NCBI GenBank assembly: GCA_949317995.1
Contig: OX439051.1
Location: 44,953,250-45,017,249 of the forward strand
Reading direction: 5' to 3'
Length of the DNA: 64,000 bases
Source of the DNA: Acholoe squamosa
Taxonomy: Eukaryota; Annelida; Polychaeta; Phyllodocida; Polynoidae
A program made the position numbers and the translations under genes. Positions 1 to 64,000 of the stretch are shown here, one piece after another. The stretch's first letter is position 1. The number at the start of each line of letters is the position of its first letter. The notes under the pieces were generated by a model that searched no databases, was not told the DNA's origin, and saw only the letters and a program-made list of their open reading frames with translations.

Positions 1-480
1 GACAAAGTTTCAAGACTGCAGCACCAGTGGTTTTAGACTTTTGGATTTTTACCATGTCCCTGTTAACTTTTTGACACAAATCCATGAGAACATGCAAATT
101 GAGACCCAGAACTACCATCTGACAAAGTTTCAAGACTGCAGCACCAGTGGTTTTAGACTTTTGGATTTTTACCATGTCCCTGTTAACTTTTTGACACAAA
201 TGCATAAAAAAATGCAATTTAAGGTCCAGAACTACCATTCGACAAAGTTTCAAGACTGCAGCACCAGCGGTTTTAGACTTTTGGATTTTTACCATGTCCC
301 TGTTAACTTTTTGACACAAATAAATGAAAAAATACAATTTAAGGTCCAGAACTACCATTGGACAAAGTTTCAAGACTGCAGCACCAGCGGTTTTAGACTT
401 TTGGATTTTTACCATGTCCCTTTTAGCTTTGTGACACAAATCCATGAGAACATGCAAATTGACACCCAGAACTACCATCT
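1..480. repeat. H1: partial HOR, m4-k-n-m8
   Basis: Right-hand tail of a k/n-lineage unit cut by the window edge. Its four monomers are each 120 bp. Confidence 0.9.
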
Positions 481-1441
481 GACAAAGTTTCAAGACGGAA
501 GCACCAGCGGTTTTAGACTTGTGGACTTTTTACCATGTCCCTGTTAACTTTTTGACACAAATGCATGACAAAATGCAATTTAAGGTCCAGAACTACCAGT
601 CGACAAAGTTTCAAGCCTGCAACACCAGCGGTTTTAAACTTTTGGATTTTTACCATGTCCCTGTTAACTTTTTGACACAAATAACTGAAAAAATACAATT
701 TAAGGTCCAGAACTAACATGGGACAAAGTTTCAAGACTGCAGCACCAGCAGTTTTAGACTTTTGGATTTTCACCATGTCCCTTTTAGCTTTGTGACACAA
801 ATCCATGAGAACATGCAAATAGACACCCAGAACTACCATCTGACAAAGTTTCAAGACTGCAGCACCAGTGGTTTTAGACTTTTGGATTTTTACCATGTCC
901 CTGTTAACTTTTTGACACAAATCCATGAGAACATGCAAATTGAGACCCAGAACTACCATCTGACAAAGTTTCAAGACTGCAGCACCAGCGGTTTTAGACT
1001 TTTGGATTTTTACCATGTCCCTGTTAACTTTTTGACACAAATAACTGAAAAAATGCAATTTAAGGTCCATAACTACCATCTGACAAAGTTTCAAGACTGC
1101 AGCACCAGTGGTTTTAAACTTTTGGTTTTTTACCATGTCCCTGTTAACTTTTTGACACAAATGCATGAAAAAATGCAATTTAAGGTCCAGAACTACCAGT
1201 CGACAAAGTTTCAAGACTGCAACACCAGCGGTTTTAGAATTTTGGATTTTTACCATGTCCCTGTTAACTTTTTGACACAAATAACTGAAAAAATGCAATT
1301 TAAGGTCCAGAACTACCATCTGACAAAGTTTCAAGACTGCAGCACCAGCGGTTTTAGACTTTTGGATTTTTACCATGTCCCTTTTAGCTTTGTGACACAA
1401 ATCCATGAGAACATGCAAATTGACACCCAGAACTACCATCT
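481..1441. repeat. H2: 961-bp HOR m1 to m8
   Basis: m1 carries cggaagc. Private changes are ggttttttacc in m6 and agaattttgg in m7. Confidence 0.93.
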
Positions 1442-3120
1442 GACAAAGTTTCAAGACTGAAGCACCAGCGGTTTTAGACTTGTGGACTTTTTACCATGTC
1501 CCTGTTAACTTTTTGACACAAATGCATGACAAAATGCAATTTAAGGTCCAGAACTACCAGTCGACAAAGTTTCAAGCCTGCAACACCAGCGGTTTTAAAC
1601 TTTTGGATTTTTACCATGTCCCTGTTAACTTTTTGACACAAATAACTGAAAAAATACAATTTAAGGTCCAGAACTAACATGGGACAAAGTTTCAAGACTG
1701 CAGCACCAGCAGTTTTAGACTTTTGGATTTTCACCATGTCCCTTTTAGCTTTGTGACACAAATCCATGAGAACATGCAAATAGACACCCAGAACTACCAT
1801 CTGACAAAGTTTCAAGACTGCAGCACCAGTGGTTTTAGACTTTTGGATTTTTACCATGTCCCTGTTAACTTTTTGACACAAATCCATGAGAACATGCAAA
1901 TTGAGACCCAGAACTACCATCTGACAAAGTTTCAAGACTGCAGCACCAGCGGTTTAGACTTTTGGATTTTTACCATGTCCCTGTTAACTTTTTGACACAA
2001 ATAACTGAAAAAATGCAATTTAAGGTCCATAACTACCATCTGACAAAGTTTCAAGACTGCAGCACCAGTGGTTTTAGACTTTTGGATTTTTACCATGTCC
2101 CTGTTAACTTTTTGACACAAATCCATGAGAACATGCAAATTGAGACCCAGAACTACCATCTGACAAAGTTTCAAGACTGCAGCACCAGTGGTTTTAGACT
2201 TTTGGATTTTTACCATGTCCCTGTTAACTTTTTGACACAAATGCATAAAAAAATGCAATTTAAGGTCCAGAACTACCATTCGACAAAGTTTCAAGACTGC
2301 AGCACCAGCGGTTTTAGACTTTTGGATTTTTACCATGTCCCTGTTAACTTTTTGACACAAATAACTGAAAAAATACAATTTAAGGTCCAGAACTAACATG
2401 GGACAAAGTTTCAAGACTGCAGCACCAGCGGTTTTAGACTTTTGGATTTTCACCATGTCCCTTTTAGCTTTGTGACACAAATCCATGAGAACATGCAAAT
2501 AGACACCCAGAACTACCATCTGACAAAGTTTCAAGACTGCAGCACCAGTGGTTTTAGACTTTTGGATTTTTACCATGTCCCTGTTAACTTTTTGACACAA
2601 ATCCATGAGAACATGCAAATTGAGACCCAGAACTACCATCTGACAAAGTTTCAAGACTGCAGCACCAGCGGTTTAGACTTTTGGATTTTTACCATGTCCC
2701 TGTTAACTTTTTGACACAAATAACTGAAAAAATGCAATTTAAGGTCCATAACTACCATCTGACAAAGTTTCAAGACTGCAGCACCAGTGGTTTTAGACTT
2801 TTGGATTTTTACCATGTCCCTGTTAACTTTTTGACACAAATCCATGAGAACATGCAAATTGAGACCCAGAACTACCATCTGACAAAGTTTCAAGACTGCA
2901 GCACCAGTGGTTTTAGACTTTTGGATTTTTACCATGTCCCTGTTAACTTTTTGACACAAATGCATAAAAAAATGCAATTTAAGGTCCAGAACTACCATTC
3001 GACAAAGTTTCAAGACTGCAGCACCAGCGGTTTTAGACTTTTGGATTTTTACCATGTCCCTTTTAGCTTTGTGACACAAATCCATGAGAACATGCAAATT
3101 GACACCCAGAACTACCATCT
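1442..3120. repeat. H3: expanded HOR, 14 monomers, 1,679 bp
   Basis: Order is m1-m2-m3-m4-m5-m4-k-(n/m2)-m3-m4-m5-m4-k-m8. Both m5 copies have the one-base T deletion, hence 14 x 120 + 1 - 2. The m3-m4-m5-m4-k segment is repeated with a 719-bp period (1683 and 2402). Confidence 0.9.
2282..2401. repeat. Hybrid monomer n/m2
   Basis: The first half has agcggttttagac as in n. The second half has ataactgaaaaaatac and aactaacatgg as in m2. It marks a crossover between the k/n lineage and m2, and it is followed by m3. Confidence 0.8.
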
Positions 3121-3721
3121 GACAAAGTTTCAAGACGGAAGCACCAGCGGTTTTAGACTTGTGGACTTTTTACCATGTCCCTGTTAACTTTTTGACACAA
3201 ATGCATGACAAAATGCAATTTAAGGTCCAGAACTACCAGTCGACAAAGTTTCAAGCCTGCAACACCAGCGGTTTTAAACTTTTGGATTTTTACCATGTCC
3301 CTGTTAACTTTTTGACACAAATAACTGAAAAAATACAATTTAAGGTCCAGAACTAACATGGGACAAAGTTTCAAGACTGCAGCACCAGCAGTTTTAGACT
3401 TTTGGATTTTCACCATGTCCCTTTTAGCTTTGTGACACAAATCCATGAGAACATGCAAATAGACACCCAGAACTACCATCTGACAAAGTTTCAAGACTGC
3501 AGCACCAGTGGTTTTAGACTTTTGGATTTTTACCATGTCCCTGTTAACTTTTTGACACAAATCCATGAGAACATGCAAATTGAGACCCAGAACTACCATC
3601 TGACAAAGTTTCAAGACTGCAGCACCAGCGGTTTTAGACTTTTGGATTTTTACCATGTCCCTGTTAACTTTTTGACACAAATAACTGAAAAAATGCAATT
3701 TAAGGTCCATAACTACCATCT

Positions 3722-3841
3722 GACAAAGTTTCAAGACTGCAGCACCAGTGGTTTTAGACTTTTGGATTTTTACCATGTCCCTGTTAACTTTTTGACACAA
3801 ATGCATAAAAAAATGCAATTTAAGGTCCAGAACTACCATTC
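3722..3841. repeat. Reference monomer k (alternative to m6)
   Basis: Carries agtgg, gcataaaaaaatgc and the end ccattc. It occupies the sixth position of unit H4, where m6 would be expected, so k and m6 look like allelic states of one HOR position. Found only in 1-10 kb, near 17, 21 and 28 kb, and after 57 kb. Confidence 0.9.
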
Positions 3842-3961
3842 GACAAAGTTTCAAGACTGCAGCACCAGCGGTTTTAGACTTTTGGATTTTTACCATGTCC
3901 CTGTTAACTTTTTGACACAAATAAATGAAAAAATACAATTTAAGGTCCAGAACTACCATTG
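3842..3961. repeat. Reference monomer n (alternative to m7)
   Basis: Carries agcgg, ataaatgaaaaaatac and the end ccattg. It always follows k when intact and precedes m8. It occupies the seventh position of unit H4. Confidence 0.9.
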
Positions 3962-4081
3962 GACAAAGTTTCAAGACTGCAGCACCAGCGGTTTTAGACT
4001 TTTGGATTTTTACCATGTCCCTTTTAGCTTTGTGACACAAATCCATGAGAACATGCAAATTGACACCCAGAACTACCATCT

Positions 4082-4202
4082 GACAAAGTTTCAAGACGGA
4101 AGCACCAGCGGTTTTAGACTTGTGGACTTTTTACCATGTCCCTGTTAACTTTTTGACACAAATGCATGACAAAATGCAATTTAAGGTCCAGAACTACCAG
4201 TC
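4082..4202. repeat. Reference monomer m1 (121 bp, phase-breaking)
   Basis: Recognised by gacttgtggactttt, one base longer than gacttttggattttt elsewhere, which makes the HOR 961 rather than 960 bp. It also has ctgaagc or cggaagc in place of ctgcagc, the second-half motif gcatgacaaaatgc, and the end ccagtc, so that a gtcgac (SalI) site forms at the junction with m2. Confidence 0.95.
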
Positions 4203-4322
4203 GACAAAGTTTCAAGCCTGCAACACCAGCGGTTTTAAACTTTTGGATTTTTACCATGTCCCTGTTAACTTTTTGACACAAATAACTGAAAAAATACAAT
4301 TTAAGGTCCAGAACTAACATGG
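4203..4322. repeat. Reference monomer m2
   Basis: Diagnostic bases are caagcctgcaac, ggttttaaac, the second half ataactgaaaaaatacaa, and the end aactaacatgg. It lacks the ctgcag site. In many units from 12.5 kb onward the motif ggtccag becomes gggccag, and in a few units the A-run gains or the following bases lose one base. Confidence 0.95.
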
Positions 4323-4442
4323 GACAAAGTTTCAAGACTGCAGCACCAGCAGTTTTAGACTTTTGGATTTTCACCATGTCCCTTTTAGCTTTGTGACACA
4401 AATCCATGAGAACATGCAAATAGACACCCAGAACTACCATCT
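4323..4442. repeat. Reference monomer m3
   Basis: Diagnostic bases are agcag (CpG decayed to CpA), gattttcacc, cccttttagctttgtg in place of ccctgttaacttttt, and aaatagacaccc. Some units start gacaaac instead of gacaaag. Confidence 0.95.
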
Positions 4443-4562
4443 GACAAAGTTTCAAGACTGCAGCACCAGTGGTTTTAGACTTTTGGATTTTTACCATGTC
4501 CCTGTTAACTTTTTGACACAAATCCATGAGAACATGCAAATTGAGACCCAGAACTACCATCT
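4443..4562. repeat. Reference monomer m4
   Basis: Diagnostic bases are agtgg (CpG decayed to TpG), ccctgttaac (HpaI-type), tccatgagaacatgc and attgagaccc. The same monomer also precedes k in the k/n lineage, so it is shared by both HOR lineages. Confidence 0.95.
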
Positions 4563-4682
4563 GACAAAGTTTCAAGACTGCAGCACCAGCGGTTTTAGAC
4601 TTTTGGATTTTTACCATGTCCCTGTTAACTTTTTGACACAAATAACTGAAAAAATGCAATTTAAGGTCCATAACTACCATCT
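4563..4682. repeat. Reference monomer m5
   Basis: Diagnostic bases are agcgg with the CpG intact, ataactgaaaaaatgc and ggtccataac. In several units its T-run has lost one base (cggtttagac), giving a 119-bp monomer. Other variants in this monomer are aggacc and tttagg. Confidence 0.95.
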
Positions 4683-4802
4683 GACAAAGTTTCAAGACTG
4701 CAGCACCAGTGGTTTTAGACTTTTGGATTTTTACCATGTCCCTGTTAACTTTTTGACACAAATGCATGAAAAAATGCAATTTAAGGTCCAGAACTACCAG
4801 TC
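4683..4802. repeat. Reference monomer m6
   Basis: Diagnostic bases are agtgg, gcatgaaaaaatgc and the end ccagtc, giving the second gtcgac junction of the HOR, 600 bp after the first. In a subset of units the start reads gactttagc instead of gactgcagc. Confidence 0.95.
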
Positions 4803-4922
4803 GACAAAGTTTCAAGACTGCAACACCAGCGGTTTTAGACTTTTGGATTTTTACCATGTCCCTGTTAACTTTTTGACACAAATAACTGAAAAAATGCAAT
4901 TTAAGGTCCAGAACTACCATCT
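4803..4922. repeat. Reference monomer m7
   Basis: Diagnostic bases are ctgcaac followed by cggttttagac, ataactgaaaaaatgc and ggtccagaac. It resembles m5 in the second half. A subset of units ends aactatcat instead of aactaccat. Confidence 0.95.
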
Positions 4923-5042
4923 GACAAAGTTTCAAGACTGCAGCACCAGCGGTTTTAGACTTTTGGATTTTTACCATGTCCCTTTTAGCTTTGTGACACA
5001 AATCCATGAGAACATGCAAATTGACACCCAGAACTACCATCT
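4923..5042. repeat. Reference monomer m8
   Basis: Diagnostic bases are agcgg, cccttttagctttgtg and aaattgacaccc. A common alternative, m8W, has agcag and actttggg. A third version (m8d), found only before the divergent block, ends aaagtgagacccgg and ccaaat. Confidence 0.95.
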
Positions 5043-6362
5043 GACAAAGTTTCAAGACTGAAGCACCAGCGGTTTTAGACTTGTGGACTTTTTACCATGT
5101 CCCTGTTAACTTTTTGACACAAATGCATGACAAAATGCAATTTAAGGTCCAGAACTACCAGTCGACAAAGTTTCAAGCCTGCAACACCAGCGGTTTTAAA
5201 CTTTTGGATTTTTACCATGTCCCTGTTAACTTTTTGACACAAATAACTGAAAAAATACAATTTAAGGTCCAGAACTAACATGGGACAAAGTTTCAAGACT
5301 GCAGCACCAGCAGTTTTAGACTTTTGGATTTTCACCATGTCCCTTTTAGCTTTGTGACACAAATCCATGAGAACATGCAAATAGACACCCAGAACTACCA
5401 TCTGACAAAGTTTCAAGACTGCAGCACCAGTGGTTTTAGACTTTTGGATTTTTACCATGTCCCTGTTAACTTTTTGACACAAATCCATGAGAACATGCAA
5501 ATTGAGACCCAGAACTACCATCTGACAAAGTTTCAAGACTGCAGCACCAGCGGTTTAGACTTTTGGATTTTTACCATGTCCCTGTTAACTTTTTGACACA
5601 AATAACTGAAAAAATGCAATTTAAGGTCCATAACTACCATCTGACAAAGTTTCAAGACTGCAGCACCAGTGGTTTTAGACTTTTGGATTTTTACCATGTC
5701 CCTGTTAACTTTTTGACACAAATGCATGAAAAAATGCAATTTAAGGTCCAGAACTACCAGTCGACAAAGTTTCAAGACTGCAACACCAGCGGTTTTAGAC
5801 TTTTGGATTTTTACCATGTCCCTGTTAACTTTTTGACACAAATAACTGAAAAAATGCAATTTAAGGTCCAGAACTACCATCTGACAAAGTTTCAAGACTG
5901 CAGCACCAGCGGTTTCAGACTTTTGGATTTTTACCATGTCCCTGTTAACTTTTTGACACAAATCCATGAGAACATGCAAATTGAGACCCAGAACTACCAT
6001 CTGACAAAGTTTCAAGACTGCAGCACCAGTGGTTTTAGACTTTTGGATTTTTACCATGTCCCTGTTAACTTTTTGACACAAATGCATAAAAAAATGCAAT
6101 TTAAGGTCCAGAACTACCATTCGACAAAGTTTCAAGACTGCAGCACCAGCGGTTTTAGACTTTTGGATTTTTACCATGTCCCTGTTAACTTTTTGACACA
6201 AATAAATGAAAAAATACAATTTAAGGTCCAGAACTACCATTGGACAAAGTTTCAAGACTGCAGCACCAGCGGTTTTAGACTTTTGGATTTTTACCATGTC
6301 CCTTTTAGCTTTGTGACACAAATCCATGAGAACATGCAAATTGACACCCAGAACTACCATCT
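5043..6362. repeat. H6: 11-monomer HOR, 1,320 bp
   Basis: Order is m1-m2-m3-m4-m5-m6-m7-m4-k-n-m8, with the T deletion in m5. It reads as a standard unit up to m7 joined to the m4-k-n-m8 tail of the k/n lineage. The second m4 has ggtttcagac. Confidence 0.93.
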
Positions 6363-7682
6363 GACAAAGTTTCAAGACGGAAGCACCAGCGGTTTTAGAC
6401 TTGTGGACTTTTTACCATGTCCCTGTTAACTTTTTGACACAAATGCATGACAAAATGCAATTTAAGGTCCAGAACTACCAGTCGACAAAGTTTCAAGCCT
6501 GCAACACCAGCGGTTTTAAACTTTTGGATTTTTACCATGTCCCTGTTAACTTTTTGACACAAATAACTGAAAAAATACAATTTAAGGTCCAGAACTAACA
6601 TGGGACAAAGTTTCAAGACTGCAGCACCAGCAGTTTTAGACTTTTGGATTTTCACCATGTCCCTTTTAGCTTTGTGACACAAATCCATGAGAACATGCAA
6701 ATAGACACCCAGAACTACCATCTGACAAAGTTTCAAGACTGCAGCACCAGTGGTTTTAGACTTTTGGATTTTTACCATGTCCCTGTTAACTTTTTGACAC
6801 AAATCCATGAGAACATGCAAATTGAGACCCAGAACTACCATCTGACAAAGTTTCAAGACTGCAGCACCAGCGGTTTAGACTTTTGGATTTTTACCATGTC
6901 CCTGTTAACTTTTTGACACAAATAACTGAAAAAATGCAATTTAAGGTCCATAACTACCATCTGACAAAGTTTCAAGACTGCAGCACCAGTGGTTTTAGAC
7001 TTTTGGATTTTTACCATGTCCCTGTTAACTTTTTGACACAAATGCATGAAAAAATGCAATTTAAGGTCCAGAACTACCAGTCGACAAAGTTTCAAGACTG
7101 CAACACCAGCGGTTTTAGACTTTTGGATTTTTACCATGTCCCTGTTAACTTTTTGACACAAATAACTGAAAAAATGCAATTTAAGGTCCAGAACTACCAT
7201 CTGACAAAGTTTCAAGACTGCAGCACCAGCGGTTTTAGACTTTTGGATTTTTACCATGTCCCTGTTAACTTTTTGACACAAATCCATGAGAACATGCAAA
7301 TTGAGACCCAGAACTACCATCTGACAAAGTTTCAAGACTGCAGCACCAGTGGTTTTAGACTTTTGGATTTTTACCATGTCCCTGTTAACTTTTTGACACA
7401 AATGCATAAAAAAATGCAATTTAAGGTCCAGAACTACCATTCGACAAAGTTTCAAGACTGCAGCACCAGCGGTTTTAGACTTTTGGATTTTTACCATGTC
7501 CCTGTTAACTTTTTGACACAAATAAATGAAAAAATACAATTTAAGGTCCAGAACTACCATTGGACAAAGTTTCAAGACTGCAGCACCAGCGGTTTTAGAC
7601 TTTTGGATTTTTACCATGTCCCTTTTAGCTTTGTGACACAAATCCATGAGAACATGCAAATTGACACCCAGAACTACCATCT
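6363..7682. repeat. H7: 11-monomer HOR, 1,320 bp, tandem copy of H6
   Basis: Same monomer order and same m5 deletion as H6. It differs in cggaagc in m1 and in lacking the ggtttcagac change. Confidence 0.93.
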
Positions 7683-8883
7683 GACAAAGTTTCAAGACGG
7701 AAGCACCAGCGGTTTTAGACTTGTGGACTTTTTACCATGTCCCTGTTAACTTTTTGACACAAATGCATGACAAAATGCAATTTAAGGTCCAGAACTACCA
7801 GTCGACAAAGTTTCAAGCCTGCAACACCAGCGGTTTTAAACTTTTGGATTTTTACCATGTCCCTGTTAACTTTTTGACACAAATAACTGAAAAAATACAA
7901 TTTAAGGTCCAGAACTAACATGGGACAAAGTTTCAAGACTGCAGCACCAGCAGTTTTAGACTTTTGGATTTTCACCATGTCCCTTTTAGCTTTGTGACAC
8001 AAATCCATGAGAACATGCAAATAGACACCCAGAACTACCATCTGACAAAGTTTCAAGACTGCAGCACCAGTGGTTTTAGACTTTTGGATTTTTACCATGT
8101 CCCTGTTAACTTTTTGACACAAATCCATGAGAACATGCAAATTGAGACCCAGAACTACCATCTGACAAAGTTTCAAGACTGCAGCACCAGCGGTTTTAGA
8201 CTTTTGGATTTTTACCATGTCCCTGTTAACTTTTTGACACAAATAACTGAAAAAATGCAATTTAAGGTCCATAACTACCATCTGACAAAGTTTCAAGACT
8301 GCAGCACCAGTGGTTTTAGACTTTTGGATTTTTACCATGTCCCTGTTAACTTTTTGACACAAATCCATGAGAACATGCAAATTGAGACCCAGAACTACCA
8401 TCTGACAAAGTTTCAAGACTGCAGCACCAGCGGTTTTAGACTTTTGGATTTTTACCATGTCCCTGTTAACTTTTTGACACAAATAACTGAAAAAATGCAA
8501 TTTAAGGTCCATAACTACCATCTGACAAAGTTTCAAGACTGCAGCACCAGTGGTTTTAGACTTTTGGATTTTTACCATGTCCCTGTTAACTTTTTGACAC
8601 AAATGCATGAAAAAATGCAATTTAAGGTCCAGAACTACCAGTCGACAAAGTTTCAAGACTGCAACACCAGCGGTTTTAGACTTTTGGATTTTTACCATGT
8701 CCCTGTTAACTTTTTGACACAAATAACTGAAAAAATGCAATTTAAGGTCCAGAACTACCATCTGACAAAGTTTCAAGACTGCAGCACCAGCGGTTTTAGA
8801 CTTTTGGATTTTTACCATGTCCCTTTTAGCTTTGTGACACAAATCCATGAGAACATGCAAATTGACACCCAGAACTACCATCT
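7683..8883. repeat. H8: 10-monomer HOR, 1,201 bp
   Basis: The m4-m5 pair is duplicated (8044-8283 and 8284-8523). The m5 copies have a full T-run. m1 carries cggaagc. Confidence 0.92.
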
Positions 8884-10802
8884 GACAAAGTTTCAAGACT
8901 GAAGCACCAGCGGTTTTAGACTTGTGGACTTTTTACCATGTCCCTGTTAACTTTTTGACACAAATGCATGACAAAATGCAATTTAAGGTCCAGAACTACC
9001 AGTCGACAAAGTTTCAAGCCTGCAACACCAGCGGTTTTAAACTTTTGGATTTTTACCATGTCCCTGTTAACTTTTTGACACAAATAACTGAAAAAATACA
9101 ATTTAAGGTCCATAACTAACATGGGACAAAGTTTCAAGACTGCAGCACCAGCAGTTTTAGACTTTTGGATTTTCACCATGTCCCTTTTAGCTTTGTGACA
9201 CAAATCCATGAGAACATGCAAATAGACACCCAGAACTACCATCTGACAAAGTTTCAAGACTGCAGCACCAGTGGTTTTAGACTTTTGGATTTTTACCATG
9301 TCCCTGTTAACTTTTTGACACAAATCCATGAGAACATGCAAATTGAGACCCAGAACTACCATCTGACAAAGTTTCAAGACTGCAGCACCAGCGGTTTAGA
9401 CTTTTGGATTTTTACCATGTCCCTGTTAACTTTTTGACACAAATAACTGAAAAAATGCAATTTAAGGTCCATAACTACCATCTGACAAAGTTTCAAGACT
9501 GCAGCACCAGTGGTTTTAGACTTTTGGATTTTTACCATGTCCCTGTTAACTTTTTGACACAAATGCATGAAAAAATGCAATTTAAGGTCCAGAACTACCA
9601 GTCGACAAAGTTTCAAGACTGCAACACCAGCGGTTTTAGACTTTTGGATTTTTACCATGTCCCTGTTAACTTTTTGACACAAATAACTGAAAAAATGCAA
9701 TTTAAGGTCCAGAACTACCATCTGACAAAGTTTCAAGACTGCAGCACCAGCGGTTTCAGACTTTTGGATTTTTACCATGTCCCTGTTAACTTTTTGACAC
9801 AAATCCATGAGAACATGCAAATTGAGACCCAGAACTACCATCTGACAAAGTTTCAAGACTGCAGCACCAGTGGTTTTAGACTTTTGGATTTTTACCATGT
9901 CCCTGTTAACTTTTTGACACAAATGCATAAAAAAATGCAATTTAAGGTCCAGAACTACCAGTCGACAAAGTTTCAAGCCTGCAACACCAGCGGTTTTAAA
10001 CTTTTGGATTTTTACCATGTCCCTGTTAACTTTTTGACACAAATAACTGAAAAAATACAATTTAAGGTCCAGAACTAACATGGGACAAAGTTTCAAGACT
10101 GCAGCACCAGCAGTTTTAGACTTTTGGATTTTCACCATGTCCCTTTTAGCTTTGTGACACAAATCCATGAGAACATGCAAATAGACACCCAGAACTACCA
10201 TCTGACAAAGTTTCAAGACTGCAGCACCAGTGGTTTTAGACTTTTGGATTTTTACCATGTCCCTGTTAACTTTTTGACACAAATCCATGAGAACATGCAA
10301 AATGAGACCCAGAACTACCATCTGACAAAGTTTCAAGACTGCAGCACCAGCGGTTTAGACTTTTGGATTTTTACCATGTCCCTGTTAACTTTTTGACACA
10401 AATAACTGAAAAAATGCAATTTAAGGTCCATAACTACCATCTGACAAAGTTTCAAGACTGCAGCACCAGTGGTTTTAGACTTTTGGATTTTTACCATGTC
10501 CCTGTTAACTTTTTGACACAAATGCATGAAAAAATGCAATTTAAGGTCCAGAACTACCAGTCGACAAAGTTTCAAGACTGCAACACCAGCGGTTTTAGAC
10601 TTTTGGATTTTTACCATGTCCCTGTTAACTTTTTGACACAAATAACTGAAAAAATGCAATTTAAGGTCCAGAACTACCATCTGACAAAGTTTCAAGACTG
10701 CAGCACCCGCAGTTTTAGACTTTGGGATTTTTACCATGTCCCTTTTAGCTTTGTGACACAAATCCATGAGAACATGCAAATTGACACCCAGAACTACCAT
10801 CT
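8884..10802. repeat. H9: 16-monomer HOR, 1,919 bp
   Basis: Two units fused through loss of an m1: m1 to m7, m4, (k/m1), then m2 to m8. Both m5 copies have the T deletion. Private changes are ggtccataactaac at the end of the first m2 and caaaatgag in the last m4. m8 shows cacccgcag. Confidence 0.9.
9843..9962. repeat. Hybrid monomer k/m1
   Basis: Begins as k (gcataaaaaaatgc) and ends ccagtc like m1, running directly into m2. The crossover removed the m1 first half with its extra base, so the 961-bp phase step is missing here. Confidence 0.85.
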
Positions 10803-11763
10803 GACAAAGTTTCAAGACTGAAGCACCAGCGGTTTTAGACTTGTGGACTTTTTATCATGTCCCTGTTAACTTTTTGACACAAATGCATGACAAAATGCAA
10901 TTTAAGGTCCAGAACTACCAGTCGACAAAGTTTCAAGCCTGCAACACCAGCGGTTTTAAACTTTTGGATTTTTACCATGTCCCTGTTAACTTTTTGACAC
11001 AAATAACTGAAAAAATACAATTTAAGGTCCAGAACTAACATGGGACAAAGTTTCAAGACTGCAGCACCAGCAGTTTTAGACTTTTGGATTTTCACCATGT
11101 CCCTTTTAGCTTTGTGACACAAATCCATGAGAACATGCAAATAGACACCCAGAACTACCATCTGACAAAGTTTCAAGACTGCAGCACCAGTGGTTTTAGA
11201 CTTTTGGATTTTTACCATGTCCCTGTTAACTTTTTGACACAAATCCATGAGAACATGCAAATTGAGACCCAGAACTACCATCTGACAAAGTTTCAAGACT
11301 GCAGCACCAGCGGTTTTAGACTTTTGGATTTTTACCATGTCCCTGTTAACTTTTTGACACAAATAACTGAAAAAATGCAATTTAAGGTCCATAACTACCA
11401 TCTGACAAAGTTTCAAGACTGCAGCACCAGTGGTTTTAGACTTTTGGATTTTTACCATGTCCCTGTTAACTTTTTGACACAAATGCATGAAAAAATGCAA
11501 TTTAAGGTCCAGAACTACCAGTCGACAAAGTTTCAAGACTGCAACACCAGCGGTTTTAGACTTTTGGATTTTTACCATGTCCCTGTTAACTTTTTGACAC
11601 AAATAACTGAAAAAATGCAATTTAAGGTCCAGAACTACCATCTGACAAAGTTTCAAGACTGCAGCACCAGCAGTTTTAGACTTTGGGATTTTTACCATGT
11701 CCCTTTTAGCTTTGTGACACAAATCCATGAGAACATGCAAATTGACACCCAGAACTACCATCT
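10803..11763. repeat. H10: 961-bp HOR with m8W
   Basis: Standard order. m1 has the private change tttatcatg. The last monomer is the m8W form (agcag, actttggg). Confidence 0.93.
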
Positions 11764-12484
11764 GACAAAGTTTCAAGACTGAAGCACCAGCGGTTTTAGA
11801 CTTGTGGACTTTTTACCATGTCCCTGTTAACTTTTTGACACAAATGCATGACAAAATGCAATTTAAGGTCCAGAACTACCAGTCGACAAAGTTTCAAGCC
11901 TGCAACACCAGCGGTTTTAAACTTTTGGATTTTTACCATGTCCCTGTTAACTTTTTGACACAAATAACTGAAAAAATACAATTTAAGGTCCAGAACTAAC
12001 ATGGGACAAAGTTTCAAGACTGCAGCACCAGCAGTTTTAGACTTTTGGATCTTTACCATGTCCCTGTTAACTTTTTGACACAAATAACTGAAAAAATGCA
12101 ATTTAAGGTCCATAACTACCATCTGACAAAGTTTCAAGACTGCAGCACCAGTGGTTTTAGACTTTTGGATTTTTACCATGTCCCTGTTAACTTTTTGACA
12201 CAAATGCATGAAAAAATGCAATTTAAGGTCCAGAACTACCAGTCGACAAAGTTTCAAGACTGCAACACCAGCGGTTTTAGACTTTTGGATTTTTACCATG
12301 TCCCTGTTAACTTTTTGACACAAATAACTGAAAAAATGCAATTTAAGGTCCAGAACTACCATCTGACAAAGTTTCAAGACTGCAGCACCAGCGGTTTTAG
12401 ACTTTTGGATTTTTACCATGTCCCTTTTAGCTTTGTGACACAAATCCATGAGAACATGCAAATTGACACCCAGAACTACCATCT
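11764..12484. repeat. H11: contracted HOR, 6 monomers, 721 bp
   Basis: Order is m1-m2-(m3/m5)-m6-m7-m8. m4 and two half-monomers have been deleted. Confidence 0.92.
12005..12124. repeat. Hybrid monomer m3/m5
   Basis: agcag in the first half is from m3. ccctgttaac, ataactgaaaaaatgc and ggtccataac in the second half are from m5. ggatctttacc between them is private. The join removes exactly 240 bp. Confidence 0.85.
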
Positions 12485-13445
12485 GACAAAGTTTCAAGAC
12501 TGAAGCACCAGCGGTTTTAGACTTGTGGACTTTTTACCATGTCCCTGTTAACTTTTTGACACAAATGCATGACAAAATGCAATTTAAGGTCCAGAACTAC
12601 CAGTCGACAAAGTTTCAAGCCTGCAACACCAGCGGTTTTAAACTTTTGGATTTTTACCATGTCCCTGTTAACTTTTTGACACAAATAACTGAAAAAATAC
12701 AATTTAAGGGCCAGAACTAACATGGGACAAAGTTTCAAGACTGCAGCACCAGCAGTTTTAGACTTTTGGATTTTCACCATGTCCCTTTTAGCTTTGTGAC
12801 ACAAATCCATGAGAACATGCAAATAGACACCCAGAACTACCATCTGACAAAGTTTCAAGACTGCAGCACCAGTGGTTTTAGACTTTTGGATTTTTACCAT
12901 GTCCCTGTTAACTTTTTGACACAAATCCATGAGAACATGCAAATTGAGACCCAGAACTACCATCTGACAAAGTTTCAAGACTGCAGCACCAGCGGTTTTA
13001 GACTTTTGGATTTTTACCATGTCCCTGTTAACTTTTTGACACAAATAACTGAAAAAATGCAATTTAAGGTCCATAACTACCATCTGACAAAGTTTCAAGA
13101 CTGCAGCACCAGTGGTTTTAGACTTTTGGATTTTTACCATGTCCCTGTTAACTTTTTGACACAAATGCATGAAAAAATGCAATTTAAGGTCCAGAACTAC
13201 CAGTCGACAAAGTTTCAAGACTGCAACACCAGCGGTTTTAGACTTTTGGATTTTTACCATGTCCCTGTTAACTTTTTGACACAAATAACTGAAAAAATGC
13301 AATTTAAGGTCCAGAACTATCATCTGACAAAGTTTCAAGACTGCAGCACCAGCGGTTTTAGACTTTTGGATTTTTACCATGTCCCTTTTAGCTTTGTGAC
13401 ACAAATCCATGAGAACATGCAAATTGACACCCAGAACTACCATCT
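12485..13445. repeat. H12: 961-bp HOR, first gggccag unit
   Basis: First unit in the window with gggccag in m2. m7 ends aactatcat. This pair of markers recurs in H16, H35, H38, H41, H45, H49, H52, H53 and H58. Confidence 0.93.
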
Positions 13446-15006
13446 GACAAAGTTTCAAGACTGAAGCACCAGCGGTTTTAGACTTGTGGACTTTTTACCA
13501 TGTCCCTGTTAACTTTTTGACACAAATGCATGACAAAATGCAATTTAAGGTCCAGAACTACCAGTCGACAAAGTTTCAAGCCTGCAACACCAGCGGTTTT
13601 AAACTTTTGGATTTTTACCATGTCCCTGTTAACTTTTTGACACAAATAACTGAAAAAATACAATTTAAGGTCCAGAACTAACATGGGACAAAGTTTCAAG
13701 ACTGCAGCACCAGCAGTTTTAGACTTTTGGATTTTCACCATGTCCCTTTTAGCTTTGTGACACAAATCCATGAGAACATGCAAATAGACACCCAGAACTA
13801 CCATCTGACAAAGTTTCAAGACTGCAGCACCAGTGGTTTTAGACTTTTGGATTTTTACCATGTCCCTGTTAACTTTTTGACACAAATCCATGAGAACATG
13901 CAAATTGAGACCCAGAACTACCATCTGACAAAGTTTCAAGACTGCAGCACCAGCGGTTTTAGACTTTTGGATTTTTACCATGTCCCTGTTAACTTTTTGA
14001 CACAAATAACTGAAAAAATGCAATTTAAGGTCCATAACTACCATCTGACAAAGTTTCAAGACTGCAGCACCAGTGGTTTTAGACTTTTGGATTTTTACCA
14101 TGTCCCTGTTAACTTTTTGACACAAATGCATGAAAAAATGCAATTTAAGGTCCAGAACTACCAGTCGACAAAGTTTCAAGACTGCAACACCAGCGGTTTT
14201 AGACTTTTGGATTTTTACCATGTCCCTGTTAACTTTTTGACACAAATAACTGAAAAAATACAATTTAAGGGCCAGAACTAACATGGGACAAAGTTTCAAG
14301 ACTGCAGCACCAGCAGTTTTAGACTTTTGGATTTTCACCATGTCCCTTTTAGCTTTGTGACACAAATCCATGAGAACATGCAAATAGACACCCAGAACTA
14401 CCATCTGACAAAGTTTCAAGACTGCAGCACCAGTGGTTTTAGACTTTTGGATTTTTACCATGTCCCTGTTAACTTTTTGACACAAATCCATGAGAACATG
14501 CAAATTGAGACCCAGAACTACCATCTGACAAAGTTTCAAGACTGCAGCACCAGCGGTTTTAGACTTTTGGATTTTTACCATGTCCCTGTTAACTTTTTGA
14601 CACAAATAACTGAAAAAATGCAATTTAAGGTCCATAACTACCATCTGACAAAGTTTCAAGACTGCAGCACCAGTGGTTTTAGACTTTTGGATTTTTACCA
14701 TGTCCCTGTTAACTTTTTGACACAAATGCATGAAAAAATGCAATTTAAGGTCCAGAACTACCAGTCGACAAAGTTTCAAGACTGCAACACCAGCGGTTTT
14801 AGACTTTTGGATTTTTACCATGTCCCTGTTAACTTTTTGACACAAATAACTGAAAAAATGCAATTTAAGGTCCAGAACTATCATCTGACAAAGTTTCAAG
14901 ACTGCAGCACCAGCGGTTTTAGACTTTTGGATTTTTACCATGTCCCTTTTAGCTTTGTGACACAAATCCATGAGAACATGCAAATTGACACCCAGAACTA
15001 CCATCT
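13446..15006. repeat. H13: 13-monomer HOR, 1,561 bp
   Basis: Order is m1 to m6, (m7/m2), then m3 to m8. The first m2 has ggtccag, while the hybrid has gggccag and the final m7 ends aactatcat, so the second part derives from an H12-type unit. Confidence 0.92.
14167..14286. repeat. Hybrid monomer m7/m2
   Basis: Starts with ctgcaac and ggttttagac like m7, and ends with ataactgaaaaaatac, gggccag and aactaacatgg like m2. It marks an unequal crossover five monomers out of register. Confidence 0.85.
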
Positions 15007-15967
15007 GACAAAGTTTCAAGACTGAAGCACCAGCGGTTTTAGACTTGTGGACTTTTTACCATGTCCCTGTTAACTTTTTGACACAAATGCATGACAAAAT
15101 GCAATTTAAGGTCCAGAACTACCAGTCGACAAAGTTTCAAGCCTGCAACACCAGCGGTTTTAAACTTTTGGATTTTTACCATGTCCCTGTTAACTTTTTG
15201 ACACAAATAACTGAAAAAATACAATTTAAGGTCCAGAACTAACATGGGACAAAGTTTCAAGACTGCAGCACCAGCAGTTTTAGACTTTTGGATTTTCACC
15301 ATGTCCCTTTTAGCTTTGTGACACAAATCCATGAGAACATGCAAATAGACACCCAGAACTACCATCTGACAAAGTTTCAAGACTGCAGCACCAGTGGTTT
15401 TAGACTTTTGGATTTTTACCATGTCCCTGTTAACTTTTTGACACAAATCCATGAGAACATGCAAATTGAGACCCAGAACTACCATCTGACAAAGTTTCAA
15501 GACTGCAGCACCAGCGGTTTTAGACTTTTGGATTTTTACCATGTCCCTGTTAACTTTTTGACACAAATAACTGAAAAAATGCAATTTAAGGTCCATAACT
15601 ACCATCTGACAAAGTTTCAAGACTGCAGCACCAGTGGTTTTAGACTTTTGGATTTTTACCATGTCCCTGTTAACTTTTTGACACAAATGCATGAAAAAAT
15701 GCAATTTAAGGTCCAGAACTACCAGTCGACAAAGTTTCAAGACTGCAACACCAGCGGTTTTAGACTTTTGGATTTTTACCATGTCCCTGTTAACTTTTTG
15801 ATACAAATAACTGAAAAAATGCAATTTAAGGTCCAGAACTACCATCTGACAAAGTTTCAAGACTGCAGCACCAGCGGTTTTAGACTTTTGGATTTTTACC
15901 ATGTCCCTTTTAGCTTTGTGACACAAATCCATGAGAACATGCAAATTGACACCCAGAACTACCATCT
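15007..15967. repeat. H14: 961-bp HOR
   Basis: Standard order with ggtccag in m2. Private change gatacaaat in m7. Confidence 0.93.
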
Positions 15968-18307
15968 GACAAAGTTTCAAGACTGAAGCACCAGCGGTTT
16001 TAGACTTGTGGACTTTTTACCATGTCCCTGTTAACTTTTTGACACAAATGCATGACAAAATGCAATTTAAGGTCCAGAACTACCAGTCGACAAAGTTTCA
16101 AGCCTGCAACACCAGCGGTTTTAAACTTTTGGATTTTTACCATGTCCCTGTTAACTTTTTGACACAAATAACTGAAAAAATACAATTTAAGGGCCAGAAC
16201 TAACATGGGACAAAGTTTCAAGACTGCAGCACCAGCAGTTTTAGACTTTTGGATTTTCACCATGTCCCTTTTAGCTTTGTGACACAAATCCATGAGAACA
16301 TGCAAATAGACACCCAGAACTACCATCTGACAAAGTTTCAAGACTGCAGCACCAGTGGTTTTAGACTTTTGGATTTTTACCATGTCCCTGTTAACTTTTT
16401 GACACAAATCCATGAGAACATGCAAATTGAGACCCAGAACTACCATCTGACAAAGTTTCAAGACTGCAGCACCAGCGGTTTTAGACTTTTGGATTTTTAC
16501 CATGTCCCTGTTAACTTTTTGACACAAATAACTGAAAAAATGCAATTTAAGGTCCATAACTACCATCTGACAAAGTTTCAAGACTGCAGCACCAGTGGTT
16601 TTAGACTTTTGGATTTTTACCATGTCCCTGTTAACTTTTTGACACAAATGCATGAAAAAATGCAATTTAAGGTCCAGAACTACCAGTCGACAAAGTTTCA
16701 AGACTGCAACACCAGCGGTTTTAGACTTTTGGATTTTTACCATGTCCCTGTTAACTTTTTGACACAAATAACTGAAAAAATGCAATTTAAGGTCCAGAAC
16801 TACCATCTGACAAAGTTTCAAGACTGCAGCACCAGCAGTTTTAGACTTTGGGATTTTTACCATGTCCCTTTTAGCTTTGTGACACAAATCCATGAGAACA
16901 TGCAAAGTGAGACCCGGAACTACCAAATGACAAAGTATCAAGACTGAAGCACCAGCGGTTTTTGAGATTTGGGTTTTTACCCTGTTACCTTAACTCAAAT
17001 AACATGATTAAGTTGTGTTGAGTCGTTTAACACAGCAGTCACCCACCTTATAATGTTTAGACATAAATACATGAAAACATGCAATTTAAGGTCCAGAACT
17101 ACCATTCGACAAAGTTTCAAGACTGCAGCACCAGCGGTTTTAGACTTTTGGATTTTTACCATGTCCCTTTTAGCTTTGTGACACAAATCCATGAGAACAT
17201 GCAAATTGACACCCAGAACTACCATCTGACAAAGTTTCAAGACTGCAGCACCAGTGGTTTTAGACTTTTGGATTTTTACCATGTCCCTGTTAACTTTTTG
17301 ACACAAATCCATGAGAACATGCAAATTGAGACCCAGAACTACCATCTGACAAAGTTTCAAGACTGCAGCACCAGTGGTTTTAGACTTTTGGATTTTTACC
17401 ATGTCCCTGTTAACTTTTTGACACAAATGCATAAAAAAATGCAATTTAAGGTCCAGAACTACCATTCGACAAAGTTTCAAGACTGCAGCACCAGCGGTTT
17501 TAGACTTTTGGATTTTTACCATGTCCCTGTTAACTTTTTGACACAAATAAATGAAAAAATACAATTTAAGGTCCAGAACTACCATTGGACAAAGTTTCAA
17601 GACTGCAGCACCAGCGGTTTTAGACTTTTGGATTTTTACCATGTCCCTTTTAGCTTTGTGACACAAATCCATGAGAACATGCAAATAGACACCCAGAACT
17701 ACCATCTGACAAAGTTTCAAGACTGCAGCACCAGTGGTTTTAGACTTTTGGATTTTTACCATGTCCCTGTTAACTTTTTGACACAAATCCATGAGAACAT
17801 GCAAATTGAGACCCAGAACTACCATCTGACAAAGTTTCAAGACTGCAGCACCAGCGGTTTTAGACTTTTGGATTTTTACCATGTCCCTGTTAACTTTTTG
17901 ACACAAATAACTGAAAAAATGCAATTTAAGGTCCATAACTACCATCTGACAAAGTTTCAAGACTGCAGCACCAGTGGTTTTAGACTTTTGGATTTTTACC
18001 ATGTCCCTGTTAACTTTTTGACACAAATGCATGAAAAAATGCAATTTAAGGTCCAGAACTACCAGTCGACAAAGTTTCAAGACTGCAACACCAGCGGTTT
18101 TAGACTTTTGGATTTTTACCATGTCCCTGTTAACTTTTTGACACAAATAACTGAAAAAATGCAATTTAAGGTCCAGAACTACCATCTGACAAAGTTTCAA
18201 GACTGCAGCACCAGCGGTTTTAGACTTTTGGATTTTTACCATGTCCCTTTTAGCTTTGTGACACAAATCCATGAGAACATGCAAATTGACACCCAGAACT
18301 ACCATCT
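15968..18307. repeat. H15: 2,340-bp compound unit with divergent block
   Basis: A 961-bp unit (gggccag in m2) ends in m8d at 16928. The 179-bp divergent block follows, then ten monomers: m8-m4-k-n-(m8/m3)-m4-m5-m6-m7-m8. Confidence 0.92.
16929..17107. repeat. Divergent block, copy 1 (179 bp)
   Basis: Starts like a diverged m1 (gacaaagtatcaagactgaag) and ends like a diverged k (tacatgaaaacatgc, ccattc). About 30-45 bp in the middle (roughly 17010-17050) do not resemble any monomer. It sits exactly where an m1 is expected, after m8d. The core has an imperfect dyad: ttaactcaa at 16990-16998 against ttgagt (17018-17023) plus ttaa (17027-17030), and tgtgtt (17014-17019) against aacaca (17029-17034). 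Confidence 0.9.
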
Positions 18308-19268
18308 GACAAAGTTTCAAGACTGAAGCACCAGCGGTTTTAGACTTGTGGACTTTTTACCATGTCCCTGTTAACTTTTTGACACAAATGCATGACAAAA
18401 TGCAATTTAAGGTCCAGAACTACCAGTCGACAAAGTTTCAAGCCTGCAACACCAGCGGTTTTAAACTTTTGGATTTTTACCATGTCCCTGTTAACTTTTT
18501 GACACAAATAACTGAAAAAATACAATTTAAGGGCCAGAACTAACATGGGACAAAGTTTCAAGACTGCAGCACCAGCAGTTTTAGACTTTTGGATTTTCAC
18601 CATGTCCCTTTTAGCTTTGTGACACAAATCCATGAGAACATGCAAATAGACACCCAGAACTACCATCTGACAAAGTTTCAAGACTGCAGCACCAGTGGTT
18701 TTAGACTTTTGGATTTTTACCATGTCCCTGTTAACTTTTTGACACAAATCCATGAGAACATGCAAATTGAGACCCAGAACTACCATCTGACAAAGTTTCA
18801 AGACTGCAGCACCAGCGGTTTTAGACTTTTGGATTTTTACCATGTCCCTGTTAACTTTTTGACACAAATAACTGAAAAAATGCAATTTAAGGTCCATAAC
18901 TACCATCTGACAAAGTTTCAAGACTGCAGCACCAGTGGTTTTAGACTTTTGGATTTTTACCATGTCCCTGTTAACTTTTTGACACAAATGCATGAAAAAA
19001 TGCAATTTAAGGTCCAGAACTACCAGTCGACAAAGTTTCAAGACTGCAACACCAGCGGTTTTAGACTTTTGGATTTTTACCATGTCCCTGTTAACTTTTT
19101 GACACAAATAACTGAAAAAATGCAATTTAAGGTCCAGAACTATCATCTGACAAAGTTTCAAGACTGCAGCACCAGCGGTTTTAGACTTTTGGATTTTTAC
19201 CATGTCCCTTTTAGCTTTGTGACACAAATCCATGAGAACATGCAAATTGACACCCAGAACTACCATCT
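18308..19268. repeat. H16: 961-bp HOR, H12-like
   Basis: gggccag in m2 together with aactatcat at the end of m7. Confidence 0.93.
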
Positions 19269-20229
19269 GACAAAGTTTCAAGACTGAAGCACCAGCGGTT
19301 TTAGACTTGTGGACTTTTTACCATGTCCCTGTTAACTTTTTGACACAAATGCATGACAAAATGCAATTTAAGGTCCAGAACTACCAGTCGACAAAGTTTC
19401 AAGCCTGCAACACCAGCGGTTTTAAACTTTTGGATTTTTACCATGTCCCTGTTAACTTTTTGACACAAATAACTGAAAAAATACAATTTAAGGTCCAGAA
19501 CTAACATGGGACAAAGTTTCAAGACTGCAGCACCAGCAGTTTTAGACTTTTGGATTTTCACCATGTCCCTTTTAGCTTTGTGACACAAATCCATGAGAAC
19601 ATGCAAATAGACACCCAGAACTACCATCTGACAAAGTTTCAAGACTGCAGCACCAGTGGTTTTAGACTTTTGGATTTTTACCATGTCCCTGTTAACTTTT
19701 TGACACAAATCCATGAGAACATGCAAATTGAGACCCAGAACTACCATCTGACAAAGTTTCAAGACTGCAGCACCAGCGGTTTTAGACTTTTGGATTTTTA
19801 CCATGTCCCTGTTAACTTTTTGACACAAATAACTGAAAAAATGCAATTTAAGGTCCATAACTACCATCTGACAAAGTTTCAAGACTGCAGCACCAGTGGT
19901 TTTAGACTTTTGGATTTTTACCATGTCCCTGTTAACTTTTTGACACAAATGCATGAAAAAATGCAATTTAAGGTCCAGAACTACCAGTCGACAAAGTTTC
20001 AAGACTGCAACACCAGCGGTTTTAGACTTTTGGATTTTTACCATGTCCCTGTTAACTTTTTGACACAAATAACTGAAAAAATGCAATTTAAGGTCCAGAA
20101 CTACCATCTGACAAAGTTTCAAGACTGCAGCACCAGCGGTTTTAGACTTTTGGATTTTTACCATGTCCCTTTTAGCTTTGTGACACAAATCCATGAGAAC
20201 ATGCAAATTGACACCCAGAACTACCATCT
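19269..20229. repeat. H17: 961-bp HOR, plain
   Basis: ggtccag, no private changes seen. First unit of the 6,304-bp duplicated segment. Confidence 0.93.
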
Positions 20230-21969
20230 GACAAAGTTTCAAGACTGAAGCACCAGCGGTTTTAGACTTGTGGACTTTTTACCATGTCCCTGTTAACTTT
20301 TTGACACAAATGCATGACAAAATGCAATTTAAGGTCCAGAACTACCAGTCGACAAAGTTTCAAGCCTGCAACACCAGCGGTTTTAAACTTTTGGATTTTT
20401 ACCATGTCCCTGTTAACTTTTTGACACAAATAACTGAAAAAATACAATTTAAGGGCCAGAACTAACATGGGACAAAGTTTCAAGACTGCAGCACCAGCAG
20501 TTTTAGACTTTTGGATTTTCACCATGTCCCTTTTAGCTTTGTGACACAAATCCATGAGAACATGCAAATAGACACCCAGAACTACCATCTGACAAAGTTT
20601 CAAGACTGCAGCACCAGTGGTTTTAGACTTTTGGATTTTTACCATGTCCCTGTTAACTTTTTGACACAAATCCATGAGAACATGCAAATTGAGACCCAGA
20701 ACTACCATCTGACAAAGTTTCAAGACTGCAGCACCAGCGGTTTTAGACTTTTGGATTTTTACCATGTCCCTGTTAACTTTTTGACACAAATAACTGAAAA
20801 AATGCAATTTAAGGTCCATAACTACCATCTGACAAAGTTTCAAGACTGCAGCACCAGTGGTTTTAGACTTTTGGATTTTTACCATGTCCCTGTTAACTTT
20901 TTGACACAAATGCATGAAAAAATGCAATTTAAGGTCCAGAACTACCAGTCGACAAAGTTTCAAGACTGCAACACCAGCGGTTTTAGACTTTTGGATTTTT
21001 ACCATGTCCCTGTTAACTTTTTGACACAAATAACTGAAAAAATGCAATTTAAGGTCCAGAACTACCATCTGACAAAGTTTCAAGACTGCAGCACCAGCAG
21101 TTTTAGACTTTGGGATTTTTACCATGTCCCTTTTAGCTTTGTGACACAAATCCATGAGAACATGCAAAGTGAGACCCGGAACTACCAAATGACAAAGTAT
21201 CAAGACTGAAGCACCAGCGGTTTTTGAGATTTGGGTTTTTACCCTGTTACCTTAACTCAAATAACATGATTAAGTTGTGTTGAGTCGTTTAACACAGCAG
21301 TCACCCACCTTATAATGTTTAGACATAAATACATGAAAACATGCAATTTAAGGTCCAGAACTACCATTCGACAAAGTTTCAAGACTGCAGCACCAGCGGT
21401 TTTAGACTTTTGGATTTTTACCATGTCCCTTTTAGCTTTGTGACACAAATCCATGAGAACATGCAAATTGACACCCAGAACTACCATCTGACAAAGTTTC
21501 AAGACTGCAGCACCAGTGGTTTTAGACTTTTGGATTTTTACCATGTCCCTGTTAACTTTTTGACACAAATCCATGAGAACATGCAAATTGAGACCCAGAA
21601 CTACCATCTGACAAAGTTTCAAGACTGCAGCACCAGTGGTTTTAGACTTTTGGATTTTTACCATGTCCCTGTTAACTTTTTGACACAAATGCATAAAAAA
21701 ATGCAATTTAAGGTCCAGAACTACCATTCGACAAAGTTTCAAGACTGCAGCACCAGCGGTTTTAGACTTTTGGATTTTTACCATGTCCCTGTTAACTTTT
21801 TGACACAAATAAATGAAAAAATACAATTTAAGGTCCAGAACTACCATTGGACAAAGTTTCAAGACTGCAGCACCAGCGGTTTTAGACTTTTGGATTTTTA
21901 CCATGTCCCTTTTAGCTTTGTGACACAAATCCATGAGAACATGCAAATTGACACCCAGAACTACCATCT
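20230..21969. repeat. H18: 1,740-bp compound unit with divergent block
   Basis: 961-bp unit ending in m8d, then the divergent block, then m8-m4-k-n-m8. Matches the first part of H15 at an offset of 4,262 bp. Confidence 0.93.
21191..21369. repeat. Divergent block, copy 2 (179 bp)
   Basis: Reads identically to copy 1 by eye. It is followed by a standard m8, not by the d monomer. Confidence 0.9.
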
Positions 21970-22690
21970 GACAAAGTTTCAAGACTGAAGCACCAGCGGT
22001 TTTAGACTTGTGGACTTTTTACCATGTCCCTGTTAACTTTTTGACACAAATGCATGACAAAATGCAATTTAAGGTCCAGAACTACCAGTCGACAAAGTTT
22101 CAAGCCTGCAACACCAGCGGTTTTAAACTTTTGGATTTTTACCATGTCCCTGTTAACTTTTTGACACAAATAACTGAAAAAATACAATTTAAGGTCCAGA
22201 ACTAACATGGGACAAAGTTTCAAGACTGCAGCACCAGCAGTTTTAGACTTTTGGATTTTCACCATGTCCCTTTTAGCTTTGTGACACAAATCCATGAGAA
22301 CATGCAAATAGACACCCAGAACTACCATCTGACAAAGTTTCAAGACTGCAGCACCAGTGGTTTTAGACTTTTGGATTTTTACCATGTCCCTGTTAACTTT
22401 TTGACACAAATCCATGAGAACATGCAAATTGAGACCCAGAACTACCATCTGACAAAGTTTCAAGACTGCAGCACCAGCGGTTTTAGACTTTTGGATTTTT
22501 ACCATGTCCCTGTTAACTTTTTGACACAAATAACTGAAAAAATGCAATTTAAGGTCCAGAACTACCATCTGACAAAGTTTCAAGACTGCAGCACCAGCAG
22601 TTTTAGACTTTGGGATTTTTACCATGTCCCTTTTAGCTTTGTGACACAAATCCATGAGAACATGCAAATTGACACCCAGAACTACCATCT
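21970..22690. repeat. H19: contracted HOR, 6 monomers, 721 bp
   Basis: Order is m1-m2-m3-m4-(m5/m7)-m8W. The fifth monomer (22451-22570) has the m5 start (ctgcagc) and the m7 end (ggtccagaac). This is a different deletion from the one in H11 despite the equal length. Confidence 0.92.
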
Positions 22691-23651
22691 GACAAAGTTT
22701 CAAGACTGAAGCACCAGCGGTTTTAGACTTGTGGACTTTTTACCATGTCCCTGTTAACTTTTTGACACAAATGCATGACAAAATGCAATTTAAGGTCCAG
22801 AACTACCAGTCGACAAAGTTTCAAGCCTGCAACACCAGCGGTTTTAAACTTTTGGATTTTTACCATGTCCCTGTTAACTTTTTGACACAAATAACTGAAA
22901 AAATACAATTTAAGGTCCAGAACTAACATGGGACAAAGTTTCAAGACTGCAGCACCAGCAGTTTTAGACTTTTGGATTTTCACCATGTCCCTTTTAGCTT
23001 TGTGACACAAATCCATGAGAACATGCAAATAGACACCCAGAACTACCATCTGACAAAGTTTCAAGACTGCAGCACCAGTGGTTTTAGACTTTTGGATTTT
23101 TACCATGTCCCTGTTAACTTTTTGACACAAATCCATGAGAACATGCAAATTGAGACCCAGAACTACCATCTGACAAAGTTTCAAGACTGCAGCACCAGCG
23201 GTTTTAGACTTTTGGATTTTTACCATGTCCCTGTTAACTTTTTGACACAAATAACTGAAAAAATGCAATTTAAGGTCCATAACTACCATCTGACAAAGTT
23301 TCAAGACTGCAGCACCAGTGGTTTTAGACTTTTGGATTTTTACCATGTCCCTGTTAACTTTTTGACACAAATGCATGAAAAAATGCAATTTAAGGTCCAG
23401 AACTACCAGTCGACAAAGTTTCAAGACTGCAACACCAGCGGTTTTAGACTTTTGGATTTTTACCATGTCCCTGTTAACTTTTTGACACAAATAACTGAAA
23501 AAATGCAATTTAAGGTCCAGAACTACCATCTGACAAAGTTTCAAGACTGCAGCACCAGCAGTTTTAGACTTTGGGATTTTTACCATGTCCCTTTTAGCTT
23601 TGTGACACAAATCCATGAGAACATGCAAATTGACACCCAGAACTACCATCT
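22691..23651. repeat. H20: 961-bp HOR with m8W
   Basis: ggtccag in m2; m8W form at the end. Confidence 0.93.
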
Positions 23652-24611
23652 GACAAAGTTTCAAGACTGAAGCACCAGCGGTTTTAGACTTGTGGACTTT
23701 TTACCATGTCCCTGTTAACTTTTTGACACAAATGCATGACAAAATGCAATTTAAGGTCCAGAACTACCAGTCGACAAAGTTTCAAGCCTGCAACACCAGC
23801 GGTTTTAAACTTTTGGATTTTTACCATGTCCCTGTTAACTTTTTGACACAAATAACTGAAAAAATAAATTTAAGGTCCAGAACTAACATGGGACAAACTT
23901 TCAAGACTGCAGCACCAGCAGTTTTAGACTTTTGGATTTTCACCATGTCCCTTTTAGCTTTGTGACACAAATCCATGAGAACATGCAAATAGACACCCAG
24001 AACTACCATCTGACAAAGTTTCAAGACTGCAGCACCAGTGGTTTTAGACTTTTGGATTTTTACCATGTCCCTGTTAACTTTTTGACACAAATCCATGAGA
24101 ACATGCAAATTGAGACCCAGAACTACCATCTGACAAAGTTTCAAGACTGCAGCACCAGCGGTTTTAGACTTTTGGATTTTTACCATGTCCCTGTTAACTT
24201 TTTGACACAAATAACTGAAAAAATGCAATTTAAGGTCCATAACTACCATCTGACAAAGTTTCAAGACTTTAGCACCAGTGGTTTTAGACTTTTGGATTTT
24301 TACCATGTCCCTGTTAACTTTTTGACACAAATGCATGAAAAAATGCAATTTAAGGTCCAGAACTACCAGTCGACAAAGTTTCAAGACTGCAACACCAGCG
24401 GTTTTAGACTTTTGGATTTTTACCATGTCCCTGTTAACTTTTTGACACAAATAACTGAAAAAATGCAATTTAAGGTCCAGAACTACCATCTGACAAAGTT
24501 TCAAGACTGCAGCACCAGCGGTTTTAGACTTTTGGATTTTTACCATGTCCCTTTTAGCTTTGTGACACAAATCCATGAGAACATGCAAATTGACACCCAG
24601 AACTACCATCT
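23652..24611. repeat. H21: 960-bp HOR with one-base deletion in m2
   Basis: m2 reads aaaaaataaattt, having lost the c of atacaa. m3 starts gacaaac and m6 has gactttagc. First unit with the linked gacaaac and gactttagc markers. Confidence 0.93.
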
Positions 24612-25572
24612 GACAAAGTTTCAAGACTGAAGCACCAGCGGTTTTAGACTTGTGGACTTTTTACCATGTCCCTGTTAACTTTTTGACACAAATGCATGAC
24701 AAAATGCAATTTAAGGTCCAGAACTACCAGTCGACAAAGTTTCAAGCCTGCAACACCAGCGGTTTTAAACTTTTGGATTTTTACCATGTCCCTGTTAACT
24801 TTTTGACACAAATAACTGAAAAAATACAATTTAAGGGCCAGAACTAACATGGGACAAAGTTTCAAGACTGCAGCACCAGCAGTTTTAGACTTTTGGATTT
24901 TCACCATGTCCCTTTTAGCTTTGTGACACAAATCCATGAGAACATGCAAATAGACACCCAGAACTACCATCTGACAAAGTTTCAAGACTGCAGCACCAGT
25001 GGTTTTAGACTTTTGGATTTTTACCATGTCCCTGTTAACTTTTTGACACAAATCCATGAGAACATGCAAATTGAGACCCAGAACTACCATCTGACAAAGT
25101 TTCAAGACTGCAGCACCAGCGGTTTTAGACTTTTGGATTTTTACCATGTCCCTGTTAACTTTTTGACACAAATAACTGAAAAAATGCAATTTAAGGTCCA
25201 TAACTACCATCTGACAAAGTTTCAAGACTGCAGCACCAGTGGTTTTAGACTTTTGGATTTTTACCATGTCCCTGTTAACTTTTTGACACAAATGCATGAA
25301 AAAATGCAATTTAAGGTCCAGATCTACCAGTCGACAAAGTTTCAAGACTGCAACACCAGCGGTTTTAGACTTTTGGATTTTTACCATGTCCCTGTTAACT
25401 TTTTGACACAAATAACTGAAAAAATGCAATTTAAGGTCCATAACTACCATCTGACAAAGTTTCAAGACTGCAGCACCAGCAGTTTTAGACTTTGGGATTT
25501 TTACCATGTCCCTTTTAGCTTTGTGACACAAATCCATGAGAACATGCAAATTGACACCCAGAACTACCATCT
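24612..25572. repeat. H22: 961-bp HOR with private agatct
   Basis: gggccag in m2, ccagatctacc (a BglII-type site) at the end of m6, ggtccataac in m7, and m8W. Confidence 0.93.
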
Positions 25573-26533
25573 GACAAAGTTTCAAGACTGAAGCACCAGC
25601 GGTTTTAGACTTGTGGACTTTTTACCATGTCCCTGTTAACTTTTTGACACAAATGCATGACAAAATGCAATTTAAGGTCCAGAACTACCAGTCGACAAAG
25701 TTTCAAGCCTGCAACACCAGCGGTTTTAAACTTTTGGATTTTTACCATGTCCCTGTTAACTTTTTGACACAAATAACTGAAAAAATACAATTTAAGGTCC
25801 AGAACTAACATGGGACAAAGTTTCAAGACTGCAGCACCAGCAGTTTTAGACTTTTGGATTTTCACCATGTCCCTTTTAGCTTTGTGACACAAATCCATGA
25901 GAACATGCAAATAGACACCCAGAACTACCATCTGACAAAGTTTCAAGACTGCAGCACCAGTGGTTTTAGACTTTTGGATTTTTACCATGTCCCTGTTAAC
26001 TTTTTGACACAAATCCATGAGAACATGCAAATTGAGACCCAGAACTACCATCTGACAAAGTTTCAAGACTGCAGCACCAGCGGTTTTAGACTTTTGGATT
26101 TTTACCATGTCCCTGTTAACTTTTTGACACAAATAACTGAAAAAATGCAATTTAAGGTCCATAACTACCATCTGACAAAGTTTCAAGACTGCAGCACCAG
26201 TGGTTTTAGACTTTTGGATTTTTACCATGTCCCTGTTAACTTTTTGACACAAATGCATGAAAAAATGCAATTTAAGGTCCAGAACTACCAGTCGACAAAG
26301 TTTCAAGACTGCAACACCAGCGGTTTTAGACTTTTGGATTTTTACCATGTCCCTGTTAACTTTTTGACACAAATAACTGAAAAAATGCAATTTAAGGTCC
26401 AGAACTACCATCTGACAAAGTTTCAAGACTGCAGCACCAGCGGTTTTAGACTTTTGGATTTTTACCATGTCCCTTTTAGCTTTGTGACACAAATCCATGA
26501 GAACATGCAAATTGACACCCAGAACTACCATCT
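25573..26533. repeat. H23: 961-bp HOR, copy of H17
   Basis: Plain unit opening the second 6,304-bp copy. Confidence 0.93.
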
Positions 26534-28273
26534 GACAAAGTTTCAAGACTGAAGCACCAGCGGTTTTAGACTTGTGGACTTTTTACCATGTCCCTGTTAA
26601 CTTTTTGACACAAATGCATGACAAAATGCAATTTAAGGTCCAGAACTACCAGTCGACAAAGTTTCAAGCCTGCAACACCAGCGGTTTTAAACTTTTGGAT
26701 TTTTACCATGTCCCTGTTAACTTTTTGACACAAATAACTGAAAAAATACAATTTAAGGGCCAGAACTAACATGGGACAAAGTTTCAAGACTGCAGCACCA
26801 GCAGTTTTAGACTTTTGGATTTTCACCATGTCCCTTTTAGCTTTGTGACACAAATCCATGAGAACATGCAAATAGACACCCAGAACTACCATCTGACAAA
26901 GTTTCAAGACTGCAGCACCAGTGGTTTTAGACTTTTGGATTTTTACCATGTCCCTGTTAACTTTTTGACACAAATCCATGAGAACATGCAAATTGAGACC
27001 CAGAACTACCATCTGACAAAGTTTCAAGACTGCAGCACCAGCGGTTTTAGACTTTTGGATTTTTACCATGTCCCTGTTAACTTTTTGACACAAATAACTG
27101 AAAAAATGCAATTTAAGGTCCATAACTACCATCTGACAAAGTTTCAAGACTGCAGCACCAGTGGTTTTAGACTTTTGGATTTTTACCATGTCCCTGTTAA
27201 CTTTTTGACACAAATGCATGAAAAAATGCAATTTAAGGTCCAGAACTACCAGTCGACAAAGTTTCAAGACTGCAACACCAGCGGTTTTAGACTTTTGGAT
27301 TTTTACCATGTCCCTGTTAACTTTTTGACACAAATAACTGAAAAAATGCAATTTAAGGTCCAGAACTACCATCTGACAAAGTTTCAAGACTGCAGCACCA
27401 GCAGTTTTAGACTTTGGGATTTTTACCATGTCCCTTTTAGCTTTGTGACACAAATCCATGAGAACATGCAAAGTGAGACCCGGAACTACCAAATGACAAA
27501 GTATCAAGACTGAAGCACCAGCGGTTTTTGAGATTTGGGTTTTTACCCTGTTACCTTAACTCAAATAACATGATTAAGTTGTGTTGAGTCGTTTAACACA
27601 GCAGTCACCCACCTTATAATGTTTAGACATAAATACATGAAAACATGCAATTTAAGGTCCAGAACTACCATTCGACAAAGTTTCAAGACTGCAGCACCAG
27701 CGGTTTTAGACTTTTGGATTTTTACCATGTCCCTTTTAGCTTTGTGACACAAATCCATGAGAACATGCAAATTGACACCCAGAACTACCATCTGACAAAG
27801 TTTCAAGACTGCAGCACCAGTGGTTTTAGACTTTTGGATTTTTACCATGTCCCTGTTAACTTTTTGACACAAATCCATGAGAACATGCAAATTGAGACCC
27901 AGAACTACCATCTGACAAAGTTTCAAGACTGCAGCACCAGTGGTTTTAGACTTTTGGATTTTTACCATGTCCCTGTTAACTTTTTGACACAAATGCATAA
28001 AAAAATGCAATTTAAGGTCCAGAACTACCATTCGACAAAGTTTCAAGACTGCAGCACCAGCGGTTTTAGACTTTTGGATTTTTACCATGTCCCTGTTAAC
28101 TTTTTGACACAAATAAATGAAAAAATACAATTTAAGGTCCAGAACTACCATTGGACAAAGTTTCAAGACTGCAGCACCAGCGGTTTTAGACTTTTGGATT
28201 TTTACCATGTCCCTTTTAGCTTTGTGACACAAATCCATGAGAACATGCAAATTGACACCCAGAACTACCATCT
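26534..28273. repeat. H24: 1,740-bp compound unit, copy of H18
   Basis: 961-bp unit with gggccag and m8d, divergent block, then m8-m4-k-n-m8. Confidence 0.93.
27495..27673. repeat. Divergent block, copy 3 (179 bp)
   Basis: Identical by eye to copies 1 and 2. Its presence is explained by the 6,304-bp duplication. Confidence 0.9.
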
Positions 28274-28994
28274 GACAAAGTTTCAAGACTGAAGCACCAG
28301 CGGTTTTAGACTTGTGGACTTTTTACCATGTCCCTGTTAACTTTTTGACACAAATGCATGACAAAATGCAATTTAAGGTCCAGAACTACCAGTCGACAAA
28401 GTTTCAAGCCTGCAACACCAGCGGTTTTAAACTTTTGGATTTTTACCATGTCCCTGTTAACTTTTTGACACAAATAACTGAAAAAATACAATTTAAGGTC
28501 CAGAACTAACATGGGACAAAGTTTCAAGACTGCAGCACCAGCAGTTTTAGACTTTTGGATTTTCACCATGTCCCTTTTAGCTTTGTGACACAAATCCATG
28601 AGAACATGCAAATAGACACCCAGAACTACCATCTGACAAAGTTTCAAGACTGCAGCACCAGTGGTTTTAGACTTTTGGATTTTTACCATGTCCCTGTTAA
28701 CTTTTTGACACAAATCCATGAGAACATGCAAATTGAGACCCAGAACTACCATCTGACAAAGTTTCAAGACTGCAGCACCAGCGGTTTTAGACTTTTGGAT
28801 TTTTACCATGTCCCTGTTAACTTTTTGACACAAATAACTGAAAAAATGCAATTTAAGGTCCAGAACTACCATCTGACAAAGTTTCAAGACTGCAGCACCA
28901 GCAGTTTTAGACTTTGGGATTTTTACCATGTCCCTTTTAGCTTTGTGACACAAATCCATGAGAACATGCAAATTGACACCCAGAACTACCATCT
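28274..28994. repeat. H25: 721-bp HOR, copy of H19
   Basis: Same m5/m7 hybrid (28755-28874) and m8W. Confidence 0.92.
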
Positions 28995-29955
28995 GACAAA
29001 GTTTCAAGACTGAAGCACCAGCGGTTTTAGACTTGTGGACTTTTTACCATGTCCCTGTTAACTTTTTGACACAAATGCATGACAAAATGCAATTTAAGGT
29101 CCAGAACTACCAGTCGACAAAGTTTCAAGCCTGCAACACCAGCGGTTTTAAACTTTTGGATTTTTACCATGTCCCTGTTAACTTTTTGACACAAATAACT
29201 GAAAAAATACAATTTAAGGTCCAGAACTAACATGGGACAAAGTTTCAAGACTGCAGCACCAGCAGTTTTAGACTTTTGGATTTTCACCATGTCCCTTTTA
29301 GCTTTGTGACACAAATCCATGAGAACATGCAAATAGACACCCAGAACTACCATCTGACAAAGTTTCAAGACTGCAGCACCAGTGGTTTTAGACTTTTGGA
29401 TTTTTACCATGTCCCTGTTAACTTTTTGACACAAATCCATGAGAACATGCAAATTGAGACCCAGAACTACCATCTGACAAAGTTTCAAGACTGCAGCACC
29501 AGCGGTTTTAGACTTTTGGATTTTTACCATGTCCCTGTTAACTTTTTGACACAAATAACTGAAAAAATGCAATTTAAGGTCCATAACTACCATCTGACAA
29601 AGTTTCAAGACTGCAGCACCAGTGGTTTTAGACTTTTGGATTTTTACCATGTCCCTGTTAACTTTTTGACACAAATGCATGAAAAAATGCAATTTAAGGT
29701 CCAGAACTACCAGTCGACAAAGTTTCAAGACTGCAACACCAGCGGTTTTAGACTTTTGGATTTTTACCATGTCCCTGTTAACTTTTTGACACAAATAACT
29801 GAAAAAATGCAATTTAAGGTCCAGAACTACCATCTGACAAAGTTTCAAGACTGCAGCACCAGCAGTTTTAGACTTTGGGATTTTTACCATGTCCCTTTTA
29901 GCTTTGTGACACAAATCCATGAGAACATGCAAATTGACACCCAGAACTACCATCT
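28995..29955. repeat. H26: 961-bp HOR, copy of H20
   Basis: ggtccag and m8W. Confidence 0.93.
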
Positions 29956-30915
29956 GACAAAGTTTCAAGACTGAAGCACCAGCGGTTTTAGACTTGTGGA
30001 CTTTTTACCATGTCCCTGTTAACTTTTTGACACAAATGCATGACAAAATGCAATTTAAGGTCCAGAACTACCAGTCGACAAAGTTTCAAGCCTGCAACAC
30101 CAGCGGTTTTAAACTTTTGGATTTTTACCATGTCCCTGTTAACTTTTTGACACAAATAACTGAAAAAATAAATTTAAGGTCCAGAACTAACATGGGACAA
30201 ACTTTCAAGACTGCAGCACCAGCAGTTTTAGACTTTTGGATTTTCACCATGTCCCTTTTAGCTTTGTGACACAAATCCATGAGAACATGCAAATAGACAC
30301 CCAGAACTACCATCTGACAAAGTTTCAAGACTGCAGCACCAGTGGTTTTAGACTTTTGGATTTTTACCATGTCCCTGTTAACTTTTTGACACAAATCCAT
30401 GAGAACATGCAAATTGAGACCCAGAACTACCATCTGACAAAGTTTCAAGACTGCAGCACCAGCGGTTTTAGACTTTTGGATTTTTACCATGTCCCTGTTA
30501 ACTTTTTGACACAAATAACTGAAAAAATGCAATTTAAGGTCCATAACTACCATCTGACAAAGTTTCAAGACTTTAGCACCAGTGGTTTTAGACTTTTGGA
30601 TTTTTACCATGTCCCTGTTAACTTTTTGACACAAATGCATGAAAAAATGCAATTTAAGGTCCAGAACTACCAGTCGACAAAGTTTCAAGACTGCAACACC
30701 AGCGGTTTTAGACTTTTGGATTTTTACCATGTCCCTGTTAACTTTTTGACACAAATAACTGAAAAAATGCAATTTAAGGTCCAGAACTACCATCTGACAA
30801 AGTTTCAAGACTGCAGCACCAGCGGTTTTAGACTTTTGGATTTTTACCATGTCCCTTTTAGCTTTGTGACACAAATCCATGAGAACATGCAAATTGACAC
30901 CCAGAACTACCATCT
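29956..30915. repeat. H27: 960-bp HOR, copy of H21
   Basis: Shares the m2 deletion, gacaaac and gactttagc with H21. Confidence 0.93.
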
Positions 30916-31876
30916 GACAAAGTTTCAAGACTGAAGCACCAGCGGTTTTAGACTTGTGGACTTTTTACCATGTCCCTGTTAACTTTTTGACACAAATGCA
31001 TGACAAAATGCAATTTAAGGTCCAGAACTACCAGTCGACAAAGTTTCAAGCCTGCAACACCAGCGGTTTTAAACTTTTGGATTTTTACCATGTCCCTGTT
31101 AACTTTTTGACACAAATAACTGAAAAAATACAATTTAAGGGCCAGAACTAACATGGGACAAAGTTTCAAGACTGCAGCACCAGCAGTTTTAGACTTTTGG
31201 ATTTTCACCATGTCCCTTTTAGCTTTGTGACACAAATCCATGAGAACATGCAAATAGACACCCAGAACTACCATCTGACAAAGTTTCAAGACTGCAGCAC
31301 CAGTGGTTTTAGACTTTTGGATTTTTACCATGTCCCTGTTAACTTTTTGACACAAATCCATGAGAACATGCAAATTGAGACCCAGAACTACCATCTGACA
31401 AAGTTTCAAGACTGCAGCACCAGCGGTTTTAGACTTTTGGATTTTTACCATGTCCCTGTTAACTTTTTGACACAAATAACTGAAAAAATGCAATTTAAGG
31501 TCCATAACTACCATCTGACAAAGTTTCAAGACTGCAGCACCAGTGGTTTTAGACTTTTGGATTTTTACCATGTCCCTGTTAACTTTTTGACACAAATGCA
31601 TGAAAAAATGCAATTTAAGGTCCAGATCTACCAGTCGACAAAGTTTCAAGACTGCAACACCAGCGGTTTTAGACTTTTGGATTTTTACCATGTCCCTGTT
31701 AACTTTTTGACACAAATAACTGAAAAAATGCAATTTAAGGTCCATAACTACCATCTGACAAAGTTTCAAGACTGCAGCACCAGCAGTTTTAGACTTTGGG
31801 ATTTTTACCATGTCCCTTTTAGCTTTGTGACACAAATCCATGAGAACATGCAAATTGACACCCAGAACTACCATCT
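30916..31876. repeat. H28: 961-bp HOR, copy of H22
   Basis: Shares gggccag, ccagatctacc, ggtccataac in m7, and m8W with H22. Confidence 0.93.
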
Positions 31877-32837
31877 GACAAAGTTTCAAGACTGAAGCAC
31901 CAGCGGTTTTAGACTTGTGGACTTTTTACCATGTCCCTGTTAACTTTTTGACACAAATGCATGACAAAATGCAATTTAAGGTCCAGAACTACCAGTCGAC
32001 AAAGTTTCAAGCCTGCAACACCAGCGGTTTTAAACTTTTGGATTTTTACCATGTCCCTGTTAACTTTTTGACACAAATAACTGAAAAAATACAATTTAAG
32101 GTCCAGAACTAACATGGGACAAACTTTCAAGACTGCAGCACCAGCAGTTTTAGACTTTTGGATTTTCACCATGTCCCTTTTAGCTTTGTGACACAAATCC
32201 ATGAGAACATGCAAATAGACACCCAGAACTACCATCTGACAAAGTTTCAAGACTGCAGCACCAGTGGTTTTAGACTTTTGGATTTTTACCATATCCCTGT
32301 TAACTTTTTGACACAAATCCATGAGAACATGCAAATTGAGACCCAGAACTACCATCTGACAAAGTTTCAAGACTGCAGCACCAGCGGTTTTAGACTTTTG
32401 GATTTTTACCATGTCCCTGTTAACTTTTTGACACAAATAACTGAAAAAATGCAATTTAAGGTCCATAACTACCATCTGACAAAGTTTCAAGACTTTAGCA
32501 CCAGTGGTTTTAGACTTTTGGATTTTTACCATGTCCCTGTTAACTTTTTGACACAAATGCATGAAAAAATGCAATTTAAGGTCCAGAACTACCAGTCGAC
32601 AAAGTTTCAAGACTGCAACACCAGCGGTTTTAGACTTTTGGATTTTTACCATGTCCCTGTTAACTTTTTGACACAAATAACTGAAAAAATGCAATTTAAG
32701 GTCCAGAACTACCATCTGACAAAGTTTCAAGACTGCAGCACCAGCGGTTTTAGACTTTTGGATTTTTACCATGTCCCTTTTAGCTTTGTGACACAAATCC
32801 ATGAGAACATGCAAATTGACACCCAGAACTACCATCT
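31877..32837. repeat. H29: 961-bp HOR, gacaaac type
   Basis: gacaaac and gactttagc as in H21, but with an intact m2. Private change accatatcc in m4. It could be the source type from which H21 was derived by deletion. Confidence 0.93.
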
Positions 32838-33798
32838 GACAAAGTTTCAAGACTGAAGCACCAGCGGTTTTAGACTTGTGGACTTTTTACCATGTCCCTG
32901 TTAACTTTTTGACACAAATGCATGACAAAATGCAATTTAAGGTCCAGAACTACCAGTCGACAAAGTTTCAAGCCTGCAACACCAGCGGTTTTAAACTTTT
33001 GGATTTTTACCATGTCCCTGTTAACTTTTTGACACAAATAACTGAAAAAATACAATTTAAGGGCCAGAACTAACATGGGACAAAGTTTCAAGACTGCAGC
33101 ACCAGCAGTTTTAGACTTTTGGATTTTCACCATGTCCCTTTTAGCTTTGTGACACAAATCCATGAGAACATGCAAATAGACACCCAGAACTACCATCTGA
33201 CAAAGTTTCAAGACTGCAGCACCAGTGGTTTTAGACTTTTGGATTTTTACCATGTCCCTGTTAACTTTTTGACACAAATCCATGAGAACATGCAAATTGA
33301 GACCCAGAACTACCATCTGACAAAGTTTCAAGACTGCAGCACCAGCGGTTTTAGACTTTTGGATTTTTACCATGTCCCTGTTAACTTTTTGACACAAATA
33401 ACTGAAAAAATGCAATTTAAGGTCCATAACTACCATCTGACAAAGTTTCAAGACTGCAGCACCAGTGGTTTTAGACTTTTGGATTTTTACCATGTCCCTG
33501 TTAACTTTTTGACACAAATGCATGAAAAAATGCAATTTAAGGTCCAGATCTACCAGTCGACAAAGTTTCAAGACTGCAACACCAGCGGTTTTAGACTTTT
33601 GGATTTTTACCATGTCCCTGTTAACTTTTTGACACAAATAACTGAAAAAATGCAATTTAAGGTCCAGAACTACCATCTGACAAAGTTTCAAGACTGCAGC
33701 ACCAGCAGTTTTAGACTTTGGGATTTTTACCATGTCCCTTTTAGCTTTGTGACACAAATCCATGAGAACATGCAAATTGACACCCAGAACTACCATCT
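32838..33798. repeat. H30: 961-bp HOR with agatct
   Basis: gggccag, ccagatctacc and m8W as in H22, but m7 keeps ggtccagaac. Confidence 0.93.
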
Positions 33799-34759
33799 GA
33801 CAAAGTTTCAAGACTGAAGCACCAGCGGTTTTAGACTTGTGGACTTTTTACCATGTCCCTGTTAACTTTTTGACACAAATGCATGACAAAATGCAATTTA
33901 AGGTCCAGAACTACCAGTCGACAAAGTTTCAAGCCTGCAACACCAGCGGTTTTAAACTTTTGGATTTTTACCATGTCCCTGTTAACTTTTTGACACAAAT
34001 AACTGAAAAAATACAATTTAAGGTCCAGAACTAACATGGGACAAACTTTTAAGACTGCAGCACCAGCAGTTTTAGACTTTTGGATTTTCACCATGTCCCT
34101 TTTAGCTTTGTGACACAAATCCATGAGAACATGCAAATAGACACCCAGAACTACCATCTGACAAAGTTTCAAGACTGCAGCACCAGTGGTTTTAGACTTT
34201 TGGATTTTTACCATGTCCCTGTTAACTTTTTGACACAAATCCATGAGAACATGCAAATTGAGACCCAGAACTACCATCTGACAAAGTTTCAAGACTGCAG
34301 CACCAGCGGTTTTAGACTTTTGGATTTTTACCATGTCCCTGTTAACTTTTTGACACAAATAACTGAAAAAATGCAATTTAAGGTCCATAACTACCATCTG
34401 ACAAAGTTTCAAGACTGCAGCACCAGTGGTTTTAGACTTTTGGATTTTTACCATGTCCCTGTTAACTTTTTGACACAAATGCATGAAAAAATGCAATTTA
34501 AGGTCCAGAACTACCAGTCGACAAAGTTTCAAGACTGCAACACCAGCGGTTTTAGACTTTTGGATTTTTACCATGTCCCTGTTAACTTTTTGACACAAAT
34601 AACTGAAAAAATGCAATTTAAGGTCCAGAACTATCATCTGACAAAGTTTCAAGACTGCAGCACCAGCGGTTTTAGACTTTTGGATTTTTACCATGTCCCT
34701 TTTAGCTTTGTGACACAAATCCATGAGAACATGCAAATTGACACCCAGAACTACCATCT
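33799..34759. repeat. H31: 961-bp HOR
   Basis: m3 starts gacaaacttttaag; m7 ends aactatcat; m2 has ggtccag. This combines markers that are otherwise found in different unit types. Confidence 0.92.
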
Positions 34760-35720
34760 GACAAAGTTTCAAGACTGAAGCACCAGCGGTTTTAGACTTG
34801 TGGACTTTTTACCATGTCCCTGTTAACTTTTTGACACAAATGCATGACAAAATGCAATTTAAGGTCCAGAACTACCAGTCGACAAAGTTTCAAGCCTGCA
34901 ACACCAGCGGTTTTAAACTTTTGGATTTTTACCATGTCCCTGTTAACTTTTTGACACAAATAACTGAAAAAATACAATTTAAGGTCCAGAACTAACATGG
35001 GACAAAGTTTCAAGACTGCAGCACCAGCAGTTTTAGACTTTTGGATTTTCACCATGTCCCTTTTAGCTTTGTGACACAAATCCATGAGAACATGCAAATA
35101 GACACCCAGAACTACCATCTGACAAAGTTTCAAGACTGCAGCACCAGTGGTTTTAGACTTTTGGATTTTTACCATGTCCCTGTTAACTTTTTGACACAAA
35201 TCCATGAGAACATGCAAATTGAGACCCAGAACTACCATCTGACAAAGTTTCAAGACTGCAGCACCAGCGGTTTTAGACTTTTGGATTTTTACCATGTCCC
35301 TGTTAACTTTTTGACACAAATAACTGAAAAAATGCAATTTAAGGTCCATAACTACCATCTGACAAAGTTTCAAGACTTTAGCACCAGTGGTTTTAGACTT
35401 TTGGATTTTTACCATGTCCCTGTTAACTTTTTGACACAAATGCATGAAAAAATGCAATTTAAGGTCCAGAACTACCAGTCGACAAAGTTTCAAGACTGCA
35501 ACACCAGCGGTTTTAGACTTTTGGATTTTTACCATGTCCCTGTTAACTTTTTGACACAAATAACTGAAAAAATGCAATTTAAGGTCCAGAACTACCATCT
35601 GACAAAGTTTCAAGACTGCAGCACCAGCGGTTTTAGACTTTTGGATTTTTACCATGTCCCTTTTAGCTTTGTGACACAAATCCATGAGAACATGCAAATT
35701 GACACCCAGAACTACCATCT
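34760..35720. repeat. H32: 961-bp HOR, gactttagc type
   Basis: gactttagc in m6 with ordinary gacaaag in m3. Resembles H42 and H46 without their tttta change. Confidence 0.92.
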
Positions 35721-36801
35721 GACAAAGTTTCAAGACTGAAGCACCAGCGGTTTTAGACTTGTGGACTTTTTACCATGTCCCTGTTAACTTTTTGACACAA
35801 ATGCATGACAAAATGCAATTTAAGGTCCAGAACTACCAGTCGACAAAGTTTCAAGCCTGCAACACCAGCGGTTTTAAACTTTTGGATTTTTACCATGTCC
35901 CTGTTAACTTTTTGACACAAATAACTGAAAAAATACAATTTAAGGGCCAGAACTAACATGGGACAAAGTTTCAAGACTGCAGCACCAGCAGTTTTAGACT
36001 TTTGGATTTTCACCATGTCCCTTTTAGCTTTGTGACACAAATCCATGAGAACATGCAAATAGACACCCAGAACTACCATCTGACAAAGTTTCAAGACTGC
36101 AGCACCAGTGGTTTTAGACTTTTGGATTTTTACCATGTCCCTGTTAACTTTTTGACACAAATCCATGAGAACATGCAAATTGAGACCCAGAACTACCATC
36201 TGACAAAGTTTCAAGACTGCAGGACCAGCGGTTTTAGACTTTTGGATTTTTACCATGTCCCTGTTAACTTTTTGACACAAATAACTGAAAAAATGCAATT
36301 TAAGGTCCATAACTACCATCTGACAAAGTTTCAAGACTGCAGGACCAGCGGTTTTAGACTTTTGGATTTTTACCATGTCCCTGTTAACTTTTTGACACAA
36401 ATAACTGAAAAAATGCAATTTAAGGTCCATAACTACCATCTGACAAAGTTTCAAGACTGCAGCACCAGTGGTTTTAGACTTTTGGATTTTTACCATGTCC
36501 CTGTTAACTTTTTGACACAAATGCATGAAAAAATGCAATTTAAGGTCCAGAACTACCAGTCGACAAAGTTTCAAGACTGCAACACCAGCGGTTTTAGACT
36601 TTTGGATTTTTACCATGTCCCTGTTAACTTTTTGACACAAATAACTGAAAAAATGCAATTTAAGGTCCAGAACTACCATCTGACAAAGTTTCAAGACTGC
36701 AGCACCAGCAGTTTTAGACTTTGGGATTTTTACCATGTCCCTTTTAGCTTTGTGACACAAATCCATGAGAACATGCAAATTGACACCCAGAACTACCATC
36801 T
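35721..36801. repeat. H33: 9-monomer HOR, 1,081 bp
   Basis: m5 is duplicated (36202-36321 and 36322-36441) and both copies carry gcaggacc in place of gcagcacc, so the substitution preceded the duplication. gggccag in m2 and m8W. Confidence 0.93.
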
Positions 36802-37762
36802 GACAAAGTTTCAAGACTGAAGCACCAGCGGTTTTAGACTTGTGGACTTTTTACCATGTCCCTGTTAACTTTTTGACACAAATGCATGACAAAATGCAAT
36901 TTAAGGTCCAGAACTACCAGTCGACAAAGTTTCAAGCCTGCAACACCAGCGGTTTTAAACTTTTGGATTTTTACCATGTCCCTGTTAACTTTTTGACACA
37001 AATAACTGAAAAAATACAATTTAAGGTCCAGAACTAACATGGGACAAACTTTCAAGACTGCAGCACCAGCAGTTTTAGACTTTTGGATTTTCACCATGTC
37101 CCTTTTAGCTTTGTGACACAAATCCATGAGAACATGCAAATAGACACCCAGAACTACCATCTGACAAAGTTTCAAGACTGCAGCACCAGTGGTTTTAGAC
37201 TTTTGGATTTTTACCATGTCCCTGTTAACTTTTTGACACAAATCCATGAGAACATGCAAATTGAGACCCAGAACTACCATCTGACAAAGTTTCAAGACTG
37301 CAGCACCAGCGGTTTTAGACTTTTGGATTTTTACCATGTCCCTGTTAACTTTTTGACACAAATAACTGAAAAAATGCAATTTTAGGTCCATAACTACCAT
37401 CTGACAAAGTTTCAAGACTTTAGCACCAGTGGTTTTAGACTTTTGGATTTTTACCATGTCCCTGTTAACTTTTTGACACAAATGCATGAAAAAATGCAAT
37501 TTAAGGTCCAGAACTACCAGTCGACAAAGTTTCAAGACTGCAACACCAGCGGTTTTAGACTTTTGGATTTTTGCCATGTCCCTGTTAACTTTTTGACACA
37601 AATAACTGAAAAAATGCAATTTAAGGTCCAGAACTACCATCTGACAAAGTTTCAAGACTGCAGCACCAGCGGTTTTAGACTTTTGGATTTTTACCATGTC
37701 CCTTTTAGCTTTGTGACACAAATCCATGAGAACATGCAAATTGACACCCAGAACTACCATCT
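36802..37762. repeat. H34 (type P): 961-bp HOR
   Basis: gacaaac in m3, caattttagg in m5, gactttagc in m6, ttgccatg in m7. Confidence 0.93.
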
Positions 37763-38723
37763 GACAAAGTTTCAAGACTGAAGCACCAGCGGTTTTAGAC
37801 TTGTGGACTTTTTACCATGTCCCTGTTAACTTTTTGACACAAATGCATGACAAAATGCAATTTAAGGTCCAGAACTACCAGTCGACAAAGTTTCAAGCCT
37901 GCAACACCAGCGGTTTTAAACTTTTGGATTTTTACCATGTCCCTGTTAACTTTTTGACACAAATAACTGAAAAAATACAATTTAAGGGCCAGAACTAACA
38001 TGGGACAAAGTTTCAAGACTGCAGCACCAGCAGTTTTAGACTTTTGGATTTTCACCATGTCCCTTTTAGCTTTGTGACACAAATCCATGAGAACATGCAA
38101 ATAGACACCCAGAACTACCATCTGACAAAGTTTCAAGACTGCAGCACCAGTGGTTTTAGACTTTTGGATTTTTACCATGTCCCTGTTAACTTTTTGACAC
38201 AAATCCATGAGAACATGCAAATTGAGACCCAGAACTACCATCTGACAAAGTTTCAAGACTGCAGCACCAGCGGTTTTAGACTTTTGGATTTTTACCATGT
38301 CCCTGTTAACTTTTTGACACAAATAACTGAAAAAATGCAATTTAAGGTCCATAACTACCATCTGACAAAGTTTCAAGACTGCAGCACCAGTGGTTTTAGA
38401 CTTTTGGATTTTTACCATGTCCCTGTTAACTTTTTGACACAAATGCATGAAAAAATGCAATTTAAGGTCCAGAACTACCAGTCGACAAAGTTTCAAGACT
38501 GCAACACCAGCGGTTTTAGACTTTTGGATTTTTACCATGTCCCTGTTAACTTTTTGACACAAATAACTGAAAAAATGCAATTTAAGGTCCAGAACTATCA
38601 TCTGACAAAGTTTCAAGACTGCAGCACCAGCGGTTTTAGACTTTTGGATTTTTACCATGTCCCTTTTAGCTTTGTGACACAAATCCATGAGAACATGCAA
38701 ATTGACACCCAGAAGTACCATCT
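37763..38723. repeat. H35 (type Q): 961-bp HOR
   Basis: gggccag in m2, aactatcat after m7, cagaagtacc in m8. Confidence 0.93.
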
Positions 38724-39684
38724 GACAAAGTTTCAAGACTGAAGCACCAGCGGTTTTAGACTTGTGGACTTTTTACCATGTCCCTGTTAACTTTTTGACA
38801 CAAATGCATGACAAAATGCAATTTAAGGTCCAGAACTACCAGTCGACAAAGTTTCAAGCCTGCAACACCAGCGGTTTTAAACTTTTGGATTTTTACCATG
38901 TCCCTGTTAACTTTTTGACACAAATAACTGAAAAAATACAATTTAAGGTCCAGAACTAACATGGGACAAAGTTTCAAGACTGCAGCACCAGCAGTTTTAG
39001 ACTTTTGGATTTTCACCATGTCCCTTTTAGCTTTGTGACACAAATCCATGAGAACATGCAAATAGACACCCAGAACTACCATCTGACAAAGTTTCAAGAC
39101 TGCAGCACCAGTGGTTTTAGACTTTTGGATTTTTACCATGTCCCTGTTAACTTTTTGACACAAATCCATGAGAACATGCAAATTGAGACCCAGAACTACC
39201 ATCTGACAAAGTTTCAAGACTGCAGCACCAGCGGTTTAGGACTTTTGGATTTTTACCATGTCCCTGTTAACTTTTTGACACAAATAACTGAAAAAATGCA
39301 ATTTAAGGTCCAGAACTACCATCTGACAAAGTTTCAAGACTGCAGCACCAGTGGTTTTAGACTTTTGGATTTTTACCATGTCCCTGTTAACTTTTTGACA
39401 CAAATGCATGAAAAAATGCAATTTAAGGTCCAGAACTACCAGTCGACAAAGTTTCAAGACTGCAACACCAGCGGTTTTAGACTTTTGGATTTTTACCATG
39501 TCCCTGTTAACTTTTTGACACAAATAACTGAAAAAATGCAATTTAAGGTCCAGAACTACCATCTGACAAAGTTTCAAGACTGCAGCACCAGCAGTTTTAG
39601 ACTTTGGGATTTTTACCATGTCCCTTTTAGCTTTGTGACACAAATCCATGAGAACATGCAAATTGACACCCAGAACTACCATCT
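38724..39684. repeat. H36 (type R): 961-bp HOR
   Basis: m5 reads ggtttaggactt: one T fewer and one G more than the norm, so length is kept. m5 also has ggtccagaac. m8W at the end. Confidence 0.93.
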
Positions 39685-40645
39685 GACAAAGTTTCAAGAC
39701 TGAAGCACCAGCGGTTTTAGACTTGTGGACTTTTTACCATGTCCCTGTTAACTTTTTGACACAAATGCATGACAAAATGCAATTTAAGGTCCAGAACTAC
39801 CAGTCGACAAAGTTTCAAGCCTGCAACACCAGCGGTTTTAAACTTTTGGATTTTTACCATGTCCCTGTTAACTTTTTGACACAAATAACTGAAAAAATAC
39901 AATTTAAGGTCCAGAACTAACATGGGACAAACTTTCAAGACTGCAGCACCAGCAGTTTTAGACTTTTGGATTTTCACCATGTCCCTTTTAGCTTTGTGAC
40001 ACAAATCCATGAGAACATGCAAATAGACACCCAGAACTACCATCTGACAAAGTTTCAAGACTGCAGCACCAGTGGTTTTAGACTTTTGGATTTTTACCAT
40101 GTCCCTGTTAACTTTTTGACACAAATCCATGAGAACATGCAAATTGAGACCCAGAACTACCATCTGACAAAGTTTCAAGACTGCAGCACCAGCGGTTTTA
40201 GACTTTTGGATTTTTACCATGTCCCTGTTAACTTTTTGACACAAATAACTGAAAAAATGCAATTTTAGGTCCATAACTACCATCTGACAAAGTTTCAAGA
40301 CTTTAGCACCAGTGGTTTTAGACTTTTGGATTTTTACCATGTCCCTGTTAACTTTTTGACACAAATGCATGAAAAAATGCAATTTAAGGTCCAGAACTAC
40401 CAGTCGACAAAGTTTCAAGACTGCAACACCAGCGGTTTTAGACTTTTGGATTTTTGCCATGTCCCTGTTAACTTTTTGACACAAATAACTGAAAAAATGC
40501 AATTTAAGGTCCAGAACTACCATCTGACAAAGTTTCAAGACTGCAGCACCAGCGGTTTTAGACTTTTGGATTTTTACCATGTCCCTTTTAGCTTTGTGAC
40601 ACAAATCCATGAGAACATGCAAATTGACACCCAGAACTACCATCT
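39685..40645. repeat. H37 (type P): copy of H34
   Basis: Shares ttgccatg in m7, the marker that separates P from the later P' units. Confidence 0.93.
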
Positions 40646-41606
40646 GACAAAGTTTCAAGACTGAAGCACCAGCGGTTTTAGACTTGTGGACTTTTTACCA
40701 TGTCCCTGTTAACTTTTTGACACAAATGCATGACAAAATGCAATTTAAGGTCCAGAACTACCAGTCGACAAAGTTTCAAGCCTGCAACACCAGCGGTTTT
40801 AAACTTTTGGATTTTTACCATGTCCCTGTTAACTTTTTGACACAAATAACTGAAAAAATACAATTTAAGGGCCAGAACTAACATGGGACAAAGTTTCAAG
40901 ACTGCAGCACCAGCAGTTTTAGACTTTTGGATTTTCACCATGTCCCTTTTAGCTTTGTGACACAAATCCATGAGAACATGCAAATAGACACCCAGAACTA
41001 CCATCTGACAAAGTTTCAAGACTGCAGCACCAGTGGTTTTAGACTTTTGGATTTTTACCATGTCCCTGTTAACTTTTTGACACAAATCCATGAGAACATG
41101 CAAATTGAGACCCAGAACTACCATCTGACAAAGTTTCAAGACTGCAGCACCAGCGGTTTTAGACTTTTGGATTTTTACCATGTCCCTGTTAACTTTTTGA
41201 CACAAATAACTGAAAAAATGCAATTTAAGGTCCATAACTACCATCTGACAAAGTTTCAAGACTGCAGCACCAGTGGTTTTAGACTTTTGGATTTTTACCA
41301 TGTCCCTGTTAACTTTTTGACACAAATGCATGAAAAAATGCAATTTAAGGTCCAGAACTACCAGTCGACAAAGTTTCAAGACTGCAACACCAGCGGTTTT
41401 AGACTTTTGGATTTTTACCATGTCCCTGTTAACTTTTTGACACAAATAACTGAAAAAATGCAATTTAAGGTCCAGAACTATCATCTGACAAAGTTTCAAG
41501 ACTGCAGCACCAGCGGTTTTAGACTTTTGGATTTTTACCATGTCCCTTTTAGCTTTGTGACACAAATCCATGAGAACATGCAAATTGACACCCAGAAGTA
41601 CCATCT
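40646..41606. repeat. H38 (type Q): copy of H35
   Basis: gggccag, aactatcat, cagaagtacc. Confidence 0.93.
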
Positions 41607-42567
41607 GACAAAGTTTCAAGACTGAAGCACCAGCGGTTTTAGACTTGTGGACTTTTTACCATGTCCCTGTTAACTTTTTGACACAAATGCATGACAAAAT
41701 GCAATTTAAGGTCCAGAACTACCAGTCGACAAAGTTTCAAGCCTGCAACACCAGCGGTTTTAAACTTTTGGATTTTTACCATGTCCCTGTTAACTTTTTG
41801 ACACAAATAACTGAAAAAATACAATTTAAGGTCCAGAACTAACATGGGACAAAGTTTCAAGACTGCAGCACCAGCAGTTTTAGACTTTTGGATTTTCACC
41901 ATGTCCCTTTTAGCTTTGTGACACAAATCCATGAGAACATGCAAATAGACACCCAGAACTACCATCTGACAAAGTTTCAAGACTGCAGCACCAGTGGTTT
42001 TAGACTTTTGGATTTTTACCATGTCCCTGTTAACTTTTTGACACAAATCCATGAGAACATGCAAATTGAGACCCAGAACTACCATCTGACAAAGTTTCAA
42101 GACTGCAGCACCAGCGGTTTAGGACTTTTGGATTTTTACCATGTCCCTGTTAACTTTTTGACACAAATAACTGAAAAAATGCAATTTAAGGTCCAGAACT
42201 ACCATCTGACAAAGTTTCAAGACTGCAGCACCAGTGGTTTTAGACTTTTGGATTTTTACCATGTCCCTGTTAACTTTTTGACACAAATGCATGAAAAAAT
42301 GCAATTTAAGGTCCAGAACTACCAGTCGACAAAGTTTCAAGACTGCAACACCAGCGGTTTTAGACTTTTGGATTTTTACCATGTCCCTGTTAACTTTTTG
42401 ACACAAATAACTGAAAAAATGCAATTTAAGGTCCAGAACTACCATCTGACAAAGTTTCAAGACTGCAGCACCAGCAGTTTTAGACTTTGGGATTTTTACC
42501 ATGTCCCTTTTAGCTTTGTGACACAAATCCATGAGAACATGCAAATTGACACCCAGAACTACCATCT
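41607..42567. repeat. H39 (type R): copy of H36
   Basis: ggtttaggactt in m5; m8W. Confidence 0.93.
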
Positions 42568-43528
42568 GACAAAGTTTCAAGACTGAAGCACCAGCGGTTT
42601 TAGACTTGTGGACTTTTTACCATGTCCCTGTTAACTTTTTGACACAAATGCATGACAAAATGCAATTTAAGGTCCAGAACTACCAGTCGACAAAGTTTCA
42701 AGCCTGCAACACCAGCGGTTTTAAACTTTTGGATTTTTACCATGTCCCTGTTAACTTTTTGACACAAATAACTGAAAAAATACAATTTAAGGTCCAGAAC
42801 TAACATGGGACAAACTTTCAAGACTGCAGCACCAGCAGTTTTAGACTTTTGGATTTTCACCATGTCCCTTTTAGCTTTGTGACACAAATCCATGAGAACA
42901 TGCAAATAGACACCCAGAACTACCATCTGACAAAGTTTCAAGACTGCAGCACCAGTGGTTTTAGACTTTTGGATTTTTACCATGTCCCTGTTAACTTTTT
43001 GACACAAATCCATGAGAACATGCAAATTGAGACCCAGAACTACCATCTGACAAAGTTTCAAGACTGCAGCACCAGCGGTTTTAGACTTTTGGATTTTTAC
43101 CATGTCCCTGTTAACTTTTTGACACAAATAACTGAAAAAATGCAATTTTAGGTCCATAACTACCATCTGACAAAGTTTCAAGACTTTAGCACCAGTGGTT
43201 TTAGACTTTTGGATTTTTACCATGTCCCTGTTAACTTTTTGACACAAATGCATGAAAAAATGCAATTTAAGGTCCAGAACTACCAGTCGACAAAGTTTCA
43301 AGACTGCAACACCAGCGGTTTTAGACTTTTGGATTTTTACCATGTCCCTGTTAACTTTTTGACACAAATAACTGAAAAAATGCAATTTAAGGTCCAGAAC
43401 TACCATCTGACAAAGTTTCAAGACTGCAGCACCAGCGGTTTTAGACTTTTGGATTTTTACCATGTCCCTTTTAGCTTTGTGACACAAATCCATGAGAACA
43501 TGCAAATTGACACCCAGAACTACCATCT
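42568..43528. repeat. H40 (type P'): 961-bp HOR
   Basis: Like P but with ttaccatg restored in m7. Confidence 0.93.
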
Positions 43529-44490
43529 GACAAAGTTTCAAGACTGAAGCACCAGCGGTTTTAGACTTGTGGACTTTTTACCATGTCCCTGTTAACTTTT
43601 TGACACAAATGCATGACAAAATGCAATTTAAGGTCCAGAACTACCAGTCGACAAAGTTTCAAGCCTGCAACACCAGCGGTTTTAAACTTTTGGATTTTTA
43701 CCATGTCCCTGTTAACTTTTTGACACAAATAACTGAAAAAAATACAATTTAAGGGCCAGAACTAACATGGGACAAAGTTTCAAGACTGCAGCACCAGCAG
43801 TTTTAGACTTTTGGATTTTCACCATGTCCCTTTTAGCTTTGTGACACAAATCCATGAGAACATGCAAATAGACACCCAGAACTACCATCTGACAAAGTTT
43901 CAAGACTGCAGCACCAGTGGTTTTAGACTTTTGGATTTTTACCATGTCCCTGTTAACTTTTTGACACAAATCCATGAGAACATGCAAATTGAGACCCAGA
44001 ACTACCATCTGACAAAGTTTCAAGACTGCAGCACCAGCGGTTTTAGACTTTTGGATTTTTACCATGTCCCTGTTAACTTTTTGACACAAATAACTGAAAA
44101 AATGCAATTTAAGGTCCATAACTACCATCTGACAAAGTTTCAAGACTGCAGCACCAGTGGTTTTAGACTTTTGGATTTTTACCATGTCCCTGTTAACTTT
44201 TTGACACAAATGCATGAAAAAATGCAATTTAAGGTCCAGAACTACCAGTCGACAAAGTTTCAAGACTGCAACACCAGCGGTTTTAGACTTTTGGATTTTT
44301 ACCATGTCCCTGTTAACTTTTTGACACAAATAACTGAAAAAATGCAATTTAAGGTCCAGAACTATCATCTGACAAAGTTTCAAGACTGCAGCACCAGCGG
44401 TTTTAGACTTTTGGATTTTTACCATGTCCCTTTTAGCTTTGTGACACAAATCCATGAGAACATGCAAATTGACACCCAGAACTACCATCT
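43529..44490. repeat. H41 (type S): 962-bp HOR, one extra A in m2
   Basis: The A-run of m2 reads gaaaaaaatac (one A more). gggccag in m2 and aactatcat after m7. Confidence 0.93.
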
Positions 44491-45451
44491 GACAAAGTTT
44501 CAAGACTGAAGCACCAGCGGTTTTAGACTTGTGGACTTTTTACCATGTCCCTGTTAACTTTTTGACACAAATGCATGACAAAATGCAATTTAAGGTCCAG
44601 AACTACCAGTCGACAAAGTTTCAAGCCTGCAACACCAGCGGTTTTAAACTTTTGGATTTTTACCATGTCCCTGTTAACTTTTTGACACAAATAACTGAAA
44701 AAATACAATTTAAGGTCCAGAACTAACATGGGACAAAGTTTCAAGACTGCAGCACCAGCAGTTTTAGACTTTTGGATTTTCACCATGTCCCTTTTAGCTT
44801 TGTGACACAAATCCATGAGAACATGCAAATAGACACCCAGAACTACCATCTGACAAAGTTTCAAGACTGCAGCACCAGTGGTTTTAGACTTTTGGATTTT
44901 TACCATGTCCCTGTTAACTTTTTGACACAAATCCATGAGAACATGCAAATTGAGACCCAGAACTACCATCTGACAAAGTTTCAAGACTGCAGCACCAGCG
45001 GTTTTAGACTTTTGGATTTTTACCATGTCCCTGTTAACTTTTTGACACAAATAACTGAAAAAATGCAATTTAAGGTCCATAACTACCATCTGACAAAGTT
45101 TTAAGACTTTAGCACCAGTGGTTTTAGACTTTTGGATTTTTACCATGTCCCTGTTAACTTTTTGACACAAATGCATGAAAAAATGCAATTTAAGGTCCAG
45201 AACTACCAGTCGACAAAGTTTCAAGACTGCAACACCAGCGGTTTTAGACTTTTGGATTTTTACCATGTCCCTGTTAACTTTTTGACACAAATAACTGAAA
45301 AAATGCAATTTAAGGTCCAGAACTACCATCTGACAAAGTTTCAAGACTGCAGCACCAGCGGTTTTAGACTTTTGGATTTTTACCATGTCCCTTTTAGCTT
45401 TGTGACACAAATCCATGAGAACATGCAAATTGACACCCAGAACTACCATCT
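44491..45451. repeat. H42 (type T): 961-bp HOR
   Basis: m6 start reads aagttttaagactttagc. ggtccag in m2. Confidence 0.93.
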
Positions 45452-46412
45452 GACAAAGTTTCAAGACTGAAGCACCAGCGGTTTTAGACTTGTGGACTTT
45501 TTACCATGTCCCTGTTAACTTTTTGACACAAATGCATGACAAAATGCAATTTAAGGTCCAGAACTACCAGTCGACAAAGTTTCAAGCCTGCAACACCAGC
45601 GGTTTTAAACTTTTGGATTTTTACCATGTCCCTGTTAACTTTTTGACACAAATAACTGAAAAAATACAATTTAAGGGCCAGAACTAACATGGGACAAAGT
45701 TTCAAGACTGCAGCACCAGCAGTTTTAGACTTTTGGATTTTCACCATGTCCCTTTTAGCTTTGTGACACAAATCCATGAGAACATGCAAATAGACACCCA
45801 GAACTACCATCTGACAAAGTTTCAAGACTGCAGCACCAGTGGTTTTAGACTTTTGGATTTTTACCATGTCCCTGTTAACTTTTTGACACAAATCCATGAG
45901 AACATGCAAATTGAGACCCAGAACTACCATCTGACAAAGTTTCAAGACTGCAGGACCAGCGGTTTTAGACTTTTGGATTTTTACCATGTCCCTGTTAACT
46001 TTTTGACACAAATAACTGAAAAAATGCAATTTAAGGTCCATAACTACCATCTGACAAAGTTTCAAGACTGCAGCACCAGTGGTTTTAGACTTTTGGATTT
46101 TTACCATGTCCCTGTTAACTTTTTGACACAAATGCATGAAAAAATGCAATTTAAGGTCCAGAACTACCAGTCGACAAAGTTTCAAGACTGCAACACCAGC
46201 GGTTTTAGACTTTTGGATTTTTACCATGTCCCTGTTAACTTTTTGACACAAATAACTGAAAAAATGCAATTTAAGGTCCAGAACTACCATCTGACAAAGT
46301 TTCAAGACTGCAGCACCAGCAGTTTTAGACTTTGGGATTTTTACCATGTCCCTTTTAGCTTTGTGACACAAATCCATGAGAACATGCAAATTGACACCCA
46401 GAACTACCATCT
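45452..46412. repeat. H43 (type U): 961-bp HOR
   Basis: gggccag in m2, gcaggacc in m5 (single copy, unlike H33), m8W. Confidence 0.93.
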
Positions 46413-47373
46413 GACAAAGTTTCAAGACTGAAGCACCAGCGGTTTTAGACTTGTGGACTTTTTACCATGTCCCTGTTAACTTTTTGACACAAATGCATGA
46501 CAAAATGCAATTTAAGGTCCAGAACTACCAGTCGACAAAGTTTCAAGCCTGCAACACCAGCGGTTTTAAACTTTTGGATTTTTACCATGTCCCTGTTAAC
46601 TTTTTGACACAAATAACTGAAAAAATACAATTTAAGGTCCAGAACTAACATGGGACAAACTTTCAAGACTGCAGCACCAGCAGTTTTAGACTTTTGGATT
46701 TTCACCATGTCCCTTTTAGCTTTGTGACACAAATCCATGAGAACATGCAAATAGACACCCAGAACTACCATCTGACAAAGTTTCAAGACTGCAGCACCAG
46801 TGGTTTTAGACTTTTGGATTTTTACCATGTCCCTGTTAACTTTTTGACACAAATCCATGAGAACATGCAAATTGAGACCCAGAACTACCATCTGACAAAG
46901 TTTCAAGACTGCAGCACCAGCGGTTTTAGACTTTTGGATTTTTACCATGTCCCTGTTAACTTTTTGACACAAATAACTGAAAAAATGCAATTTTAGGTCC
47001 ATAACTACCATCTGACAAAGTTTCAAGACTTTAGCACCAGTGGTTTTAGACTTTTGGATTTTTACCATGTCCCTGTTAACTTTTTGACACAAATGCATGA
47101 AAAAATGCAATTTAAGGTCCAGAACTACCAGTCGACAAAGTTTCAAGACTGCAACACCAGCGGTTTTAGACTTTTGGATTTTTACCATGTCCCTGTTAAC
47201 TTTTTGACACAAATAACTGAAAAAATGCAATTTAAGGTCCAGAACTACCATCTGACAAAGTTTCAAGACTGCAGCACCAGCGGTTTTAGACTTTTGGATT
47301 TTTACCATGTCCCTTTTAGCTTTGTGACACAAATCCATGAGAACATGCAAATTGACACCCAGAACTACCATCT
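46413..47373. repeat. H44 (type P'): copy of H40
   Basis: gacaaac, caattttagg, gactttagc. Confidence 0.93.
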
Positions 47374-48335
47374 GACAAAGTTTCAAGACTGAAGCACCAG
47401 CGGTTTTAGACTTGTGGACTTTTTACCATGTCCCTGTTAACTTTTTGACACAAATGCATGACAAAATGCAATTTAAGGTCCAGAACTACCAGTCGACAAA
47501 GTTTCAAGCCTGCAACACCAGCGGTTTTAAACTTTTGGATTTTTACCATGTCCCTGTTAACTTTTTGACACAAATAACTGAAAAAAATACAATTTAAGGG
47601 CCAGAACTAACATGGGACAAAGTTTCAAGACTGCAGCACCAGCAGTTTTAGACTTTTGGATTTTCACCATGTCCCTTTTAGCTTTGTGACACAAATCCAT
47701 GAGAACATGCAAATAGACACCCAGAACTACCATCTGACAAAGTTTCAAGACTGCAGCACCAGTGGTTTTAGACTTTTGGATTTTTACCATGTCCCTGTTA
47801 ACTTTTTGACACAAATCCATGAGAACATGCAAATTGAGACCCAGAACTACCATCTGACAAAGTTTCAAGACTGCAGCACCAGCGGTTTTAGACTTTTGGA
47901 TTTTTACCATGTCCCTGTTAACTTTTTGACACAAATAACTGAAAAAATGCAATTTAAGGTCCATAACTACCATCTGACAAAGTTTCAAGACTGCAGCACC
48001 AGTGGTTTTAGACTTTTGGATTTTTACCATGTCCCTGTTAACTTTTTGACACAAATGCATGAAAAAATGCAATTTAAGGTCCAGAACTACCAGTCGACAA
48101 AGTTTCAAGACTGCAACACCAGCGGTTTTAGACTTTTGGATTTTTACCATGTCCCTGTTAACTTTTTGACACAAATAACTGAAAAAATGCAATTTAAGGT
48201 CCAGAACTATCATCTGACAAAGTTTCAAGACTGCAGCACCAGCGGTTTTAGACTTTTGGATTTTTACCATGTCCCTTTTAGCTTTGTGACACAAATCCAT
48301 GAGAACATGCAAATTGACACCCAGAACTACCATCT
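47374..48335. repeat. H45 (type S): copy of H41, 962 bp
   Basis: Extra A in m2 plus gggccag. Confidence 0.93.
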
Positions 48336-49296
48336 GACAAAGTTTCAAGACTGAAGCACCAGCGGTTTTAGACTTGTGGACTTTTTACCATGTCCCTGTT
48401 AACTTTTTGACACAAATGCATGACAAAATGCAATTTAAGGTCCAGAACTACCAGTCGACAAAGTTTCAAGCCTGCAACACCAGCGGTTTTAAACTTTTGG
48501 ATTTTTACCATGTCCCTGTTAACTTTTTGACACAAATAACTGAAAAAATACAATTTAAGGTCCAGAACTAACATGGGACAAAGTTTCAAGACTGCAGCAC
48601 CAGCAGTTTTAGACTTTTGGATTTTCACCATGTCCCTTTTAGCTTTGTGACACAAATCCATGAGAACATGCAAATAGACACCCAGAACTACCATCTGACA
48701 AAGTTTCAAGACTGCAGCACCAGTGGTTTTAGACTTTTGGATTTTTACCATGTCCCTGTTAACTTTTTGACACAAATCCATGAGAACATGCAAATTGAGA
48801 CCCAGAACTACCATCTGACAAAGTTTCAAGACTGCAGCACCAGCGGTTTTAGACTTTTGGATTTTTACCATGTCCCTGTTAACTTTTTGACACAAATAAC
48901 TGAAAAAATGCAATTTAAGGTCCATAACTACCATCTGACAAAGTTTTAAGACTTTAGCACCAGTGGTTTTAGACTTTTGGATTTTTACCATGTCCCTGTT
49001 AACTTTTTGACACAAATGCATGAAAAAATGCAATTTAAGGTCCAGAACTACCAGTCGACAAAGTTTCAAGACTGCAACACCAGCGGTTTTAGACTTTTGG
49101 ATTTTTACCATGTCCCTGTTAACTTTTTGACACAAATAACTGAAAAAATGCAATTTAAGGTCCAGAACTACCATCTGACAAAGTTTCAAGACTGCAGCAC
49201 CAGCGGTTTTAGACTTTTGGATTTTTACCATGTCCCTTTTAGCTTTGTGACACAAATCCATGAGAACATGCAAATTGACACCCAGAACTACCATCT
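48336..49296. repeat. H46 (type T): copy of H42
   Basis: aagttttaagactttagc in m6. Confidence 0.93.
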
Positions 49297-50257
49297 GACA
49301 AAGTTTCAAGACTGAAGCACCAGCGGTTTTAGACTTGTGGACTTTTTACCATGTCCCTGTTAACTTTTTGACACAAATGCATGACAAAATGCAATTTAAG
49401 GTCCAGAACTACCAGTCGACAAAGTTTCAAGCCTGCAACACCAGCGGTTTTAAACTTTTGGATTTTTACCATGTCCCTGTTAACTTTTTGACACAAATAA
49501 CTGAAAAAATACAATTTAAGGGCCAGAACTAACATGGGACAAAGTTTCAAGACTGCAGCACCAGCAGTTTTAGACTTTTGGATTTTCACCATGTCCCTTT
49601 TAGCTTTGTGACACAAATCCATGAGAACATGCAAATAGACACCCAGAACTACCATCTGACAAAGTTTCAAGACTGCAGCACCAGTGGTTTTAGACTTTTG
49701 GATTTTTACCATGTCCCTGTTAACTTTTTGACACAAATCCATGAGAACATGCAAATTGAGACCCAGAACTACCATCTGACAAAGTTTCAAGACTGCAGGA
49801 CCAGCGGTTTTAGACTTTTGGATTTTTACCATGTCCCTGTTAACTTTTTGACACAAATAACTGAAAAAATGCAATTTAAGGTCCATAACTACCATCTGAC
49901 AAAGTTTCAAGACTGCAGCACCAGTGGTTTTAGACTTTTGGATTTTTACCATGTCCCTGTTAACTTTTTGACACAAATGCATGAAAAAATGCAATTTAAG
50001 GTCCAGAACTACCAGTCGACAAAGTTTCAAGACTGCAACACCAGCGGTTTTAGACTTTTGGATTTTTACCATGTCCCTGTTAACTTTTTGACACAAATAA
50101 CTGAAAAAATGCAATTTAAGGTCCAGAACTACCATCTGACAAAGTTTCAAGACTGCAGCACCAGCAGTTTTAGACTTTGGGATTTTTACCATGTCCCTTT
50201 TAGCTTTGTGACACAAATCCATGAGAACATGCAAATTGACACCCAGAACTACCATCT
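49297..50257. repeat. H47 (type U): copy of H43
   Basis: gcaggacc in m5, m8W. Confidence 0.93.
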
Positions 50258-51218
50258 GACAAAGTTTCAAGACTGAAGCACCAGCGGTTTTAGACTTGTG
50301 GACTTTTTACCATGTCCCTGTTAACTTTTTGACACAAATGCATGACAAAATGCAATTTAAGGTCCAGAACTACCAGTCGACAAAGTTTCAAGCCTGCAAC
50401 ACCAGCGGTTTTAAACTTTTGGATTTTTACCATGTCCCTGTTAACTTTTTGACACAAATAACTGAAAAAATACAATTTAAGGTCCAGAACTAACATGGGA
50501 CAAACTTTCAAGACTGCAGCACCAGCAGTTTTAGACTTTTGGATTTTCACCATGTCCCTTTTAGCTTTGTGACACAAATCCATGAGAACATGCAAATAGA
50601 CACCCAGAACTACCATCTGACAAAGTTTCAAGACTGCAGCACCAGTGGTTTTAGACTTTTGGATTTTTACCATGTCCCTGTTAACTTTTTGACACAAATC
50701 CATGAGAACATGCAAATTGAGACCCAGAACTACCATCTGACAAAGTTTCAAGACTGCAGCACCAGCGGTTTTAGACTTTTGGATTTTTACCATGTCCCTG
50801 TTAACTTTTTGACACAAATAACTGAAAAAATGCAATTTTAGGTCCATAACTACCATCTGACAAAGTTTCAAGACTTTAGCACCAGTGGTTTTAGACTTTT
50901 GGATTTTTACCATGTCCCTGTTAACTTTTTGACACAAATGCATGAAAAAATGCAATTTAAGGTCCAGAACTACCAGTCGACAAAGTTTCAAGACTGCAAC
51001 ACCAGCGGTTTTAGACTTTTGGATTTTTACCATGTCCCTGTTAACTTTTTGACACAAATAACTGAAAAAATGCAATTTAAGGTCCAGAACTACCATCTGA
51101 CAAAGTTTCAAGACTGCAGCACCAGCGGTTTTAGACTTTTGGATTTTTACCATGTCCCTTTTAGCTTTGTGACACAAATCCATGAGAACATGCAAATTGA
51201 CACCCAGAACTACCATCT
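50258..51218. repeat. H48 (type P'): third copy
   Basis: Same markers as H40 and H44. It is the join between the P'-S-T-U series and the following Q-R-P'-S series. Confidence 0.93.
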
Positions 51219-52179
51219 GACAAAGTTTCAAGACTGAAGCACCAGCGGTTTTAGACTTGTGGACTTTTTACCATGTCCCTGTTAACTTTTTGACACAAAT
51301 GCATGACAAAATGCAATTTAAGGTCCAGAACTACCAGTCGACAAAGTTTCAAGCCTGCAACACCAGCGGTTTTAAACTTTTGGATTTTTACCATGTCCCT
51401 GTTAACTTTTTGACACAAATAACTGAAAAAATACAATTTAAGGGCCAGAACTAACATGGGACAAAGTTTCAAGACTGCAGCACCAGCAGTTTTAGACTTT
51501 TGGATTTTCACCATGTCCCTTTTAGCTTTGTGACACAAATCCATGAGAACATGCAAATAGACACCCAGAACTACCATCTGACAAAGTTTCAAGACTGCAG
51601 CACCAGTGGTTTTAGACTTTTGGATTTTTACCATGTCCCTGTTAACTTTTTGACACAAATCCATGAGAACATGCAAATTGAGACCCAGAACTACCATCTG
51701 ACAAAGTTTCAAGACTGCAGCACCAGCGGTTTTAGACTTTTGGATTTTTACCATGTCCCTGTTAACTTTTTGACACAAATAACTGAAAAAATGCAATTTA
51801 AGGTCCATAACTACCATCTGACAAAGTTTCAAGACTGCAGCACCAGTGGTTTTAGACTTTTGGATTTTTACCATGTCCCTGTTAACTTTTTGACACAAAT
51901 GCATGAAAAAATGCAATTTAAGGTCCAGAACTACCAGTCGACAAAGTTTCAAGACTGCAACACCAGCGGTTTTAGACTTTTGGATTTTTACCATGTCCCT
52001 GTTAACTTTTTGACACAAATAACTGAAAAAATGCAATTTAAGGTCCAGAACTATCATCTGACAAAGTTTCAAGACTGCAGCACCAGCGGTTTTAGACTTT
52101 TGGATTTTTACCATGTCCCTTTTAGCTTTGTGACACAAATCCATGAGAACATGCAAATTGACACCCAGAAGTACCATCT
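51219..52179. repeat. H49 (type Q)
   Basis: gggccag, aactatcat, cagaagtacc. Matches H38 at an offset of 10,573 bp. Confidence 0.93.
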
Positions 52180-53140
52180 GACAAAGTTTCAAGACTGAAG
52201 CACCAGCGGTTTTAGACTTGTGGACTTTTTACCATGTCCCTGTTAACTTTTTGACACAAATGCATGACAAAATGCAATTTAAGGTCCAGAACTACCAGTC
52301 GACAAAGTTTCAAGCCTGCAACACCAGCGGTTTTAAACTTTTGGATTTTTACCATGTCCCTGTTAACTTTTTGACACAAATAACTGAAAAAATACAATTT
52401 AAGGTCCAGAACTAACATGGGACAAAGTTTCAAGACTGCAGCACCAGCAGTTTTAGACTTTTGGATTTTCACCATGTCCCTTTTAGCTTTGTGACACAAA
52501 TCCATGAGAACATGCAAATAGACACCCAGAACTACCATCTGACAAAGTTTCAAGACTGCAGCACCAGTGGTTTTAGACTTTTGGATTTTTACCATGTCCC
52601 TGTTAACTTTTTGACACAAATCCATGAGAACATGCAAATTGAGACCCAGAACTACCATCTGACAAAGTTTCAAGACTGCAGCACCAGCGGTTTAGGACTT
52701 TTGGATTTTTACCATGTCCCTGTTAACTTTTTGACACAAATAACTGAAAAAATGCAATTTAAGGTCCAGAACTACCATCTGACAAAGTTTCAAGACTGCA
52801 GCACCAGTGGTTTTAGACTTTTGGATTTTTACCATGTCCCTGTTAACTTTTTGACACAAATGCATGAAAAAATGCAATTTAAGGTCCAGAACTACCAGTC
52901 GACAAAGTTTCAAGACTGCAACACCAGCGGTTTTAGACTTTTGGATTTTTACCATGTCCCTGTTAACTTTTTGACACAAATAACTGAAAAAATGCAATTT
53001 AAGGTCCAGAACTACCATCTGACAAAGTTTCAAGACTGCAGCACCAGCAGTTTTAGACTTTGGGATTTTTACCATGTCCCTTTTAGCTTTGTGACACAAA
53101 TCCATGAGAACATGCAAATTGACACCCAGAACTACCATCT
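52180..53140. repeat. H50 (type R)
   Basis: ggtttaggactt in m5, m8W. Matches H39 at 10,573 bp. Confidence 0.93.
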
Positions 53141-54101
53141 GACAAAGTTTCAAGACTGAAGCACCAGCGGTTTTAGACTTGTGGACTTTTTACCATGTCC
53201 CTGTTAACTTTTTGACACAAATGCATGACAAAATGCAATTTAAGGTCCAGAACTACCAGTCGACAAAGTTTCAAGCCTGCAACACCAGCGGTTTTAAACT
53301 TTTGGATTTTTACCATGTCCCTGTTAACTTTTTGACACAAATAACTGAAAAAATACAATTTAAGGTCCAGAACTAACATGGGACAAACTTTCAAGACTGC
53401 AGCACCAGCAGTTTTAGACTTTTGGATTTTCACCATGTCCCTTTTAGCTTTGTGACACAAATCCATGAGAACATGCAAATAGACACCCAGAACTACCATC
53501 TGACAAAGTTTCAAGACTGCAGCACCAGTGGTTTTAGACTTTTGGATTTTTACCATGTCCCTGTTAACTTTTTGACACAAATCCATGAGAACATGCAAAT
53601 TGAGACCCAGAACTACCATCTGACAAAGTTTCAAGACTGCAGCACCAGCGGTTTTAGACTTTTGGATTTTTACCATGTCCCTGTTAACTTTTTGACACAA
53701 ATAACTGAAAAAATGCAATTTTAGGTCCATAACTACCATCTGACAAAGTTTCAAGACTTTAGCACCAGTGGTTTTAGACTTTTGGATTTTTACCATGTCC
53801 CTGTTAACTTTTTGACACAAATGCATGAAAAAATGCAATTTAAGGTCCAGAACTACCAGTCGACAAAGTTTCAAGACTGCAACACCAGCGGTTTTAGACT
53901 TTTGGATTTTTACCATGTCCCTGTTAACTTTTTGACACAAATAACTGAAAAAATGCAATTTAAGGTCCAGAACTACCATCTGACAAAGTTTCAAGACTGC
54001 AGCACCAGCGGTTTTAGACTTTTGGATTTTTACCATGTCCCTTTTAGCTTTGTGACACAAATCCATGAGAACATGCAAATTGACACCCAGAACTACCATC
54101 T
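53141..54101. repeat. H51 (type P')
   Basis: gacaaac, caattttagg, gactttagc. Matches H40 at 10,573 bp. Confidence 0.93.
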
Positions 54102-54943
54102 GACAAAGTTTCAAGACTGAAGCACCAGCGGTTTTAGACTTGTGGACTTTTTACCATGTCCCTGTTAACTTTTTGACACAAATGCATGACAAAATGCAAT
54201 TTAAGGTCCAGAACTACCAGTCGACAAAGTTTCAAGCCTGCAACACCAGCGGTTTTAAACTTTTGGATTTTTACCATGTCCCTGTTAACTTTTTGACACA
54301 AATAACTGAAAAAAATACAATTTAAGGGCCAGAACTAACATGGGACAAAGTTTCAAGACTGCAGCACCAGCAGTTTTAGACTTTTGGATTTTCACCATGT
54401 CCCTTTTAGCTTTGTGACACAAATCCATGAGAACATGCAAATAGACACCCAGAACTACCATCTGACAAAGTTTCAAGACTGCAGCACCAGTGGTTTTAGA
54501 CTTTTGGATTTTTACCATGTCCCTGTTAACTTTTTGACACAAATCCATGAGAACATGCAAATTGAGACCCAGAACTACCATCTGACAAAGTTTCAAGACT
54601 GCAGCACCAGCGGTTTTAGACTTTTGGATTTTTACCATGTCCCTGTTAACTTTTTGACACAAATAACTGAAAAAATGCAATTTAAGGTCCATAACTACCA
54701 TCTGACAAAGTTTCAAGACTGCAGCACCAGTGGTTTTAGACTTTTGGATTTTTACCATGTCCCTGTTAACTTTTTGACACAAATGCATGAAAAAATGCAA
54801 TTTAAGGTCCAGAACTACCAGTCGACAAAGTTTCAAGACTGCAACACCAGCGGTTTTAGACTTTTGGATTTTTACCATGTCCCTGTTAACTTTTTGACAC
54901 AAATAACTGAAAAAATGCAATTTAAGGTCCAGAACTATCATCT
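54102..54943. repeat. H52 (type S, contracted): 7 monomers, 842 bp
   Basis: S markers (extra A, gggccag, aactatcat) but m8 is missing. The unit runs from m7 straight into an m8/m1 hybrid. Confidence 0.92.
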
Positions 54944-55064
54944 GACAAAGTTTCAAGACTGCAGCACCAGCGGTTTTAGACTTGTGGACTTTTTACCATG
55001 TCCCTGTTAACTTTTTGACACAAATGCATGACAAAATGCAATTTAAGGTCCAGAACTACCAGTC
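54944..55064. repeat. Hybrid monomer m8/m1
   Basis: ctgcagcaccagcgg is from m8; gacttgtggactttt and gcatgacaaaatgc are from m1. The crossover fell in the shared first half and deleted 120 bp. Confidence 0.87.
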
Positions 55065-55905
55065 GACAAAGTTTCAAGCCTGCAACACCAGCGGTTTTAA
55101 ACTTTTGGATTTTTACCATGTCCCTGTTAACTTTTTGACACAAATAACTGAAAAAAATACAATTTAAGGGCCAGAACTAACATGGGACAAAGTTTCAAGA
55201 CTGCAGCACCAGCAGTTTTAGACTTTTGGATTTTCACCATGTCCCTTTTAGCTTTGTGACACAAATCCATGAGAACATGCAAATAGACACCCAGAACTAC
55301 CATCTGACAAAGTTTCAAGACTGCAGCACCAGTGGTTTTAGACTTTTGGATTTTTACCATGTCCCTGTTAACTTTTTGACACAAATCCATGAGAACATGC
55401 AAATTGAGACCCAGAACTACCATCTGACAAAGTTTCAAGACTGCAGCACCAGCGGTTTTAGACTTTTGGATTTTTACCATGTCCCTGTTAACTTTTTGAC
55501 ACAAATAACTGAAAAAATGCAATTTAAGGTCCATAACTACCATCTGACAAAGTTTCAAGACTGCAGCACCAGTGGTTTTAGACTTTTGGATTTTTACCAT
55601 GTCCCTGTTAACTTTTTGACACAAATGCATGAAAAAATGCAATTTAAGGTCCAGAACTACCAGTCGACAAAGTTTCAAGACTGCAACACCAGCGGTTTTA
55701 GACTTTTGGATTTTTACCATGTCCCTGTTAACTTTTTGACACAAATAACTGAAAAAATGCAATTTAAGGTCCAGAACTATCATCTGACAAAGTTTCAAGA
55801 CTGCAGCACCAGCGGTTTTAGACTTTTGGATTTTTACCATGTCCCTTTTAGCTTTGTGACACAAATCCATGAGAACATGCAAATTGACACCCAGAAGTAC
55901 CATCT
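54944..55905. repeat. H53: 962-bp HOR, S start and Q end
   Basis: The extra A in m2 is the S marker and cagaagtacc in m8 is the Q marker. The unit is therefore a recombinant of two types that otherwise stay separate. Confidence 0.9.
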
Positions 55906-56866
55906 GACAAAGTTTCAAGACTGAAGCACCAGCGGTTTTAGACTTGTGGACTTTTTACCATGTCCCTGTTAACTTTTTGACACAAATGCATGACAAAATG
56001 CAATTTAAGGTCCAGAACTACCAGTCGACAAAGTTTCAAGCCTGCAACACCAGCGGTTTTAAACTTTTGGATTTTTACCATGTCCCTGTTAACTTTTTGA
56101 CACAAATAACTGAAAAAATACAATTTAAGGTCCAGAACTAACATGGGACAAAGTTTCAAGACTGCAGCACCAGCAGTTTTAGACTTTTGGATTTTCACCA
56201 TGTCCCTTTTAGCTTTGTGACACAAATCCATGAGAACATGCAAATAGACACCCAGAACTACCATCTGACAAAGTTTCAAGACTGCAGCACCAGTGGTTTT
56301 AGACTTTTGGATTTTTACCATGTCCCTGTTAACTTTTTGACACAAATCCATGAGAACATGCAAATTGAGACCCAGAACTACCATCTGACAAAGTTTCAAG
56401 ACTGCAGCACCAGCGGTTTTAGACTTTTGGATTTTTACCATGTCCCTGTTAACTTTTTGACACAAATAACTGAAAAAATGCAATTTAAGGTCCAGAACTA
56501 CCATCTGACAAAGTTTCAAGACTGCAGCACCAGTGGTTTTAGACTTTTGGATTTTTACCATGTCCCTGTTAACTTTTTGACACAAATGCATGAAAAAATG
56601 CAATTTAAGGTCCAGAACTACCAGTCGACAAAGTTTCAAGACTGCAACACCAGCGGTTTTAGACTTTTGAATTTTTACCATGTCCCTGTTAACTTTTTGA
56701 CACAAATAACTGAAAAAATGCAATTTAAGGTCCAGAACTACCATCTGACAAAGTTTCAAGACTGCAGCACCAGCAGTTTTAGACTTTGGGATTTTTACCA
56801 TGTCCCTTTTAGCTTTGTGACACAAATCCATGAGAACATGCAAAGTGAGACCCGGAACTACCAAAT

Positions 56867-57045
56867 GACAAAGTATCAAGACTGAAGCACCAGCGGTTTT
56901 TGAGATTTGGGTTTTTACCCTGTTACCTTAACTCAAATAACATGATTAAGTTGTGTTGAGTCGTTTAACACAGCAGTCACCCACCTTATAATGTTTAGAC
57001 ATAAATACATGAAAACATGCAATTTAAGGTCCAGAACTACCATTC
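56867..57045. repeat. Divergent block, copy 4 (179 bp)
   Basis: Same sequence as copies 1-3 by eye, but followed by monomer d. Confidence 0.9.
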
Positions 57046-57164
57046 GACAAAGTTTCAAGACTGCAGCACCAGCGGTTTTCGACTTTTGGATTTTTACCAT
57101 GTCGCTGTTAACTTTTGGACACAAATCATGAAAATATGCATCTTAATTTCCACAACTACCATCT
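57046..57164. repeat. Divergent monomer d, copy 1 (119 bp)
   Basis: Full-length monomer with many private bases: ttttcgac, atgtcgctg, ttttggacac, aaatcatgaaaatatgc and cttaatttccac. It is the most diverged single monomer in the window and has two CpGs not seen elsewhere. In the left-hand compound units its place is taken by a standard m8. Confidence 0.9.
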
Positions 57165-57644
57165 GACAAAGTTTCAAGACTGCAGCACCAGTGGTTTTAG
57201 ACTTTTGGATTTTTACCATGTCCCTGTTAACTTTTTGACACAAATCCATGAGAACATGCAAATTGAGACCCAGAACTACCATCTGACAAAGTTTCAAGAC
57301 TGCAGCACCAGTGGTTTTAGACTTTTGGATTTTTACCATGTCCCTGTTAACTTTTTGACACAAATGCATAAAAAAATGCAATTTAAGGTCCAGAACTACC
57401 ATTCGACAAAGTTTCAAGACTGCAGCACCAGCGGTTTTAGACTTTTGGATTTTTACCATGTCCCTGTTAACTTTTTGACACAAATAAATGAAAAAATACA
57501 ATTTAAGGTCCAGAACTACCATTGGACAAAGTTTCAAGACTGCAGCACCAGCGGTTTTAGACTTTTGGATTTTTACCATGTCCCTTTTAGCTTTGTGACA
57601 CAAATCCATGAGAACATGCAAATTGACACCCAGAACTACCATCT

Positions 57645-58605
57645 GACAAAGTTTCAAGACTGAAGCACCAGCGGTTTTAGACTTGTGGACTTTTTACCAT
57701 GTCCCTGTTAACTTTTTGACACAAATGCATGACAAAATGCAATTTAAGGTCCAGAACTACCAGTCGACAAAGTTTCAAGCCTGCAACACCAGCGGTTTTA
57801 AACTTTTGGATTTTTACCATGTCCCTGTTAACTTTTTGACACAAATAACTGAAAAAATACAATTTAAGGTCCAGAACTAACATGGGACAAAGTTTCAAGA
57901 CTGCAGCACCAGCAGTTTTAGACTTTTGGATTTTCACCATGTCCCTTTTAGCTTTGTGACACAAATCCATGAGAACATGCAAATAGACACCCAGAACTAC
58001 CATCTGACAAAGTTTCAAGACTGCAGCACCAGTGGTTTTAGACTTTTGGATTTTTACCATGTCCCTGTTAACTTTTTGACACAAATCCATGAGAACATGC
58101 AAATTGAGACCCAGAACTACCATCTGACAAAGTTTCAAGACTGCAGCACCAGCGGTTTTAGACTTTTGGATTTTTACCATGTCCCTGTTAACTTTTTGAC
58201 ACAAATAACTGAAAAAATGCAATTTAAGGTCCATAACTACCATCTGACAAAGTTTCAAGACTGCAGCACCAGTGGTTTTAGACTTTTGGATTTTTACCAT
58301 GTCCCTGTTAACTTTTTGACACAAATGCATGAAAAAATGCAATTTAAGGTCCAGAACTACCAGTCGACAAAGTTTCAAGACTGCAACACCAGCGGTTTTA
58401 GACTTTTGGATTTTTACCATGTCCCTGTTAACTTTTTGACACAAATAACTGAAAAAATGCAATTTAAGGTCCAGAACTACCATCTGACAAAGTTTCAAGA
58501 CTGCAGCACCAGCGGTTTTAGACTTTTGGATTTTTACCATGTCCCTTTTAGCTTTGTGACACAAATCCATGAGAACATGCAAATTGACACCCAGAACTAC
58601 CATCT
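57645..58605. repeat. H55: 961-bp HOR, plain
   Basis: ggtccag, standard m1 to m8. Confidence 0.93.
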
Positions 58606-59566
58606 GACAAAGTTTCAAGACTGAAGCACCAGCGGTTTTAGACTTGTGGACTTTTTACCATGTCCCTGTTAACTTTTTGACACAAATGCATGACAAAATG
58701 CAATTTAAGGTCCAGAACTACCAGTCGACAAAGTTTCAAGCCTGCAACACCAGCGGTTTTAAACTTTTGGATTTTTACCATGTCCCTGTTAACTTTTTGA
58801 CACAAATAACTGAAAAAATACAATTTAAGGTCCAGAACTAACATGGGACAAAGTTTCAAGACTGCAGCACCAGCAGTTTTAGACTTTTGGATTTTCACCA
58901 TGTCCCTTTTAGCTTTGTGACACAAATCCATGAGAACATGCAAATAGACACCCAGAACTACCATCTGACAAAGTTTCAAGACTGCAGCACCAGTGGTTTT
59001 AGACTTTTGGATTTTTACCATGTCCCTGTTAACTTTTTGACACAAATCCATGAGAACATGCAAATTGAGACCCAGAACTACCATCTGACAAAGTTTCAAG
59101 ACTGCAGCACCAGCGGTTTTAGACTTTTGGATTTTTACCATGTCCCTGTTAACTTTTTGACACAAATAACTGAAAAAATGCAATTTAAGGTCCATAACTA
59201 CCATCTGACAAAGTTTCAAGACTGCAGCACCAGTGGTTTTAGACTTTTGGATTTTTACCATGTCCCTGTTAACTTTTTGACACAAATGCATGAAAAAATG
59301 CAATTTAAGGTCCAGAACTACCAGTCGACAAAGTTTCAAGACTGCAACACCAGCGGTTTTAGACTTTTGGATTTTTACCATGTCCCTGTTAACTTTTTGA
59401 CACAAATAACTGAAAAAATGCAATTTAAGGTCCAGAACTACCATCTGACAAAGTTTCAAGACTGCAGCACCAGCGGTTTTAGACTTTTGGATTTTTACCA
59501 TGTCCCTTTTAGCTTTGTGACACAAATCCATGAGAACATGCAAATTGACACCCAGAACTACCATCT
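58606..59566. repeat. H56: 961-bp HOR, plain
   Basis: ggtccag, standard m1 to m8, no difference from H55 seen. Confidence 0.93.
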
Positions 59567-60526
59567 GACAAAGTTTCAAGACTGAAGCACCAGCGGTTTT
59601 AGACTTGTGGACTTTTTACCATGTCCCTGTTAACTTTTTGACACAAATGCATGACAAAATGCAATTTAAGGTCCAGAACTACCAGTCGACAAAGTTTCAA
59701 GCCTGCAACACCAGCGGTTTTAAACTTTTGGATTTTTACCATGTCCCTGTTAACTTTTTGACACAAATAACTGAAAAAATACAATTTAAGGGCCAGAACT
59801 AACATGGGACAAAGTTTCAAGACTGCAGCACCAGCAGTTTTAGACTTTTGGATTTTCACCATGTCCCTTTTAGCTTTGTGACACAAATCCATGAGAACAT
59901 GCAAATAGACACCCAGAACTACCATCTGACAAAGTTTCAAGACTGCAGCACCAGTGGTTTTAGACTTTTGGATTTTTACCATGTCCCTGTTAACTTTTTG
60001 ACACAAATCCATGAGAACATGCAAATTGAGACCCAGAACTACCATCTGACAAAGTTTCAAGACTGCAGCACCAGCGGTTTAGACTTTTGGATTTTTACCA
60101 TGTCCCTGTTAACTTTTTGACACAAATAACTGAAAAAATGCAATTTAAGGTCCATAACTACCATCTGACAAAGTTTCAAGACTGCAGCACCAGTGGTTTT
60201 AGACTTTTGGATTTTTACCATGTCCCTGTTAACTTTTTGACACAAATGCATGAAAAAATGCAATTTAAGGTCCAGAACTACCAGTCGACAAAGTTTCAAG
60301 ACTGCAACACCAGCGGTTTTAGACTTTTGGATTTTTACCATGTCCCTGTTAACTTTTTGACACAAATAACTGAAAAAATGCAATTTAAGGTCCAAAACTA
60401 CCATCTGACAAAGTTTCAAGACTGCAGCACCAGCGGTTTTAGACTTTTGGATTTTTACCATGTCCCTTTTAGCTTTGTGACACAAATCCATGAGAACATG
60501 CAAATTGACACCCAGAACTACCATCT
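59567..60526. repeat. H57: 960-bp HOR with T deletion in m5
   Basis: gggccag in m2 and cggtttagac in m5, the deletion otherwise seen only in 1-10.4 kb. Private change ggtccaaaac in m7. Confidence 0.93.
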
Positions 60527-61487
60527 GACAAAGTTTCAAGACTGAAGCACCAGCGGTTTTAGACTTGTGGACTTTTTACCATGTCCCTGTTAACTTTTTG
60601 ACACAAATGCATGACAAAATGCAATTTAAGGTCCAGAACTACCAGTCGACAAAGTTTCAAGCCTGCAACACCAGCGGTTTTAAACTTTTGGATTTTTACC
60701 ATGTCCCTGTTAACTTTTTGACACAAATAACTGAAAAAATACAATTTAAGGGCCAGAACTAACATGGGACAAAGTTTCAAGACTGCAGCACCAGCAGTTT
60801 TAGACTTTTGGATTTTCACCATGTCCCTTTTAGCTTTGTGACACAAATCCATGAGAACATGCAAATAGACACCCAGAACTACCATCTGACAAAGTTTCAA
60901 GACTGCAGCACCAGTGGTTTTAGACTTTTGGATTTTTACCATGTCCCTGTTAACTTTTTGACACAAATCCATGAGAACATGCAAATTGAGACCCAGAACT
61001 ACCATCTGACAAAGTTTCAAGACTGCAGCACCAGCGGTTTTAGACTTTTGGATTTTTACCATGTCCCTGTTAACTTTTTGACACAAATAACTGAAAAAAT
61101 GCAATTTAAGGTCCATAACTACCATCTGACAAAGTTTCAAGACTGCAGCACCAGTGGTTTTAGACTTTTGGATTTTTACCATGTCCCTGTTAACTTTTTG
61201 ACACAAATGCATGAAAAAATGCAATTTAAGGTCCAGAACTACCAGTCGACAAAGTTTCAAGACTGCAACACCAGCGGTTTTAGACTTTTGGATTTTTACC
61301 ATGTCCCTGTTAACTTTTTGACACAAATAACTGAAAAAATGCAATTTAAGGTCCAGAACTATCATCTGACAAAGTTTCAAGACTGCAGCACCAGCGGTTT
61401 TAGACTTTTGGATTTTTACCATGTCCCTTTTAGCTTTGTGACACAAATCCATGAGAACATGCAAATTGACACCCAGAACTACCATCT
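60527..61487. repeat. H58: 961-bp HOR, H12-like
   Basis: gggccag in m2, aactatcat after m7. Confidence 0.93.
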
Positions 61488-62808
61488 GACAAAGTTTCAA
61501 GACTGAAGCACCAGCGGTTTTAGACTTGTGGACTTTTTACCATGTCCCTGTTAACTTTTTGACACAAATGCATGACAAAATGCAATTTAAGGTCCAGAAC
61601 TACCAGTCGACAAAGTTTCAAGCCTGCAACACCAGCGGTTTTAAACTTTTGGATTTTTACCATGTCCCTGTTAACTTTTTGACACAAATAACTGAAAAAA
61701 TACAATTTAAGGTCCAGAACTAACATGGGACAAAGTTTCAAGACTGCAGCACCAGCAGTTTTAGACTTTTGGATTTTCACCATGTCCCTTTTAGCTTTGT
61801 GACACAAATCCATGAGAACATGCAAATAGACACCCAGAACTACCATCTGACAAAGTTTCAAGACTGCAGCACCAGTGGTTTTAGACTTTTGGATTTTTAC
61901 CATGTCCCTGTTAACTTTTTGACACAAATCCATGAGAACATGCAAATTGAGACCCAGAACTACCATCTGACAAAGTTTCAAGACTGCAGCACCAGCGGTT
62001 TTAGACTTTTGGATTTTTACCATGTCCCTGTTAACTTTTTGACACAAATAACTGAAAAAATGCAATTTAAGGTCCATAACTACCATCTGACAAAGTTTCA
62101 AGACTTTAGCACCAGTGGTTTTAGACTTTTGGATTTTTACCATGTCCCTGTTAACTTTTTGACACAAATGCATGAAAAAATGCAATTTAAGGTCCAGAAC
62201 TACCAGTCGACAAAGTTTCAAGACTGCAACACCAGCGGTTTTAGACTTTTGGATTTTTACCATGTCCCTGTTAACTTTTTGACACAAATAACTGAAAAAA
62301 TGCAATTTAAGGTCCAGAACTACCATCTGACAAAGTTTCAAGACTGCAGCACCAGCGGTTTTAGACTTTTGGATTTTTACCATGTCCCTGTTAACTTTTT
62401 GACACAAATAACTGAAAAAATGCAATTTAAGGTCCAGAACTACCATCTGACAAAGTTTCAAGACTGCAGCACCAGTGGTTTTAGACTTTTGGATTTTTAC
62501 CATGTCCCTGTTAACTTTTTGACACAAATGCATGAAAAAATGCAATTTAAGGTCCAGAACTACCAGTCGACAAAGTTTCAAGACTGCAACACCAGCGGTT
62601 TTAGACTTTTGAATTTTTACCATGTCCCTGTTAACTTTTTGACACAAATAACTGAAAAAATGCAATTTAAGGTCCAGAACTACCATCTGACAAAGTTTCA
62701 AGACTGCAGCACCAGCAGTTTTAGACTTTGGGATTTTTACCATGTCCCTTTTAGCTTTGTGACACAAATCCATGAGAACATGCAAAGTGAGACCCGGAAC
62801 TACCAAAT

Positions 62809-62987
62809 GACAAAGTATCAAGACTGAAGCACCAGCGGTTTTTGAGATTTGGGTTTTTACCCTGTTACCTTAACTCAAATAACATGATTAAGTTGTGTTG
62901 AGTCGTTTAACACAGCAGTCACCCACCTTATAATGTTTAGACATAAATACATGAAAACATGCAATTTAAGGTCCAGAACTACCATTC
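62809..62987. repeat. Divergent block, copy 5 (179 bp)
   Basis: Same sequence as the other four copies; followed by monomer d. Confidence 0.9.
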
Positions 62988-63106
62988 GACAAAGTTTCAA
63001 GACTGCAGCACCAGCGGTTTTCGACTTTTGGATTTTTACCATGTCGCTGTTAACTTTTGGACACAAATCATGAAAATATGCATCTTAATTTCCACAACTA
63101 CCATCT
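62988..63106. repeat. Divergent monomer d, copy 2 (119 bp)
   Basis: Identical by eye to copy 1, at the same place relative to the divergent block. Confidence 0.9.
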
Positions 63107-63586
63107 GACAAAGTTTCAAGACTGCAGCACCAGTGGTTTTAGACTTTTGGATTTTTACCATGTCCCTGTTAACTTTTTGACACAAATCCATGAGAACATG
63201 CAAATTGAGACCCAGAACTACCATCTGACAAAGTTTCAAGACTGCAGCACCAGTGGTTTTAGACTTTTGGATTTTTACCATGTCCCTGTTAACTTTTTGA
63301 CACAAATGCATAAAAAAATGCAATTTAAGGTCCAGAACTACCATTCGACAAAGTTTCAAGACTGCAGCACCAGCGGTTTTAGACTTTTGGATTTTTACCA
63401 TGTCCCTGTTAACTTTTTGACACAAATAAATGAAAAAATACAATTTAAGGTCCAGAACTACCATTGGACAAAGTTTCAAGACTGCAGCACCAGCGGTTTT
63501 AGACTTTTGGATTTTTACCATGTCCCTTTTAGCTTTGTGACACAAATCCATGAGAACATGCAAATTGACACCCAGAACTACCATCT

Positions 63587-64000
63587 GACAAAGTTTCAAG
63601 ACTGAAGCACCAGCGGTTTTAGACTTGTGGACTTTTTACCATGTCCCTGTTAACTTTTTGACACAAATGCATGACAAAATGCAATTTAAGGTCCAGAACT
63701 ACCAGTCGACAAAGTTTCAAGCCTGCAACACCAGCGGTTTTAAACTTTTGGATTTTTACCATGTCCCTGTTAACTTTTTGACACAAATAACTGAAAAAAT
63801 ACAATTTAAGGTCCAGAACTAACATGGGACAAAGTTTCAAGACTGCAGCACCAGCAGTTTTAGACTTTTGGATTTTCACCATGTCCCTTTTAGCTTTGTG
63901 ACACAAATCCATGAGAACATGCAAATAGACACCCAGAACTACCATCTGACAAAGTTTCAAGACTGCAGCACCAGTGGTTTTAGACTTTTGGATTTTTACC
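63587..64000. repeat. H60: partial HOR at window edge
   Basis: m1, m2 (ggtccag), m3 and the first 53 bases of m4. No sign of the array ending. Confidence 0.92.

Follow-up and report, generated by a model that had tools for sequence, protein, structure and literature searches.

A layered higher-order-repeat satellite array, probably the centromere of an annelid chromosome

What is a stretch of annelid chromosome that consists of nothing but short tandem repeats, and does it belong to a centromere? The window, by which we mean the whole stretch of 64,000 bp that was analysed, lies at C17:44,953,250-45,017,249 in a genome assembly of 63 contigs and 1,481,437,319 bases, with C17 itself comprising 63,477,726 bases. 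Mapping of monomers over the whole window revealed satellite throughout, on the + strand only, and no gene or transposon in the 64 kb. The initial annotation had described about 530 monomers in one direction, with neither genes nor transposons among them, and the count agrees: there are 531 monomer starts, every one on the + strand, and 530 complete monomers. The array extent was read from fetched stretches adjoining the window, leaving out three 10-kb stretches in the right part; monomers begin at about 44,939,576 and the final monomer starts at 45,226,939, a mid-chromosome position on C17. A reverse-strand 34-mer had 0 matches in the fetched array stretches.

1..64000, + strand: window section of the 120-bp satellite array, which in full runs for ~287 kb, from about C17:44,939,576 to 45,227,058

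The assembly also contains a mitochondrial contig (C63) of 15,641 bp, which translates with the invertebrate code. Leaving out atp8 and the rRNA genes, its gene order is cox1-cox2-cox3-nad6-cob-atp6-nad5-nad4L-nad4-nad1-nad3-nad2, with a Pfam match in 9 of 10 readings (nad6 being the one without), a match for cox1 in a separate search, and cox3 and nad6 assigned by eye. Changes relative to the bilaterian ground pattern that are described for annelids in the part of the source used here comprise nad6/cob after cox3, atp6 between cob and nad5, nad5 before nad4L/nad4, and nad3 between nad1 and nad2 (PMC2639372); the order on this contig shows all four, which makes the organism an annelid. A vertebrate or fish source, first suggested by the genome size, is rejected by the mitochondrial code and gene order, and a bivalve mollusc was dropped on the same grounds.

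Periodicity analysis of the window returned lags of 120 (identity 0.81) and 961 (identity 0.76) as the top two among lags 1-7,999. The second is the peak that the initial annotation had named as the check on its proposed 961-bp unit. The 530 complete monomers, of ~120 bp, comprise 51 distinct sequences and are spaced by 120 bp (451 cases), 121 bp (63), 119 bp (11) or 179 bp (5). Thirteen monomer types account for all 531 window monomers, of which 399 match their type exactly and the rest lie within 3 edits. The canonical 8-mer, A-E-D-Y-X-B-F-C, is 961 bp long and occurs in 42 copies with 19 distinct sequences, which have a mean pairwise identity of 99.51%. Its eight types are 2-23 edits apart, with a mean of 11.8 per 120, corresponding to 90.2% identity, so that a divergence of about 10% between types alongside near-identical units, as originally described, is what we measured. 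Single-orientation tandem monomers with 90.2% identity within the unit versus 99.51% between units identify the sequence as a higher-order-repeat (HOR) satellite. The fixed order of eight types, which had been claimed for the entire stretch, holds for 40,361 of the 64,000 bp (63%) and fails elsewhere, the other 37% being filled by 7 copies of the 7-mer AMGXBFC, by truncated units, and by blocks in which types G, M, H, I and K occur. Two larger features stand out:

27495..56866, + strand: almost purely canonical 8-mer (961-bp) stretch between two 179-bp monomers, from the type strings
19191..32123, + strand: 6,304-bp block in two head-to-tail copies, 6,629 bp identical, from an exact-repeat search

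The longest exact repeat noted in the window, 6,629 bp at lag 6,304, belongs to this block pair, in which several units were recently duplicated together. Chance or simple periodicity as the source of the pattern is excluded, because near-identical units recur across the window and because the 6,629-bp exact repeat exists.

Five of the monomers are 179 bp long and contain a segment missing from all others. Each carries the 14-bp motif GTGTTGAGTCGTTT, which we call the S-box:

16929..17107, + strand: 179-bp monomer (type I), S-box at 17015-17028
21191..21369, + strand: 179-bp monomer (type I), S-box at 21277-21290
27495..27673, + strand: 179-bp monomer (type I), S-box at 27581-27594
56867..57045, + strand: 179-bp monomer (type I), S-box at 56953-56966
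62809..62987, + strand: 179-bp monomer (type I), S-box at 62895-62908

The 179-bp monomers occur along the entire array at irregular spacing, and the 87 copies that were fetched record its layering. In the core, 45 of 55 copies are identical across 230 kb. At 8 sites the majorities of the left and right edges are alike and the core is different, with the core allele present in 53-55 of the 55 core copies; the outer allele is carried by 13-14 of the 14 copies on the left and by 13-17 of the 18 on the right. Five further sites deviate at the left edge alone, and a single one at the right edge alone. About 5 of the 18 right-edge copies are closer to the core type and are interspersed with outer-type copies up to 45.206 Mb; therefore, the right layer boundary is not sharp. 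At offset 8 the eight canonical 120-bp types have the same base as the outer allele, implying that the core allele is derived at that one site of the eight. The copies thus show a homogeneous core bordered on both sides by one older variant of one monomer type.

Sharing of 31-mers extends this comparison to the array sequence as a whole. Core pieces clear of an insertion described below share 64-100% mutually, and the left-edge piece shares 33-47% with these. The two edge pieces share 26% with each other, which is below the value of either edge with most of the core, and the mirror symmetry therefore rests on the 179-bp monomers. The mean number of edits to the nearest window type falls from about 6.5 at the left edge to 0.1-1.3 in the core and rises again to 2.2-4.8 at the right edge, a measure that leans towards the window, from which the types were derived. 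Layering of the alpha-satellite kind is found at the 8 diagnostic sites, and the k-mer matrix separates the core from the edges.

The absence of any interruption, a further claim of the initial annotation, is true of the window and does not extend to the array, as a mobile element of 13,744 bp lies at C17:45,100,402-45,114,145, in the array core and 83 kb to the right of the window. Its left end has 386 genome occurrences at ≤3 mismatches, 193 per strand (exact among the matches listed, about 100), and the element therefore belongs to a mobile family. No transposase was recognised among its ORFs of ≥90 aa, many of which are of low complexity. The presence of this insertion shows that the array core is open to mobile elements.

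If the array were a centromere, are there related arrays on other chromosomes? On a first reading the satellite was private to C17. Exact 60-mers gave 426 forward and 0 reverse matches, and since the matches listed (about 100) begin at C17, there are none on C1-C16. The 179-bp marker was likewise confined to C17 among the matches listed (about 100 of 115; complete to one mismatch). That reading was overturned once the conserved 17-mer ACAAAGTTTCAAGACTG matched C3, C9 and C15. The sole pre-C17 match of the 16-mer GGATTTTTACCATGTC, on C10, is explicable by chance. The 17-mer has 2,016 forward and 94 reverse genome matches, compared with 0 and 0 for the reversed-pattern control; besides C17, it has 71 matches on C3, 8 on C9 and at least 21 on C15. 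The 23 of the 94 reverse matches that come without a location point to at least one further cluster.

The stretches sampled on C3 (1,020 bp), C15 (500 bp) and C9 (500 bp) consist of C17-family monomers in tandem, and the top BLAST matches listed give about 70-76% identity to C17 types over >80 bp; one 60-bp match from C9 reaches 80%. In one global alignment of 11 monomers, identity between contigs is 48-69%. The units differ by chromosome: 961 bp on C17, 997 bp on C3, ~459 bp on C9 and 231 bp on C15. On C3 the 17-mer matches are all on the minus strand, at 48.756-48.834 Mb, with 41 of 70 spacings at 993-1000 bp; on C9 the S-box matches lie at 38.801-38.853 Mb, with 83 of 98 spacings at 455-466 bp among the matches listed; and on C15 the 231-bp unit is a dimer with copies 98.5% identical and halves 72% identical (500 bp fetched). 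A 500-bp stretch of C6, found via the S-box, holds degenerate monomers without a regular unit, so that three of the four other contigs sampled have a distinct unit of their own. One monomer family is thus found in differing units on several chromosomes, as in a chromosome-specific HOR family.

A 30-mer family consensus searched at 3 mismatches (control 0 and 0) added three matches within 1.1 kb on C7 and four within 30 kb on C8, as well as one match on C12. With the patterns used, clusters are found on 7 of the contigs C1-C17, namely C3, C6, C7, C8, C9, C15 and C17, six being called by at least 2 matches and C6 from the sequence of its stretch; single matches occur on C10 and C12. No matches were obtained with the patterns used on C1, C2, C4, C5, C11, C13, C14 and C16, with C16 being covered by the searches with the exact 60-mers, the 179-bp marker and GGATTTTTACCATGTC only. 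The clusters on C3, C6, C9, C15 and C17 lie 30-73% along their contigs. One more 30-mer match stands alone on C7 at 36.36 Mb, 15 Mb off, and C9 has a lone match at 12.94 Mb that is at control level; a single cluster per chromosome is therefore not proven.

We also compared the long monomers of C3, C9 and C17, which were found independently of the S-box (C6, found with part of it, was left out). Of 94 gap-free columns 52 are invariant; the S-box is invariant in all three, and of the gap-free columns outside it 47.5% are; the longest invariant run, 14, has a p value of 0.004 in a column shuffle that treats columns as independent, for three chromosomes. S-box carriers are a minority on C17 (5 of 531 window monomers) and denser in the sampled C3 and C9 stretches. 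The S-box could conceivably be bound by a centromere protein of the worm and have evolved on its own into an equivalent of the CENP-B box, although we consider this unlikely from the sequence data at hand; binding of this kind would explain its conservation while the satellites of different chromosomes drifted apart. In monomers that were not used for finding clusters, a 16-bp window at the start of the monomer, around CTGACAAAGTTTCAAG, is 77% conserved, the mean being 58.5%; a column shuffle gives p = 0.08, which is no more than suggestive of conservation there as well. The CENP-B box itself was searched with a 17-bp sequence that we take to be its consensus. There were 0 exact boxes in the window and in the 264 kb around it, and at two mismatches the window has 5 sites versus about 87 in shuffled sequence.

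Taken as a whole, the window forms the left portion of the young core in a chromosome-specific HOR array that probably serves as the centromere of this annelid chromosome. Purity had been offered, expressly as an inference, as a sign of a centromere core; the window is indeed pure, and this is weak evidence because the same core holds the 13.7-kb insertion outside the window. Stronger indirect support comes from the older variant on both flanks of a homogeneous core, the relatives in interior clusters on six other contigs, of which three of the four sampled have a unit of their own, and the mid-chromosome position. Against the centromere reading stand the size of the array, which is small for a 63-Mb chromosome, the lack of an exact CENP-B box, the insertion in the core, the 26% of 31-mers shared by the edges, and the restriction of clusters to 7 of C1-C17 with the patterns used.

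Satellites are homogenised by unequal exchange and related recombination, and the array probably formed as follows. A ~120-bp satellite family is common to several chromosomes, and C17 and three of the four other sampled contigs each amplified it into a multi-monomer unit of their own. Within the C17 array, recombination such as unequal exchange would keep copying the 8-mer and larger blocks centrally, such that new near-identical units arise in the middle and older variants are displaced to both edges. The copying, fastest in the middle, would presumably have sister or homologous arrays as its exchange partners, and the C17 array would carry CENP-A chromatin and the kinetochore.

The main rival to a centromere is a heterochromatic satellite family of interstitial blocks or knobs, dispersed over several chromosomes and locally homogenised by that recombination, without a kinetochore role. 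We regard it as improbable, even though 10 of C1-C17 lack a visible cluster with the patterns used, the array is small, and lone matches occur on C7 and C12. Such a family would have to account for seven contigs each having an interior cluster, and for different units on four chromosomes together with an older variant at both flanks, features typical of centromeric arrays, as described for human chromosome 8 in the sections of PMC8099727 drawn on here. The flank layering is not exclusive to centromeres, since the same sections describe mirrored symmetry in the 8q21.2 VNTR, which bears CENP-A in a neodicentric cell line (PMC8099727). That the array, or its regularity, is an artefact of a collapsed or falsely expanded repeat appears very remote. 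Assemblers can add or drop copies at exact multi-kb repeats such as the one of 6,629 bp, and the copy number may be off; yet collapse alone would not yield a structure with landmarks array-wide, including variant units, irregularly placed 179-bp monomers, distinct edge variants and the 13.7-kb insertion.

HORs as such are widespread, since clear HOR structure was reported for 76 of 171 species with Sanger data in the survey of Melters et al. 2013 (PMC4053949, as far as its main text goes). By its own account, the survey's reads seldom revealed HORs of at least 3 monomers, and detecting chromosome-specific repeats was not what its method was built for; neither annelid nor Capitella appears as a word in that main text (PMC4053949). 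Compared with the survey text, the annelid array adds an 8-mer, layering, and different units on four chromosomes, all in assembled sequence. Sunflower offers a chromosome-specific centromeric tandem repeat, a likeness drawn from the title of that report (PMC4628103). Among titles and abstract starts of the top results in the open literature, we found no annelid centromeric higher-order repeat. HORs are already known in many animals and plants, and what is new is an annelid case with an unusually complete anatomy.

If the array is a centromere, annelids would have an assembled centromeric array that combines an 8-mer HOR with layers and with sister families on other chromosomes. It would then imply that satellites have come to evolve in the alpha-satellite way, with a common family, chromosome-specific units and central expansion, in annelids too, and would open a second, independent lineage in which to test the layering model and what conserved boxes do. 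Alpha satellite is a family common to chromosomes, with chromosome-specific units. As far as the relevant sections of PMC8099727 describe it, primate alpha satellite resembles the C17 array in having head-to-tail monomers in multi-monomer units, with diverged types and near-identical units, and in having older variants at the edges and the youngest in the centre. The C17 array differs from human chromosome 8 as portrayed there in that its edge-to-edge similarity is weak outside the 179-bp monomers (PMC8099727). It differs from alpha satellite further in having a monomer of 120 rather than 171 bp, no exact CENP-B box, a much smaller array, and a host in Annelida. The C17 satellite works like alpha satellite and is not a member of that family, from which monomer size and the CENP-B box set it apart.

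The CpG observed/expected ratio is 0.20 in the satellite (window 1-64000) versus 0.39 in the left flank of the array (C17:44,893,250-44,938,249, on the same contig), and the low CpG content of the satellite would fit a long-standing methylation of the array. The left flank contains two minisatellites near the array:

C17:44,913,920-44,916,689, minisatellite with a 12-bp unit (AACACAAGTATT)
C17:44,928,451-44,930,083, minisatellite with a unit of ~60 bp

A long microsatellite, of the TATG type, was also seen at ~4,400-4,900 of the mitochondrial contig (C63).

Outside the window, the satellite harbors an element of 13.7 kb:

C17:45,100,402-45,114,145, element inserted into the satellite, with ends CCCTTGAAACAA and TTGTTTCGAGGG

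Internal tandem repeats are abundant in this element, and no transposase was recognised among its ORFs of ≥90 aa. Because the left end has 386 copies genome-wide at ≤3 mismatches, which are exact among the matches listed, the family has probably been active recently.

The 179-bp monomers, the long variant found at window 16929-17107 and at four other positions, were judged by eye from their sequences; each looks like a fusion of an S-box monomer (named for its 14-bp motif) of the kind present on contig C3 with the latter half of a standard 120-bp monomer. On contig C6, a 52-bp hairpin-like inverted repeat (bases 137-188 of C6:62,017,890-62,018,389) adjoins degenerate satellite monomers. For the conserved 17-mer of the satellite, 23 reverse-strand matches fall outside the matches listed and lie on C15 or later contigs, and searches with other satellite motifs gave similar numbers of reverse matches beyond those listed; together, these counts point to at least one further reverse-strand cluster of this satellite family on C15 or later contigs.
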